This document shows positions 1-64,000 of a stretch of DNA of 64,000 bases, one piece after another. The notes beneath the pieces were generated by a model. That model was not told where the DNA came from. It ran no database searches and saw nothing but the letters and a program-made list of their open reading frames with translations. The DNA is from Diadema setosum. Taxonomy: Eukaryota > Echinodermata > Echinoidea > Diadematoida > Diadematidae. The position numbers and the translations under genes are program-made. Each line of letters begins with the position of its first letter. The stretch's first letter is position 1. The DNA is taken from NCBI RefSeq assembly GCF_964275005.1, contig NC_092692.1:12820764-12884763 (forward strand), in the 5' to 3' direction.

Positions 1-1
1 C

Positions 2-175
2 CTTACAATGCAAGGGCGATGAAGCAATCGCCGTGAAGAATACCCCAGGCAGATCCTCACTTTTCATTTTGGTACTTTCGAGATGGGTCAAACCACACAG
101 AAATTTAGACAAGTTTGCTGCTGATGCTGGCTTTGAAGTCCAACCTCTGAGAAATGTCATCGCAATTTTGCGGAT
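2..175 (-). CDS. Exon 9: LRR-type exon cut by the window edge
   Basis: A 58-codon phase-0 exon after acceptor TTCTTCTTCGTCAG. It encodes IRKIAMTFLRGW, then LCGLTHLESTKMKSEDLPG, and ends LHCK. By comparison with exons 7 and 8, which end C-Q at the donor, the exon should end at base 2 with the G of the donor at base 1; the rest of the donor lies outside the window. An alternative donor would be CATT|GTAAGG, in phase 1. No stop codon is reached, so the gene continues to the left. Confidence 0.7.
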   Translation of the reverse strand, partial: MRKIAMTFLRGWTSKPASAANLSKFLCGLTHLESTKMKSEDLPGVFFTAIASSPLHCK

Positions 176-3100
176 CTGACGAAGAAGAAGAAAACGATTA
201 AATATAATGATTTTCAAATTACCCGTGCTACGAGAGAGGAGAGAGGAGCAGAGGGGAAGGGGAAAAAAAAGAACCAAAACAAAACAAAACAACTGATGCA
301 GGAAATTGTTTGAAGCTAAAACATAGTTCTCAGGAGGGCTCAAAATTCATCTCACTGGCCACCATTTGCCATTTGCAATGCACTGCTTGCAATCCGTTGA
401 AGGCTCCAACAAGAAACTTATCTGGCTGACGCGATTCGCCGAGATAATATAGATATCACGTCTGACATCAAAATTTAATTTGCACTAGCATTTTATATTA
501 TCATATCTGAATTGTATTATTCTATTATCAATCATTAATGATGATTTTTTTTTTTTTTAATCAGATGGTCCATGCACATTCTCACACAATACGATGTACC
601 TTACACGATTACAGGCACAGAATTTTCCACTTTGTTTCCTTGTTCCCCCTCTCTTCAATACAGATACTCCGTTCCCAGGCCACCACTATTTTAAGCATAT
701 AGCACGACCGGCGGAGCGTTTTCAAAAGTGTGTGTGGGGGGGGGGGGGGGGCGCTTCCGGGTTTCATGAGCTAACAAGCCCCCCCCCCCAAAAAAAAAAA
801 AAAAAAGGGGGGGGGGGGGAAAGAAGTCTTCAGCTCATCTTTCTTATTCCAGTTCCGTTAAGATGCGGAGTATCTAAATATAGATATGTTAAGGAATAAA
901 ATGACCTTCCCATGGATATCAAAATTTCCCCAGTGTTTATATATTTAAATCTAAAATGAGTATGTGTAAGGTTACTGCTCCGTTGATTAATTTTTTTTCT
1001 TTTTGTTGACGAAAAAGAGTTATTACAGAATTATTTGAATTAGTACAGGTTAGTGAAAGTTATGATTTATTATTTCTCCACGCCCTTTCATTTGTATCCT
1101 GCTCTTTTGCTTTTCGTCACTCGATGTTGTTGTTGTTGTTGTTTTTCTTTCTGTCAATTTATGTATTACAAACATGTAAGTTTTTATAAGAGTTATGTAT
1201 TTTTTAAATTTCACATTGTATTTGTATAACTTCCATGTTCTGGACCCCATGGAAGACCAGCAATGCCATGTTGGCATCGCTGAATATGGGCCATCCAGCC
1301 GTTGTTGTTTTTATACGGAAAATAAAATCAATCAATCAATCAAAAGATTTCATTCTGTTGTCAGTGATGTTTGAAAAAAATATCAATATCATTTTGTACG
1401 GTGTTCAAATCAAACCGACCAACACAATAATTTCTTTAGTTTTGGAATGATATCTAAGATCAAAATGATGACAATAAGAGTGATTAAGATGATTATCGTT
1501 AATGCTTGCACATTATCATTATTCTTACCATTGTAACATTTGAATACAGATATTACTGAGTTTCAGTCTGAATTTCCAATGATGATTGTGAACGTGCATC
1601 ACAAAACCAACAAAAAGTCCCACCCCTTGATTTTACGTGAGGACTCAAAAATGGTGAAATGGGTCAACCAAGTCGATCTTGAGTTTTCTGAAAGAGCTAT
1701 TCTTCTTCTACAGTGTTCTCAAATTTTGGATCATAAGATGTATAAGAAAGTGTTTTCAGCAGTTAAAGGTCTTGTTTGTAGGTCGTTGCTGTTAACTATC
1801 ATATCTGGTATGAAAGGATATCTTGTTTTGTGAATTGACTGTATCACATTACTACGAGTACGATCATCATCCTTGATATAGTGCAGCTTTGTCTAGTAGC
1901 ATTATCGTAGGTGTGTTTCATTCGTAATCAAACCACGTAAGTAAGCCACGTATTGACAATGAAATGTGTATTTACATTTAAAAAAAGTCGAGCTTTACCC
2001 ATCCTAAAAAAGGGTCATAAGTGACGATTGTACGTAGAAAAGTACAAGTTAATAGGTGAAGATAGAATGATACGAACTCACAGGTCTTTTTCAAATATTC
2101 ATTTTGCATAGTCAATGGTGACGCACCTGGCATCGTGATGCTGAGACAGCGGCAGTCGAGTAGAATTCATCGGGCAAGTGGACGCATGTCAGACTGAGGG
2201 TCGAAAGATGTGGCATATTGCACACCCATTGGACAAAATCATTTGACGAGGACTGACTATCTGAATCCACATTAAGCTCGTGAAAAAACAGCGTCAAAGT
2301 CTCAATCTGTGAAAGCAAATCAAGGAAGGAAAGACATATCGAGGAAACGGAAACGAAAACCACATTTTGATCACGAAAAAACAAACAAACCAAGAAATGT
2401 AACTACATAATACTTTGCAACTTAAAACTTCGGGAACCGATTTAGCTTTCTCTCTTTTTCCCTCTCACTCCGAGTTAGCAGTGCAAAACACTTCTCATTT
2501 CTTCAATCAAAGAATTACAAATTACTATTGTTTATAGAGTTCGCCAATAAATTTATCTATCATGTGTGTTGTGCCTGTGTGTGTGGGTGTGGGCATGTGT
2601 ACCTGTTTTCATTCAATTTTCATTGCGTAATATCCTCCCGTTTTTAGTTGTTGATTTTTTCTTCATTTGAGTGGAACGTAGAGGACTGTCATAGTACTTA
2701 ATTGTGAAAAGAAGGAACATGCGACTTTTTTTTTCCTGAAATACACCCCTGTTTACAAAATACTTTCGACATATTGCTACCACATCGCCTTACCCTCTTT
2801 TACATAGGTTACCTATATATCATTTTTTTTTTTTAATCGGGGGGGGGGGGGGGGGGCTCTAGAGGGCATGGTGTTCATTTGTATATTCGACCACACTAAC
2901 GATAATTCTTGCCAAAGGTGATGAAAATTTGACCAAGCATTTAAAGAAAAAAAAAGTGAAAACTGGGGCACAACTTGGTCCTGGCCCCAACTTGTCCAAG
3001 GGGGCAACCCCTGAATCTGGCCTGAACAAACTTGAAAGTACACTCCGTAATGTATAAACTCAGAGATTTTATTAAAGATTTTGAAATTTGAAGGTTGTTC

Positions 3101-6100
3101 CGTTGGGGGGGGGGGGGGCAGAATGGTGCCTATTTGATATTCTATCCAGATGATAAGGCTGACTGCCACCCCTGATCACTGCCCCTCCCCCGCAAAAAAA
3201 AAAGAAAAAAAAAGAGGTTCTGTCAAGAACAAACTTAAAAGAAAGTATACAGTCAACAATCCACTTTCTCGTAGCAGCACTAAAAAATAATCACTTCTGG
3301 CTCTGGAGAAGAAGATCTGTAAAGATTACTTGCTCTGGAGGTCCCTCTCCCCCACTTGTGGGTACTGCGTCCCCAGGGTCCTTCGAGTGGGACATTGTTT
3401 CCCAATTATATATTCTGTCAGCTTAATATCAACGATGATGCCTGCCCAACCCTGGGGCTCCAAGTGTGGGTGTGACGCTCATTTAAACGAACTAAAATCC
3501 TATTACCCTATAAAGGAATGCCATCTGCCAACCTTGGCATATTTGTCGTCAAAATTGAACGTTTGCACACATCATATTGTGCATTACAACTTAAATTGTA
3601 TCCTAGGTCTAAAATTCCATAGAAAACCAACACAGCATTTTTGTTGGTATCTAATGGTGTCTACTAGCGTCTATTGGTAATCTGTTGGTTTCTGTTGGTA
3701 ATGTTGGGACCGACAGAAAAACTCAACAGAAGCAAATAGAATTCCGTTAGAACAAATTGCATCCATCAGATCCCAACAAAACCAACAGAAGCAAACAGAC
3801 ATGAAATCCTCTTGGTCCTATTGATTTCTACTAGATTTCTACTGGAACACTTGAAACCATGGATTCTAGACAGTTGGGTTTTAATTTCTTTTGGTTTCTA
3901 CAGTTTTTCTTTTTATTGATTCTGTTGGTTCTTATTGGTTTCTGTTGGTTTGTGTATGGGTCATTGATATTCATCTAAAATTTGAATACCATTGGAAGAA
4001 GAAAATAAAAACACCTTTAGTATTTATGCCAGAATTAAACTTTGACTTTTATTAGATATTGTACTACACATTATTGCTATGTTTTACATAATTTTAACGT
4101 ATGTTATCAAGTAATGTCTTTATATTTTAATAATAAATGTATGATGAAGATAGTAACCACTTCTAAAATATCTACAACTATTCGGTTATATAAAGTCTAT
4201 ATAGTACTAGATATTCGATATGGGTCAGTAGAAATAGGTTACTATAGGTGTGGCATGTGTAATGTAGAAGTCGATAGGTTTATGTTTATGTAATGGTAAT
4301 GCATGTATGAATTCAAATAATTTGTATCGGTCCCAATAGTCTTCAACAGATATTTCAATTGATGACTATTGGTTGCATATTATTGTATTGGAATAAAAAT
4401 CCTATTGGATTTGAATTAGACCAACAAGAATCGTTGTTGGGTCTTTCTCTGCATAGACTTGAATCTGCTCCTCTTGGAGGTGGAGTTTATGTCATTCTGC
4501 CATTCTATGAAAGCCTTGTTCTTTTTGGCAAGCAGCTCATCGATAACAGTATTGTTTTCATCAAACAATTCCTTGTGGTGCCGCTTCTTGGGGCCAAGCT
4601 CTAGCTTGGCAGCGTCTGTCAACACTGCTCTGAAATGGTTCCACTTCTGCATTGGGTCTCCAGTCAATGGTTCAGTGGAAGACAGCTTCTCATTAAGCCT
4701 GGATTGGAACTTCTGCAGGACGAAAGGATGTCTGAGTCGGGCTGTGTTGAAGACAGTAAGAACAAGCTTTAGTCGTCTATAGTGAAGTGGAGCAATGCGC
4801 AAGTTCAGAGTGGTGCGGACAAGCCTGTGATCTGTCCAGCATTCAGCTCCTGGCATTACCCTGGCAACAGCATTGACGTCCCGGAGATCTCCCTGTCGAA
4901 CAATGATATAGTCCATTAGGTGTCATTGTTTGGATCTGGGATGCATCCATGCAGGTATATAGTCTTATACTTGTTCGCCAGTCTAAACACTGTATTCGTA
5001 ATGACGAGGTCAAACTTGGTGCACCTACTCAACAGGAGGGGCCGTTGCTGTTCACCTTGCCAACACCGTGTCTGCCGAGAACCCCGTCCTATCGACCATG
5101 GTCGCTGCCTGCTATACTCGAGCGTTGAAGTCTCCTAGCAGGATAATTTTAATAGTGGCTGGGATTGTACTGGCATGAAACTGAGGTCGGCGTAGAACTC
5201 TTCGATTGCTTCCTCTGAGCTTGTTAATATCGGTGCATATGCACGTAATGATTGCTGCACTTCGTTTGTGGCGTAACGTCATGAGTCGTTCATTGATACC
5301 AGTGGGTAGGTCTGAAATTGTATCTCAGCAGACTGGTACGTCTTTATAGCCAAGCCAACTCCGTGGATCCTGTCTTCTTTTTGGGCTTTGCCTTTCCAGT
5401 AAAAAAAAAAAGTGTAGCCAATGGCGAGTTCTGTGAGTGAGCCTTCCTTTGTAATCCTAGTCTCGATGAGGGCTGCAACATCAATGTTGTAGCGTGACAA
5501 CTCTTTGGCAACCAGAGCTGTTCTCCGTTGCGGCCTAATTACTGCATCGTCTCTGTCCAAGACGGTACGGACGTTCCATGCTCCTAAAAGCAGCGTTCTT
5601 TTTCTTTTCTTGATTTCGACCGCAGAGTTGGATCATCTTGTTAGTACCGCGTGGTAAACTGACCATATGTGGTAGGGCAGGCAATGTTTAGGCCACCTTT
5701 TCTATATAGGCCCCTCCCTTACTAATAGGATGAGCAGTGCTATCCTAAAGAGGGATGCTCAGTCGCCCTGGATGCTGCCGAACTCAGCTGCTGCCATGGG
5801 TAGGCCTACATAAAAGACAGACCACTTGTCCAGAACCGCCTACGTGTGGGATTGCGCCACTGGAACTGCCAGTGGTCACCTCCACCCGTTGCTTCACCAC
5901 TCCTCCACCGCCGTAGGACTTTTACAGAGGGTGGGTAACGAGGGAAATAGAGAGCACAACGTAACCTGTGGGTGAATGGATGGAGAACTGTTGCGCTGGA
6001 GTAAACCCACTCTCTCGACCTCAGAAGTCAGGTGCCAGTGGCACGAATATTATCACTACGTCTGGGCGCTTCGTTGGCTGCAGTGGATGGCCAGGTCTTC

Positions 6101-9100
6101 TCTCGTGCTCTGACATGCCCTTCGCACTCCACAGTGCTTTTGCTGAGTCGCCTTCACAGCGGTTGAAACATAAGATTTCTTCCGCCTGGTCCGCCTAAAC
6201 AGACTTGATTAATTGGTCCGGTTGAGCAAAGTCCCTATATGTGGGTGGCCTGCCAAAGCTATCGAGGTCCACCTGCCCGGATTTTGAAGTCAGAGATTTC
6301 CTTCTCCTGAGGCAGATTTACATCTAAGATGTTCAGGGTTGAGGGTTCCACCAGCCCGAAGTGGCATGTTTGTTTTGTTTTTGTTTTGTTTTGTTTTGTT
6401 TGTTTGTTTGTTTGTTTTTTGCCGGGGTTGCCTTCCCTACAGATCTGCCATGTTTATCCGTGGTAGGGGCGCCTCATACAGGCACCTGGTCGGTAGGCCT
6501 ATTCACCAGAAAGGAAGTTGATGTTTTGGGACTAGGTCCCATGTATTGCTACTACTCATGGTGCTGGATTTTGGGAGACCAGTCTAGGACGCACGAGGAC
6601 CATCTAGTCAAGGTACTACTCCTCCAGTGATCCTAATTAACCCCAACAAGGAAATTTCTATTGGTATTCTATTGTGGCAAAATAAACCATTTTCCCTATC
6701 GAAACCAACAGGCTTGTTTGTCTTGAAGAGCCAATAGTCTATTGGAATTTCGACCTGGGATAATTATTATGGTTGATAAATGAAAGCGATCAACCTGATC
6801 CAGCCAGGAGGCATGCAGTATAAATGATTGTGAAAACAGAGCGACAAACGAGAGTTAAATGACATCAAACTGAGGACGATTTGGAAAAAAAAAATACTTA
6901 ACAGGAAAGTCGTATGTGTCCAGTGAGTAGGCCCTACCCATTTTTACTCCAAACAAAGGAACACAGAGACTTTCACAATTATTAAGGATGCATTGACGTA
7001 CCTGACAGGATTTCACGTTGGCGGCAGTTGTTGAAAGGAAATCACGGGACAAGTAGGGACATTTCAAAGTGAAATTCGACAGATGGGGCATGACACACAC
7101 CCATTTGGCCAAGTATTGTCCCGTCGAGGATCGTGAAGAATCGTCCCATAAATAATCGTCATCCCAGCTTTCAAAACTTAACTCCAGATATTTAATCTGT
7201 GGAATAATGATAAAGTCCAAAATAGACTAAAAGGAACAAACAAGAAGAAACTAAATAACGTAGATCTGAATGAAATGTTCCATTAATTCTGGCGTTACGT
7301 TTGCTGAAAGGTTTTCTTGTGCTTACGCCAAGTATGGGGACGACACTCGATGTGCAGCGGCTGACGGAGCATGGCGCTGTAGTTCCAAAATGGGAAGAAC
7401 CAGAAAGTTGCGTAATTATTACAAGGTCAGAGATTATCCGGTCGCTCGCACACCATAGACTAGTAAGGTCGTAACATTAAATTCTGAGATTACTGATATT
7501 CTAAGATTCTGAGATGTAGGGCGGATAAAACACCAAATTTGGAGAGATTATCTCTCATGACTAACTCATTGATATTAGAGTAGGAGTCCTCTTGATTTCG
7601 CAAAGAGCCAAAATTCGCTAAGACCAGGCGTCCACTAGGGCGCGGACAAGAAGCGGAAAGCTAATTTAGTAATTCCGCACACATTCGGCAACTTCTCCGC
7701 ACGTTCTTGTCCGTTCACTGTCCTCAACATGTCCGGGCGTTTCCGCACCTTCGGGAGAGAGAAAATTTCAGCATCCAAATTTTGATCGAGACAGGAAGGA
7801 GTCAACACGTTCCGCGAGCGAAAGGATTTCGAAAGTAAAAAAAAAAGTAAATGCGGCATCATACCAATGAAACGCAAAAAGACCATGAAGGTGCCTATGC
7901 TAGCCCCACAGCCAAACCTCTCTTCCACTGATGAGGAACAGGTAAATATCAGCATTTTCCAGTCCCAAATGAAGAAAGCAAAGCAGAGGGCAGTGGATAT
8001 TTTACCAACAGTAACTAGGAAAAAGAGGAAGCAGCACTCTCCGCTCCGAGTAAACTTTGTTTTTTGTTTTTTATTTCGTTCTTTTCAGAAATCATTTTCA
8101 TTTGAGGGATTTTTAATAGTTGCCATTACATCTTTTTAAAATATAGTACATCGTTTTATTCGTTTCAAATTTGACCGCCTATAAACTCAAAACCCACAAA
8201 GTAGGTCAATTTTTTTTTTTTTTAAATATACTATGTTACAGCACTATATTCTAAGCTTGAAAAATTATTTAACTTGTTTGAAAATGACCATCCTCGCTCA
8301 TTCAAAGGGGATCGGGACCAGTGCTATCTGAGCATCTCTCACAGCTGGCATTTGAAGCAATAAGGCAAAGTGAATTTCGGCCGGTGTGACCTCCATGACG
8401 GCTAATAGTCAAATGAGAAAAATCGAAAGTCGGCTCCCAATTTATAACCTTGCCCTATTTCCTTATACTGTTACTTATGTTGTCGGCAAGTCATCCTGAT
8501 TGTCCTCGTTCATGATTAGATGTGTCCGCGATGTCCGGCTACGATTGGCATATTCCGGGGTATTTGGCGCCCTTCCTGCTGTCCTGAGTGATTCCTAGGA
8601 CACTCCTAGGAATGTCTGCAGTCAATCCGCAGAGATTCCTAGGAATGTCCCAGGAGAAGCCGATTCGCACACTTTTTCCGCGTCTGACGCGAACAGGATG
8701 CCGAAATGACAGAATTTGATTCCGAAACCCTTCCTACAGGCTAGGCTTGTCTGCGCCCTATATAGTGGACGTCAGCCCAAAGCAAAATTCGAGCGATCCT
8801 TCACAATGAATTGAATGCAATTGCAAATCGAGAAAGTTTCACGCCGCGAAAATGGTCGTTGGCTCTCATTAATTTCGTGAAAGCTTCACTGTACTTAACG
8901 CTGTACGTATTTTGGTATCTTAGGAAGTATATATAGTAAAAAAAAAAAAAAGAGCTTCAGATTTGTTGTAAATTTTTTCAATTTTTCATGGAAATGAAAC
9001 ATGACCCCAATCTTGAATTCCATGATCAGAAACATGGAGATGACTGAATTCATTACCGCTTTTAGGTGGGTTTGAAAATAGAAAATGCTGTTAGGGTGCC

Positions 9101-12100
9101 ACGGTGTGACGTATGTAGGCCTACTTCACTCGTACTCTCAGTTCTTAGTATTAGTATTTATACGTATGGGGCTGCGGAACGTTTTATGTGTGTGTGTGGG
9201 GGGGGGGGGCGACTTCGGACCGTTGACGGGGGAGGGTGAGGGGAGGGGTGTTCAAGGGTCAGTGATCTTCCGCCCCCCCCCCCCCCCCCAGTTACAAAAC
9301 GTTACCAAGCCCCTTTGGTAACTCTAAACAGGGAAAGTACGTCACATTGCAATTTATTCATCGCACATTTTGTACAGTGGCTGCACAATTACATGAAGTA
9401 TGAAAGAGCTATGCCTTATCTAAATCTCATAAACCCGCAACATACCATGAAATTGCATCTGATTGTGCATCTGTATTTCTTAGTTTTATTACAGTCAAAT
9501 ATCTTATAGAACAGTTGTGTGAGTATGATTATTACGATGATACAACCTCCTCGACGACCCCTTGCTGTCACCGAACATATCGGTGTTACTGAACTTTTGT
9601 GGAAGATCTTACCTGACAGGTTGAAGACTCTCTTCCTAGGATCTTGTAGAAGTCCATGTCAAATCGTGAGTGACATATCGATACTTTGCGCAGCACAAGG
9701 CTGGAAGACATTCCCTCGGCTAAGTCACGCGACAGAGTTCTTCCACACGTCACTTTGTGTAACTTTAATGATCGCTGTAATGGGAACAAACGTGGATTGA
9801 TAGTAAAGGAAAAAAAAACACAAGACGTGATACATTCAGTTCATACCTTCATTGACGCCTTGCAGGAAGAAATAAAGATAAAGAAGCCTTAGCCGTTTTG
9901 TATTACCTTTTTGTTAGGAGAGCTGACGTACTCAGACATGACTTCATTGTTTTCTATACATGGCTTCGTAAATGCTGATATAATATAGATATTGTACAAA
10001 ATACAAAGGATTACGTCTCATCTCGAGACACAGTTTACTCAGTATGATCACAATAAACTTTGAACATAATACCAGACTAGTACCATTTTGACAACTGTAA
10101 CATATTTCGCTTCTCTCCTAGTGACACACAGTTGTTCTGTCATGACATACTATTTCTGGTCCAGTCAGCGCTTTTTAAGCTCGTGAAAACGTGTTTTACA
10201 CAATGAATACCGTACACAATGAATACCAAAAAAAAAAAAAAAAAAAAAAAAGAGGAGGAAGGGATTTAATCTCACAAATGCATAACAAAGTATTTTCTAA
10301 TCAGACATTCAACCTCTATACGAATCTGCATCCACAAAAAGCTTTCACATTCCGTCAACAGTGATCAAGCAGAGAAGCTATGGAAGTCGTCAATTACTGT
10401 CTGTGAATGACTTTTGAAATCGATATGAACGCTAATATATCACTCACCACTTGCTTACAGTGCACCATGTACACAACTCCTGACAGTGTATGTTCTGATC
10501 TGTGTATTAATAGTGAGTATTCTTGCCATCGTTCTCCCACTACCTTGGTAGCATCCGCAGTATGACATTCAAACGCAACGTCGATGCAGAATTCCTGGTT
10601 AGCATACTTTATCAAGTCGTCGATGATATCAAGGCCAAGCTCATCCCCAAATGCCGAGGTGAAGTACAGCAGGTAGCGGAACTCTTCATGTCGACGAAAA
10701 ACCTCGTATTTCAGCTGGTCATACTTTGCCCGTTCATTAGCAAATAGATTCTCCATGTATACCCCTGCAATATATTCTTGGAACAATTTGTGCGGGAATG
10801 AAAGCGTTGACGCAACTAAAGATGGAATGTTGACATTGCGTCGACGTTCCATATCCATGATATCTCTCTCTATAGTCAAAATCCCAACTCTACAGCATAT
10901 TTTCATGGCGTCGTGACATTTTTTGAATTCTTCTTCAGGAAACGAAAGCTTCTTTTCTAATAAACCGACTAGTGCTATCTCACTTATGTCTTGAATTGCC
11001 CTGTCAACTTCCCTCAAACATTCTTGAACGTCTTGTAGATTATCACACACTTTTGATGCGTAATGTTCTTTCAGGAATGAGATCATATCTCCAAAAATCT
11101 TGGAGAAAGTTTGCAATTTTCGCAGCCTCTCTCGCCTTTCCTCACTTACATCTTTCCACATGAGGCAAAGCATTGCGCAATAGATAGGAAACGGGGCCAT
11201 ATACGACCGGATGACATCATTTTCTACCATGAATCTGATCAGGTCTCCTGCAAGGGCATCCTTCTCCTTAATTCGAAAATATTTCAGGATGTATGCTGTC
11301 AAATTCTTCTGGTTGAATCCTTCTACTATGATAAAAGTGTAAGCTTCGGCAAGACTCTTATCCATCGTAAAGTCGCTTATTCTCCATGGTCGTGTGGTCA
11401 CTATCACCTTGCATAACTTATATTTCTGTAATCCTACAATACCGATGACGTCATTGTTGTTTGTGTCATTTAGTTTTTCGTTAAACTCGTCGAACCCATC
11501 AAACACAAGGAGAACTTTACTTGGATTTCTTGAGATGTAGTCGTCTATCTGGTTTGCTGATGCTACATTTGATTCAGAGAGATGCGTCTTTACAATATCA
11601 CCTATACTTCTGCCGTCTGAGACATTTCGGAGAGGAATTAGGAGCACCATGTCCATATCCTGGAGAATCCTTCCCTGACACCAGTCCCAGGCAATCTTAG
11701 CGCAAAGCGTTGTTTTGCCGACACCTCCCTCACCCTGGACTAGAAAACGCTTCGAAAGGCTTTCCTCTTTACACATGGTCAAAAGTTCTTTGTAAGTTAT
11801 TGGTCTTTTATGCATGCCAATTTGTTCTGTGAGACTCAAATTTGTGTAAATTTCATCCAAGTCTGCAATTTCAAAAGGGTTGAGTTGATGTATTTGGACT
11901 CTTCTGCGTGAAAAGCGGTAAAACTCCATCAGCTCTTCTTTACATTGCTGTACCTGTTCCCATTTCAGCGACGATCCTTGCCAACCTGCTTGCAGTGAAG
12001 CAAAACAGACCATGAGACGGAATCATTACTTATGTGTATATTCATCTATAAATGTATATATTTACACGTACGTTGTCCGAGAGCCATTGTATTGCCACAA

Positions 12101-13303
12101 GACTGCACGTTCTCATATTCCACTAAATTATTCATAAAAGTGAATTAAACGAGGACGTCCTTAGAAACAGTATTGCATACATAGATCCAGTGGATTACAT
12201 TCCTGCTGAGGATTCCTACGAAGCATTCGCTTTTAAAAGAACAACGCATCTGGAACAACGCATCTGTTTTCGAACAGACTCAACTCAGATGTAGGAGACT
12301 TGCCGCCGGGAGCATTCAGTGTATCTATTTCAATTTAGCAAACGTCCCCTTTGATTCTTTACGTGTTTTGTAAATCAGCGTGTAAGCCTTGAATACGTTT
12401 ATTCAAGATAAGGTGAAACATTATTTTATTCAAGATAAGGTGAAACATTTATTCAAGATAAGGTGAAACACACAACCATCCTTTTCGCAAACCCCGATTA
12501 CCATCCCCCCCCCAAAAAAAAAAAAAATAGAAATGAGAAAGACATTGAAAAAAAAATAGTCTACAATTTAGTGAATAAGTAATCATCCTTTGGCGGGATT
12601 ACCATTTACCATAATGATGATAGCTGTGGGTATATAGTACTGTAAACAGGATGACAGAGCTGTTTCAAACAGAGATTGAAAATATCAAAATTTCTCATAC
12701 TTAAAAGCAATTCTGTTTCCATGTTTATAGATGACTCTGTTTCGTGCTGGCTCCGCCAACAGGGATTCCAGTCACATCCTGTAAGATAGTAGGATCAAAA
12801 ACAATAAGTGCATAAACATAATGAGCATCATTCTAATGTGCACTTACAACAACAAAAGGTCACTCCCCCACATCAAGAAGGAACCTCCCCCATTCAAAAT
12901 GATACAACTTTTTAATGAAAAGATCTTTGCAAATAATGTGATTTATTTGCACACCATTCGTCTTTAGTGTGCGATTTTTCATGTGTTGCAGCTATCGGAA
13001 TACCCCTATAATACCACATTGTTTTTGCCCAAAACTTTCTGATTGGGGTTACTTTTTTGTGTGCATAACTGTAAAAAGCTAATTTTGAGAAAAACTGATG
13101 TGTTTGTGTAGTTCAATTAAATTAAAATCATGGTTTTGTCTACTCTTGTCGGTAATAGGCACTTTCAGTCGAAATTGCTGAGTATCCATGAATGCACTAT
13201 CGTAACATAATGTTTGACATATTGCTTACATGTTGTGTTTTAGTTTATATTATGATGAAAATACTTTATGGATACATGTTATGCATGTATATCCATATAT
13301 ATG

Positions 13304-13348
<45 letters not shown>

Positions 13349-16300
13349 AGCAAAAAAGAAAGTAAACACTTTTTAGAATTCATATTTTTATAGAAAAGCT
13401 TGATGAAAATCAATGACTTACATACCATATTAAAGGGGATAGCTAGTAACTGATCAGTGGGAATTAGTGGGAATGCTGGGGAATGATTGTTCCAATCTTT
13501 GTGGGATTCATTTAAAGGGAACGCAAACCCAAAGAGCAATGTGGATTGAGTGAAAGCAGCAACATTAGCAGAACACATCAGCGAAAGTTTGAAGAAAATC
13601 GGACAATCGATGCAAAAGTTATGAATCTTTAAATTTTTGGTGTTGGACCCGCTGGATGAGGAGACTGCTGGAGGTTATGACGTATAAGTGGACAACAATA
13701 TAAAGAAAATAAATTATAAAGAAAACTCCACTAAAATTCATTTATCATGAAAATTACAAATTCCATCAACTTGATACTGACATATGTTAAGGGTAGCAAT
13801 TATTTCCCCTGCTTTCTGAAAGCGGTTAGTCAAGTGCTCTTTCATAATGCTAGAAAAGTGAATTTCTGTTGAATTTTCTATATATTTTCTTTGTATTGTT
13901 GTCCACTCATACGTCATAACCTCTAGTAGTCTCCTCATCCAGCGGTTCCAACACCAAAACTTTAAAAAATCATAACTTTTGCATCGATTGTCCGATTTTC
14001 CTAAAACTTTCACTGATGTATTCTACTAATGTTGCTGCTTTCACTCAATCCACATTGCTCTTAGGGTTTGCGTTCCCTTTAAGAGTACATTGTATATCTA
14101 TTGTCTTGTGAAAATTGCTTCAGAATGGTCTCATATTCAAGTAATGTGCAGTTCAATGTTTCCAGGTTTGCATGCCCGGGCGATCGTTAACGGGTCGTTC
14201 TGACCTGGAAACATTAAACTGCACATTACTTAAATATGAGACCATTCTGAAGCAAATAATTTTCACACATCAATAGATATATAATGTACTCTTAAATGAA
14301 TCCCACAAGGATTGGAACAATCATCCCCCAGCATTCCCACTGATTCCCTGATCAGTTACTAGCCATCCCCTTAAAAGGTAATTTTATTGGCCATCAACCT
14401 GTTAGGTCAATATAAATGGACATTTCACGCATGAGTGAAAACATTCATTTTTGTCCTCCAAGGCACAAAAATAAATGTCGCAAAAAATGACATGTTGGTT
14501 TTCATTTGCAAATGCCCTTTACGATGACAATGATAAGAAAAGACCAGTTAAACACAATGGAAGACATGAATGAAATAGTTAAAATAAGTTTTCGTTCTAT
14601 TTACCTCTTCATAACCTCGAACAAAATCAAAGTGGGAAACTAAAAGGGAAAAATTAAAATTTTCTACCAACTCTAACCTCAAAATGAAAATGGGAGTAAG
14701 GCCACAAAGATGGTTAAATGCACAGAATATCTTTATTTAATCTTTTAGTTGTCTAATTTTAGAATTCATGAGACAAATTTAAGAATCAAATATTACTTAC
14801 AATCTTCCCAATATCAGAAATCGAATAAAATTTCTATCATTTTTGTTAATATTGCTTCTCTTATTTCATTTGAATTTCGATTTGGCAGTAGATTCTTCAT
14901 TTTCCTCCATTATTTTAAACCTTTATTGATATTTTTCGCTTCAAGGAATATTATAGAGATCATAGCTTTATTTCTGCAACTTACTTCATTTTTGTTATTT
15001 GTTAAAATTTGTCTTTTCTTCTTATTGTTTCAGGGAAGAGCACTTACGCATGAATGATGACTTGTTCATTTTAGCAATTTTTACTTTTGTGCCTTGAAAG
15101 AGAAATACAAAAGGTGTTAACTCGTTCGCAAAGTATTTTTTTTTTTATCAACCTACCATGTTGAATACCTTTCATATTGTGTATAATACATCAACTGTTA
15201 GCCAAAGAGCTATGAAAAATATAAACTGGGAAAAGTGTTTATTTTCCTTTTTTTTTTTTTTTTTTTTGCTGAGTGTATATATATTATATATTCATTTATG
15301 CGATTGATAGGTGGGGAAAAATAAAATATCAGCACCTTTTTGTGGAAGATAGTCAGGATGGTATCGTTGCATATACTTTCCAACTGGGAGAACTAGAATG
15401 ACTATGACAACAGGTACACCAACGAGTAGTCCAATGATGAGTCCCAAATTATCTGGTTTTCCTAAAGTTTGATATTGACATAATCATAGGCAAAGTTAAA
15501 ACATTTAATCATTATAAGGTCATTGCAAGTGTAATTGCTATCTCGTTAATATAAGAACGATATTATTTCTGTGTTCTGCTTGTGTTTGTGTAGTGACAAG
15601 GAGGTACACATTGTCTATTTTTTCTCTCTCTTTACAGAACAAAATCAATTATCATCTTTATGAAGGTATGCATGTTTTGTGATAATAAATAAACGATTAT
15701 TTGAGGATGTGGCCAAGCAATTAGCTTACTCAATTTCTAAATCTGAATATAAACATCTGTGTATAAGTATTAGTTTATTTATTAATGATTATTCAGTTGT
15801 GGTGGAAGAAGCTATTGAAAGTCACAACCCGTTATCATTCAGAAATACAAATTTGACACTGCTTCACGAAACCTGATGTAGGTAGAACTGTGATTTCTGC
15901 GGTTGAAGTTCCATTCAGCGAGTCACCGGTAGCAACGCATATGAAAGTTTGCTCTGCCCCATGTTTAGCTGCAACAATGATTGTCTCGAACCTCTCGTAT
16001 GTGTCGTCAGAAAGTGTTATCTGCAGCGAACCGACGGAATTCAGTCTCTTTCCCGACTCTTCGACCCACAGCATGGAAATGTTTGGTTTGAATCCACTAA
16101 CGACACACGTTAAGTTAGAGGAAGGAGTGTTGGAGGGAGTTTGGTACATACATCGGCTATGATGGGACTGACTCTTATCGACGCATTCCTCGATTATATG
16201 TCTTGATGCTTTTGCTAGGGAAACGAGAAAGATTTTAAATTTTAAATGATACATCGTTGCATTCAAGTTCGATCTTTTTTCAGAAATTAGCTGAAACAAC

Positions 16301-17075
16301 GATCATTTACTTTATTTTTTTTTTGTTGAGAACATGAGGAGTTATACGATATCGCTAACATTTTGACATAAACATAATATTATATCTAATCTTGACATAA
16401 CAATATAAAGTGTTGCCACAGCACACTTGATATTCCATATCTCTCGTCACGATTGTCACAACTATCATCTATGTTCTATTATAGTTCGGACTTACTAATG
16501 TCGCTTACATAATAACGTATCCCAGAACTGAATTAAACACCGATCTCACAAAATAAAGCTTCTGGAATTCGATAATTTCAGCTTTTACGACCAGTCACGT
16601 TCTCTCTTTGTATAAAAATACCGATTGTATTAAACTAATATTGCTATTGCCATCAACATTTTCTTTGTTATTCATATGGCGCAATATATAAAAAATGACA
16701 ATGCATAGGGCCCTGTGTCGTTTCTGTCACTCTTTTATTTAAATAGCCACTTTCCCTCTTCCACACGTGATATAGATTCATATCTTTTTTTATGTTATAA
16801 AAAAAATCAAAACAGAAACAACGACACGAGCTATTGTATCTGATTAGTTATTCCAAAGGTTCGTTATTCTGATCGTTCGTCAATTCGAAAATGAAATAAT
16901 ATTCGTATTAAATTCCGAAAACTGAATAATCTTTGGCGAAGAATGGCTCATCCTGATGATTGTAGAATACAGGAAAGGACGGCCAACACGGAGGAGTAAA
17001 TATATTTCTTTGTTCATCAATATTGTTTATTCTGTTTCTCTGTTATCACTTGTATTGTTTTGCAAATGCCGAATA

Positions 17076-17128
<53 letters not shown>

Positions 17129-20100
17129 TTACGATTCCAGTTCTTCAATAAGCGTGAATATCATGTGTGTCTGTGCGTGTATTATGATATAATCACTTGT
17201 CTGTGCGGGGTCATTCCAGGAGACCGACACCGATGTGAGTCATACAGCCCACGAGTTCGACACTGAAAAAAAGAAAAGTTGCATGAGTTATACATCCCAC
17301 GAGTCATACAGCCCATGAGTTTGACACTCGGCAAAAAGAGCCTATGAGTTCAACACTATAGGTAAAACAACCAACGAGTTCGGCATTATTACAAGGGGCT
17401 TTAATGAATCGGTCTTGTGGGCCTTGCTTACTTATATAGTGTAGAACTCATGGACTGTATGATTCATGGATGTCGAACTCGTGACGTATACCCGTCTATG
17501 CGTGGGGAGTGTGGATTTCTGTGTTTCTATTCAATTTCTTTTGCTTGATATCCTAATATTATATTATTTTTGGATTACAATAACGCATTTTGTCACTGAA
17601 TGAAGTTTATTTCATTTTCGGAATTACAAATCTTCTTTCATTTCGGATTAAAGAACCTTGTTTCACTTTCGGATTAACGAACATTTGGAATGATGAATTG
17701 CAACCGCTTCTGCCTATACTTCATACGGGTCCTTCAAAGGAAAAGTTTGCTTGCTTGCTTAGCCACAGAAACTTGCGTGTCAATGATGTCAGCTACCTTA
17801 ATAGACAGTTCTGGCTTTTCATCGTCGATCTTCGTGTAGTAAAATTATCAAAATTATAGAACTATACAATTCGTTACGCCATCCAACAACGCCCTTATGA
17901 ATCCCGAATCCACGTACCTGAAAATGAATATTCTTTAGCTATGCGTGAAGTAATTTCAATAAAATTATTATTTTTACATTAATTTCTTGAAATAAAATTT
18001 CCATTTAAACTTGCCCACACACATACACAAACATGTATGTTTTTATGTATATAATATGTAAACATATAAATGAATAGAAGAAACATATTGGAAAGTGTCA
18101 TGCATGGTGACAAAAGATTACTTACAGCCAACCGTCACTAGGGTGGAATTCTCAATAACTTGCAAATTCTTCAGCGCTACCTGACAACAATAGCGACCCT
18201 CATCTGCCACCTCTAGGTCGGTGATGACGAGGCTGAAGTTCTTGTCGATGGCGAACCGTTCCTCCCAGCTCTCAAATTTGTCATCGTAGAATCCAGCCTT
18301 TGTCTCCTGCTGATGCGAGCTGCTCTCCTTGAACCAGACCACACCGACAGGCTCCTCCTTGAAGTCGCACTGCAGTCGGATGTTTTCCCCCTTCCATCCC
18401 TGCAAGTTTGGGGCCGTGCCAACGACTGGGGCTAGACGATGGAAATGGAAATGGGGGTAAGTTCATGACATTAGCAATAGATACATTGTTATAATGTAAC
18501 TTGACAGTGTAACATAATTATGTATGCATGCTAAGTGCATGATGTTGTGGTACATGTACAAACAAGCTGTTCGATGTTAGAGCAGTCCTGTAAAAATATT
18601 TTTTGTCCCCGCCGAACGAGTTCGAGCAGGGGACTATATGAAACGGGCTCCTTACGTGTGTGTGTCCGTGTGTCCGTGTGTTCGTGTGTGTGTGCGTCCG
18701 TGTGTGATCAAAATGTTCAATTTGCTACTTCTCTGTCATTTATGAGCCAATTTTGATTCTGTTTGCTTTATATGATAGCACTACATGGGAGCTTTGAAAC
18801 TTCTACACAGAATTTCAGTTGTGACCTTTGACCTTGACCTTTGACCTATATTGTACATTTTGCTACAAAATGCTACTCCTTCGCCATTTCTAACCCGATT
18901 TCGATTCCGTTTGCTTTATGTGATGGCACTAAGTGAGGGCTTCAAAACGTCTTCACAGAATTTTGACCTTTGACTTCTTTGACCTTTGACCTTGATTTTT
19001 GACCTGTATTGTACATTTTGCTACAAAATGCTACTCCTTCGCCATTTCTAACCCGATTTCGATTCCGTTTGCCTTATGTGATGGCACTAGGTGAGGGCTT
19101 CAAAACTTCTACACAGAATTTTGACCTTTGACTTCTTTGACCTTTGACCTTGATTTTTCACCTATATTGTACATTGGCTACAAAATGCTACTCCTTCGCC
19201 ATTTCTAACCCGATTTCGATTCCGTTTGCTTTATGTGATAGCACTAGGTGAGGGCTTCAAAACTTCTGCACAGAATTTTGACCTTTGACTTCTTTGACCT
19301 TTGACTTTGATTTTTGACCTATATTGTACATTTTGCTACAAAATGCCACTTCCGGCGGGGACATATATTACGCACCGCGTAATTTCTACTTTTCCTTGTT
19401 TGATATATCATTCATCAATTTGGATTATTTACACTTCTGTTAATTCATCGTCTTCTTTCACTTATTCCTAGTTGCACCATCCTGCATCAATAAACCTATC
19501 TGTAGCCTTTGTCCTCATCTACATAACTCTGATAATCAAATTGGTTTTACCGGTATCAAGACTTTGATGACACGTTGATATCTATGTATATTTTCGATGA
19601 ACTTTGGACATATAGAATTGGTTGTTCAAGTTACTTTGCTGACATTACATTGATACAAACCCATATAACATTAATGCTTCTTGAACAAGCCCATTTATAC
19701 TGGTTTCCGATGTTAGGACAGAATAAATCATTTCACTTTGACATCTGCCAGTGCATTTGGCGTCAGTCTTTACAACCATTATTAGTATATATGATCGTAT
19801 GCCCACCATTCTCATTTTAAAAATGCACATTTTCTCCCGTAATGTGCTTTGTTAGCAGTTCAGCGGTGCCCTTGTACCCGTGTATAGCGAAACGATTTTT
19901 TTTTTTTTATGATGCTCTCATCGCCTATGTATACACATGATACATGTAAAATGTAATTCCTTCAAATGAAATGCAAACATTCGGAGAACTTATGATGTAA
20001 TTTTAATTGGTGCAACGGACTTTTCCACAAGCAGCACCTTACATTCTCTCCTGCTCTCCTACGCGTCTCATGCTGACTGCCCAGAATCACTATACAGTTC

Positions 20101-22691
20101 ATTGAGATGACCCATTAGAAGCTCTCATATTAAAATGAAGGTCTTCATTCAACTATAGCTCGGTCTGAAAGTGCCTTTAAAAATGTCAGAGGAAAAAATA
20201 TCACGGGTAATGATATCTCTTTCACCTCTGATATACTCAATATTTACACAAAACCTATGACATCTTTTTTTTTTTTTCCATAGATCTCTGAAATTTTTAC
20301 CTGGCGCTCATAACTAAATATCTCTTATCGTTTGAACATCTTCCCTGAAGCTATCATAACTTGAATGTGTTAACTTCACTGTTTATTATTACAATAAGAA
20401 ACATCGAAATCATCCATAGCCTGCAATATATGATTTCACATTCGTGCAGATGCTGGCACAGATATAAATTAGGACGTTGTACATCATACATTTTGTTCAC
20501 AAGAAAAAGGATGAGCCGGTAGTAAAAAAAAAAAAAAACCAAAACAAACTTTTAAAAGAGGACCAAACATTTCAACAATGGGATTAGTGAATATTTTATA
20601 TACAGACGTATGAATCCGAAACGTCTCAAATTTCGCAGATTGGGAGCCAGCTGCAGATGCAATATGTGCAGACTTGTACAAAGCATACAGTTTTAATACA
20701 GCGGCGAGAGCAATGAAGCATAGCTTTGCTTGGCCTTTTTTTTTTATCATATTTTATCTTATTTGTTTCTCCTTTTTTGCGCCGTTATCAAAGAAAGCCA
20801 ATGTAACTTTGCGACACGCACGCGATTGGGATAAAGAAATCTGACAAATAGCTTTTAACATAACCTACGCCTATCAATGTGACATTCTGAATTATCACGC
20901 TGATAAATCATTTGTGACCCTGCATCACAAAACGAACAAAAAGTCGCCAGACATATATTTATACTGAAGTTAAAAGAAACCAAAACCCAAAGAGAAATGT
21001 GGATTAAGTGAAAGCAGCAACATTAGTGGAACACATCAATGAAAGTTTGAAGAAAATCGGACAATCGATGCAATGGAACCGCTGGATGAGGAAACTACTA
21101 GAGATTATGACGTATTTACGGCGTAAATACTCAATTCTGAGTGATACACGCCATTAAAATAAAAAAAAAGTATATGTGGACAACAATATAAAGAAATATG
21201 AAGGGAATTCCACCAAAATACATTATTCACGAAAATTGCACATACCATCAATTTGATACTGACATATGTCTCAAGGGTAGCATTTCCCCTGCTTACTGAA
21301 AGCGGATAGTCAAGTGCTCTTTCATTATGCTAGAAAAGTGATTATTTTGTGGAATTCACTTTTATTTTCTTTATATTGTTGTCCACACATGACGTCATAA
21401 CCTCTAGTAGTCTCCTCATCCAGCGGTTCCAACAGCAAAATTTTAAAAATTCACAACTTTTGCATCGATTGCCGGATTTTCCTCGAACTTTCACTGTGTG
21501 TTGATACCAATGTTGCTGCTTTCACTAAATCCACATTTCTCTTTGTTTTTTGTTTAGGTTTCATTTAAGGGCAGATTCTGAAAGGGCAGGTTTTCATCTG
21601 TAAATAATGTATAACTCAATTCAAATTGACTCTACACACCTATCTTAGTATTGGAAAGAAAGCACACACTCTGGAAAAGTGGTCACTGAGAAAAGATGTT
21701 CTGAAGGATTTGGTCTATTTAAGCCCTTAATCTGCAAACCCCTGCTCTGTGCAATTAATGGGACAATAAAACAGGATCGATGTTAAACACCATAGCAACA
21801 ACAATAAAGGGGTTGTCAGATTAAGCTGACATTAAGTACATTTTTATTAGCACATCCTATTCATGACTAACACCAAATTTCAAAGTAGCAGCATTGTCTT
21901 TTCAAAAGTTATTAGACTTGAAAGTGAAGAGTGTGTAAAGGATTTTTAAGAAATGAAAAGGGGACTCTAAGACACACCTGATCACACTATTCTAAAAAAA
22001 AAAAAGTATTCTAGAGAAACTGCTGAAAATACAATATCCCATTCGTTTTATGATCCCAAACTTTAGAATAATGTAGATGAAGACTTGCTTTTTCAGAGAA
22101 TATAAAAAACTCAAGATTTACAGGTTGACCCATTTCTCCTATTTTGAGTCCTTTATACATAAAATCACACTTTTTATTGGTTTTGTGATGCACGGTAACA
22201 TGAAATTCCATCCGAGTGTTTACCTCTGAATATCTCCTCACCACGAGCCCACTATTACATGTATACTTTTTAAGCAAAGAGTGCAGACTACAAATACACC
22301 TGAATTACGATTGAATACAACAAGACCTCTTTCGTGTAGAATAAAAAGGAAAAATCAATTCTTTTGCGGATAGAACTGAATCAAGTGAGTGAAAATGGGG
22401 GGAAAGGAAAGAAAATGTAACAAAGATTTCCCACCTGGCATTCTCCGACAAACATTAACAGCGTGATTCTAATTACATATCATTTTTTCTGGTTAGCTCT
22501 GTCGAATTTTAACGACGTCTCTTGGTTGGGACTTGACCATTGACTCGCTCAATTTAAATGAGTGCCGGCTTATACCAGTAAACAAGAACAACTACAACAA
22601 AAAAGAAGTTATGCATACCTTTTGCAGCAGGGCCACCGAACACAGAAGCAATCAATGCTAGTAGAAGTCCGTGGTAGTATATTTTATCCAT
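2..22691 (-). CDS. Ig-TM-NACHT-LRR receptor gene (nine-exon model, 3' end outside window)
   Basis: Joined exons (minus strand): 22691-22619, 18431-18126, 16214-15873, 15461-15336, 11985-10448, 9774-9613, 7196-7002, 2306-2127, 175-2. They total 3096 nt, or 1032 codons without a stop. Predicted layout: signal peptide 1-24, V-like Ig 25-126, C1-like Ig 127-240, transmembrane helix about 245-267, NACHT region 283-795, LRR exons 796-1032. Every internal exon is bounded by AG and GT and all phases agree. NACHT-LRR proteins are innate sensors that oligomerise after ATP binding; Ig ectodomains bind extracellular or cell-surface ligands. The combination suggests a surface receptor that signals through a NACHT assembly; this is inference. 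The exons are seen directly; the join between the transmembrane and NACHT exons is the least certain, because the donor is weak. Introns hold many foldback elements and a LINE fragment. Confidence 0.65.
176..2126. other. Intron between LRR exons 8 and 9, low-complexity and repeat content
   Basis: Contains homopolymer stretches (G, C and A runs at 736-820), a short CAAT tract near 1330, and a dispersed repeat at about 1585-1765 (listed separately). No further LRR-like exon was recognised. Confidence 0.5.
1585..1765 (+). repeat. Dispersed repeat, copy 1
   Basis: Begins near GTGCATCACAAAACCAACAA and matches, at roughly 70% by eye, the reverse complement of 22020-22215. A short third piece is at about 20918-20950. 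The open frame across copy 1 gives a similar peptide to copy 2, but splice sites and a coding context are lacking, so it is treated as an old repeat. Confidence 0.6.
2127..2306 (-). CDS. Exon 8: LRR-type exon
   Basis: A 60-codon phase 0-0 exon, from TTTGCTTTCACAG to TGCCAG|GTGCGT. It encodes IETLTLFFHEL, an acidic/serine linker, WVCNMPHLSTLSLTCVHLPD and ends SRCQ. It is a clear sister of exon 7 by motif order. The L-x-x-L-x-L pattern is that of an LRR beta strand. Confidence 0.8.
2307..3598. other. Intron sequence without recognised gene
   Basis: Holds poly-G/poly-T runs at 2821-2856 and 3104-3118. Nothing else was identified before the inverted-repeat element that starts near 3599. Confidence 0.4.
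3599..6762. mobile_element. Composite element with terminal inverted repeats, carrying a LINE insertion
   Basis: The left end (TATCCTAGGTCTAAAATTCC) and the reverse complement of the right end (TATCCCAGGTCGAAATTCCA) match with few differences. The interior next to both ends is rich in TTCTGTTGGTTTCT-like motifs in both orientations, for example 3630-3960 and 6650-6720. Most of the middle is a CFDP2-like LINE fragment on the minus strand. The simplest reading is a non-autonomous DNA element interrupted by a LINE. It lies in the intron between LRR exons 7 and 8. Confidence 0.45.
4416..6640 (-). mobile_element. Degraded non-LTR retrotransposon, CFDP2-like endonuclease part
   Basis: Two minus-strand frames, 5560-5279 and 4916-4416, encode parts of the apurinic-type endonuclease and the region after it. 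Diagnostic pieces are RRTALVAKELSRYNIDVAAL followed by ETR, IHGVGLAIK, and later DYIIVRQGDLRDV and AECWTDHRLVRTTL. These match the family often annotated as craniofacial development protein 2-like in invertebrate genomes; it is RTE-related as far as can be judged by eye. Reverse transcriptase is missing and the frame is broken between the two parts, so the copy is dead. The 5' non-coding part reaches to about 6640, with a T/G-rich (TTTG)n tract at 6370-6420. Confidence 0.75.
7002..7196 (-). CDS. Exon 7: LRR-type exon
   Basis: A 65-codon phase 0-0 exon, from ATTCCACAG to TGTCAG|GTACGT. It encodes IKYLELSF, then an acidic linker, then WVCVMPHLSNFTLKCPYLSR and a tail ending KSCQ. Its layout matches exon 8 closely (WVC-MPHLS-L-C-L), showing that the two are duplicates. 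Together they form the probable ligand-sensing LRR end of the NLR. Confidence 0.8.
7197..9612. other. Intron between exons 6 and 7
   Basis: Contains a transposon-like element with inverted ends at 7624-8775 (listed) and G/C homopolymers near 9197-9290. No exon was recognised in the rest. Confidence 0.4.
7624..8775. mobile_element. Putative DNA transposon remnant with GGCGTCCACTA-type ends
   Basis: The left end CAGGCGTCCACTAGGGCGCG and the reverse complement of the right end (CTGACGTCCACTATATAGGG) share GACGTCCACTA / GGCGTCCACTA and then GGGCGCRGACAAG. Inside, palindromic TTCCTAGGA-type pieces lie at 8590-8650. A 90-codon frame at 7867-8139 is rich in lysine but has no recognised domain. Such ends resemble PIF/Harbinger elements, but no transposase is visible and no target duplication was fixed. 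Confidence 0.4.
9613..9774 (-). CDS. Exon 6: LRR-type exon
   Basis: A 54-codon phase 0-0 exon with acceptor TTCCCATTACAG and donor TGTCAG|GTAAGA. It encodes SLKLHKVTCG and LVLRKVSICH segments, compatible with degenerate leucine-rich repeats, and ends in TCQ like the following LRR exons. It directly follows the NACHT exon, whose donor is also phase 0. The repeat is weak on its own; the call rests on splice sites, phase and the shared C-terminal CQ. Confidence 0.7.
9775..10447. other. Intron between NACHT exon and first LRR exon
   Basis: AT-rich sequence with a poly-A run at 10229-10251. No repeat family or exon was recognised. Confidence 0.4.
10448..11985 (-). CDS. Exon 5: NACHT NTPase region
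   Basis: A 1538-nt exon entering in phase 1 and leaving in phase 0 (GTG|GTGAGT). It starts with a linker (LKWEQVQQCKEELMEFYR) and an IYTNLSL segment typical of the region before NACHT in invertebrate NLRs. Walker A is GEGGVGKTT (model residues 367-375), Walker B LLVFDGFDE (441-449), and the sensor segment VIVTTRP. The end carries FPHKLFQEYIAG, the conserved helical motif after the winged-helix part of NLRs. All catalytic residues expected for ATP binding are present. The acceptor is a tandem AAGCAG, which keeps frame with either AG. No CARD, DEATH or pyrin domain is encoded in this exon. Confidence 0.92.
13300..13345. repeat. (AT)n microsatellite
   Basis: Continuous AT dinucleotides over about 45 bases. 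Confidence 0.9.
13434..14370. mobile_element. Outer palindromic (foldback) element, interrupted by an inner element
   Basis: The left arm (about 13434-13515 plus 14083-14166) and the right arm (about 14212-14370, reverse complement) match along their whole length, beginning GGGGATAGCTAGTAACTGAT / GGGGATGGCTAGTAACTGAT. Flanks are TTAA-like on both sides. The left arm is split by an inner element at 13516-14078; the right arm keeps the uninterrupted version. Confidence 0.75.
13516..14078. mobile_element. Inner palindromic element with TTAA target duplication (AGGGAACGC family)
   Basis: Terminal inverted repeats of about 190 bp, roughly 90% alike, beginning AGGGAACGCAAACCC. TTAA flanks at 13512-13515 and 14079-14082. 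The empty site is visible in the other arm of the host palindrome, where ATTCATTTAAGAGTACAT runs unbroken. TTAA duplication is typical of piggyBac-type transposition, so this is a likely non-autonomous piggyBac-type element; no transposase is present. A relative lies at 20974-21564 and a more distant one near 56030-56600. Confidence 0.8.
15238..15243 (-). terminator. Candidate poly(A) signal (AATAAA) after the short-tail stop
   Basis: A canonical AATAAA hexamer on the minus strand lies downstream of the stop at 15292. The hexamer is expected often by chance in such AT-rich sequence, so it only has weight together with the weak exon 4 donor. Confidence 0.3.
15292..15335 (-). CDS. Possible alternative short cytoplasmic tail by read-through of exon 4
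   Basis: Without splicing at 15335, the transmembrane frame continues as GADILFFPTYQSHK and then TGA. An AATAAA signal follows about 49 bases later. This would give an Ig receptor with a short tail and no NACHT part. It is either an alternative product, the true end of a separate Ig gene, or chance in AT-rich intron sequence. Confidence 0.35.
15336..15461 (-). CDS. Exon 4: transmembrane segment
   Basis: This 126-nt exon encodes KPDN, then about 23 hydrophobic residues (LGLIIGLLVGVPVVIVILVL), then KYMQRYHPDYLPQK. The basic residues after the helix fit a type I orientation with the C terminus in the cytoplasm. The acceptor is AAACTTTAG|G in phase 1. The donor would be AAAAAG|GTGCTG, also phase 1, but it matches the consensus poorly beyond AAG|GT. 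If it is not used, translation continues 14 residues into the intron and stops at 15294-15292. Confidence 0.75.
15462..15872. other. Short intron between C1-like Ig and TM exons
   Basis: About 410 bases of AT-rich sequence with no recognised repeat. Confidence 0.5.
15873..16214 (-). CDS. Exon 3: C1-like immunoglobulin domain
   Basis: This 342-nt phase 1-1 exon begins with a cysteine-containing linker (EECVDKSQ) and then an Ig domain. The motif LTCVVSGFKPNISMLW is the C-x-V-x-G-F-x-P pattern of C1-type domains, and the second cysteine is in TFICVAT. Sequons NLT, NIS and NGT are present. The acceptor is TTTCCCTAG and the donor CAG|GTTTCG. It sits between the V-like exon and the transmembrane exon in the same strand and phase. 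C1-like character is unusual outside jawed vertebrates, so the class is tentative; it may be a C2 or I-set domain that happens to carry the motif. Confidence 0.8.
17072..17125. repeat. (AAT)n microsatellite
   Basis: About 18 AAT units. The poly-asparagine frame across it is an artefact. Confidence 0.9.
17222..17485. repeat. Degenerate inverted-repeat segment
   Basis: Repeated CCCACGAGTTCGACACT-like motifs on the left and their reverse complements (TGTCGAACTCGTGACGTATA) on the right. It looks like a decayed foldback element with short internal repeats. Confidence 0.5.
18126..18431 (-). CDS. Exon 2: V-like immunoglobulin domain
   Basis: This 306-nt phase 1-1 exon is the classic format for one Ig domain. 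The first conserved cysteine lies in IRLQCDF, the core tryptophan in VGVVWFKE, and the second cysteine in the motif DEGRYCC, the usual D-x-G-x-Y-x-C of V and I sets. The extra adjacent cysteine in that motif is unusual. N-glycosylation sequons are present (NFS, NST). The acceptor is CGTCTAG and the donor GTAAGT is near-perfect. The domain is predicted to be the membrane-distal ligand-binding part of the receptor. Confidence 0.85.
18606..19385. repeat. Element with about 158-bp tandem units carrying TGACCTTTGACCT motifs
   Basis: Bounded by GTCCCCGCCGAAC on the left and CCGGCGGGGAC on the right. Three to four units of about 157-159 bp follow one another; landmark TTGTACATT recurs at about 18852, 19010, 19168 and 19325. 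The first unit is more diverged. Each unit carries clustered TGACCT half sites. Similar CCCCGCCGAAC-bounded repeats are common in marine invertebrate genomes. Confidence 0.8.
20974..21564. mobile_element. Palindromic element, second copy of the inner TTAA family
   Basis: TTAA at 20970-20973 and 21565-21568. Arms contain GAGAAATGTGGATT and AAGCAGCAACATT as in 13516-14078, and the core GTTATGACGT near CTGGATGAGG. The ends are more diverged than in the other copy, suggesting an older insertion. Confidence 0.7.
22020..22215 (-). repeat. Dispersed repeat, copy 2
   Basis: Reverse-complement counterpart of 1585-1765, sharing GTGCATCACAAAACCAA and GAAATGGGTCAACC blocks. No coding support. Confidence 0.6.
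22619..22691 (-). CDS. Exon 1: signal peptide of the Ig-NACHT receptor
   Basis: It encodes MDKIYYHGLLLALIASVFGG followed by PAAK, a typical secretory signal with a hydrophobic core and small residues at the likely cleavage site. The start ATG (22691-22689) has G at -3 and G at +4, a good initiation context. The exon ends in phase 1 at AAAAG|GTATGC, matching the phase-1 acceptor of the next Ig exon. A TATA-like sequence lies about 31-39 bases upstream. It was too short to appear as a long open frame and was found by its splice donor. Confidence 0.75.
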
Positions 22692-22721
22692 GTCAATTAC
22701 TCAAATGCTATTAGTCATGCA

Positions 22722-22730
22722 GTTTATATA
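22722..22730 (-). promoter_or_regulatory. TATA-like box of the Ig-NACHT gene
   Basis: TATATAAAC on the minus strand, 31-39 bases before the start ATG. If used, the transcript start would be only a few bases before the ATG. The surrounding sequence is AT-rich, so chance is possible. Confidence 0.3.
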
Positions 22731-23338
22731 ATATAGTGGATAGACGTTTTGATCGTTGAGTCCAGCCTACCTGTCAAAATTATCACAGTTATCACAATTC
22801 TCAAAAAAGGGCAATAATAGAGCACATCCCATGCAACGCACCCTTTCGGGATCTTTTTGTAGAAAGACAATGCGGAAGTAGATGCGCGATCCCTCAAACC
22901 CGATATGTTTGTTATGATGATTATCGATATCTCCATATTTCGCAGATTATGTGACATAGAGCATGCTGTTGACACTGTTGTTTTTATAGCAGACATAGTA
23001 CAATGTTCAATGAGGGTTACATTTTTCCGTTTACTTGTTTATGAATATTGATTGTAATGTTCTTGATTCTCGAATATCCTTATCGACCCGAGTACTGTAT
23101 TCTTTTTAAAAGGCTGAGCTGAAATGCAGTTTAGTGTTGTAATCATATTTTTATGCAGTCGGAATAATTAATGTCTATCAAAGGGGTACCACTTCAACCG
23201 TTTCGATAATGTTATAAATTTACTATTCACTCGGGTTGTATATACCACTCCACATCGGTTCTATTCCTTCAAAGTTTAACCAAATGTACAATGATGCATC
23301 TGAGACATTTCATAGTAGTCATTTTGCGACACTAACCA

Positions 23339-23508
23339 GGGGGTGTTTCATAAAGCTGTTCGCAAAGTTACGAACGATTTAAGAACGACTGGTGATCAGT
23401 TCTGATGTGCCATACTTATCAGAATTTCAATAATTCTGCACAAGAATCGATCACCAGCCGTTCTTAAGTCGTTCGTAACTTTACGAACAGCTTTATGAAA
23501 CAGGACCC
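23339..23508. mobile_element. Short foldback element (TGTTTCATAAAGCTGTTCG ends)
   Basis: About 170 bp with terminal inverted repeats of about 58 bp differing at a few sites; both arms contain AAAGTTACGAACGA and CTGGTGATC. A small non-autonomous element. Confidence 0.8.
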
Positions 23509-23952
23509 AGGTCATCCGTGCCATCGCATACTGGGCTGCATCTTAGGCTATAACGCATGTTATTTTGACACGTAATTCGCACTGGCTTGATAGTTTCTGT
23601 CGATATTATCACTAATACCAAGAACATTATAGTATAAGTTATAATATAATTATGGCAGAATACAATGTCAATTGATATGAATATCATCTAAAGGAATTTG
23701 GAAGATATCTGTGCCGCGTATTATGTTAAAGTCACATAATAGGAAAACTATGAAACGTCTTTGTTATGATTTTATATTCAAAATAACTTTTAATTACTTC
23801 ATTATGGAAACATTTCTTCACAACCGACTGTTTTCAACTTTAATCTTATTCCGCAATCATTTTAATAACAATGCAAGTACACTATACATACTTGTATTAA
23901 AGTTCAAGTTCATTGGTTTTTCTCCATCTCAACGTAATCAATACAATTCCAT

Positions 23953-24271
23953 ATTCACGAAGGTGGTACAAATGAAACCATGGTTTAAACCATGGACAAA
24001 AACCATGGAGCGCCAAGTGTCGCACGGAATATTTCGATACGAAATTGGTCATTTCGTCGACAAATTGACCGTTTCGTTAACGAAATTATCATTTCGTGGA
24101 CGAAATGTTCATTTAGTTACAAAATATTATCATTTCGTTACAAAATAATCATTTCATCAACAAAATGACTGATTTCGTAGCGAAATATTCCATGCGACAC
24201 TTGGCGCTCCATGGTTTTTGTCCATGGTTTAAACCATGGTTTCATTTGTACCATCTTCGTGAATTCGGGCC
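23953..24271. mobile_element. Foldback element with ATTTCGT/ACGAAAT array, copy 1
   Basis: Ends read ATTCACGAAGGTGGTACAAA and its complement. Arms contain AAACCATGGTTTAAACCATG and GCGCCAAGTGTCGC. The core is a run of short ATTTCGTNNACGAAAT palindromes about 15-17 bases apart. A second copy is at 45667-45965. Confidence 0.8.
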
Positions 24272-25079
24272 AATGTGGATAAAACTAAGAAGATAATATT
24301 ATCAACAAAAGTAATACAAAGCAGGGTATCTTTTGATGAGGATAGACGAAGTGTCAAAGACATCGATTACTAGTATACTACTACTGTCGAATACACACTT
24401 GAACATCTTATTTTTTCTATCTTTCCAATCGAATGTTGTTGGGTTTTTCCAGTTGTAAGATGGTAATCGTATGAAAATGTATTAAAAAAAACAGCATCCG
24501 TATAACAGACCATAATGCAGTATGCAGTCACAACATGATAACCTGTAACTCTCTGTATACAAAAACGGCATTGAATGTATTGTAACAAATAGATCATATG
24601 ACAAGAGTGGACCCAGACTGGGTCTAATCTACGCATTCCGATCAGCCGTCTCTCTCTCTCTCTCTTTCTTTTAGTTCGAACTTATTAATGCAAATTATAC
24701 GTGGCAAACTTACCAAACAAACATCACGCAAAACTTGTTTTCTCAATTGGACTTGTCCGGGCAAGTAAAACACCTTAACTTTTGGTTGTCGCCAAACAAA
24801 TTGGCTGTGTTCTAACATGTCTGATGTGGACTATACGTGAAATGATTATGTGTGTAAAATCAAAGTCTTGGCATTATCAATTGTATATGTTGTGCACACT
24901 ATGTATACTTTGTGCTCAAGGCAAAGTCTCAACAGACATAGGTCATAATCCATCATGTCAAGGCAGCGTGCAATTAGCAGTATAGTAACCTTTGGTCTCA
25001 ACAATGTTCCATTACACAAACGCAGGACTTGCAGGAAATTTCCAAGAGTATTACTTCGCTCATGATTAAGCTGACTTAC

Positions 25080-25435
25080 AGCCACTGTTTACCATTGGGA
25101 GCAATGATTACAAAATATTCGAATTATCACATTGGATGCATATGTATCAGAAAACATACTTCCCTATATAGAAATTTGGAAATGAAGCCACATAAGGAGA
25201 TACATGTATGACTAGTATTTTCAATAAACCTGTAGGCGGTTTGTCCTAGAAACGATTTCAATAAAACAATTGTACATAGTTTGTATATTTAACAATACTT
25301 AACAGTACATACGGATTAACATTACTTTGGTCGTTTCTATTCCTATATCCTACATATTTTAACTATTTTGAATCACTAAAGCTGTGGGGTTTTTTTTTTT
25401 TGTTCATCTGCAAATGATTAATAGTGGTTTTAAAA
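25080..25435. mobile_element. TTTACC-type short element, decayed copy
   Basis: Shares an ordered set of blocks with 53459-53839 and 33865-34224, for example CACTGTTTACCATTGGGAGC, TTTCAATAAACC and CATCTGCAAATG at the far end. Ends and TTAA flanks are eroded. Confidence 0.55.
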
Positions 25436-28400
25436 CGTGTCATTGATTAGAAAGAATAGTACTAAATGTTCCGATGTGAGTATGCAACAGTAGACTCGGG
25501 CCCGAACGTATGAAAAAAAGAGCAGACAACGGTATGGATAAGATCAGTCAAAAAGAATGATTGTATATGATGTGGAGCCTTAACTATGAGATATACCCAT
25601 ATACCAGATAGAAAAAGCAAATGAACTACAAAGGGCGGCCGCCTAGAAGAGAATTAACTCAGGTATGGAATCATGATTAGTACTCTCATGTTGAATAAGG
25701 CACAGCGAAGATCAGAGTTCTGCATGAATAAAAAAAGTTTCCAGTATTGATGAGATTTGTGTTTTTCTTAAGCTTGATCATGGTCTTGTTATTTGAGAGA
25801 ATGAAAGAAGGTCATATTGGTGTTGTAACCCGTTAATACTCTGACAAGCACCGGACATGTTTCATTTCTTTTTTGTATTGCGAAAGAGGGCGAAGCGTTT
25901 TCTCCAGATAACGGAATGAAAATAATATCTACAAACCCTGCCCAAAAAGGCAATGCATAAATCTTCCCTCCGAATGTGATCAGAAGGTTTCGTTTGGCTC
26001 AGTGGCATGGTGATTGAAGTAGGCCTACTGGCAAGTGGAACGATGTGTACTAGACTGCCATGAGGGATTATCATCACACAAATTTTGAACTGCAGAGTGC
26101 AGACAGAGGACCAATGTAATTCCAGGAGCTAATACATACAACCTGTACTTGTACATTGTATACTTACTGACACTTGAGCATGCATACACGACATTGCATT
26201 ATTATGTCCACGAGCTCCAGCCCCGCCAATAGGTGTCGCCCTCCCCTAAAAGTTCCCAACGCTCCATTTTCCCCTTTCTATCTATTTTTATCTATTGCTA
26301 CCTGTCTCTTTCCTGAATCATATTTGCGAGCACATCTTCACATGTGTAAAAAAAAAAAAAATGCATTGGTCAACACAGCATTTAAACTTGAAAGATATAC
26401 CGGTACTAATAACAAAATCAAATTGAAGAGTTGAGTGAGGAGTAAAATCTGGACCTTTCAAAGACTCATCTCCTATTAATTTCACACTGTTTGCAATATT
26501 GCGAAACACAACAACATAGGGAAGGAGCGCCAACTCCTAACAAAGCACAATATAGTTTACGATTTTGATAACGATAAAAAAGAATGTATGTCAAGTTAAA
26601 GGTCAACATAAGGTCAAAGTTTGGTACAATTGTCAGGTAAAAAGACAAAACAAAACAAATATGTCAGCGACATGGTGCTCCGAATTTTGTGTATCGTTTT
26701 AATTATAAACATAAATAAAAACCTCGTGCTTCGAGCTATTACGAAAAAAAGCCTGACATTTTGAGCTATGCTGTGCTAAGAGAAGCCATTAATATCAGTA
26801 ATAAAGCATTAAAAAAGAAATTAAAAGGACCAAACAGATTGAATGTGTAACTTTTCCTACGTTGGCCAATATAAGTTGCGACGGTCAATCAATAACAAGC
26901 AATTGTATTCAACGAGCTTCGTTGTCGTATCTTTAATCTAATGAAGCATACTCTACATATTGTAAGCTTGAACTGCAACTTAAAATATTTAGCTATCAAA
27001 TTAAGCCATGGTTCATTCAATGGCCCACTGGGAAGCACAGGCCCAAACAACCAAAACTGAAAGAAAATGGTACTGTCATGACAAAAGAGTGCTGTTGTTG
27101 AAAGCAAGGAGGAGGAATATTAGTTTTTTATTAGGTTTTGGCGTTTTTTTTTTTTGTTTAATTTTGTTTTTGTTTTTGTTTTGTTGTGTGTGTGTGTGTG
27201 TGCGTGTATGTGTTTTACTTTCAACATTTACACTCCATTTATCTACAATATCGAGTTGCACAGCAGAGCCAAACGTAAATGCACGTTTGATTTGAAGTCT
27301 ACAGTTCAGTGAAAATCTTTGAAGGCGGAAAAGGTCTTAAGCCAGAATATTTTTCCTTTCGAATCCTCCCCCATCCTTCTTTGTTCGTATGGTGTCACAA
27401 AACATCGATTTGTACGAACCCTGCCCTCTGTTGTTTTAAATGGTCCAGCTCCCTCAACCGTACAGATCAACCGTTTCGTGAAGTCATCACATACAAGTCT
27501 AACAAATAAATCTCAGAATTCCCAAAGTCGCTGGTAGACCTGAGAGACTTTCAAATCAATTTCATTAAGTCTCTCATAAGTGTCCCTCATGAGCGGAAAG
27601 TCTCATAAGACTTTCAAGAAAAGGACACCTGTTCGGTTTTAAAACCCTACAACTTACGTGACTTGACCATAATACGGGGCTTCCAAAGTATATAAAAAGA
27701 AAAAAAAAATGATCCAACGAGTCACGAAAGGAATCAAGCGCACTGCTATATCCGTTCATGATATCAATTAATTGCTAGGGATAATGAGGCCCCTACAGTT
27801 GTACCTGAAATAGGTAATTAATATATAAAAACATATACACACGGAACAGAATAGGTCTATGGAATACAGACTGGTACAGTTCAGGAGGCTAGGTGACTAA
27901 TGGTCGGCATTTGATCTGCGTATTGAGGTCATTATGCTCATAACACTTCCAACTTGTTAAGAAAAAGGATCTCTTTTTGTCTAAGAGCCTCTTAGTTATT
28001 TTCAGTTCAGTTCAGTTCAGTTTTTATTTCTGCATTTCAAAATCAATACAAATCCACAAATCAACAAAATACTTACATAGTCATTTACACAGCTAATATT
28101 CGTAACGTTTGGATCTTACATACATTTTTTTTTTTCAAGAACGAATATCATATATGAAAGGAAGCAATAGGAAATGATAAAAATGAAATGCAGGGGACCA
28201 TCATCATAAGCTAAGCTTGACGAGGAAGATGGCCCCAGGTAAAGAGATACATAAAGAAAATCTTGCCACTCACTGAGTGGGGGGTAATTGTGCAAAGGGC
28301 ACAACGAAGAGATACATAAAGAAAATCTTGCCACTCACTGAGTGGGAAGTAAATTGTGCGAAGGGCGTGCGGTGCAGTGCGGTGTGCATTGTGTTGGGAT

Positions 28401-28521
28401 GAATCTTGGTTTGTACATTGAGTGTTATTTTGTGTATCAGTGTGATGAGGTGAATATTACTTCAGTTATGGCCGTGAACTCATTGTTTAGGGTGTTTGTT
28501 GACCAGGTGGTATGAATATTT

Positions 28522-30303
28522 TTATGTGTCAGAAGTATACTGGATTATGAGGGTGTTTTTTAGATCTCGTTTAAAAATGTTCAACGACGTACGTTGTTTT
28601 AAATTAGGGGGTAAAGAATTCCAAATATCTGGTCCATTGTGCTTTAAAGATTTTTGAGCTAAAATGATTCTGGGGTTTTCGAGATGGTAATCGGACGACT
28701 GACGTGTTGGATATGAATGAACGGTGAAATTTGGAGTGAAAAAGCCATCAAAAATTTTTGGAAGACAATTAAATGTATATTTATACATAAAAACAGCAGT
28801 TTGAAAGGTGTGAAGATCCTCAATTTTCAATGTTTTTAGTTGATGAAATAGGGGATTGGATGGGGATAAGTAACGGGAATTGGTAATCAAACGTACAGCA
28901 CGTTTTTGGAGAGTAAGAATTGGATTAATTTTAGTTGAGCCACAGTTTCCCCAAACGATATTGCAGTATGTGATATGTGGTAAGATCAATGCATTGTATA
29001 GAATAGTCAGGGAATTTTGAGAAATAAAGTTTTTCAGTCGATATAAAATTCCTACAGTTCTTGAGACAGACGTGTGGATATTATGAATGTGATCGTTCCA
29101 AGTTAAACTCGAGTCAATTGTGATTCCTAAAAATTTAGTAGATCTTACTTCAGTTAAAGATAATCCATCAATATTGATATTATAACTGCTGTTAATGTTC
29201 TGTGAAGCAGTAGGTTTGAAACGTATAAAATTTGTTTTAGAGACATTAAGGGATAATTTATTACATATGAACCATCGGGAGACTTTGTCTATTTCCGTGT
29301 TCAGAGTATTAAACAGTGTTTCGAGGTTCTCATGGGAGTAAAAAATATTAGTATCATCCGCAAAAAGTATAAATTTAAGAGTTTTTGATGTATTTATTAT
29401 ATCATTAATATATACAAGGAACAGTAGGGGGCCAAGAATTGATCCCTGGGGAACACCACATACAATATTAGAATTCGGAGATTTAGATGACTTAAATAGT
29501 ACATATTGCTTTCTGTTGGATAAATAATCAATAATCCAAGAAAGTGCTAAACCACGAATACCATATCTTTTTAATTTGTAAATTAATATATCATGATCTA
29601 TGGTATCAAAAGCCTTTGATAAATCCATGAAAATTCCTATAAAATGTTTTTTATTTCCAAAAGATTCAGTAATCTTATCTAACAATTGAATTATAGCTAA
29701 ATCGGTGGAATGGCCCTTTCTAAATCCAAACTGATTAGGTATAAGTAGGTCATTTACATGAAGAAAAATGTACAGGCGTTTATGAATAATTTTTTCCAGA
29801 ATTTTAGAAATACTAGGTAATAACGATATTGGTCTATAATTTGTTAAAAGAGAAGGGTCGTCTTTTCTTTTGAAAATTGGAACTACTTTCGCAATTTTTA
29901 ATGAGTTCGGGCATATTCCAGAAGACAGTGAAAGATTGAAAATGTAAGATAAAGGTGTGGTTATTTGTTTGATGATTTTCTTCAGTATATAAACACTTAT
30001 TTCATCATGGCCACTAGATCTACTTGGCTTTAATCTGTTAACAATCTCCAGTATTTCTTCCTCATCTGTTGGGGTAAAGAAAAGGGATTTGTCGCAGTTT
30101 GGTGGAAGAAATTCAGTAAAGTTTGAATGAACATGTTTGTTTTTTATTTTTGAAGCTAATTGGGGGCCAATATTTACGAAGTATGAGTTAAAAGCATCAG
30201 ATATTTCATCAGGGTTTATGAGTTCTTTGTTGTCATTATAAAAAACGGACGATGTTTCCTTATTATTTTTACCTGTTATTTCATATAGTTTCCCATAAAC
30301 CAT
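28522..30303 (-). CDS. LINE reverse transcriptase part
   Basis: 593 codons. Reverse transcriptase blocks include YRPISLLPSISKILEKI, NQFGFRKGHST, DLSKAFDTIDH, GVPQGSILGPLLFLVYIND and the catalytic FADD in FILFADDTNIFY. The C terminus has PSNPLFHQL and WNSLPPNLKQ, common in CR1/L2-type proteins. The frame itself is intact, so the copy may be recent. The displayed Met start overlaps the end of the endonuclease frame by 23 bases and is not a true start. Confidence 0.9.
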   Translation of the reverse strand: MVYGKLYEITGKNNKETSSVFYNDNKELINPDEISDAFNSYFVNIGPQLASKIKNKHVHSNFTEFLPPNCDKSLFFTPTDEEEILEIVNRLKPSRSSGHDEISVYILKKIIKQITTPLSYIFNLSLSSGICPNSLKIAKVVPIFKRKDDPSLLTNYRPISLLPSISKILEKIIHKRLYIFLHVNDLLIPNQFGFRKGHSTDLAIIQLLDKITESFGNKKHFIGIFMDLSKAFDTIDHDILIYKLKRYGIRGLALSWIIDYLSNRKQYVLFKSSKSPNSNIVCGVPQGSILGPLLFLVYINDIINTSKTLKFILFADDTNIFYSHENLETLFNTLNTEIDKVSRWFICNKLSLNVSKTNFIRFKPTASQNINSSYNINIDGLSLTEVRSTKFLGITIDSSLTWNDHIHNIHTSVSRTVGILYRLKNFISQNSLTILYNALILPHITYCNIVWGNCGSTKINPILTLQKRAVRLITNSRYLSPSNPLFHQLKTLKIEDLHTFQTAVFMYKYTFNCLPKIFDGFFTPNFTVHSYPTRQSSDYHLENPRIILAQKSLKHNGPDIWNSLPPNLKQRTSLNIFKRDLKNTLIIQYTSDT

Positions 30304-31627
30304 TTACGTTATCCTTTTGATTATCAAACTTATCGGAATAATACATTTTACGAGAAATACGAATCAAATTACTGAGTATATTTCTATACTTTTTGTAATC
30401 TGTAAAATGTTTTGTATTGTGGGTAGTAATCGCCAGTTTATACAATTTATTACGGGTTTTTATTGAATTGATGATTCCCTTTGTAATCCAGGGATGTTTG
30501 TTCTTTCTGCGTGTTTTTTTCTTAACTAAAGGAATGTTTTTTTGATAATAATATAAAAGTTTATCTAAGAAAATATCATAAGCTTTATCGGCGTTATTTT
30601 GAAGATACACTTCTTGCCATTCTTCCTTCACTAAATCAAGATTAAGTAATTCAATATTCTCGTCTGATTCTTTTCTGTACATTATCGGCCTGGGTTTTGA
30701 AATACTTTTGACGTTTTCAAAATAACGAAGAATAATAAATATCGGTAAATGATCAGATATATCATAATATAAGATACCATTAATGAATTTATTTACAGAA
30801 AAGTTATTAGAAAAAATATTATCCAACAAGGTTTTAGATGTTTGGGATATTCTTGTTGGGTTATCAATATGGGAATGGAAAGCATATGAAAAAAGAATAG
30901 TTTTTAATTTTACCGCTAAAGTATCTATTTTCGTCATGTCAATATTATAGTCGCCCATAATATAAATTTCCTTATTTTCTTGTGTAATCGTGTTGAGGCA
31001 TTCATCAAAATTTTCTAAAAACATTTCGGTTTTATGATTTGGTGGCCTGTATATAACACCAATTATCTTATTTTTCATTTTATCATTAATGATTTCCACA
31101 AACAGGCTTTCACAACCTTCAATATCAATATCAGTTCTTATTTTTACTCGCAATTCGTTATATATATATAGGGCTACCCCTCCCCCTCTACCTCTCTTAC
31201 GATCAGAGCGAAATATTTTATATCTATCAAGGCTAAACAAATTTGGAGACATGTGCCCTAGCCAAGTTTCAGTTATACCGATTGCGGAAAAGGGAAAATT
31301 TTGTAAAGAAAGAAGGAGTAATTCAAATGAATCAAAATTTTTGTTTAAGCTTCTAGCATTCCAGTGGAATAAGCTAAAATCTTTAATGGGGTTATAATTA
31401 GTGTCATCATTCCTATTTGTGGAATTGCTACAGGAATTATTAACATGACTTGCAGTGGAATCAAGTGAAGATTGGAACATATTATTGAAATCCGAAATAG
31501 TGTAGTATTTACTGTGATTACTTATGATACCCTGGTCAGGATGATCGTTGTTATGAGTCATGAGGATTTGAGTGCAAAGTTGAGAATGGTTGTTCTGGGG
31601 CCATGTATTTTGTGTAGTACGTTGCAA
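30281..31627 (-). CDS. LINE endonuclease part
   Basis: 448 codons. Apurinic/apyrimidinic-type endonuclease with HWNARSL near residue 90, ITETWLG, GGGVALYI, YIMGDYNIDM and SDHLPIFI, which are the catalytic motif blocks of this fold. It nicks target DNA for target-primed reverse transcription. The frame ends at GLWETI and the reverse transcriptase continues in another frame, so a single-base shift has split one ancestral ORF2. Confidence 0.85.
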   Translation of the reverse strand: MQRTTQNTWPQNNHSQLCTQILMTHNNDHPDQGIISNHSKYYTISDFNNMFQSSLDSTASHVNNSCSNSTNRNDDTNYNPIKDFSLFHWNARSLNKNFDSFELLLLSLQNFPFSAIGITETWLGHMSPNLFSLDRYKIFRSDRKRGRGGGVALYIYNELRVKIRTDIDIEGCESLFVEIINDKMKNKIIGVIYRPPNHKTEMFLENFDECLNTITQENKEIYIMGDYNIDMTKIDTLAVKLKTILFSYAFHSHIDNPTRISQTSKTLLDNIFSNNFSVNKFINGILYYDISDHLPIFIILRYFENVKSISKPRPIMYRKESDENIELLNLDLVKEEWQEVYLQNNADKAYDIFLDKLLYYYQKNIPLVKKKTRRKNKHPWITKGIINSIKTRNKLYKLAITTHNTKHFTDYKKYRNILSNLIRISRKMYYSDKFDNQKDNVNGLWETI

Positions 31628-31716
31628 TGTCTGTGCGTGAATGTAAATGTGAGTGTGTGCATGTGTGGGGGTGTGCAGTGCATGTGCGTTGATAATAACA
31701 ATAATGATACTGATAC

Positions 31717-32182
31717 ATTTTTACGTTATACAATAGAACAAATATTACATCATATAGTCTCGCTAAATTTATGTCTACAAAAGTAAATGGAATCCTCCTA
31801 CACTTAACGTTGGTGAGGTAAATTCGTATGCGTAATATGAAATAACAATGATTATAAAAGAAGACAAGGCGCTTCTATGGTAATAACAGAAATATAATTA
31901 CTCCAGTAATAGCACACGAACGAGGTGTTCTAACAGTTAAGGTAAAAAAAAAAAAATTAGATTGGTTTTTTTTACAGAGTCATGCTGACAAGCCCCTTCG
32001 AACGTCTATGCATTTACGTAGAGATAGTTTGTGAAGGTGAGACATGAAAGAGGAATGTACATCTGGAGAAAAATTCTTGTGTCAAACTACAATGAAAGGG
32101 TTCACAAGTTTACAAGAGTGCAAACGGAACATTCTTGAGTGATTTATAACTGTGCACGGACACAGTCTTGACAAAAATAAAG
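31717..32182 (-). repeat. Tandem unit 1 (probable LINE 5' region)
   Basis: Nearly identical to 32183-32650. Landmarks include ACATCATATAGTCTCGCTAA and CATGCTGACAAGCCCCTTCG. It lies just upstream of the LINE coding start. Confidence 0.75.
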
Positions 32183-32650
32183 AATTTTTATGTTATACAA
32201 TAGAACAAATGTTACATCATGTAGTCTCGCTAAATTTATGTCTACAAAAGTAAATGGAATCCTCCTACACTTAACGTTGGTGAGGTAAATTCGTATGCGT
32301 AATATGAAATAACAGTGATTATAAAAGAAGACAAGGCGCTTATATGGTAATAACAAAAATAGAATTACTCCAACAATAGTATACGAACGAGGTGTTCTAA
32401 CAGTTAAGCTAAAAAAATTAGATTGGTTGTTTAACAGAGTCATGCTGACAAGCCCCTTCGAACGTCTATGCATTTACGTAGAGATAGTTTGTGAAGGTGA
32501 GACATGAAGGAGGAATGTACATCTGGAGGAAAATTCTTGTGTCAAACTACAATGAGAGGGTTCACAAGTTTACAAGAGTGCAAACGGGACATTCTTGTGT
32601 GATTTATAACTGTGTACGGACACTGTCTTGACAAAAATAAAAAAAAAAAT
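32183..32650 (-). repeat. Tandem unit 2 (probable LINE 5' region)
   Basis: Second unit with about 465-bp period; differences are scattered substitutions and small indels. It could act as a promoter monomer of the LINE. A more diverged third piece may start near 33090 (GAGTCATGCTG). Confidence 0.7.
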
Positions 32651-32879
32651 TCATTCTGTATACATTATCTACTGGTAGTTTAGGAAAATCCAGACCAATT
32701 GAATTTGTCCCGATCGTCAAAAACATCAGCCGTTTGTTTATCTTATACAAAATTTTTAGAATCTGATTTAAATGTAAGTTGGTATGTTGTTTAATTCGTC
32801 AGAAGCGGAAATAAATGATACTCTGCTGATCAATAGTGCTCTATGGGGAAGAAGTTCAGTTTAAACAAAAACAAAAAAC

Positions 32880-32910
<31 letters not shown>

Positions 32911-33314
32911 AAAAACAAACCAAGATGTGGCCAACTGATGTCATTGTCAATATCAAGGTTGAAAGGTAAGTACAGTTTAGGTATAATCAGATATGCACGT
33001 AAATAGAAAGTCTTTCCGGAAATGCAGCGGCGCCGGCAGGGCCCGGCATTCGGACGAAAGGGTCATAACAAGATAAAAAAAAAGAATATCTCAGTTGCTA
33101 TTACTGAGTCATGCTGCTTAACCCCTGCCAACGACTGTGCACTAACGGAGAGAAACTTTGTGCAAAGTTCATGCATTCTAAGTAGTAATATGACAATAAT
33201 AAAATTATATTTCATTAAATCCAAATGGAATGATGTGGTGGGTGTAAATCCACGAAGACCTCTTTAAGAAGGAGAAAAGAAATGTGTTAATTTTGGTTTT
33301 GCCCCTTTGACTTT

Positions 33315-34296
33315 GATTTGTTTCACGGGGGGGGGGGGAAACAAAGCAACGATAAAAGAAAGCTCTTCCACATAATAAAGACATTCGTCGTGGATTTGTG
33401 CTCAAACATGCGACAAATGATATAAAACGTTGTTCGTTGTACATGATTTTCTGCGTATTTCGTTGGTATACTGTACTCCCTTTGGCTATGTCATTTTAAT
33501 GGCATTCCAAGATATAAGTGCATAATGTATCTATATAAATGTACACAATAAGATTTGTATTATATTGGTACATTGTTGGAGAACACAGTAAGATTTGTTT
33601 ATGTTTATATATTGCAGATGTATCAGCATGATTACAACGTCATACTGTGTTGGGGAGGTCAATAAATTAATGTATACGGCAATTTTGAGTGAATACCTCG
33701 CTTTTTAACAATATTGAGTACAGACATAATCATACAGTAATCTACAAGAGTAACAGGGAGTTCTGCCACAAAAAAAAAAAAAGAAGCAGTATGCACGTTT
33801 TGACAAAATGGGTCCTATTGGGCAGGACAATAGCATCCTTTACAATAATATCATTGTCTATTAAAGGCATAATTTACCATTTGCAGATGAAACAAAAACC
33901 CAGCATTTAGTGCTTTAAAATAGTTCTAAGATGTGAGTCGGGGATAGAAACAGCCACTGTAAAAATTTGATTCCGTTTAACCGATGTTAAGTATTGTTAA
34001 ATACACAAAATGTTAACAATATTTACAATAAGAATGCATCCAGACTAAATCGTCTACAGTTATGGTTTATTGAGAAAAATACTGATATCTCCTTATATTT
34101 TGGGCTTTCTTGCGAAAAAATAATATGGTAAGATGTTTTGTGATACAACAGACCTACACGTATGCATCAAACATGATATTTTGAACATTTTTAAAATCAC
34201 TGCTCCCAAAGGTAAACTGGACCTTTAAGGTAAAGTTTATCACGTCAATTGACCAGATCATTGCAGTACGATCTAATTTAAGGTCATTACAGCATT
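33315..34296. repeat. Tandem duplication, left copy (holds a short element)
   Basis: Same as 34297-34920 apart from an inserted 360-bp element and a few substitutions. It begins GATTTGTTTCACGGGG and ends with a block ending TCATTACAGCATT. Confidence 0.85.
33865..34224. mobile_element. TTAA-flanked short element (TTTACC family) inside the left duplicate
   Basis: Ends AGGCATAATTTACCATTTGC and, reverse complemented, AGGTCCAGTTTACCTTTGGG. TTAA at 33861-33864 and 34225-34228. The right duplicate has the empty site (TCTATTAAGGTAAAG at 34847-34861). No coding capacity. Family members lie at 53459 and 25080. Confidence 0.85.
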
Positions 34297-34920
34297 GATT
34301 TGTTTCACGGGGGGGGGGGGGGGGGGACAAAGCAACGATAAAAGAAAGCTCTTCCACATAATAAAGACATTCGTCGTGGATTTGTGCTCAAACATGCGAC
34401 AAATGATATAAAACGTTGTTCGTTGTACATGATTTTCTGCGTATTTCGTTGGTATACTGTACTCCCTTTGGCTATGTCATTTTAATAGCATTCCAAGATA
34501 TAAGTGCATAATGTATATAAATATACACAATAAGATTTGTATTATATTGGTACATTGCTGGAGAACACAGTAAGATTTGTTTATGTTTATATATTGCAGA
34601 TGTATCAGCATGATTACTACGTCATACTGTGTTGGGGAGGTCAATAAATTAATGTATACGGCAATTTTGAGTGTATACCTCGCTTTTTAACAATATTGAG
34701 TACAGGCATAATCATACAGTAATCTACAAGAGTAACAGGGAGTTCTGACACAATAAAAAAGAAGAAAAAAAAAAGCAGTATGCACGTTTTGACAAAATGG
34801 GTCCTATTGGGCAGGACAATAGCATCCTTTACAATAATATCATTGTCTATTAAGGTAAAGTTTATCACATCAATTGACCAGATCATGCAGTACGATCTAA
34901 TTTAAGGTCATTACAGCATT
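34297..34920. repeat. Tandem duplication, right copy
   Basis: About 624 bases, near-identical to the left copy without its insert. The duplication must be fairly recent given the few differences. Confidence 0.85.
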
Positions 34921-35290
34921 TTGGTAACTATACACAATGATCTATACATATGTTGAGCTTTTTTATCGTAGTGAGATTGTACGGTGTGTTAGTTGTCTTA
35001 TATAAATGCATATTTAAATAATAATTACGATTGTTTTCAGTCTTCGGTCTTATATCACGAAATTACATCGTAGTATAGGCATCTATAAATGTCACAAGTA
35101 AATGTATCAATTGCAGTTTGAAACTGATGCATTATTAGGTTTCAATAAAGAGTTTACTACAAATATTATCAATCTGTATTTATCAAACAAATCAATCTGT
35201 ATATGTATTATGTCAAACAGTAAATAATGTCATAAATTTCCAGTGACCATGTTAACTCGATGATCAGGGAGTGAATGAGGGAACATGTTT
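34921..35290. other. Intergenic sequence with nothing recognised
   Basis: AT-rich, no repeat or exon recognised. Confidence 0.4.
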
Positions 35291-35296
35291 AACTAC

Positions 35297-36307
35297 TCAC
35301 TTGAAGTTGAAGGGAATGCCTCCATGTTGGCGCCATTTCCCGGCATAAAAACTCAGTTTGGTCCCTTTTTTGTACATTTCTTGGACTTGATCCCTCCATT
35401 TTCGTTTTTCCTCCAGGTCACTCTGGGTGAGGTCGTCGACGACGAAGCATCGCTCATCCTTTAAGGCCTCCCGGGCACGACGCATCACATCTACCTTTTC
35501 TCGGTATGAGAGAAATCTAACTAGGATGTGCCTTGGACGGCCTTCAACCTTACGACCATCACGATGGGCTCGTTCCAGTTTCGTTTCCATCTCGAACTTG
35601 GATCGAAGCAAGCCTTCAACAGCTTCAACGCAATCTTCCCTCTGGTCCTGTGGTGGTTCCGGGACTCCAACGATGCGAACGTTGTTCCGCCTGGAGATTC
35701 TTTCGCTTTTGTTCGCCGCAATTTTATTTTTCATTACCTCAGAACGGAGCTCGGCGACTTCCTTTTCCATCATTTTCATTTTGCTTTCCATCAACTTTTG
35801 ATTTTCCTCAATAGCGTCGACACGCTTCCTTTCGAATTGTATGGAGGCATCAACACTGGATTCCAATGTGGTCAGCTTCTCAAGACATTGGTCCACTGCT
35901 TTCTGGATCATAGAGTGGAAACGATCTGTTGCCTGCTTGAAGTATATATCCAAGTATCCTGGTGTAAGGATATGGGTAGGTGTTGAGGCCATGGCATTGC
36001 CTTCCTTCTCGTGGGGAACGGCGTGTTGCGTGTTCTCTTCATCTACCGATGTGGATCCGGCGGCCATATTTGTGACGTCATCAGGTACTAGTTCCACTGA
36101 TTCCGCATCGCTGGTTGTTGCCTGACCGTCTAATGACTCTCGCTGCACGGCGGCCGGAGTCAGTGGCGTGGGGCTGGCAACCTTCGCGTTGGGATTTGGC
36201 GGGCTTTTTGAATGTACCTGAGTAGTGATTTTTCTCGATGCAGGACCATAGTTTTTCGGCTTGGTAGCGGCCACCCGCTGTGGACGAGCAGACTTCAGTG
36301 GTTCCAT
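35297..36307 (-). CDS. L1-type ORF1 protein, intact and alone
   Basis: 336 codons without interruption. The N terminus is basic and disordered; residues about 130-210 form a coiled coil with heptad leucines and lysines. The RRM-like part begins NVRIVGVPEPPQDQREDCVE, followed by RPRHILVRFLSYREKVDVMR and a C-terminal part (FVVDDLTQSDLEEKRKWRD) of the kind in L1 ORF1p. ORF1p is an RNA chaperone that packages LINE RNA. No ORF2 follows within several kilobases in this strand, so this is an ORF1-only copy or a truncated insertion. The intact frame suggests youth or selection. Confidence 0.8.
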   Translation of the reverse strand: MEPLKSARPQRVAATKPKNYGPASRKITTQVHSKSPPNPNAKVASPTPLTPAAVQRESLDGQATTSDAESVELVPDDVTNMAAGSTSVDEENTQHAVPHEKEGNAMASTPTHILTPGYLDIYFKQATDRFHSMIQKAVDQCLEKLTTLESSVDASIQFERKRVDAIEENQKLMESKMKMMEKEVAELRSEVMKNKIAANKSERISRRNNVRIVGVPEPPQDQREDCVEAVEGLLRSKFEMETKLERAHRDGRKVEGRPRHILVRFLSYREKVDVMRRAREALKDERCFVVDDLTQSDLEEKRKWRDQVQEMYKKGTKLSFYAGKWRQHGGIPFNFK

Positions 36308-36456
36308 CTTGCACAGTAGTTATTAATCCGTCGTTTGGTGAAGTTGTGTGATTCACATAAAACAGGAGGATATCCAAAATAAGTGAAATTTAGTCAGTTT
36401 TGCGAGACTTACGAGAGGTAGTGTGCAACTCAGTCCATAGCGCCCTCTATTTTTTT

Positions 36457-36642
36457 TCATTGATTCACCAGCTCATTTGTTGTGAACATCCCTCTCAGAT
36501 AACAGAACCCATCCACTTCTTCCTCTATACCTCTTCTCAATGTACACCGTACCCTTGAATTTTCCTTCTCAGTATACCTCCGATGTCCTGTTTCTAAAAT
36601 CATGCTCTTTGTTTGCGTTTCCTTGAAGGTTCCTTTGTACAC
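36457..36642 (-). mobile_element. LINE reverse transcriptase C-terminal fragment
   Basis: The minus-strand frame contains EEEVDGFCYLRGMFTTN, a variant of the (V)DxFxYLGS motif found after the reverse transcriptase in RTE and related LINEs. It is a short isolated remnant. Confidence 0.55.
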
Positions 36643-37020
36643 CAGTCTGGTCGCTTCTCCTCACTTAATATACTCTATTATAGTACGGGGGCATAGGATG
36701 AGCTTTCTAGTAAAACAATGTTATGATATCTCAAATTGTTTATGTAGGTTACTGTACTTTTGTTTTGTTTTGTTTTGTTTGTTTGTTTGTTGGTTGGTTG
36801 GTTTTTGGTTTTTGGTTTTTTTTTTTTTGCTATGGGTACTATACTTAAACACTGATCTATCCAGTGCTTATTTACATCGATGTAGGACAATTTGTTAATC
36901 AGTTGCATTACCCTATACGGTATTCTCAATAAAACAACAGCTCTGTGTTTCATAGCATTACTGTGATAAAAAAAAAAAAAAAAAATCTTTATCAAGAAAG
37001 AGAATTAAGTAAAAAAACAA

Positions 37021-37056
<36 letters not shown>

Positions 37057-37576
37057 TGAATACATTGTGTACATGGTGTATATTAAACATTGTCGTTTTC
37101 TTCATGAACTACAGATTCTAAAGCGTCTTTCAAGACTATCACCCAACTGGAATTAGTCAGAAATGATGGATACATGAAACATGAATGTGTCAGGACTGAA
37201 ACAACGGCAGTAAAAAGGGAGGGGAAAATGTACACTTTGTACAAATTTACATTAAGCAAACGAGTCCAATTTGTTATCATTACATTTAATACCTATATAC
37301 GTGTCGCTCGCGTCTAAATTTTCCTACAGCACATCGTTACACGCAGCGAAGTCATTGTGACGTAAAGTGTACGGAATATCATTGTAATAGGACCGATGTA
37401 TCCTACTTTGATAACAAAACACTCCACTTAACTATCGACACTTAAACAGATGGTGACGTTTTTCTTAAGAAAATAATGACCGGCATATACAATATTATGA
37501 TAGTGATCAATTGCTGTCTTTTATCAGGTATTCTAATCAAGTTCATATCCGAGAATCGTATATATTCATCCGTAAC
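36643..37576. other. Intergenic region
   Basis: Has (GTTTT)n/(GTTT)n tracts at 36760-36830, an end fragment of the CAGTGCTTATTTACATCGAT foldback family near 36850-36910, poly-A at 36966-36985 and (AC)n at 37020-37047. No gene recognised. Confidence 0.5.
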
Positions 37577-38805
37577 TATAGGTTTTCCCGGCCAATTTCG
37601 CACTTTTTTTCAGTCCAATTCCTAATTGCTGCATTCAATCTAACACAATTTAGCCCAGATGGCATGTTCGGTATTTCAATTTTATAATCTTTTCATTCAA
37701 ATTCATTTTGGAGCATTCAAATTACTTTTAACATCATTCGAATCAGCACTTTTTCCGTTCAAATTCGTAAGACAAGCACCTTTTCGCAAATCGTTCATTC
37801 AATTTAGCATGATATAGTCACGTGATCACGTATATGCTGCGCTCATTCATTCGAATTCATTCTTGGGCATCCAATTTCGCATTTACTGCAGACAATTTAG
37901 CCTACACATCTATGCTCTTATTCTTTTTTTTTTTCATTTTCATTCATCATAGGTATTGTTTGCAAGAATCATATCATTTCATATTTTCGTATTCATTCTT
38001 TATTCTGATATTATCTTTGCAACAGTACTTTCAAAATGTGTTTATGTGTTTATAATGTTCGATAGCATTATTTCTTTCACAGATACATTAATCTTAAATT
38101 TGTTTTGACATTGATTGGGAGAAGGAGGTTTCAATTTACATCATGATTATTTCTTTCATCTGCATGTTTCATTATTTTCATTTGGTGGGTGCTATATTGC
38201 GTTAAGCATCATTAGAAATAAAGTTCTTGGATCAGCTCTAGCCATCAATTTGTCAAAGCTTTTACCCTCAAATGGTTCTATGATTCTGCCGTCTTCTTGA
38301 GAGATACGCCTGTATCTAACTTGTGCTGCCATGACTGGACATACAATGACATAAGAAAGTGAACTGTAATCTATGTTACTGGTGCATGTATAGTTCTGAT
38401 AACATTTATGAAAGAATAGGGGCGTTACGGAACAACAAACTTGAGTATTTAGGGTCAAAGATACCTTTACTATATACTTAACAGTGTGTGTGTGAAATAA
38501 AAATTAACATTTATATACGTATAAATCACAGTTCTCGCCTTTTCAAAATAGAAATAACATTACGCCAATTTGAATGAACATGTTTGGAATTTGACTGCCC
38601 ATACGCGAAATTGAATGACTGAAATACCGTTTTACGAATTCGAAATGCACATGTGCGAATTTCATTGATCGAAATGCTAAATATTGAACGAACAAGTTGC
38701 ACTTTTGAATGACAGAATGTGCAGTGACGAGGATTTTCGCTAAATTGAGTGAACCTTTTATCAAATGGTCTGACAAAAGTGCGAAATTGGCCGGGAAAAC
38801 CTATA
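37577..38805. mobile_element. 1.2-kb DNA transposon-like element with near-perfect terminal inverted repeats
   Basis: Ends TATAGGTTTTCCCGGCCAAT (37577 onward) and its reverse complement (ending 38805) match over about 37 bases with one or two differences. Next to each end lie arrays of CATTCAAATT / CGAATT-type motifs spaced about 20-30 bases, in opposite orientation at the two ends. The only noteworthy frame inside is at 38329-38192 on the minus strand. No transposase was recognised, so it is probably non-autonomous. The superfamily is not known. Confidence 0.75.
38192..38329 (-). CDS. Short frame inside the 37.6-kb element, function unknown
   Basis: From ATG at 38329 it reads MAAQVRYRRISQEDGRIIEP and continues for 26 more residues to a stop. 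It has a balanced, protein-like composition unlike its AT-rich surroundings and is preceded by a CAG acceptor-like site. It could be an end of a transposase gene or a captured exon. No family recognised. Confidence 0.3.
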   Translation of the reverse strand, partial: AAQVRYRRISQEDGRIIEPFEGKSFDKLMARADPRTLFLMMLNAI

Positions 38806-39097
38806 TTATTATTACGCCGTTCGATTGCTGCCCGAAGTCTGGTCGGAAGGTGCCTCGAATGATGTACGGATTCATCTCGAATGTATAACTAGCCAGCAGA
38901 CTCCCGCATAGCTACCAGATATGGTTTGAATGTTCAAGAACTCAAACAAACTCCAGCTCAAATACTTAAAATGTACGTCAAATGTATTTAAAACATTATA
39001 GAAATAAATGTTCAAACCCCACTGCGACTTATATTCTGAAGTCCTTTCAGACTAGGATGTAAATTCAAATGAACGATTTTTGCGTCGAGTTGTTTTT

Positions 39098-39216
39098 ATT
39101 GCAACTGATTGACTAATTGCCCTTCGTTGTGTGCCAATGATTTTTTTTATTATGGCTATTACTCAAAACAGTGAATAATCAGTGTGTATTTACGTCGATG
39201 AAAGGCAATATCGATC
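39098..39216. mobile_element. Small foldback element related to 55255-55562
   Basis: Ends GCAACTGATTGACTAATTGC and the complement of ACGTCGATGAAAGGCAATAT; same family as the 55.3-kb element but without a tRNA-like centre. Confidence 0.5.
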
Positions 39217-39598
39217 AGAACGTAAAGTAATATAATCTATATCCATGTATTTGATGATTTTAAAAATGAATGTCGGTGTCTAGAAGACAATGATAAGCTT
39301 CATGAGCCATTGAACAGCCAGACGAAAGGCTCGTTGTAGATACTATATCCGTGTTTGCTTTAAGAAGAATATAACATCGACTTAGCAGCACGAAATAATT
39401 ATGTGATGCTCATGTAATTTGAACCGCAAAACTGAAACGAAATAAAAATAGACTTCATACAAGCACACATAATTTTTGTCTTTCACCATTTTCCATGCTA
39501 CAAAAATGATGCCTACGTGGTAAACATTAAACATATTGTATATTTCTACCCTATGTTTATATATATATATGTGTATATAACATATATACATATTAATC

Positions 39599-39599
39599 T

Positions 39600-39646
<47 letters not shown>

Positions 39647-39660
39647 CTATATATATATCT
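39599..39660. repeat. (AT)n microsatellite with ATC interruptions
   Basis: AT dinucleotide run, followed by TG/CTCT-rich low complexity to 39740. Confidence 0.85.
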
Positions 39661-39896
39661 ATATGTGTGTGTATATGTGTATCTGTGATGTTGGACTTGA
39701 ATTCTAACTCTCTCTTTCTCCCCCCCCCCCCTTCTCTCTCATCTTATGACATAACAATTATCAACATAGCTCAGAAATACCAAATGCATATTCAGGTTCA
39801 GCAATACTTGTTGTATTGTTTACAGGCATATGTTTAAAAGTCAAGAAAACCGCGCGTGAATACACCTACTGTCGAATGGGCAAGATATACACAGAT

Positions 39897-39935
39897 ACAG
39901 ATACTACACATGATCTTCGCCAAAAGGCCGAGAAG
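39897..39935 (-). pseudogene. U2 snRNA 5'-end fragment
   Basis: The minus strand reads CTTCTCGGCCTTTTGGCGAA then GATCATGTGTAGTATCTGT, matching nucleotides about 5-43 of U2 snRNA with two differences. This covers the region including GUAGUA, which pairs with the intron branch site. The match stops right after AUCUGU, and the Sm site and later stem-loops are absent, so it is a truncated copy, not a functional gene. Confidence 0.8.
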
Positions 39936-42715
39936 TACATGCATGTCCAATTCGACATAAAATCAACTCATATGTCATAATACATTATAGGCCTACGTCA
40001 CTGCAATGGCAATATCTCATGCATCATATCTTGTTTGTTTTGCTGCTCATGTCATGATTACAATAATATCAAAGCTTTTTCAAATCAAATATTCATATTG
40101 AGCAGGTGAGTTGCGTTGAATGATTTATTCCATTTTGACTCTCATCTATCAGACGATTGTAAAACAAATCACAACGATTCAAAGTAATACAGATCTAATA
40201 ACGAAATGAGAAACGTAGTCGGGAACGACACTTAGTTTTGAATGGCATGATGATTAACCTTTCTGTTGCTTTCAGTTTCCCGATGCTAGCTAGCGGAAGC
40301 AAGACTTACAAAGGGTTATACAACTCGTATATTATAATCATTAACTATTGCAGAACTGCTCATTGCAGACATGCTGAGCAATCCATCGATATACCGCCCC
40401 ACTCTTTTGCCATACTATGACAGTTACATTAATGGGTCCAATGTAGTGCGAAAATGATTTACAATCGTTCTATATGGAAGATATATTGACATCTGTCATA
40501 AAGCTTAACCCAATGCATCCCGTGTCCATATATCTTTTTTCAGATAAGCCATATGGGGCGTTGTAGCTCCATATGTATACAAGCACAGTAAAAATGATGG
40601 ATCGCGCGTTTGTTGAACCAGAATAAGGAAATGGCCTTTGAGTATCTTATACCAAGGAAATATCCTTGCTCACATTACATTCCTCGTTCACTTTGTGCTG
40701 TTCTATGACATCCTCACGCCTATACAGTGATAACTCAAGGTAATCAGTATCCTGTTATTTGCTAACCCGCCCTCTCGAGTATCACTCTTATACCAATTTA
40801 CATTTGGTAAAAATGTATGTTTTACTAGCCATGAAAACAACAAAAGATGCACATTCCTTAACAAAATTTTTAACGTATGAGTGAAAACATACAGTAGACT
40901 AAGTATGGAGATACAGTATAATATCTATTCACAAATTATATTCGGTTTTCATAAAGGCTACACTGCAATCTTGTAGAACATCATGTAAAATATAACACTG
41001 TGCTCTCTTTATTGTAAAACGAATACTTTCCCCTGTACAGCATATTGATGTACGCATCAATTATATATATATTTACACGATATAATAGTCGCAGCATTCA
41101 TGTCTAAATGCAGCTACAGTTTTGAATGCCATGGCCTGTAGAGGATTCAGCATGGATTTCAATAATACACAACTGCATGCATTTCGTGTATAAACATGGG
41201 CATAAAGCTGCAACCGCATACTCGTATGGATAAACCCTGATCGAAAAGCTTCAGCCTTCGAGGCTGAATGCCAGACAATGATGTATAGAATCGACTTCTG
41301 AAATGCGAGACCATGCATGACAACCATGTTTCACCTACTCTGTAACAAACCAAAAGCTACGCAATATAATGTTTCCTCTTTATCATGTACACGATTTTCA
41401 AGGCCTAAACGGTGTTCACACTCACATATTATTTTGCCTCATATAACTTCGCTGAATATTAAATGATATCAAATTCATGTTTGGATGTAGAAAGATGGGA
41501 TATAAAAATTAAGGACGGGAATAATTGAAGAGGGATGGCCAAGAAATTTATCAATTCATTCATCAGACTGAACGAAGCTAAATCACGCAGTACCTCTAAC
41601 AATACATAAACAAAAACAATAATAACATGACGGACAATCAACCCCATCACTGTTAGTAATATCTTCTTGTAATTGTCGAGTTCTAGTTTATGTAATTCGA
41701 CCTTTGTTGCGTCATGTATCTTACACTCATTGAATGTAGCATACAAAAGCATGAATTCATTCTGTCCAATAAGCGGTCGTATTTCCACATCACTTGAAAC
41801 TTGACTAGTTAGTATACCTACTCCTCTATCCAAGATGGAAAACAGTTAATAGTAGAATAGACTTTATTTGCATCGACCGCAAGAGAAAGAAGCAAGTCTT
41901 CATGTAGCTCCATGACTGTAAAAAAGGAAAGTAAACGTTATTTTACATTTACAATTACCCTGTCTATTATTCTTTTTTTTTTTACATAGAAATTGTATCC
42001 AGCAGTCAAACAGTACTCTGATCCAGTTCTGACAATGAAAATTTTCTATCAAAATTGAAGCAAGATGCCACGTTTCTAAACAAAAACAAAACAATTTTCG
42101 TCCTGTTTGTAGATGGTGTTGCAGTTTTTTCTTGCAACAAATTCGTAAAAAAAAAGTTCTCTCAACTACTCAGACATAAAAGCACACTCACACAGAGCAA
42201 TTGTGTGTATATCTTCTTTTTTGTTTTCTTGAAAATAGAATAATTATCATTTCCACAACGCCAAGCGTGCTATTTCTTTCAACAGATTTTCGCCTAAGCT
42301 TTAAATATTTACATCACAGGAGCTGCAGCAGGGTGTTTATTTCTTCATTTTAAGGAATAGCTCGACATCAAAATCGATTTCTAGAAAACTGGCTTTATAA
42401 TATTCAATGGACCTACTCTAGTAACCAGTCTTTAAAATGACGAAAGTTATGATAAAATTGCCGTCAGCAGTATTGATTCATTCACCATTATGCACTCAGA
42501 GTCCCTGTTGCTATCCTATTCTTCGGATAATTTCAGAGGTAAACTCTTCACATTTAATATGCACGAAATAAGTCGTTCGAACATAGGGTTCCATGACATT
42601 TGGAAATGCGACAATTGTTCCCATGAAATTGCTCCCCTGCAATATTGTCGCAGGAGCAAATGTCATGTCACCCGAACGGGACACGAATCACGTAGCAACT
42701 TCGGGAGTCGGCAGA

Positions 42716-42990
42716 AGGTGACTACCTTACGGTCAACCCTTTGCAGTGATGGATGCATGACTACCTTACGGTGTACCATCCCATCCGCAGTGAATGGCTA
42801 CCTTACAGTTAACCTCTTGCAGTGGGTGACTACCTTACGGTTTACCTTTTGCAGTGGGTGACTACTTTACGGTTTACCCTCTGCAGTGGATGACTACCTT
42901 ACGGTTAACCTTTTGCAGTGATGGATGACTACCTTAAGGTTTACCCTCTGCAGTGGGTGACTACCTCACGGTTAACCCTCTCCAGTCCAA
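42716..42990. repeat. Minisatellite, about 7-8 units of 30-45 bp
   Basis: Core GTGACTACCTTACGGTTAAC then CYYTTGCAGTG. The unit length varies. It lies 60 bases beyond the stop codon of gene 2 and so probably inside its 3' untranslated region. Confidence 0.85.
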
Positions 42991-43049
42991 AACCTTTGAA
43001 TGTCATTAATACCTTGTCGAAGTGTTGTTTCATTCGATAGTTAAAAGAG

Positions 43050-43893
43050 TTAGAGCTCTTCCAAACTGTCCAACAAATTCTTGAGCTCGTCCATGGCAGA
43101 CTTATCCGCGGGTTTCTCGGACATGACTTCCTCGGTTCCCTGTGGGGGCACGAGATCGGCCTCCTTGTCATGGTCACAAACGTTCTCCGATCCCTGGGCG
43201 TCGTCACATAGCAATCTCTTCAGGTCATTGATTGCCGACGGACTGGACTTCGCATCTTCTTGAATTTCCTCTTGCTTCACCCCCATCTCCTCCTCCTCTG
43301 CCTCTCGGGGAGGAACGTCATAGATGTCTTCGTCCTCTCGGGCTGGTGTGTCATATATCGCTTCGTCGTCAATAACGCGCTTCTGCGACCGCCTCCCGTT
43401 TTTCGGCGACGGCACAGGGGGCGGGACGGGGGGCGGAGTCGGAGAAAATGTCGAGCCCGACGTAGCGACAACATTGCCATTGGAACAGTGCGATTCCCCA
43501 TCTGATGACGTCACACCGTTCGTGCTACCTAACCCTGCGCTCGAGTCCAAATTGCGGACGTCGTGAGACCCCTGCCCGCTGTCGTCGCTGGCTCGACTCT
43601 GCGCGCGACTTTTGCCGCCTCCAACACCATTTCCTTCGCTTACCGCCACATCTCTGACCGTCTGTGGGACCTTCGAGTTGGAGGACTGCTCAGCTTTGTC
43701 GACTTCGAATATGTCGTCGTGCTCCTTCTCGTTGTCGACGGTGCCGATAGGAATGCCCTGGTATTCAGTCTCATTGGCGTCACACTCTACCCCCGAAGAC
43801 TTCCGCTGTAGTCCACTGGTTGAGGTTCCGGGTCGCAAGCCGTCCTGTACGTACTTCTTAATCTGTGACAATTTCCTTGTTCCAGCGCTACTC
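43050..43893 (-). CDS. Gene 2, last exon: disordered tail with YDxP motifs
   Basis: 280 codons to a stop, after acceptor CACAAATCTCAG. A short basic segment (TRKLSQIKKYVQDG) leads into a low-complexity acidic chain. A proline-rich PTPPPVPPPVPSPK could bind SH3 domains. IYDTPARED and IYDVPPRE are YDxP motifs of the kind bound by Crk-type SH2 domains after tyrosine phosphorylation. Near the end SAINDLKRLL and SAMDELKNLLDSLEEL are two copies of a leucine-rich helical motif. GC-rich codons contrast with the flanks. Confidence 0.88.
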
Positions 43894-46631
43894 CTGAGAT
43901 TTGTGAAAAACGCAAAGAACAAAGACGGACATCAAATAATGGCGTTGCCTAGGAACATCAAAGTCACAGTTTCACCCCTGCTTTATGATACAAGATTTTG
44001 AAATCTGCATAGGTTTTTATATAGTGCCAATTGGTTTACATATAGGCGACGGTTATACTGGTAATTTATTTTAAGCCTGTCCATGACATTCAAGTGATAT
44101 ATCATTGGACACGGGTTTATAATGCCTAAGTGCCTTCAAAATATAGGACTGTTCCTCATGTACCTGCACTCTATGATAGCAGGGCATGTGCCTGTCATGT
44201 CCTTTCATGTCATAGCATCAAAACATATAAACAAAGAGCATTTCGCATCAATCTACATCATGAATATACACATTTTTCCCCTTTTTTTTTAAAGATCCAT
44301 AGATTGATAAGAACAAACATTATGATGCTGCGTCACAATTCTAAAACCTCGCGTGAAAAATTTTGAGTTTTCTTAAAGCTGCTGACGATGCAACCCCATT
44401 TTCATTCTTACCCGAAAAAGTCATGAGTGTCTGTAACTATTTCGGACATCAAAAAACAAAAAGAATGATGGGAATGATTGAACATGAGCTTCTTATCCAG
44501 AAAATGACCGCTGAAGATAGCTAAAGATGATACTTGTGCACGGAGCGGATTATTCAATGTATGCACTTTTTTCATTCGTTGTTGTTGAAAGTGACGCCAC
44601 ATGCTCATTGCTACAAGAAAATGGGCCCCCGCAACATACTTCGCTCGACTAAGGTGTTCGTGTATCTCCCTATCATAGAACTATTGGCAATTTATGTTTG
44701 CTAGAAATAACGATGCCACTCCAAACTTGTAACAATCAATTTGGATTAATCAGGCCGTAATAACAAAACAGAAAAGGCAAAAAGAAAACAAAGAATCCCG
44801 TGTTTTATATGAGGCCGGGGGTCCGAGTCACGCAGGAAGTTAGGAAATATCAAATTTTGCCAGGGTTAGACTTCGCGCCAGATTTCGCGTTATTTCGGTC
44901 AAGGACAATTCTTTATTTTTATCCCCCTATTCACCCATCCCGCCATGTGCTGTACGGCAACGCAAAATGTTTCCCCCTGTCAAAAGCATTCTCATGTAAA
45001 CTGATGTGAGGGAGGGTAAAGATGAACGCTGTGATACAAAGCTAGGCTGACTCCGTGAAATCCTGAATTAGATTCACTCTGTCACCTCCCTGCTGTCACT
45101 GGTTGGATGGAAATTTTGACACGAGGAATCATGCCCCTAGTTTTTCCCTCTTATCTCCTCTTTCCTTTTGTTTGTTTTTGTTTTTGTTTTGCATCACCAT
45201 TAATGCCTCGGTTTTGCATTGGCTATAAATGCTGTGGTTACAGGAAATCAAATTCTGCCTGGATATCCACGAGACAAGAGACACGATAGGACACCATTAA
45301 ATCTTGTGAGATACGCATAAAGCGCCATGTTATCCAAGGGGATTTTGTGAAGCCGCTATTGTCAGTTTGTAGAATATGGGACTAAATCCTTGCATGGATT
45401 GGCATTATAAATACACTGCTGTCTGATGGATTATTCTCTGCCACTTTTCTTTTCCAGGGAATGTGAAAAGGAAAGAAAGATCCGTAAATGAAAGTGGGTC
45501 ACGCATTGCGAGAAACGAGTAAGGAAATGATTAGTGGGGATTCACCCATTGTGGTCTGCCGGCATGCATGACGCAATAGATGAGCTAATGTGGACTGTGG
45601 ACTCGAAGAAATCAGGAAGAATAGCCTTGTATACTCTTTTCGGTGCCTTTACAGTAAACTCTATGGCCCGAATTCACGAAGGTGGTACAAATGAAACCAT
45701 GGTTTAAACCATGGACTAAAACCATGGAGCGCCAAGTGTCGCATGGAATATTTCATTACGAAATCAGTCATTTCGTCGATGAAATGATTATTTTGTAACG
45801 AAATGACAACATTTTGTAACTAAATGAACATTTCGTCCACGAAATGATAATTTCGTTAACGAAACGGTTATTTTGTCGACGAAATGACTGATTTCGTAAC
45901 GAAATATTCCGTGCGACACTTGGCGCTCCATGGTTTCATTTGTACCATCTTCGTGAATTCGGGCCAGTAGGTCTTTAATACATTGTACGTAATAAGCATG
46001 CGTAAGTGCGTGGGAAATCAGGAAATCAGGGCTATATAGCATGCAGGAGAGGCAAAAAGTATCGAGTTCGAAGAATGTCTCGATGTCTGGTCACTTGACT
46101 TAAAGAAAGACGCAAAATTCTTCCCAACATTAATCATGATGGTTGAACATAAATTATGATTTAGAATTGCGGCGAACATGCAGACATTGAAAGGATGGTA
46201 TAGTTATGGGTTTGGGATTTGGCTTCAGGTTTCCGACTTATTTGTGAGATAATGAGAAACCTCTTACAAAATACGAATGAGCATACAATATTCTATGAGG
46301 AATTCAAAGTTCATTTGATGAAAATTGGTTTTGAATCGAGCTGAGATATTCGGAAACAAAGAGATCCTAATAAAAGATGGGACCTACTTTTTATTAGGGC
46401 CACTTTGTTTTACTTTGTTTTTGGATATCTCAGCCATTTCAAAATCGATCTTCATCAAATACACTATAAATACCTTTCAGAATTGTATGCTCTTTAATAT
46501 TTCATAAGTGGTTTCTCAATATCTCGCAAAAAAAAGTTAAAATCAGAATCCCACATCTCAACCAAAACTATATCATACCTGTAATACGCGTCTATATGTC
46601 GAAAGACGTCTTGAGGTTCATAGTCATTGTC

Positions 46632-46674
<43 letters not shown>

Positions 46675-46676
46675 GC

Positions 46677-46729
<53 letters not shown>

Positions 46730-49700
46730 GTCCTAATACTCCTCTGCACTGGCTGTTAACTCCAAAGTTAGTGGGCCTTGCTTTATATTAGTTGGGTCTA
46801 ACGAAGGGCATTCTATCTCTCTTACTAGCTGCAAAGTGAGGAAGATGCAGAGGGCCTATACTTATATCATACATCTCAAACTAAGTTTCCTGAACACTGA
46901 ATATCATATTCAAAAGCAATAATAATCATGCCTTTCTGATATAACACACATAACAACCACCTTTCATGATAATGGATATGGACACCGTTTATACAACATC
47001 ATGGTGGACTCAATTGTGCGAGAGGTGAAGGAAAATGAAAGAAGAAGGAGGAGAGGAAGATGAAAAGAGGAAGGAGGCAAAGAAGAACTTAGTAGATGTT
47101 AGAATAAAAAAAAAAGAGACTGCGATAAGAGGACTGACCAATGAAGAGACGATGAGAAAACGAACACGACATGAGCTAGTTGGCGAGGGGGGAGGTTTAA
47201 CAGCCGAAAACCGCGGTAAGAGACAGTCACCGCACCGGGCGCGCAAGGAATGCTGTCTTCATCATTGAGAGTATAACGTCCCCAGGTGCGTGTGTGCGTG
47301 ACATCTCGTAACGCATTACGTCATACAGCTTTCCTCCTGTCCTCGCACGAATTATGAGTAATCGAAGTGTAAGCTAACCCTCTGAATACCACATTCATTT
47401 CCTGTTCATAGATATGTGTGTGAAATTTGTGCACAATTGACTACGGGGTTGACGCAGAAAGGGTTAAGAAGGTCTTTCACCTGCAAGCAATTCCCCCATA
47501 GATATATGCGTTAAGACTTATCAAACCAAGGAGGTACCTAATAGGAGAGCTTGCCCAGTATACCTGAGCTCCTTGAATAAACCACGTGAAAAACCACATG
47601 TGAGATTAATACGTTTCATAACTTAATCGAATAAATGATCAAGTTTGTTCACGCTTAGCCTGGCATTTTTAAGGTGGGGGTGGGGACAAGGAAGGGTAGG
47701 GAGTCACTGATCAAACTTAACTCGGAGTTTCTAAAAGGCGGACTATAATGTAAAAAAAAAAAATTCAAGTGTTTTGTGAATTGAACAGACAATGCCGTCG
47801 ATGAATGGTAACGTGTTTGAAACATAACCTATCATAGCCTATAATCATCAATGTGATACCCACGTCGTCTGTTTTCGTACGAACAGACTTCAATACAAAC
47901 TGATAGATGTGATTTTGTAATTTATTTAGTGCAATGGATCTACATGGCTCCAACCACTGATCATCATGATTCAGATATATTAATTAGTGACGATTAGCAT
48001 GGCAAACGGTACTCAAATGCATGTATTACCCACACTTTCCGAAGAAAAATATAATGAGAAAGAGGGTATCAGATCCGGAAGAGAGAATGCGCACGTGAAA
48101 TAAAGAAAGAGTTTGAGGAATCAAATCACGCATTCCCAAACTGATGTCGTGGCGTTTTCGACATGTTTTATTTCTCTTCTTCTTGCATTCTTTCCTAAAC
48201 TCAGATCACCTACATGATTATCTTTAACTGAACATTCCCAAAGTGATGTCATCTTGTTTCTCCTATTTTCAAATGATTCATATGTCTCGATCTATGTGGA
48301 GAGATTAATTCAACTTACTTATGAGATCCCACAACTGCGCATCCTTTTGTTAAAGACTAAAGGTTATAATGCAAAATGTCTCTAACTCCGTGTAAAGCGC
48401 GTGTAACACCGTGTAAGTCGACAGATATTATCTGGTCCTGTTTATTTTGTTGATATATTTCAAGCGAGCTTTGTTGCAAATTGCTTGTATGGAAGGGGAT
48501 GGTTGAGGTTAACACAATTACGTCATCAAATAAGAGTGTGATGACATTGTAAAAGGCAAAAGCTAATGTTTCCCCTAGGATTTCCTCGTGCAAAATTTAT
48601 AACAAATACCGGTAGATTTAGTTGCGTTTATGCGTTGGTCTATATGCGGTTGTGGTGTATGTGGTTGTGTGCGGTATCCGTTATGCGGTATCCATTATGC
48701 GGTATGCAGTGTACATTATGTTTAGGTACGGGTAAATACTAAGAATCGAAAGTATAAAATAGGACAGCACACTAGTAGCTGCATGACTGTTCTTAGAGAT
48801 CGTTCGGCAGTTTGTAGGATAGATCGATGTTATTATGTATAGATATAGATGACAGATTAATTGACAACTATATAAAAAAAAAAAGACTTAGATTATTTGA
48901 AAATAAACACAGACGGATATAATATTAGCAAATCAGTGATATAGATAGTCAGTGTCTTCCGTGAAGAGCAAACGTGTATGCACGTATTAAAAATATCACG
49001 TTACGCTGTGACTATCTGTCACTATGGCAACCTTCTGTTTACACCCTCAATTATGATACAGCGTCTTTCAACCAACCGTCTGTCCTTTCCGCTGCCGCCA
49101 TATTTCGAGGTGATCCCCTCCGTATGTCCAGTGAAGCATCGGGCCTGCATGGCGGCGTGGAAGGCTTTCACCCACTGGTCCTGTTCGTAGGCACTCTCAG
49201 TCATCTGAAGAAAATGCAAGAAATTTTACACATTAGGGGGATGGGAGAAGGGGGGAAGGGGGAGGGGAATGACAGATACTATAATCATCTCGGCACCATC
49301 GGTCAAAAATTGGGATAGTACATAAACAAGGGTCGCATACACTGTACCTCTTTTGCAAACATCACGAAACTTTGCAAGGTTGAAGAATTATGTCTCCCAA
49401 CATCGTGTATGAATGAAATCTTACGACAATTCAACTCACCATTTTTTTTTTTTTTTTTTACGAAATGAAAAACTGAACTCATGTCACTCGAAAACACAAT
49501 TCTCATTTGTAATGAGAATAACGATTGGATTTTCCTTTTCCGGGACCAATTAAATGTATTGAAATTTATAGTATAATTTCCCCCCTCAATCATAAAGAAG
49601 TTTCAGTTTTATTATTCTGAGGACTGAATTACCTACCTGCACAATATACCATAACTCAAGTATGGAAAGAATCCAGTATTTTCAGGGTTGCAAAAGGGAC

Positions 49701-52700
49701 ACGCAAGCTTTAAAGGGAAACAGCATATTAAAGGGAAACAGCATATTGCATTTTTTTTTCTCACAGGCTAATTTCGTCGTGATTTTCACTGGATTATCAC
49801 GATGTACTTCGAAATGATTATACATTATTTGACCCGCCGTGGATAAAGGGAGTCTGCGTAATTCGGGTCATGTCGTGACCTTTCATTTTGCTCATGCGCA
49901 AGCCGTCACAACGACTTTACTCGCTTCGACTTCGCCATTTTTTTTTTTTTTCTGATGGGGGAAGTGGGGGAAACGCAGACGTGCTCGATCGAAACCTGAC
50001 TGGACGCCTCTCGGGTTATGACATTTGTCGCTATTGGCTTGGACATTCCAGGGGAAATGAGCATTTCCCTCTAGTATGACACACTTGCGTGATATAGGGG
50101 TCTTCACTGTTCTGTTGAAGCAACTCATTTTCTGTCCGTATATAAGACATCGTAGTTTTCTGGTCTTATTTTCACCGTATTTTCAGCAGGCTCATCGAGT
50201 AAAGCTCTAGCATGCGAGTTTGCAACTGTTGGAAGGAAACCAAGTGTCGGTATTTATGTCAAATGTTATGATTCATACTGTTAAATACGATGTTGATTTT
50301 ACGATGTGATTGGCACACGGATAATCTTTTTCTTCATAACGATAATTATATCAAATAGTAATGAAAGTAATTCTAACGCTACGTCGGACGTACGTCTCAG
50401 CTTTTACTTTCGGCACTTAGCAAGCTTTGATGACCATAAACTGAACTCTCCTTCACATCTTCTTCTTTCAGGCGTAACCCTTCTCTTTTTGTCTACTTCT
50501 TTTTCTGTTTTTTTTTTGTCTTCGACCTCTCTGTAGATACATAAACGTTTATATAAACTTTTATTACACTTCCCCATTTCTTTATCCTCGTTATTATCAA
50601 ATATATGATCGTCCTTCATATACTTCTTTGAAAGTTTAATAATCATCATCGTCATTCTATATTTCTTCTTCTCCTTCTTCTTGTTCCTCTCCTGTTATTT
50701 TTTTTCAACTGTTTGGAGTCGGTTACCATGGCGACGCGCCAAGTAACATTCACTGATAATATCAGATGAACTCCGACGTCTGACTGCCGCGCGCATTATC
50801 ATTGACACAGACACTCACGAATACGTGGGTCTTCTGCAGTGTGATGATCTCGAAGGGGTACTTCTGGCTGTTGGTGTACTGCTTCTTCACCGTCTGTACA
50901 TTGATGAGGGGGAGGACGTCCAGACACTCCTGTAACCATGGAAACAAAGAGATTTAATCATTAGCGTTTCCAGGAAGAAGACGATGTCGAACGTTGAGAA
51001 GGCTTGGTTTGTCTTGTCAGAAACTCAGAATGCCAGAGGAGAAAGAAGTGTCGAGGCGAAATAAGAAATATATTTTAAACGACACAGCAGTATAGTAATC
51101 GTGGATGATAAAATAGAGATAATGAGATTATTATCGGAATAATGAGATCCTTTCTAAAAAAAAAAAAGAAAAAAGACATGTCTCTAACAAATGTCTAATG
51201 CAAGAATGGACGATTAATGAAGTCCACACTCTAATTTCGTGATGGAAAAGAAATAAAAGAAGTCAACTCACTCCACTATTTCTGGCGTCATCCTCAGACT
51301 TGTAAGTGATGAATGCGTCTGAGTTCAAGCAAAACCATCTCTTTCTCACGCTCTGAAACAAATAAACAGAAAATAAAAGAAAATAAAGCCATGCCATCAT
51401 ACAAAAACTACACGAGTATATATGACGTTGTAATGGGCGATCTGTCATGCTACAAAACATCTTTCGAATAACAACAACTCTGATTCAGTCATCACAATGC
51501 CGACTGAATGAAGATTCTCAATGTGCATGTTATGAAGTTTTATTTATTGTAGCAAGGGAAATGATTCGAGGTGAATTTCCAAAGCTTTCTTGGGCACCAA
51601 TCCGGCGATTTCCGACATTTCTTACTCTGTTATCTGAGGTCTATACACAAGTGCTTTGAACCGTGTAAGCAGACGTTTCTGGACACTCTAAACAGAGTTG
51701 CTAAACGTTTGACTTTTGCCATGATGATAAGTCAAACGCAGCGAAAGCGTACGATGAATAAGGAAATAAAAGAAAAGAAGAACGCTTGCATGAAATATCA
51801 AATCCCAGAAACAATCTACACTTTACGCGTCATGAAACTGCTAAAATCAACTTTGAGATAAAAAGGGACTAACGGAGTCCGTTAAATGAGAATACACGCA
51901 CTGACGTACAGAAACAGAGTGAGAAAAACAAACTTATTATTGTTTTTTCGTGTATGTTTTGTTTGGATATTCCATTATGCAGCACACTCAACATGATATA
52001 AATGCAAACAGAGCCATAGAATTACATTTGAAAACTACCTCACTCCTATTGACTATGATGACCATGTTCATCATTCGCGCAGACAGAATATGACAACAAA
52101 GTGCCGATTGATCCACATTATTTCACAATGGGGGCAGAACAGCCTGGTAACCATAGTTACCGCATTTCACGCGGGCAAGGAGCATTATACAAGCACATCA
52201 TCAGGAACTTATGTACCGCACATTGAGGTATTGACTCGATGTGAAACTAGTACCGAAAATGGATACTGACATAATGTGCATGCACGCATATTCTCCTGTT
52301 CAGTAAGTAAGCATGAATTGCTCCTAGTGGCAGCTGATAAGAGTATCATCGGTTTTGTGCATTTCGATGAACAAGATTGACCTATAAAATATGAGCAAAA
52401 TAGTTAACGCATCAAAATTGATAATGTCGATGATAGCTCTTTGGCAACTTCTTTCCTTCTTTTATAACTTCGCTGCACAGAGGAGAATCGGTTCAATAAT
52501 GTACACATTTTGTAACCTCGATAATCCATCATTAGGGGTCGACACTCTAGATTTGAAAGAAAATGACAGGTATTTGTTGCGATAATTTCACTCTCTATAA
52601 TAACAGAACCTGTGGTGTAGTTTGTGTGATCAGATAATCGTTCTTCTGTAATTTCAGCTAACATTTTTTTTTTTGGGGGGGGGGGCATGATTTTCATTAC

Positions 52701-55700
52701 ATAGGTTAGATTGTAAAGTTTTGAGAGCCAAGATCGAGACAAGGGTGATCAATGCATCAACGAGCATTCAATGTTCGTGGTGCTTACTATTCCATACAAA
52801 TCTATTGCAGTTTCTGAAGTTTAAAGAGGAAATCCAGTCCAAATACAAGTATCGTAAGTCTGATAAATAAGAGTAACATTTTACGACTTCAACGGTAAAA
52901 ATTTGACTGAAATCGGATGAAAAATAAGGAAGTTATAACATTTTGAAATTTTGCTAATTTCGGCAAAACAGTTCTTGTACAGTGGATACAAATATGCAAA
53001 TGAGTGAGCTAACCATGTCATATACCCTCACAATTTTCCATTGATCGTGTTAAAAAAAAGACGAAAGTTCATTGTTTCTGTCATTGAAGTCTGAAACATG
53101 ACGCTGTTCTTGGTTGAATAACTTCAGAATAGTGATCAGTTAGATATACGAGGATTTGAGCCTGGGGCATATTGCGTTTGAATGAAAAACTGGAAATTTC
53201 AACATTAATTTTTATGTACGAACTATATAGTAAGTTGTGAGGGAATGACATGCTCACTTTGCCATTTGCATATTCATATTGGCTGTTCAAGAACTGTTTC
53301 TCCCCTATCAATAACGAAACTTCAAAACATGTCATAACTTCCTTATTTTTCATCCGATTTCGATAAAAATTTATACCGTTGAACTCGTAATATTTTACTC
53401 TTTCTTATTAGACTAACTCATAATTGGTCTGGATTTCCCCTTTGATTACAAGCTTTAAAGGTACTGTTTACCATAGGGAGTAATGACTTTATAACAAAAA
53501 TGGTCGAGTTATCACGTTTGATGCATATGTGTGAGTTAGTTGTATCACAAAACATCCTATTCCACATAAAAGATCGTAATAAAACCTATTAAGGAGATAA
53601 CACTATCTTTTCTTAATAAACCATAACTAGAGGCGGTTTATTCTCGAAACATTTGTTGATATAAAAAGGCACATATTGTTTGCATTTTGTTAATTTAAAA
53701 ATACTTAACATTCATCATACTGCATGGTTAACATTTTACATTGGTTGTTTCTATCCCTAACTCACATTCTATAGCTACTTTGAAACACTAAACCTGGGTT
53801 GTTGTTTTTTTTTTCACCAGCAAATGGTAAATAATACCTTTAAAGTAGCATGTCATAAGATGAAGACTCCGAGTTCAACACGTCTATTAAGACCGTTATT
53901 ATCCCTGGAGCAAAGATGAGTCTATAGGTATGATTGATGGGGTGAGGGGTTCCTGAGAGGGGTTTCCGATATAAGTCACCATGCCGGACGCCTGACTCAA
54001 AACGGGCCCCTATACCCTCGACAGCCCGTAAGGGTCCCCCCGCCTGGAGACCGAGCCGGAAGCAACCGGCTTGGTTGGGGTAACGGACTGAAGGAAATCA
54101 AACACGATTCAGGATTTGTCATAATGTGTTGTTGAGAGGGAATCCTTCTCTTTGCTGTGAGCATCTCTATCAGTGGAATAAGAGTCACTAACTGTCTACC
54201 TTGTTTGTCGACATCGACAAGACAATGTCTCAAAGCGTATGTACCGTCGCCTAAACCGAGCATTCAGTTCATGTAAAAGAGTCATTTTTTTTATTTATTA
54301 TTTTTTTGTCACGTGCATTTGGCAACAGAAAGCTTTAGATCTGCGACGCGAACGCTAAGACAACGCAGCCTCCCGGCGGGTTGGACAATGTAAACCGCTG
54401 TCTCACGCATGTGCAGAACACTAATTTTAGCCTAATTAGTGCCTAATTAGTGTCGTCTTATAGCTGTTCGCGTCGCAGATCTAAAGCTCGCTAAAGATTG
54501 AAGTGTCCGCAGCGATCGGTATATAAGTAAAAAATGTCGCGGAAGCGTCTACTCGCATATATGATGTCACTGAATTAGGCACATACAAAGATTTCGTTTG
54601 GAAGCTACAACTACATGGGCTAAATGCCAGATTAAATAGTGTTAAATTATTCCTCTCTGTATCTTCACAATGCATATATGGATTAGTGCATGTAAATGGA
54701 GTTTGTTATTACTTTACAGACTCTTTCATTACCATAATACTGTTTGGGAGTTTTATCCACAAAGCACACCATGCATAACATTGGATGAAAATTGATTAAT
54801 CAGAACCGTTTTCGTGGCCGCGCTATTATGTTAAACTTTCCCCCTTACTGCATGCAGTACGCAAAAACAAAATGTCCTACTAATCTATCCGAAGCAAGTT
54901 CTATACTGCTTGCTGACATCACTGTCCGTTTAGCTTAAAGTGTTGCTGATGATTACAGCCTAAAGTGCTATTTCCGACGAACGGGCATGTTAATAAAGAT
55001 TCGATGGTAAAATGTTATCTTGTGCACTTAGTATACAGTAATCACAATAAGCCAATTAAACCGACTAGCTGCTTGAAATGACATAGTTTCTAGCGCAACA
55101 ATGATTGCAGTAATGAAACCCGATAACATGACACTTGATCGTTTCTCTTTCGTGAAGGATACGAAAAAAAAAAAAAAAAACACCCAAAGATGAAAAATGG
55201 ATTCTCTCACGTACAGCCCTGAATTACGTTCTCTGCACGATAGCCACATTGTCGTGCCAGAGTTATTATTTTTGCAACTGATTGACAAAATTGCCCTTCA
55301 TCGACGTAAATAAGCACCGATTCATTATTTAAGAAATAAATAAAATGATGGCATACCCGCTGCTACAAGGGATAAGAACCGCTGGCTGTCGGACGAAAGC
55401 TCGTTAGTCTTCTAGTGGTTTTGACGCCTGATGTTAGTATCATTGGTTCGAGTCCAACCCGAGTAAATATGTCCATGATTTTATTTTGTCATCGTTATTT
55501 CTAAAGACTGAATAATCGGTGCTCATTTAGGTCGATAAAGGACAATTTGTCATTCAGCTGTAATAAACAAAATATCGATGCAAGAGTTAACTTATCGCAT
55601 GTGAACTGTTGAGTACGACCGTAAACCAGAAAAAAAAAATCTGGAAGAATTTATAGTACGAAGTGATAAACGATTCTCACAAAAGCGACGACATTACACA

Positions 55701-58700
55701 TGGTTTAATGGTTGTTAAGTGCATGGGTTTTTCATTTCAACTGCGAGGAGACGACAAATATAAATTCTGCGGTTATGGTAATCAGACTGAAAAAAAAAAA
55801 GGTACTGGAATCCTGGACTTAAACTGTTTTAGTTAACAATAAAAAAACTGATTACTAAAAATTATGATCTCGATGATCAGTCGTTGATAATTTATTATTG
55901 ATATTAATGATGCTGCTTCAAACACGCACAGTACCTTGATAATGTGAACCCGTAATTGTCTGGCTAGATTTTGCGCAAAGGTCGTAGAAAAAACAAAAAC
56001 AAAAAACCGAAACAATTGCGTTAGCAATGCGTAAAGGACGTATTCACCCAATATACTCAGTGTGCGGACTGATTGAATGCAACAATATTGGTTTAACACA
56101 TCTGTGAAAGTTCAAAAGTTATGACTCTTTAAAGTTTTTGTGTAGTCATCGCCGAGTGAGAAGACTGGTCCTGTTTGTGATGTCACGAAATGTACAAGTA
56201 CGATATACAGAAAATAAAGTTCCATAAAATGTCATTTTTTAATGAAAACTACACATTCCCTAACATACCTAAACTTGTTTGTTGCTGACACACGCAAAGG
56301 GGTAGTATTATTCCCACTGCTTTCTGAAAGAGGCAAGTCAAGCGCTCTTTCATTTTGCTAGAAATGTGAAAATATCTTTAATTCTCTCCATATTTACTTT
56401 ATACCGTTGTGCATACGTGACATCACAAGCTGTAGTAGTCTTCTCATCCAGCGTTGGCTGCACAGAAACTTTAAAAATTCACAACTTTCGAACGGATTGT
56501 CCGTTATTTCTCAAACTTTAACCGATGCGCTCTACTAGTATAAATATAGCTGCATTCACTCAATCCACGCATGTATGCTGGTGAATTGTCCTTTAAATGC
56601 GACCCTCTTACGTTGTACATAACACTTAAGAAACAAAACCACACCCCAGTTTCACTCCTTGCTGTCTTTGAGACCTTTTAAACAGGACCATCTGCAATAT
56701 AATTACTGCTATCTTTAATACGGCGACTTACGGTGACATTTCATTTCCGCCTCCGTCATAATTATATGTCACTGAATTAACAAAACGAGAATTAGGCATA
56801 GTCACCGTAAGAGAAGTCAACTACCGAGGGCTGTAACTCACAGTTTGGAGAAAGAGAGAATGGGAAAGGGGAAAGGGAAGGGGGGGGGGGGGGATTGGTA
56901 GGTGTGAGTCAACTTGCACTCACAAGGGGCCCTCTTAAGGGGGGGGGGGGGGGGGTCTCATGGTCTCATAGGCAAAACACAAGTAGGCCTAACTGCTCTT
57001 TTCTGTAATTTTGGCTGCATGCGGAATTTGCGAAAGTTTGTCCCTGTTATGCGTCCATTCAATGCTAATGTGGCTTGCCTTCTTCAAAATTAAACAGTTA
57101 TTGTTTATTCCAATACCAGCTTGATACTTAAGACCTACTCTCTTCTTTATCTGTTATACCCCCACTGTTTTAAAGGGTACTATGGGCCTATAGTATTTAA
57201 TTCGAGCTTTCATTCACACTTTCAGTATCAATCAACCTCTTAGTTGTGTGTGTGTATGTGTGTGTGTGTTTTTGATATATGAATGAAATACATTATAGTC
57301 TTGCGATGAATTAACGTTCTAGACAATCACTTTGTAAACTACAGCTCTCGATGCTTCCAGGAATGTTAATGCGAGAGAGGGAGAGAGAGAGAGAGGAGGG
57401 GGGGGGGGAGGAAGAGAGAAATACAAAGAGATGGACTGAAACTATTGCAATTTACGACCAAATTTATCGCAACACCGACAAATGATACATCATCCACTTT
57501 TTTTTTTCTTCCTTTGGCTGACTGATACTGGAGTTAAATGTATTTTAAGGTTGAAACTCCTTTGATAAGGCCATTATTCAACGTCATTGAAGATATGAAA
57601 ATAAGTAAACTAGACCAGTTTTGGGCGTGTTTATGCAAGTTTGCGTCAGACTAATTAAAGAGCTGCTTATTTTGTAACTTTATGCTGTCTGCAAACATGA
57701 CTTATCATAATTATCATCAGTATCGGATGTCTGATAATCTCATCAATTGATCTCTATAGATCAGTTAATGGGACTATTAATGGCTGTCTAGAAATAGTCA
57801 TGCCCGTGTAATATTCAGGCTTCTATATTCTGAAGTACACATTCCTTTGAAACTGGCATGACGTAATTTTTGACAAAATATAGGGATAGAATAAATCATC
57901 TTCAGACTGCGCGTCTGAAGCACCAATGACCTACACTGTAGATGCTTTTAATAATGTACTCACAGGGTTGAAATAAGCAAGTGCGTGGGGGTTTTTTTGT
58001 GTCTAAATTCTGCCAAGAAAAGCGAAAGTGTTCTTTGCTATTTCTAATCGGAGACAAAAAATCAAATGATGCATAAAGAATACACAAACAAATATGATAC
58101 TTCTTTGATGATCATGGACATAATCATAACTTTGCGGCTCTGAGTCGGCCAAGAATTTCATACTCTCCACAAAATGTCTGCTAATTACTTTTGACAGATT
58201 AAGAAATAGAACCCAAAAGAGGAAAGGGTATCTGACAGTTTGGCTCTCGATCAAGACCTTTCAAGCCAAGTGCCTGCGTGTGACTCACTCATATTAAGAG
58301 CCCCCATCGTGCCTGCGTAAGTTCATTTAGCGAATTTTACTCTTTATTGTATAGAATGTCGCGGTCTCATGTTGAAATTCGAGGAAGCGAATCGCCTCTG
58401 AAGAGCCCTAACAGCTACTCTTTGTGATACTGAATACCACTTCAAACGTAATGAAACCAACCTCTTCCGATTGAATTTCATCATATTATTACAATAAAAA
58501 AGAAAAAAAAATGATATTTGGATATGCTGATGGAAAGGTTTCACGGTCATTCATATCATAATTATATAATAACATTTCTGATATATACATTATCAATGAC
58601 TGATGGCTGCGATTAATAATAGACAAGGGGGTAATGCACTGTAATAACTCTGACCCAACAATCAGCAGATAATAATTACTGTTATTAGGCAATCAGATAA

Positions 58701-61700
58701 CATATTGATTTGGTATTTCAGCTGAACGTTAATGTTTATACAATGACAGGAGCAGATGTATATGGAGATAGAATTTGAACATATTTTTATTTGTTGGTTT
58801 GTCAAGCTTCAAAAATAAAGCACATGAAACCTTTTTAAGTTTTCCTTGCAGAGTCGAAACGACGAGCGCCTCCAGAGGTGATCGGACACTCTTGCTATTT
58901 TTGTGTTTATTGACGTCACGGCGACGTAAAAGCCTTGTTATCATTTTCCGACAGTGAGGGTGTAGGTTACCTCCATTTGGTCTTGATCCATTGATACAAA
59001 ATAAGAAATACACGAAAAAAAAGTTTGTGAAGAGGAATGCCACTACGTGTTCAAAGTGATTTATTTGAGATGGGTATGGGGATTCAGGTGTCAACATTTT
59101 TGCGCCATAATAAGTTATCAGAAACCACTCTTGTGAAATACATATAGAGCATACGAGAGGAATTAAAAGTGTTTTTTTTAATAAAAATCAGCCGTTTCAA
59201 AACCGATTTTCATAAAATAGTTTACAAGACTCTCAGAATTATATGCTCTTTATTTCATATGAGTGGTTTCTAATTATTTGGCAAAAAGTTAAACCATGAA
59301 TCTCCATCTCAAACAAAACTATACCATCCAATTTTATTTGGTGAGTAGAATGTAATATAATAGAATTGAATCGAATACATCTAGACGAAAGATGAGAAAG
59401 TAAAGAGACTGTAAGATAATTTTAGACTACATTTCTCACGAAAGAGCAACTTCTTGCAGATATAATCTGACTTCAGATGGCACTTCGTATTCAAAGGGAT
59501 AGTTTTGGTTGAGATAGGGATTCAGGTTTCAACTTTTTTGCGCGATAATTAGAAACCACTCATATGAAATATATAGAGAGCATATAATTACATCTGGAAG
59601 AAAATGATTAAAATGCCTCACTATTCTCACTATCGTTCACCAAAAATCTATATCTATTAAGGTTTTCGTCGCTTATGTAGCAGCTACTACTCGTTCCGCC
59701 TTTGAAGTTATAACCGCCAAGTTCTTGCGATTTTATGCTATAAGTGTAAAACAAGAGATACAAGTCCTTTCTTATTCTTCAGTTCATCAATCAAAAGAAA
59801 ATGAATTAGTTATAATCTGTTTGTATTTTAATTGGAAGCTCGTAAGGCGATGAAAACACCATAACTTATTTGCATGGGTGACTGTGACGTATGAAGCTGT
59901 CTGCACTAGCAACTGAAACTCGAGGAAACTGAAGGAAACTTAAGGACCTTTGCAATGCAAATCAAATTTGACTTGTGGCGATTCATAATGTCTGATCATC
60001 ACTTATGTGGCCAAATGAATACGTTTAAACGTGTCATTATTATATTTCACTATAGATTTTCTACTACTTTTCTTCAGATTGCTCGCGGATACGCTCACAA
60101 AAATCATCAAATAAACTTTGAATTCCTCTTCGAATTATATGCTAATTTATATTTCATAAGAGGTTTCTCATCATCTCAGAAAATCGTCAACAAAAAAAGG
60201 TTGGAAACCTGTAGCCCCACCTCAACCAAAACTGCATCATTCCTTTGAGTACCTCATAATTATTATGACTAACAAACGATAATGGAGTGCACCTTTCCCC
60301 ACACTGAGCATAACTTGCATGTTTCCATGTTGCTAAAATAATATGAAACAAGAGACACTGAAAGTCCTTTACGCCTGGAAGTTTTCTGATCTGGCTCATA
60401 TTATGTACAATTACGGCCCTACTCTTTCCACAATTCTGTTTGTATATTGATATATTGGTCTGTTCATTGAGGTCAACTCGAAAATAGAGCTGAAGTTTCC
60501 TTTATTTTCAGTGGTGACTTTGGGTATGTTCAATAGGATGGAGCATATCTATTTAATATAATTGTGATGGAGAACATTTGCTATGAGCATCTACTGTTTA
60601 AAAAATGGATATGGTCTGATATCCATATTTTATGCATGTTCGATAAGGGTATATCAGCAACCTCCTGATAAATTGTATACGTTTTCAAACATGCTGTTAT
60701 GATCATAATTATGTTTTGTTTTTTCATGATAGTTATGCTCGTTCATATATATGGTCATGATGAAATGATATCTTGTTAAATTATGTCAGAAATTATGGGT
60801 AAAATCGGATATATGACAAGAAGTATTTATAATGAGAATGCTACTTATCCTATAATGAAGATATTAAACTAACCAATGCACAGTAGTCCTACGCCCAAAA
60901 TCAGATTAGCAGACACTTGCAAAGTATACAACGTAGGTAAGAAATCAGAGGCATGAAAAACACAAAAGTGGTTGAAAGGGAGTTCGACTATGAAACTACA
61001 AACTACCTTTAACTCCATGCTTTGACGGAGACGTATTAAGAGAAAGAGAGAGACAAAGCGAAGGGTGAAGAGAGGGAGAGGAGGCCGGGGGTAGGGAGGG
61101 GAGGTTTGAATACATGGAGGGCTTAAAGAGGTCTAAAGGAATAACGATGTATTGCAATTTGAAGGGATTACGAATTTGCACCCTACGGACGCACACACGC
61201 ACTCCCGATCCTTATATCTGTACACATTGGCCAATTAGGGATTTCCCCCTCTTTCGCGCGCATCCATCAGACGAGAGATACTGAGCAGTGGAAACGCTAG
61301 GTGACGTAACCACGGGCTCTTTTTCTTACCTTAGCAACCGCCTTCTTTCTCTGAAGGTAACCCTGTCTAAAAGTGTTCCCGTCCATGTCATTCCTAATGT
61401 GCATCATACTAGAAGCGGACGGAACAGCCGGGAGCTGTTGGGCGATATGGAGTAGATACTTATCCCGAAACTGTAACTATATTATGGAGGGCCACGCCAA
61501 AGTGCATGTACGTCACTTCAGTAAATGTTTTCGCAAACAGAGCGTTCACGTGGAAACGTTGTAGCACATTCTCCGCTTGCCATTCGTGGCCATTGAAATA
61601 TGTATGTAGGCTGGAAAGTCTTGACGTTCCTTTCTGTGACGTAGTTTACAAGATCCTTTGGTTCCAGAGACCGTGATCACTCAACGACGCGGTCCAGACT

Positions 61701-63708
61701 GCACGGAAACCAAGCTCATTGCTTGTCGATGATGAGGGGCGACGTACAGCTTCAGCGTTATCAATTCATACCTGCGCGGAGAGGTTCCTGGGAAGGGAGA
61801 GAGGGGGAGAGACATGATTACTGAAAGACACATGGGTACATGTACGCATTTTGATCAATGCATACAGGGAGGTGGGAACCTGTGCAAAAAGGTTCCTTGG
61901 ACCAAAGAGGGAAGGGGAGGGGGGGGGGGGGGGAAGAAATGAAGACCGAGAGACACAATTGTTATGCTACAATGGTAAGGAAGCGGTGAAAGAAATGTAT
62001 ACAAAACTCAGTGGCGTGTTGACATTCTGCGCAATCGCCCATGCGAACACCAGAAGCACCTCTGAACAAAGAACATGAAACCGTCTGCAGAAAAAAAAAA
62101 AGACCCGCGAGAATCAATCAAAGCGGAAGTAGCAACAAGAAAATAATGTTTAGGACTGATGAAATCCATGTGGCCTGACCCGGAGAAAACGATATTTCCC
62201 CAGCACCGCTTTGGCGTGCATCACCTTCGATGACGATTTTACCGAATTGGGATGAGTACACTGCAAACCGTTTTATTTTCACTTATGTCTTTTCAAACAT
62301 GATATACAAAATCTAATGAAACATAATTATGCACTGCTCATGGCGTGACGTTTCAATCGGCAGGACTGTTACTATATTACCGTTTTTGGAGTGACTACAA
62401 GAGGAGATATAATGGATAATACCCGTTATTTATAGGCAGATTAAAAACAATGTTTTCGTAAACTATAGTCATCTCACGATAGCCCACGCTAGGCTGCAAC
62501 AAGTTCGACGTATGCAGGAATCAGTGGGCAAAATGTGTCAGCATTATTCTTAGCGATGTCGCAGAAACTAATCGCCACAGTTCCATCATCTCTCTCTTCT
62601 CTTGTAGGCAAGTGTTGAAAAAAAACCCAGATATAATGCATATTTTTGCACAGAGTATAGGAGAGTGACAAGTGGTCCACTACACTGAACAAAGCGCGAG
62701 ATTTTAAGTGAACTGGACAGAAACTGAAACTTACCATATGGACTACCGAGGTTACCTGCACTATGTAAAGCACGAAACACACAAAACACACCCGAAACTA
62801 ACAAAACATTAACGAAACAATGCATATTATTAACCATCCCTACTATAGTCTATCCCCTTTACCTGTAAAAAAAAAAATGAATTATATATATCACCTGATG
62901 CTTCGCATTTGCAGATCTCGGATATGTACTGATGTGCACGACTGCTTCATAGGATTCGTAAATATCAATTTCAGTTTTAGGAAATCTTCCTTCAAAGCCT
63001 GGGAAAGCGCGGGAGAAGGAGGAGGAGGATTGGGGTGTATAGGGATGGGGTGGGAGGCGGTAGAGTGAAAGATGATTTCAACCAGGGACAAAAAGCAGCA
63101 TGTAGGCAAACATTCCAATGATTACTCCACGGGGTCATTCCGTTTGGTATTAATGGTCAAAGTGAGCTGAATTGATCTTTGGACTTATTAAATTCATCAT
63201 TTGTAGTGGAAATCATTTGCATACACTTTGCCTATATAGAACCGTGTTTATTTCTGTTTTCTCATGGTCTGGAAACCGCCATGCTAAGTCGCCTATTTTC
63301 ATTGATCACTGATGCTTGCAGGATTCTCTCAGTTATATTCGCATTCTATATGTAGGTCATGCGATCGAGTAGCAAAAGGTACATCATGAGCAGCCTTTTT
63401 TTCAGATCTTTAGTTTTTCACTGAGTTTTGGATACTAGAACGAAGCGTTGCAGTTTAATGATTAGCAGATCTTTGTAGTTTTGGATCAACCAAACCTGAC
63501 ACACACTACCACATCGGACGTTGCGTTCTCTTCAAAACAAACAACAGATATAAAGAAATCTCAACTACAAGTGGTATACTCCACCATGCATGCCGCCTTA
63601 CTACTACCCACAGAGAACAGTAATCTAAGATCACTCAGTTAAAAAAATAACTTAAAGCGCGAACTGTGGCCAGAAGTTAGTTACAAACATTTCGCAAAAT
63701 TACTTACG
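43050..63708 (-). CDS. PH-domain adaptor-like gene (gene 2), overall model
   Basis: Coding exons (minus strand): 61470-61330, 51352-51272, 50929-50819, 49204-49077, 43893-43050, plus a likely non-coding first exon ending at 63708. Phases: 0, 0, 0, 2. The product is at least 413 residues if the ATG at 61407 is used. Residues about 18-115 form a PH domain, a phosphoinositide- or protein-binding fold, split by three phase-0 introns. The rest is disordered and acidic with proline-rich stretches, two YDxP motifs and two related leucine-rich helices. This layout suggests a membrane-recruited adaptor in tyrosine-kinase signalling. The exact family was not recognised. Confidence 0.75.
45667..45965. 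mobile_element. Foldback element with ATTTCGT/ACGAAAT array, copy 2
   Basis: Ends GGCCCGAATTCACGAAGGTG and the complement. The right arm lacks one AAACCATGG block present in the left arm. The same core array as copy 1 (23953-24271). Confidence 0.8.
46193..46580. mobile_element. Palindromic element, GGTATAGTTTTGG family, copy 1
   Basis: Arms share TATAGTT..GG, GAGAAACC and GAGCATACAAT blocks in inverted order. Related copies are at 59045-59335 and 59490-60250. Confidence 0.65.
46631..46730. repeat. (CAA)n microsatellite
   Basis: About 33 CAA units with one CAG. Confidence 0.95.
49077..49204 (-). CDS. Gene 2, PH C-terminal helix exon
   Basis: From TTTTCTTCAG to CG|GTTGGT, phase 0 to phase 2. 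MTESAYEQDQWVKAFHAAMQ is the C-terminal PH helix with the invariant tryptophan (QDQWVKAF). The donor is weak but is the one that fits the phase-2 acceptor of the last exon; a second phase-2 choice lies 36 bases further on (AG|GTTGCC). Confidence 0.8.
49205..50818. other. Intron of gene 2
   Basis: Poly-T runs near 49441 and 49938, and a 20-bp direct duplication (TTAAAGGGAAACAGCATATT) near 49715-49750. Nothing else recognised. Confidence 0.4.
50819..50929 (-). CDS. Gene 2, third PH exon
   Basis: 37 codons, from CATGGTTACAG to TTC|GTGAGT. Reads ECLDVLPLINVQTVKKQYTN and then QKYPFEIITLQKTHVF, the middle and FEI strand of a PH domain. Codon third positions are strongly GC, unlike surrounding intron sequence, which supports coding. 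Confidence 0.85.
51272..51352 (-). CDS. Gene 2, second PH exon
   Basis: 27 codons, from TTTGTTTCAG to GGA|GTGAGT. SVRKRWFCLNSDAFITYKSE matches the K-R-W-F-x-L...Y-K-x-E pattern of strands 2-3 of PH domains. The basic residues would face a phosphoinositide head group. Confidence 0.85.
52825..53441. mobile_element. Palindromic element (GAGGAAATCCAG ends)
   Basis: Ends AGAGGAAATCCAGTCCAAAT and reverse complement AAGGGGAAATCCAGACCAAT. Flank TTAA on the left, TTGA on the right, consistent with a decayed TTAA duplication. Arms share TAACTTCCTTATTTTTCATC in inverted order. Confidence 0.7.
53459..53839. mobile_element. TTAA-flanked short element (TTTACC family)
   Basis: Ends AGGTACTGTTTACC and reverse complement AGGTATTATTTACC; TTAA at 53455-53458 and 53840-53843. 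381 bp, same order of blocks as 33865-34224 in the opposite orientation. Confidence 0.8.
54331..54488. mobile_element. Very short element with perfect 23-bp inverted ends
   Basis: Left 54331-54353 and right 54466-54488 are exact reverse complements; the arm begins AGCTTTAGATCTGCGACGCG. The inside has CCTAATTAGTG direct repeats. Confidence 0.8.
55255..55562. mobile_element. Foldback element with tRNA-like centre
   Basis: Inverted ends of about 50 bp (CAACTGATTGACAAAATTGC / CAGCTGAATGACAAATTGTC, both then ATCGAC and GAGCACCGATT or close). The centre contains the tRNA-like sequence at 55399-55463. Confidence 0.65.
55399..55463 (+). pseudogene. tRNA-like sequence with A- and B-box-like motifs
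   Basis: TAGTCTTCTAGTGG resembles the internal A box and GGTTCGAGTCC matches the B box; TTGG/CCAA can pair as a T stem and CTCG/CGAG as part of an acceptor stem. The anticodon stem is not convincing, so this is a tRNA-derived remnant (Glu/Asp-like by the A-box region), not a working tRNA. Confidence 0.5.
56030..56600. mobile_element. Palindromic element, distant relative of the inner TTAA family
   Basis: Ends TAAAGGACGTATTCACC and reverse complement TTTAAAGGACAATTCACC; arms share GGACTGATTGAATGCA-type, AGTCATAACTTTTGAAC-type and GTGATGTCACG-type blocks like the 13.5-kb and 21-kb copies. Confidence 0.6.
59045..59335. mobile_element. Palindromic element, GGTATAGTTTTGG family, copy 2
   Basis: The left arm contains GAGATGGGTATGGGGATTCA and AGAAACCACTC; the right arm carries their inverted counterparts ending CTATACCATCC. 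Confidence 0.65.
59490..60250. mobile_element. Longer element of the same palindromic family, copy 3
   Basis: Ends AAAGGGATAGTTTTGGTTGA and reverse complement AAAGGAATGATGCAGTTTTG. About 760 bp, so the middle (59600-60030) is extra sequence compared with copies 1 and 2. Confidence 0.55.
61330..61470 (-). CDS. Gene 2, exon with start of the PH domain
   Basis: From acceptor ATATAGTTACAG to donor GCTAAG|GTAAGA. It reads FRDKYLLHIAQQLP, then MMHIRNDMDGNTF, then RQGYLQRKKAVAK, the first strand of a PH domain. Translation may start at the tandem ATGs (61407, 61404), which have A at -3, or the exon may continue coding from an unseen upstream exon, as no stop lies between 61470 and 61407. It joins the next exon in phase 0. 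Confidence 0.7.
61471..63707. other. Intron between first exon and PH-start exon of gene 2
   Basis: Contains purine-rich G tracts near 61795-61935 and 63010-63055. A small frame at 62489-62608 follows an acceptor-like site but has no donor or recognised domain. An additional N-terminal exon cannot be ruled out. Confidence 0.4.
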
Positions 63709-63950
63709 ACTTCGGGCAAGCTTGGGAGCTACTCGCTCGCCGCCGAACGAATGCCAACGTACCGGGGAAGTCTGGCCTACGTCCTGTGAATATACGGCTC
63801 AGACACGTCGAGTTGTCTGTACACAACGGGCTTGAGTGTGACGGAATGAAACCAGTGAAGAGATCCTGTATGCAGCACAGAGCTGTGAGCATTCCGAGTT
63901 ACACCTGCTCGCTGAACCGCGCGCGTTCACCGAGTTAACGCACGGTTCCA
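63708..63950 (-). promoter_or_regulatory. Putative non-coding first exon and CpG-rich promoter of gene 2
   Basis: The region is richer in CG dinucleotides than the rest of the window and ends in a strong donor CCGAAGTC|GTAAGTA. The open frames across it do not join the downstream coding exon in phase. The upstream boundary is uncertain and may lie outside the window. Confidence 0.4.
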
Positions 63951-64000
63951 GATTGGTGGGTTGCGCAGCACTGTATGCATAAGCGATCACGGAAAACAAC

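Follow-up and report, generated by a model that had tools for sequence, protein, structure and literature searches.

Predicted membrane receptors with NLR-type interiors

NLRs are taught as cytosolic sensors. The closest described counterpart of the gene reported here comes from the sea cucumber Apostichopus japonicus, in which a 2021 report presented AjNLRC4 as a membrane receptor that has an Ig-like and an Ig domain outside, a transmembrane (TM) helix and a NACHT domain inside. According to the available text of that report, AjNLRC4 resides on coelomocyte membranes, binds microbes through its Ig part and actin through its NACHT part, and acts by a route of Ig-mediated dimerisation, internalisation and actin binding; its authors wrote that proteins with both domains were unreported to their knowledge (PMC8699970). 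The accessible part of a second paper has the Ig part forming a complex with caspase (PMC11932488), and a sea-cucumber receptor of opposite topology, AjNLR-new, is likewise on record in the text available (PMC13133943). In the oyster Crassostrea virginica, about 50 proteins are described, in the sections at hand, as combining a constant cysteine-rich ectodomain and a TM helix with DED and TRADD-N domains and a C-terminal region that varies, STAND NTPases and AIG-GTPases being among its forms (PMC8195603). NLRs of the urchin Strongylocentrotus purpuratus are reported, again from partial text, with DEATH domains and 2A-like leaders (PMC4981915).

The gene considered here lies on the minus strand of a 64-kb stretch of Diadema setosum DNA (the window) and, as predicted, resembles AjNLRC4 in its N-terminal Ig part outside, its TM helix, its NACHT domain inside and its lack of a CARD (PMC8699970, PMC11932488). 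Whether such an architecture had been described before was left open by the first-pass annotation of the window, and the 2021 publication of AjNLRC4 settles the matter (PMC8699970). The two receptors nonetheless differ, AjNLRC4 being compared by its published description only, as far as the available text gives it. Antibody staining places AjNLRC4 at the surface, whereas the window gene is known from sequence alone; AjNLRC4 is reported without LRRs, whereas the window gene has four LRR exons; its spacing is longer (Ig-like 31-132, Ig 251-353, TM 483-503, NACHT 600-757); and a second TM helix is predicted after its NACHT domain, whereas the window protein is predicted to be single-pass. Its mechanism also differs, in that the Ig domains, and not NACHT, were mapped as the site of caspase contact (PMC11932488). 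The oyster expansion, in the part of the report available, is alike in joining one surface module and a TM helix to variable NTPases inside, and so is a precedent for swapping, but it belongs to a mollusc, its ectodomain is cysteine-rich rather than Ig, and DED and TRADD-N stand behind the helix (PMC8195603).

Vertebrate NLRs such as NLRC4, NLRP3 and NOD2 share the NACHT motifs and the NACHT-LRR fold but carry a death-fold front end, whereas the window protein has none and is predicted to be anchored in the membrane and to carry an Ig ectodomain. B7 and butyrophilin proteins share the V-C1-TM plan of the window domains, the fold match coming from relative P0144, but have a short tail or B30.2 inside where the window gene has NACHT-LRR. 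Finally, the DEATH-NACHT receptors of Diadema and the DEATH-NACHT-LRR receptors of other urchins have the NACHT family in common with the window gene and differ in carrying an N-terminal DEATH domain in place of Ig-TM. A 2A-like leader (RAGDIE(S/T)NPGP) precedes DEATH in 5 of the 13 Diadema DEATH-NACHT proteins (P0068, P0093, P0102, P0106, P0114).

The idea of an Ig-TM-NACHT protein has precedents, as far as the accessible text goes, in AjNLRC4 without LRRs and in the oyster receptors with their varied NTPase tails. In the literature searched, with most subscription journals outside its scope, no report of a Diadema Ig-TM-NACHT family was found; the terms NLR, NACHT and immun- do not occur in the main text of the D. 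setosum genome paper (PMC11066563), and the available portions of three further papers (PMC13419447, PMC9646362, PMC5094078) did not yield the combination of Ig and NACHT.

Gene structure

The first-pass annotation had joined nine minus-strand exons into one frame, with the TM exon spliced directly to the NACHT exon. The nine exons hold, with AG/GT borders confirmed wherever both ends are in view, eight frame-compatible junctions and no stop in a joined frame of 1033 codons (1032 in the first-pass annotation); the direct TM-to-NACHT junction needs correction, a tenth exon (12778-12701) lying between. The junctions from signal peptide through V, C1 and TM to NACHT are of phase 1, and those from NACHT through the LRR exons of phase 0, so both borders are of phase 1 in the V, C1 and TM exons and of phase 0 in the first three LRR exons. 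Phase agreement at a single junction arises about once in three times by chance, and the support for the predicted exon model comes from relatives rather than from phase agreement. Module profiles were built from these relatives with the window excluded and searched against 3370 six-frame ORFs of at least 12 residues; for the signal-peptide, V, C1 and TM profiles the next best window ORF scored E 0.33 or worse in each case (Table 1).

The C1-set Pfam match (7e-4, 20.2 bits) falls slightly below the cut-off of 21. The NACHT exon retains intact Walker A (GEGGVGKTT), Walker B (FDGFDE) and sensor 1 (TTRP) motifs, matches NLRP3 in the PDB by sequence at 1.8e-12, and has an alternative acceptor 3 nt further in that is equally in frame. 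Ig domains, TM helix and NACHT thus follow one another within one open spliced frame of the genomic sequence, and the C-terminal LRRs expected of the NLR family are present as four exons. An N-terminal death-fold or BIR effector, which NLRs also carry, was not found with the DEATH queries used, and Ig-TM stands there instead; no CARD, DEATH or pyrin domain was found in the part of the gene inside the window. The predicted protein is best classed as an NLR-derived receptor rather than a canonical NLR.

Table 1. Exons of the receptor gene within the window, in order of transcription, and one further candidate exon.
Feature	Position	Strand	Evidence and remarks
Exon 1, start codon and predicted signal peptide (MDKIYYHGLLLALIASVFGGPAAK)	22619..22691	-	donor gtatgc, phase 1; profile from 37 relatives, E 1.3e-5
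Exon 2, V-set Ig domain	18126..18431	-	Pfam 6e-12; profile E 1.9e-49; tblastn 77 of 120 listed relatives
Exon 3, C1-set-like Ig domain	15873..16214	-	profile E 6e-62; tblastn 81 of 120 listed relatives
Exon 4, predicted TM helix, basic inner flank (GKYMQRYHPDYLPQK)	15336..15461	-	profile E 7.7e-23; tblastn 30 of 120 listed relatives
Exon 5, juxtamembrane, G-CDWNPCWRSQHETESSINMETELLL, 78 nt, phase 1/1	12701..12778	-	profile from 44 relatives, E 1.1e-4; tblastn 3 of 120 listed relatives
Exon 6, NACHT domain and winged-helix region	10448..11988	-	Pfam NACHT 9.7e-23; tblastn 120 of 120 listed relatives
Exon 7, leucine-rich repeats	9613..9774	-	tblastn 92 of 120 listed relatives; LRR fold in model of relative P0007
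Exon 8, leucine-rich repeats	7002..7196	-	tblastn 74 of 120 listed relatives
Exon 9, leucine-rich repeats	2127..2306	-	tblastn 72 of 120 listed relatives
Exon 10, leucine-rich repeats	1..175	-	open at window end, 3' end of gene beyond; tblastn 41 of 120 listed relatives
Possible in-frame exon, 45 nt, phase 1/1	15048..15092	-	splice-perfect; probably unused

The 45-nt candidate was set aside, as nothing corresponding to it was seen in the 52 aligned relatives. Searched by tblastn with the 120 listed relatives, the 64-kb window holds no further copies of the gene; outside its exons there are two single matches, at 30824-31291 (P0041, a model carrying retroelement domains) and 35423-35704 (P0087, E 3.6e-4).

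Several other features were noted along the window. Nested inverted repeats occupy 13459-14348, in the intron between the TM and juxtamembrane exons, with 203-nt arms that are 93% complementary and further arms of 57, 53 and 48 nt; they look like a foldback or MITE insertion, and similar sequence is visible by eye at about 21000-21520. Non-LTR retrotransposon-like frames lie on the minus strand at 28525-31720 (reverse transcriptase RVT_1 4e-37, endonuclease 1.6e-5), and an LRR intron has a weak endonuclease match, below cut-off, at 5279-5632. Long open frames at 35300-36319 and 43053-43931, both on the minus strand, have no Pfam match above cut-off.

The juxtamembrane exon

The tenth exon codes for a conserved C.WNPCWR stretch between the membrane helix and NACHT and brings the joined protein to 1059 residues. 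The window junction reads ...YHPDYLPQK-G-CDWNPCWRSQHETESSINMETELLL-..., and relatives have, for example, ...KHPDYLPRKGCGWNPCWRRPNIPERFHEEEELML... at the same place; the next best of the 3370 ORFs to the profile built from 44 relatives scored E 1.1. Because this exon is conserved, the direct TM-to-NACHT junction has been demoted to an exon-skipping variant. The exon is present in 76 of 91 Ig+NACHT proteins and in none of 13 DEATH+NACHT proteins. It also occurs in 3 of the 12 proteins with a GTPase-like tail behind Ig-TM, in 7 of the 20 that have NACHT only and in 2 of the 12 that have Ig only. With it, the window protein has V, C1, TM, C.WNPCWR exon, NACHT and LRR in the order of the Diadema Ig-TM-NACHT family, with sequence similarity.

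Two variations on this stretch were seen among relatives. In P0008, P0024, P0025 and P0097, tandem copies of a unit like RGPNIPEQCHEESECL expand it between TM and NACHT. Four short proteins with two V-C1 pairs and a TM helix (P0122, P0124, P0128, P0129), judged by eye, seem to translate the juxtamembrane exon in another frame (DVTGIPAGGDH...) that soon meets a stop; they are either decoy isoforms or artefacts of gene prediction.

Relatives in Diadema and beyond

A protein search with the NACHT part scored 7983 candidates, of which 382 reached E <= 0.001. Among the 120 matches listed, Diadema setosum and D. antillarum account for 117 and Strongylocentrotus purpuratus for three (41-43% identity), a species split compiled by hand from the NACHT and ectodomain search tables. 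Domain calls place Ig, TM and NACHT in this order in one protein, the combination that the first-pass annotation had proposed to look for in predicted proteomes, in 78 of the 120, all automatic gene models; a further 9 have Ig and NACHT without a called TM, 1 has TM and NACHT, 13 have DEATH and NACHT, and 19, including the three from S. purpuratus, have no N-terminal module called. These relatives are gene predictions rather than transcripts and some are clearly run-on: retroelement-type domains appear in the Pfam columns of P0014, P0028, P0041 and P0064, RVT_1 in P0064 being confirmed. Nonetheless, many annotated Diadema relatives lend support to the predicted architecture. The NACHT call of P0146 is doubtful, and this protein is excluded from the sets of 90, 66 and 51 proteins and from the 78 of 120, but included among the 52 aligned relatives, the 123-row tree, the 91 Ig+NACHT proteins and the 82 with Ig, TM and NACHT of 148.

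The ectodomain search gave 93 matches among 1866 candidates, all from Diadema, in a search whose candidates must share exact words and whose E-value scale of 5.8 billion sequences hides distant relatives. Likewise, a profile of the ectodomain whose first row was a full-length sequence brought up no relatives from outside Diadema among the 120 listed of 222 matches, and there are no holothurian proteins among the matches listed (120 of 382 for NACHT, 120 of 222 for the ectodomain profile). Mean identity of the window protein to the 52 aligned relatives is 65% in NACHT, where the highest value is 70%, and 73% in C1, where it is 81%; at these values the window copy is a gene distinct from each of them.

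Among the 52 relatives themselves, mean identity is 0.63 for V, 0.72 for C1, 0.57 for TM and 0.71 for NACHT, and falls through the successive LRR exons from 0.55 to 0.42, 0.37 and 0.33, although misaligned repeats or unequal repeat numbers may exaggerate the low values of the later ones. The cytoplasmic LRR exons are the least conserved and V is moderately variable, a pattern that does not favour V as the sole sensor; given that the LRRs vary most, an intracellular input in addition to the outer one is conceivable. A structure model of relative P0007 has an NLR fold, LRRs included, in its inner part, and parts of its own Ig region are poorly folded; the claim of an Ig fold accordingly rests on the model of P0144, whose ectodomain has a B7/butyrophilin-like V-C1 fold nearest to CD80, PD-L1 and butyrophilin. 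The lists of fold matches are filled by either the Ig part or the NLR part of the models and cover those parts only.

Topology and proposed mechanism

Joined, the exons give a signal peptide before the Ig domains and a single strongly hydrophobic stretch between Ig and NACHT with basic residues on the NACHT side, so that the topology prediction suggested with the first-pass annotation comes out as Nout-Cin. Five N-glycosylation sequons lie in the ectodomain. Signal-peptide cleavage, topology, ATP binding and NLR fold are all predicted. We assign a probability of roughly 0.6 to the reading that the ten in-frame exons (22691 to 1) form a single-pass V-C1 Ig surface receptor with a cytoplasmic NACHT-LRR part, in which clustering of the ectodomain would likely gather NACHT at the membrane.

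Such a receptor might work as follows. The V domain would bind microbial or self surface ligands, ligand binding would cluster the ectodomains, and the NACHT domains might then oligomerise beneath the membrane, behind a juxtamembrane stretch of about 40 residues, while the LRRs could restrain NACHT or supply a second, intracellular input. The output may be phagocytosis, a cell-death complex or both, as reported for AjNLRC4. Given that the visible part of the gene has no CARD, DEATH or pyrin domain, that output would have to use NACHT, the LRRs or the juxtamembrane motif. That an outside ligand drives NACHT assembly directly, as the first-pass annotation proposed, is plausible.

Alternative readings

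The same exons might instead belong to two neighbouring genes on the same strand, an Ig-TM receptor that ends at a stop in the intron after the TM exon (15292; read-through tail KGADILFFPTYQSHK) and a cytosolic NACHT-LRR protein that starts at an in-frame ATG at 12013 or in an exon outside the model. Stop and ATG are both present in the sequence, 12 of 148 relatives are Ig-TM proteins without a NACHT or GTPase-like tail, and among the 117 listed NACHT proteins of Diadema 16 lack a called N-terminal module; the models of 10 of these 16 start no more than about 35 residues from the NACHT match and are without the juxtamembrane motif, and P0034, P0074, P0089, P0099 and P0104, for example, are modelled from just before the NACHT exon. 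However, at least four of the 16 (P0004, P0011, P0046, P0064) carry the juxtamembrane motif or TM and look truncated, the two halves form single-protein models in most listed relatives (78/120), and the juxtamembrane exon sits in phase between them and, in most of the 52 aligned relatives, runs on without a break from TM and into NACHT. Across 66 proteins the TM-to-NACHT spacing is tight in most (median 41, quartiles 39-44, range 14-234) and ectodomain distances correlate with NACHT distances (r 0.745; none of 2000 permutations as high, the highest 0.218), although pairwise tandem duplication of neighbour genes would likewise produce this correlation. Nor did four DEATH queries find in the 64-kb window a DEATH exon that could serve a free NLR (best E 1.4). 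The juxtamembrane exon, the tight spacing, the distance correlation and the missing DEATH exon favour one gene, and a pair of genes appears quite unlikely. A single locus could also yield several products, which we regard as possible though doubtful. Besides the membrane receptor these would be a short decoy of the Ig-TM type and a NACHT-LRR protein free in the cytosol, made by way of an alternative first exon, a retained intron or a skipped juxtamembrane exon. P0007, P0050 and P0058 join TM to the NACHT exon and skip the juxtamembrane exon, some listed relatives bear numbered isoforms in their names, and the short Ig-TM tails of P0122, P0124 and P0128 appear to use another frame of that exon, but such frame-shifted tails are possibly artefacts of gene prediction.

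The direction of signalling is a separate matter. Butyrophilins sense inside and signal outside, and a receptor of that type might use variable LRRs to sense the cytosol, NACHT to switch and V-C1 to display the change to other cells. The LRR exons are the least conserved modules, as this would lead one to expect, and the V-C1 fold of the P0144 model is closest to CD80, PD-L1 and butyrophilin; yet likeness to B7 is common to V-C1 pairs in general, with antibody Fabs scoring nearly as high in the P0144 fold search, and the published analogue AjNLRC4 binds microbes via its Ig part, according to the text available (PMC8699970). Inside-out signalling is consequently unlikely. A reversed topology with NACHT outside has a published case in AjNLR-new, as described in the accessible text (PMC13133943), and sequons occur in the NACHT-LRR part as well, but the signal peptide before Ig, the one hydrophobic stretch after it and the basic residues on the NACHT side make this arrangement highly improbable. 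The surface receptor with an outer Ig part and an inner NACHT-LRR part thus remains the preferred reading.

Apparent exchange of front ends and tails

The Ig-TM module of the predicted receptor occupies the slot that a DEATH domain holds in other Diadema NLRs, and the two seem to have been exchanged more than once. A careful NACHT tree of 51 rows (all 13 DEATH forms, 34 Ig forms from 88, 3 from S. purpuratus, and the window) needs 3 changes for the label Ig and 4 for DEATH, three of them forced by supported branches, and neither label forms a single clade in any of 200 bootstrap trees. A quick tree, with 123 rows, again requires 4 changes for DEATH, 3 of them forced, and 20 for Ig, because many module-less models are scattered among the Ig forms. 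In the trees, the Diadema DEATH-NACHT relatives fall among and beside Ig forms; one group (P0075, P0081, P0083, P0100) lies inside the Ig forms, and the fork that encloses it has support of 100/98. Its closest Ig neighbours (P0015, P0045, P0065, P0098) are incompletely modelled, V, C1 or TM being absent, so the exact number of exchanges is unsure, and Ig-TM and DEATH front ends would have swapped places at least three times. The base of the 51-row tree is without resolution, and the direction of the first exchange therefore rests on S. purpuratus P0119, which has no module called but matches a DEATH query at E 1.1e-8, and on the quick tree, in which DEATH forms branch first. The window sits on a long end branch without a supported sister.

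The surface module also appears in front of another kind of interior. In 12 of 148 relatives, all from Diadema (P0121, P0131, P0134, P0135, P0136, P0137, P0138, P0139, P0142, P0144, P0145, P0147, some with an extra V), the V-C1-TM module shared with the window gene, accompanied in three by the juxtamembrane exon, precedes a P-loop GTPase-like tail, whereas the window gene has NACHT-LRR. The four tails scanned gave septin for P0144, AIG1 for P0147 and MMR_HSR1 for P0134, all weak and below Pfam cut-offs, and nothing for P0121; a sequence search found no PDB relative for the P0144 tail, the 64-kb window holds no GTPase tail exon (best E 0.39), and no report of an Ig-TM-GTPase receptor was found in the literature searched. 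The symmetrical phase-1 borders of the window exons are what cassette shuffling would need. It is conceivable, though we place it somewhat short of even odds, that long-spined urchins carry a large germline repertoire of membrane-bound inflammasome-like receptors, in which a B7/butyrophilin-like V-C1-TM-C.WNPCWR cassette, flanked by introns of phase 1, has been shuffled onto NACHT-LRR or septin/GIMAP-like GTPase interiors, trading places with DEATH, and in which the NLR engine would be read from outside and, via the LRRs, from inside.

Implications

What appears to be new at this locus and among its relatives is the LRR-bearing Ig form, its strong multiplication in long-spined urchins and the module swapping of one surface cassette onto different NTPases. 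If the predicted architecture is true, surface recognition and NLR assembly would be joined in one molecule, and the sea-cucumber cases would no longer be an oddity. Further, the exchange of DEATH and Ig-TM on one NACHT family would make it testable which parts of an NLR decide input and which decide output. Diadema urchins have suffered mass die-offs, and a multiplied receptor repertoire in these animals would therefore be of practical interest as well.
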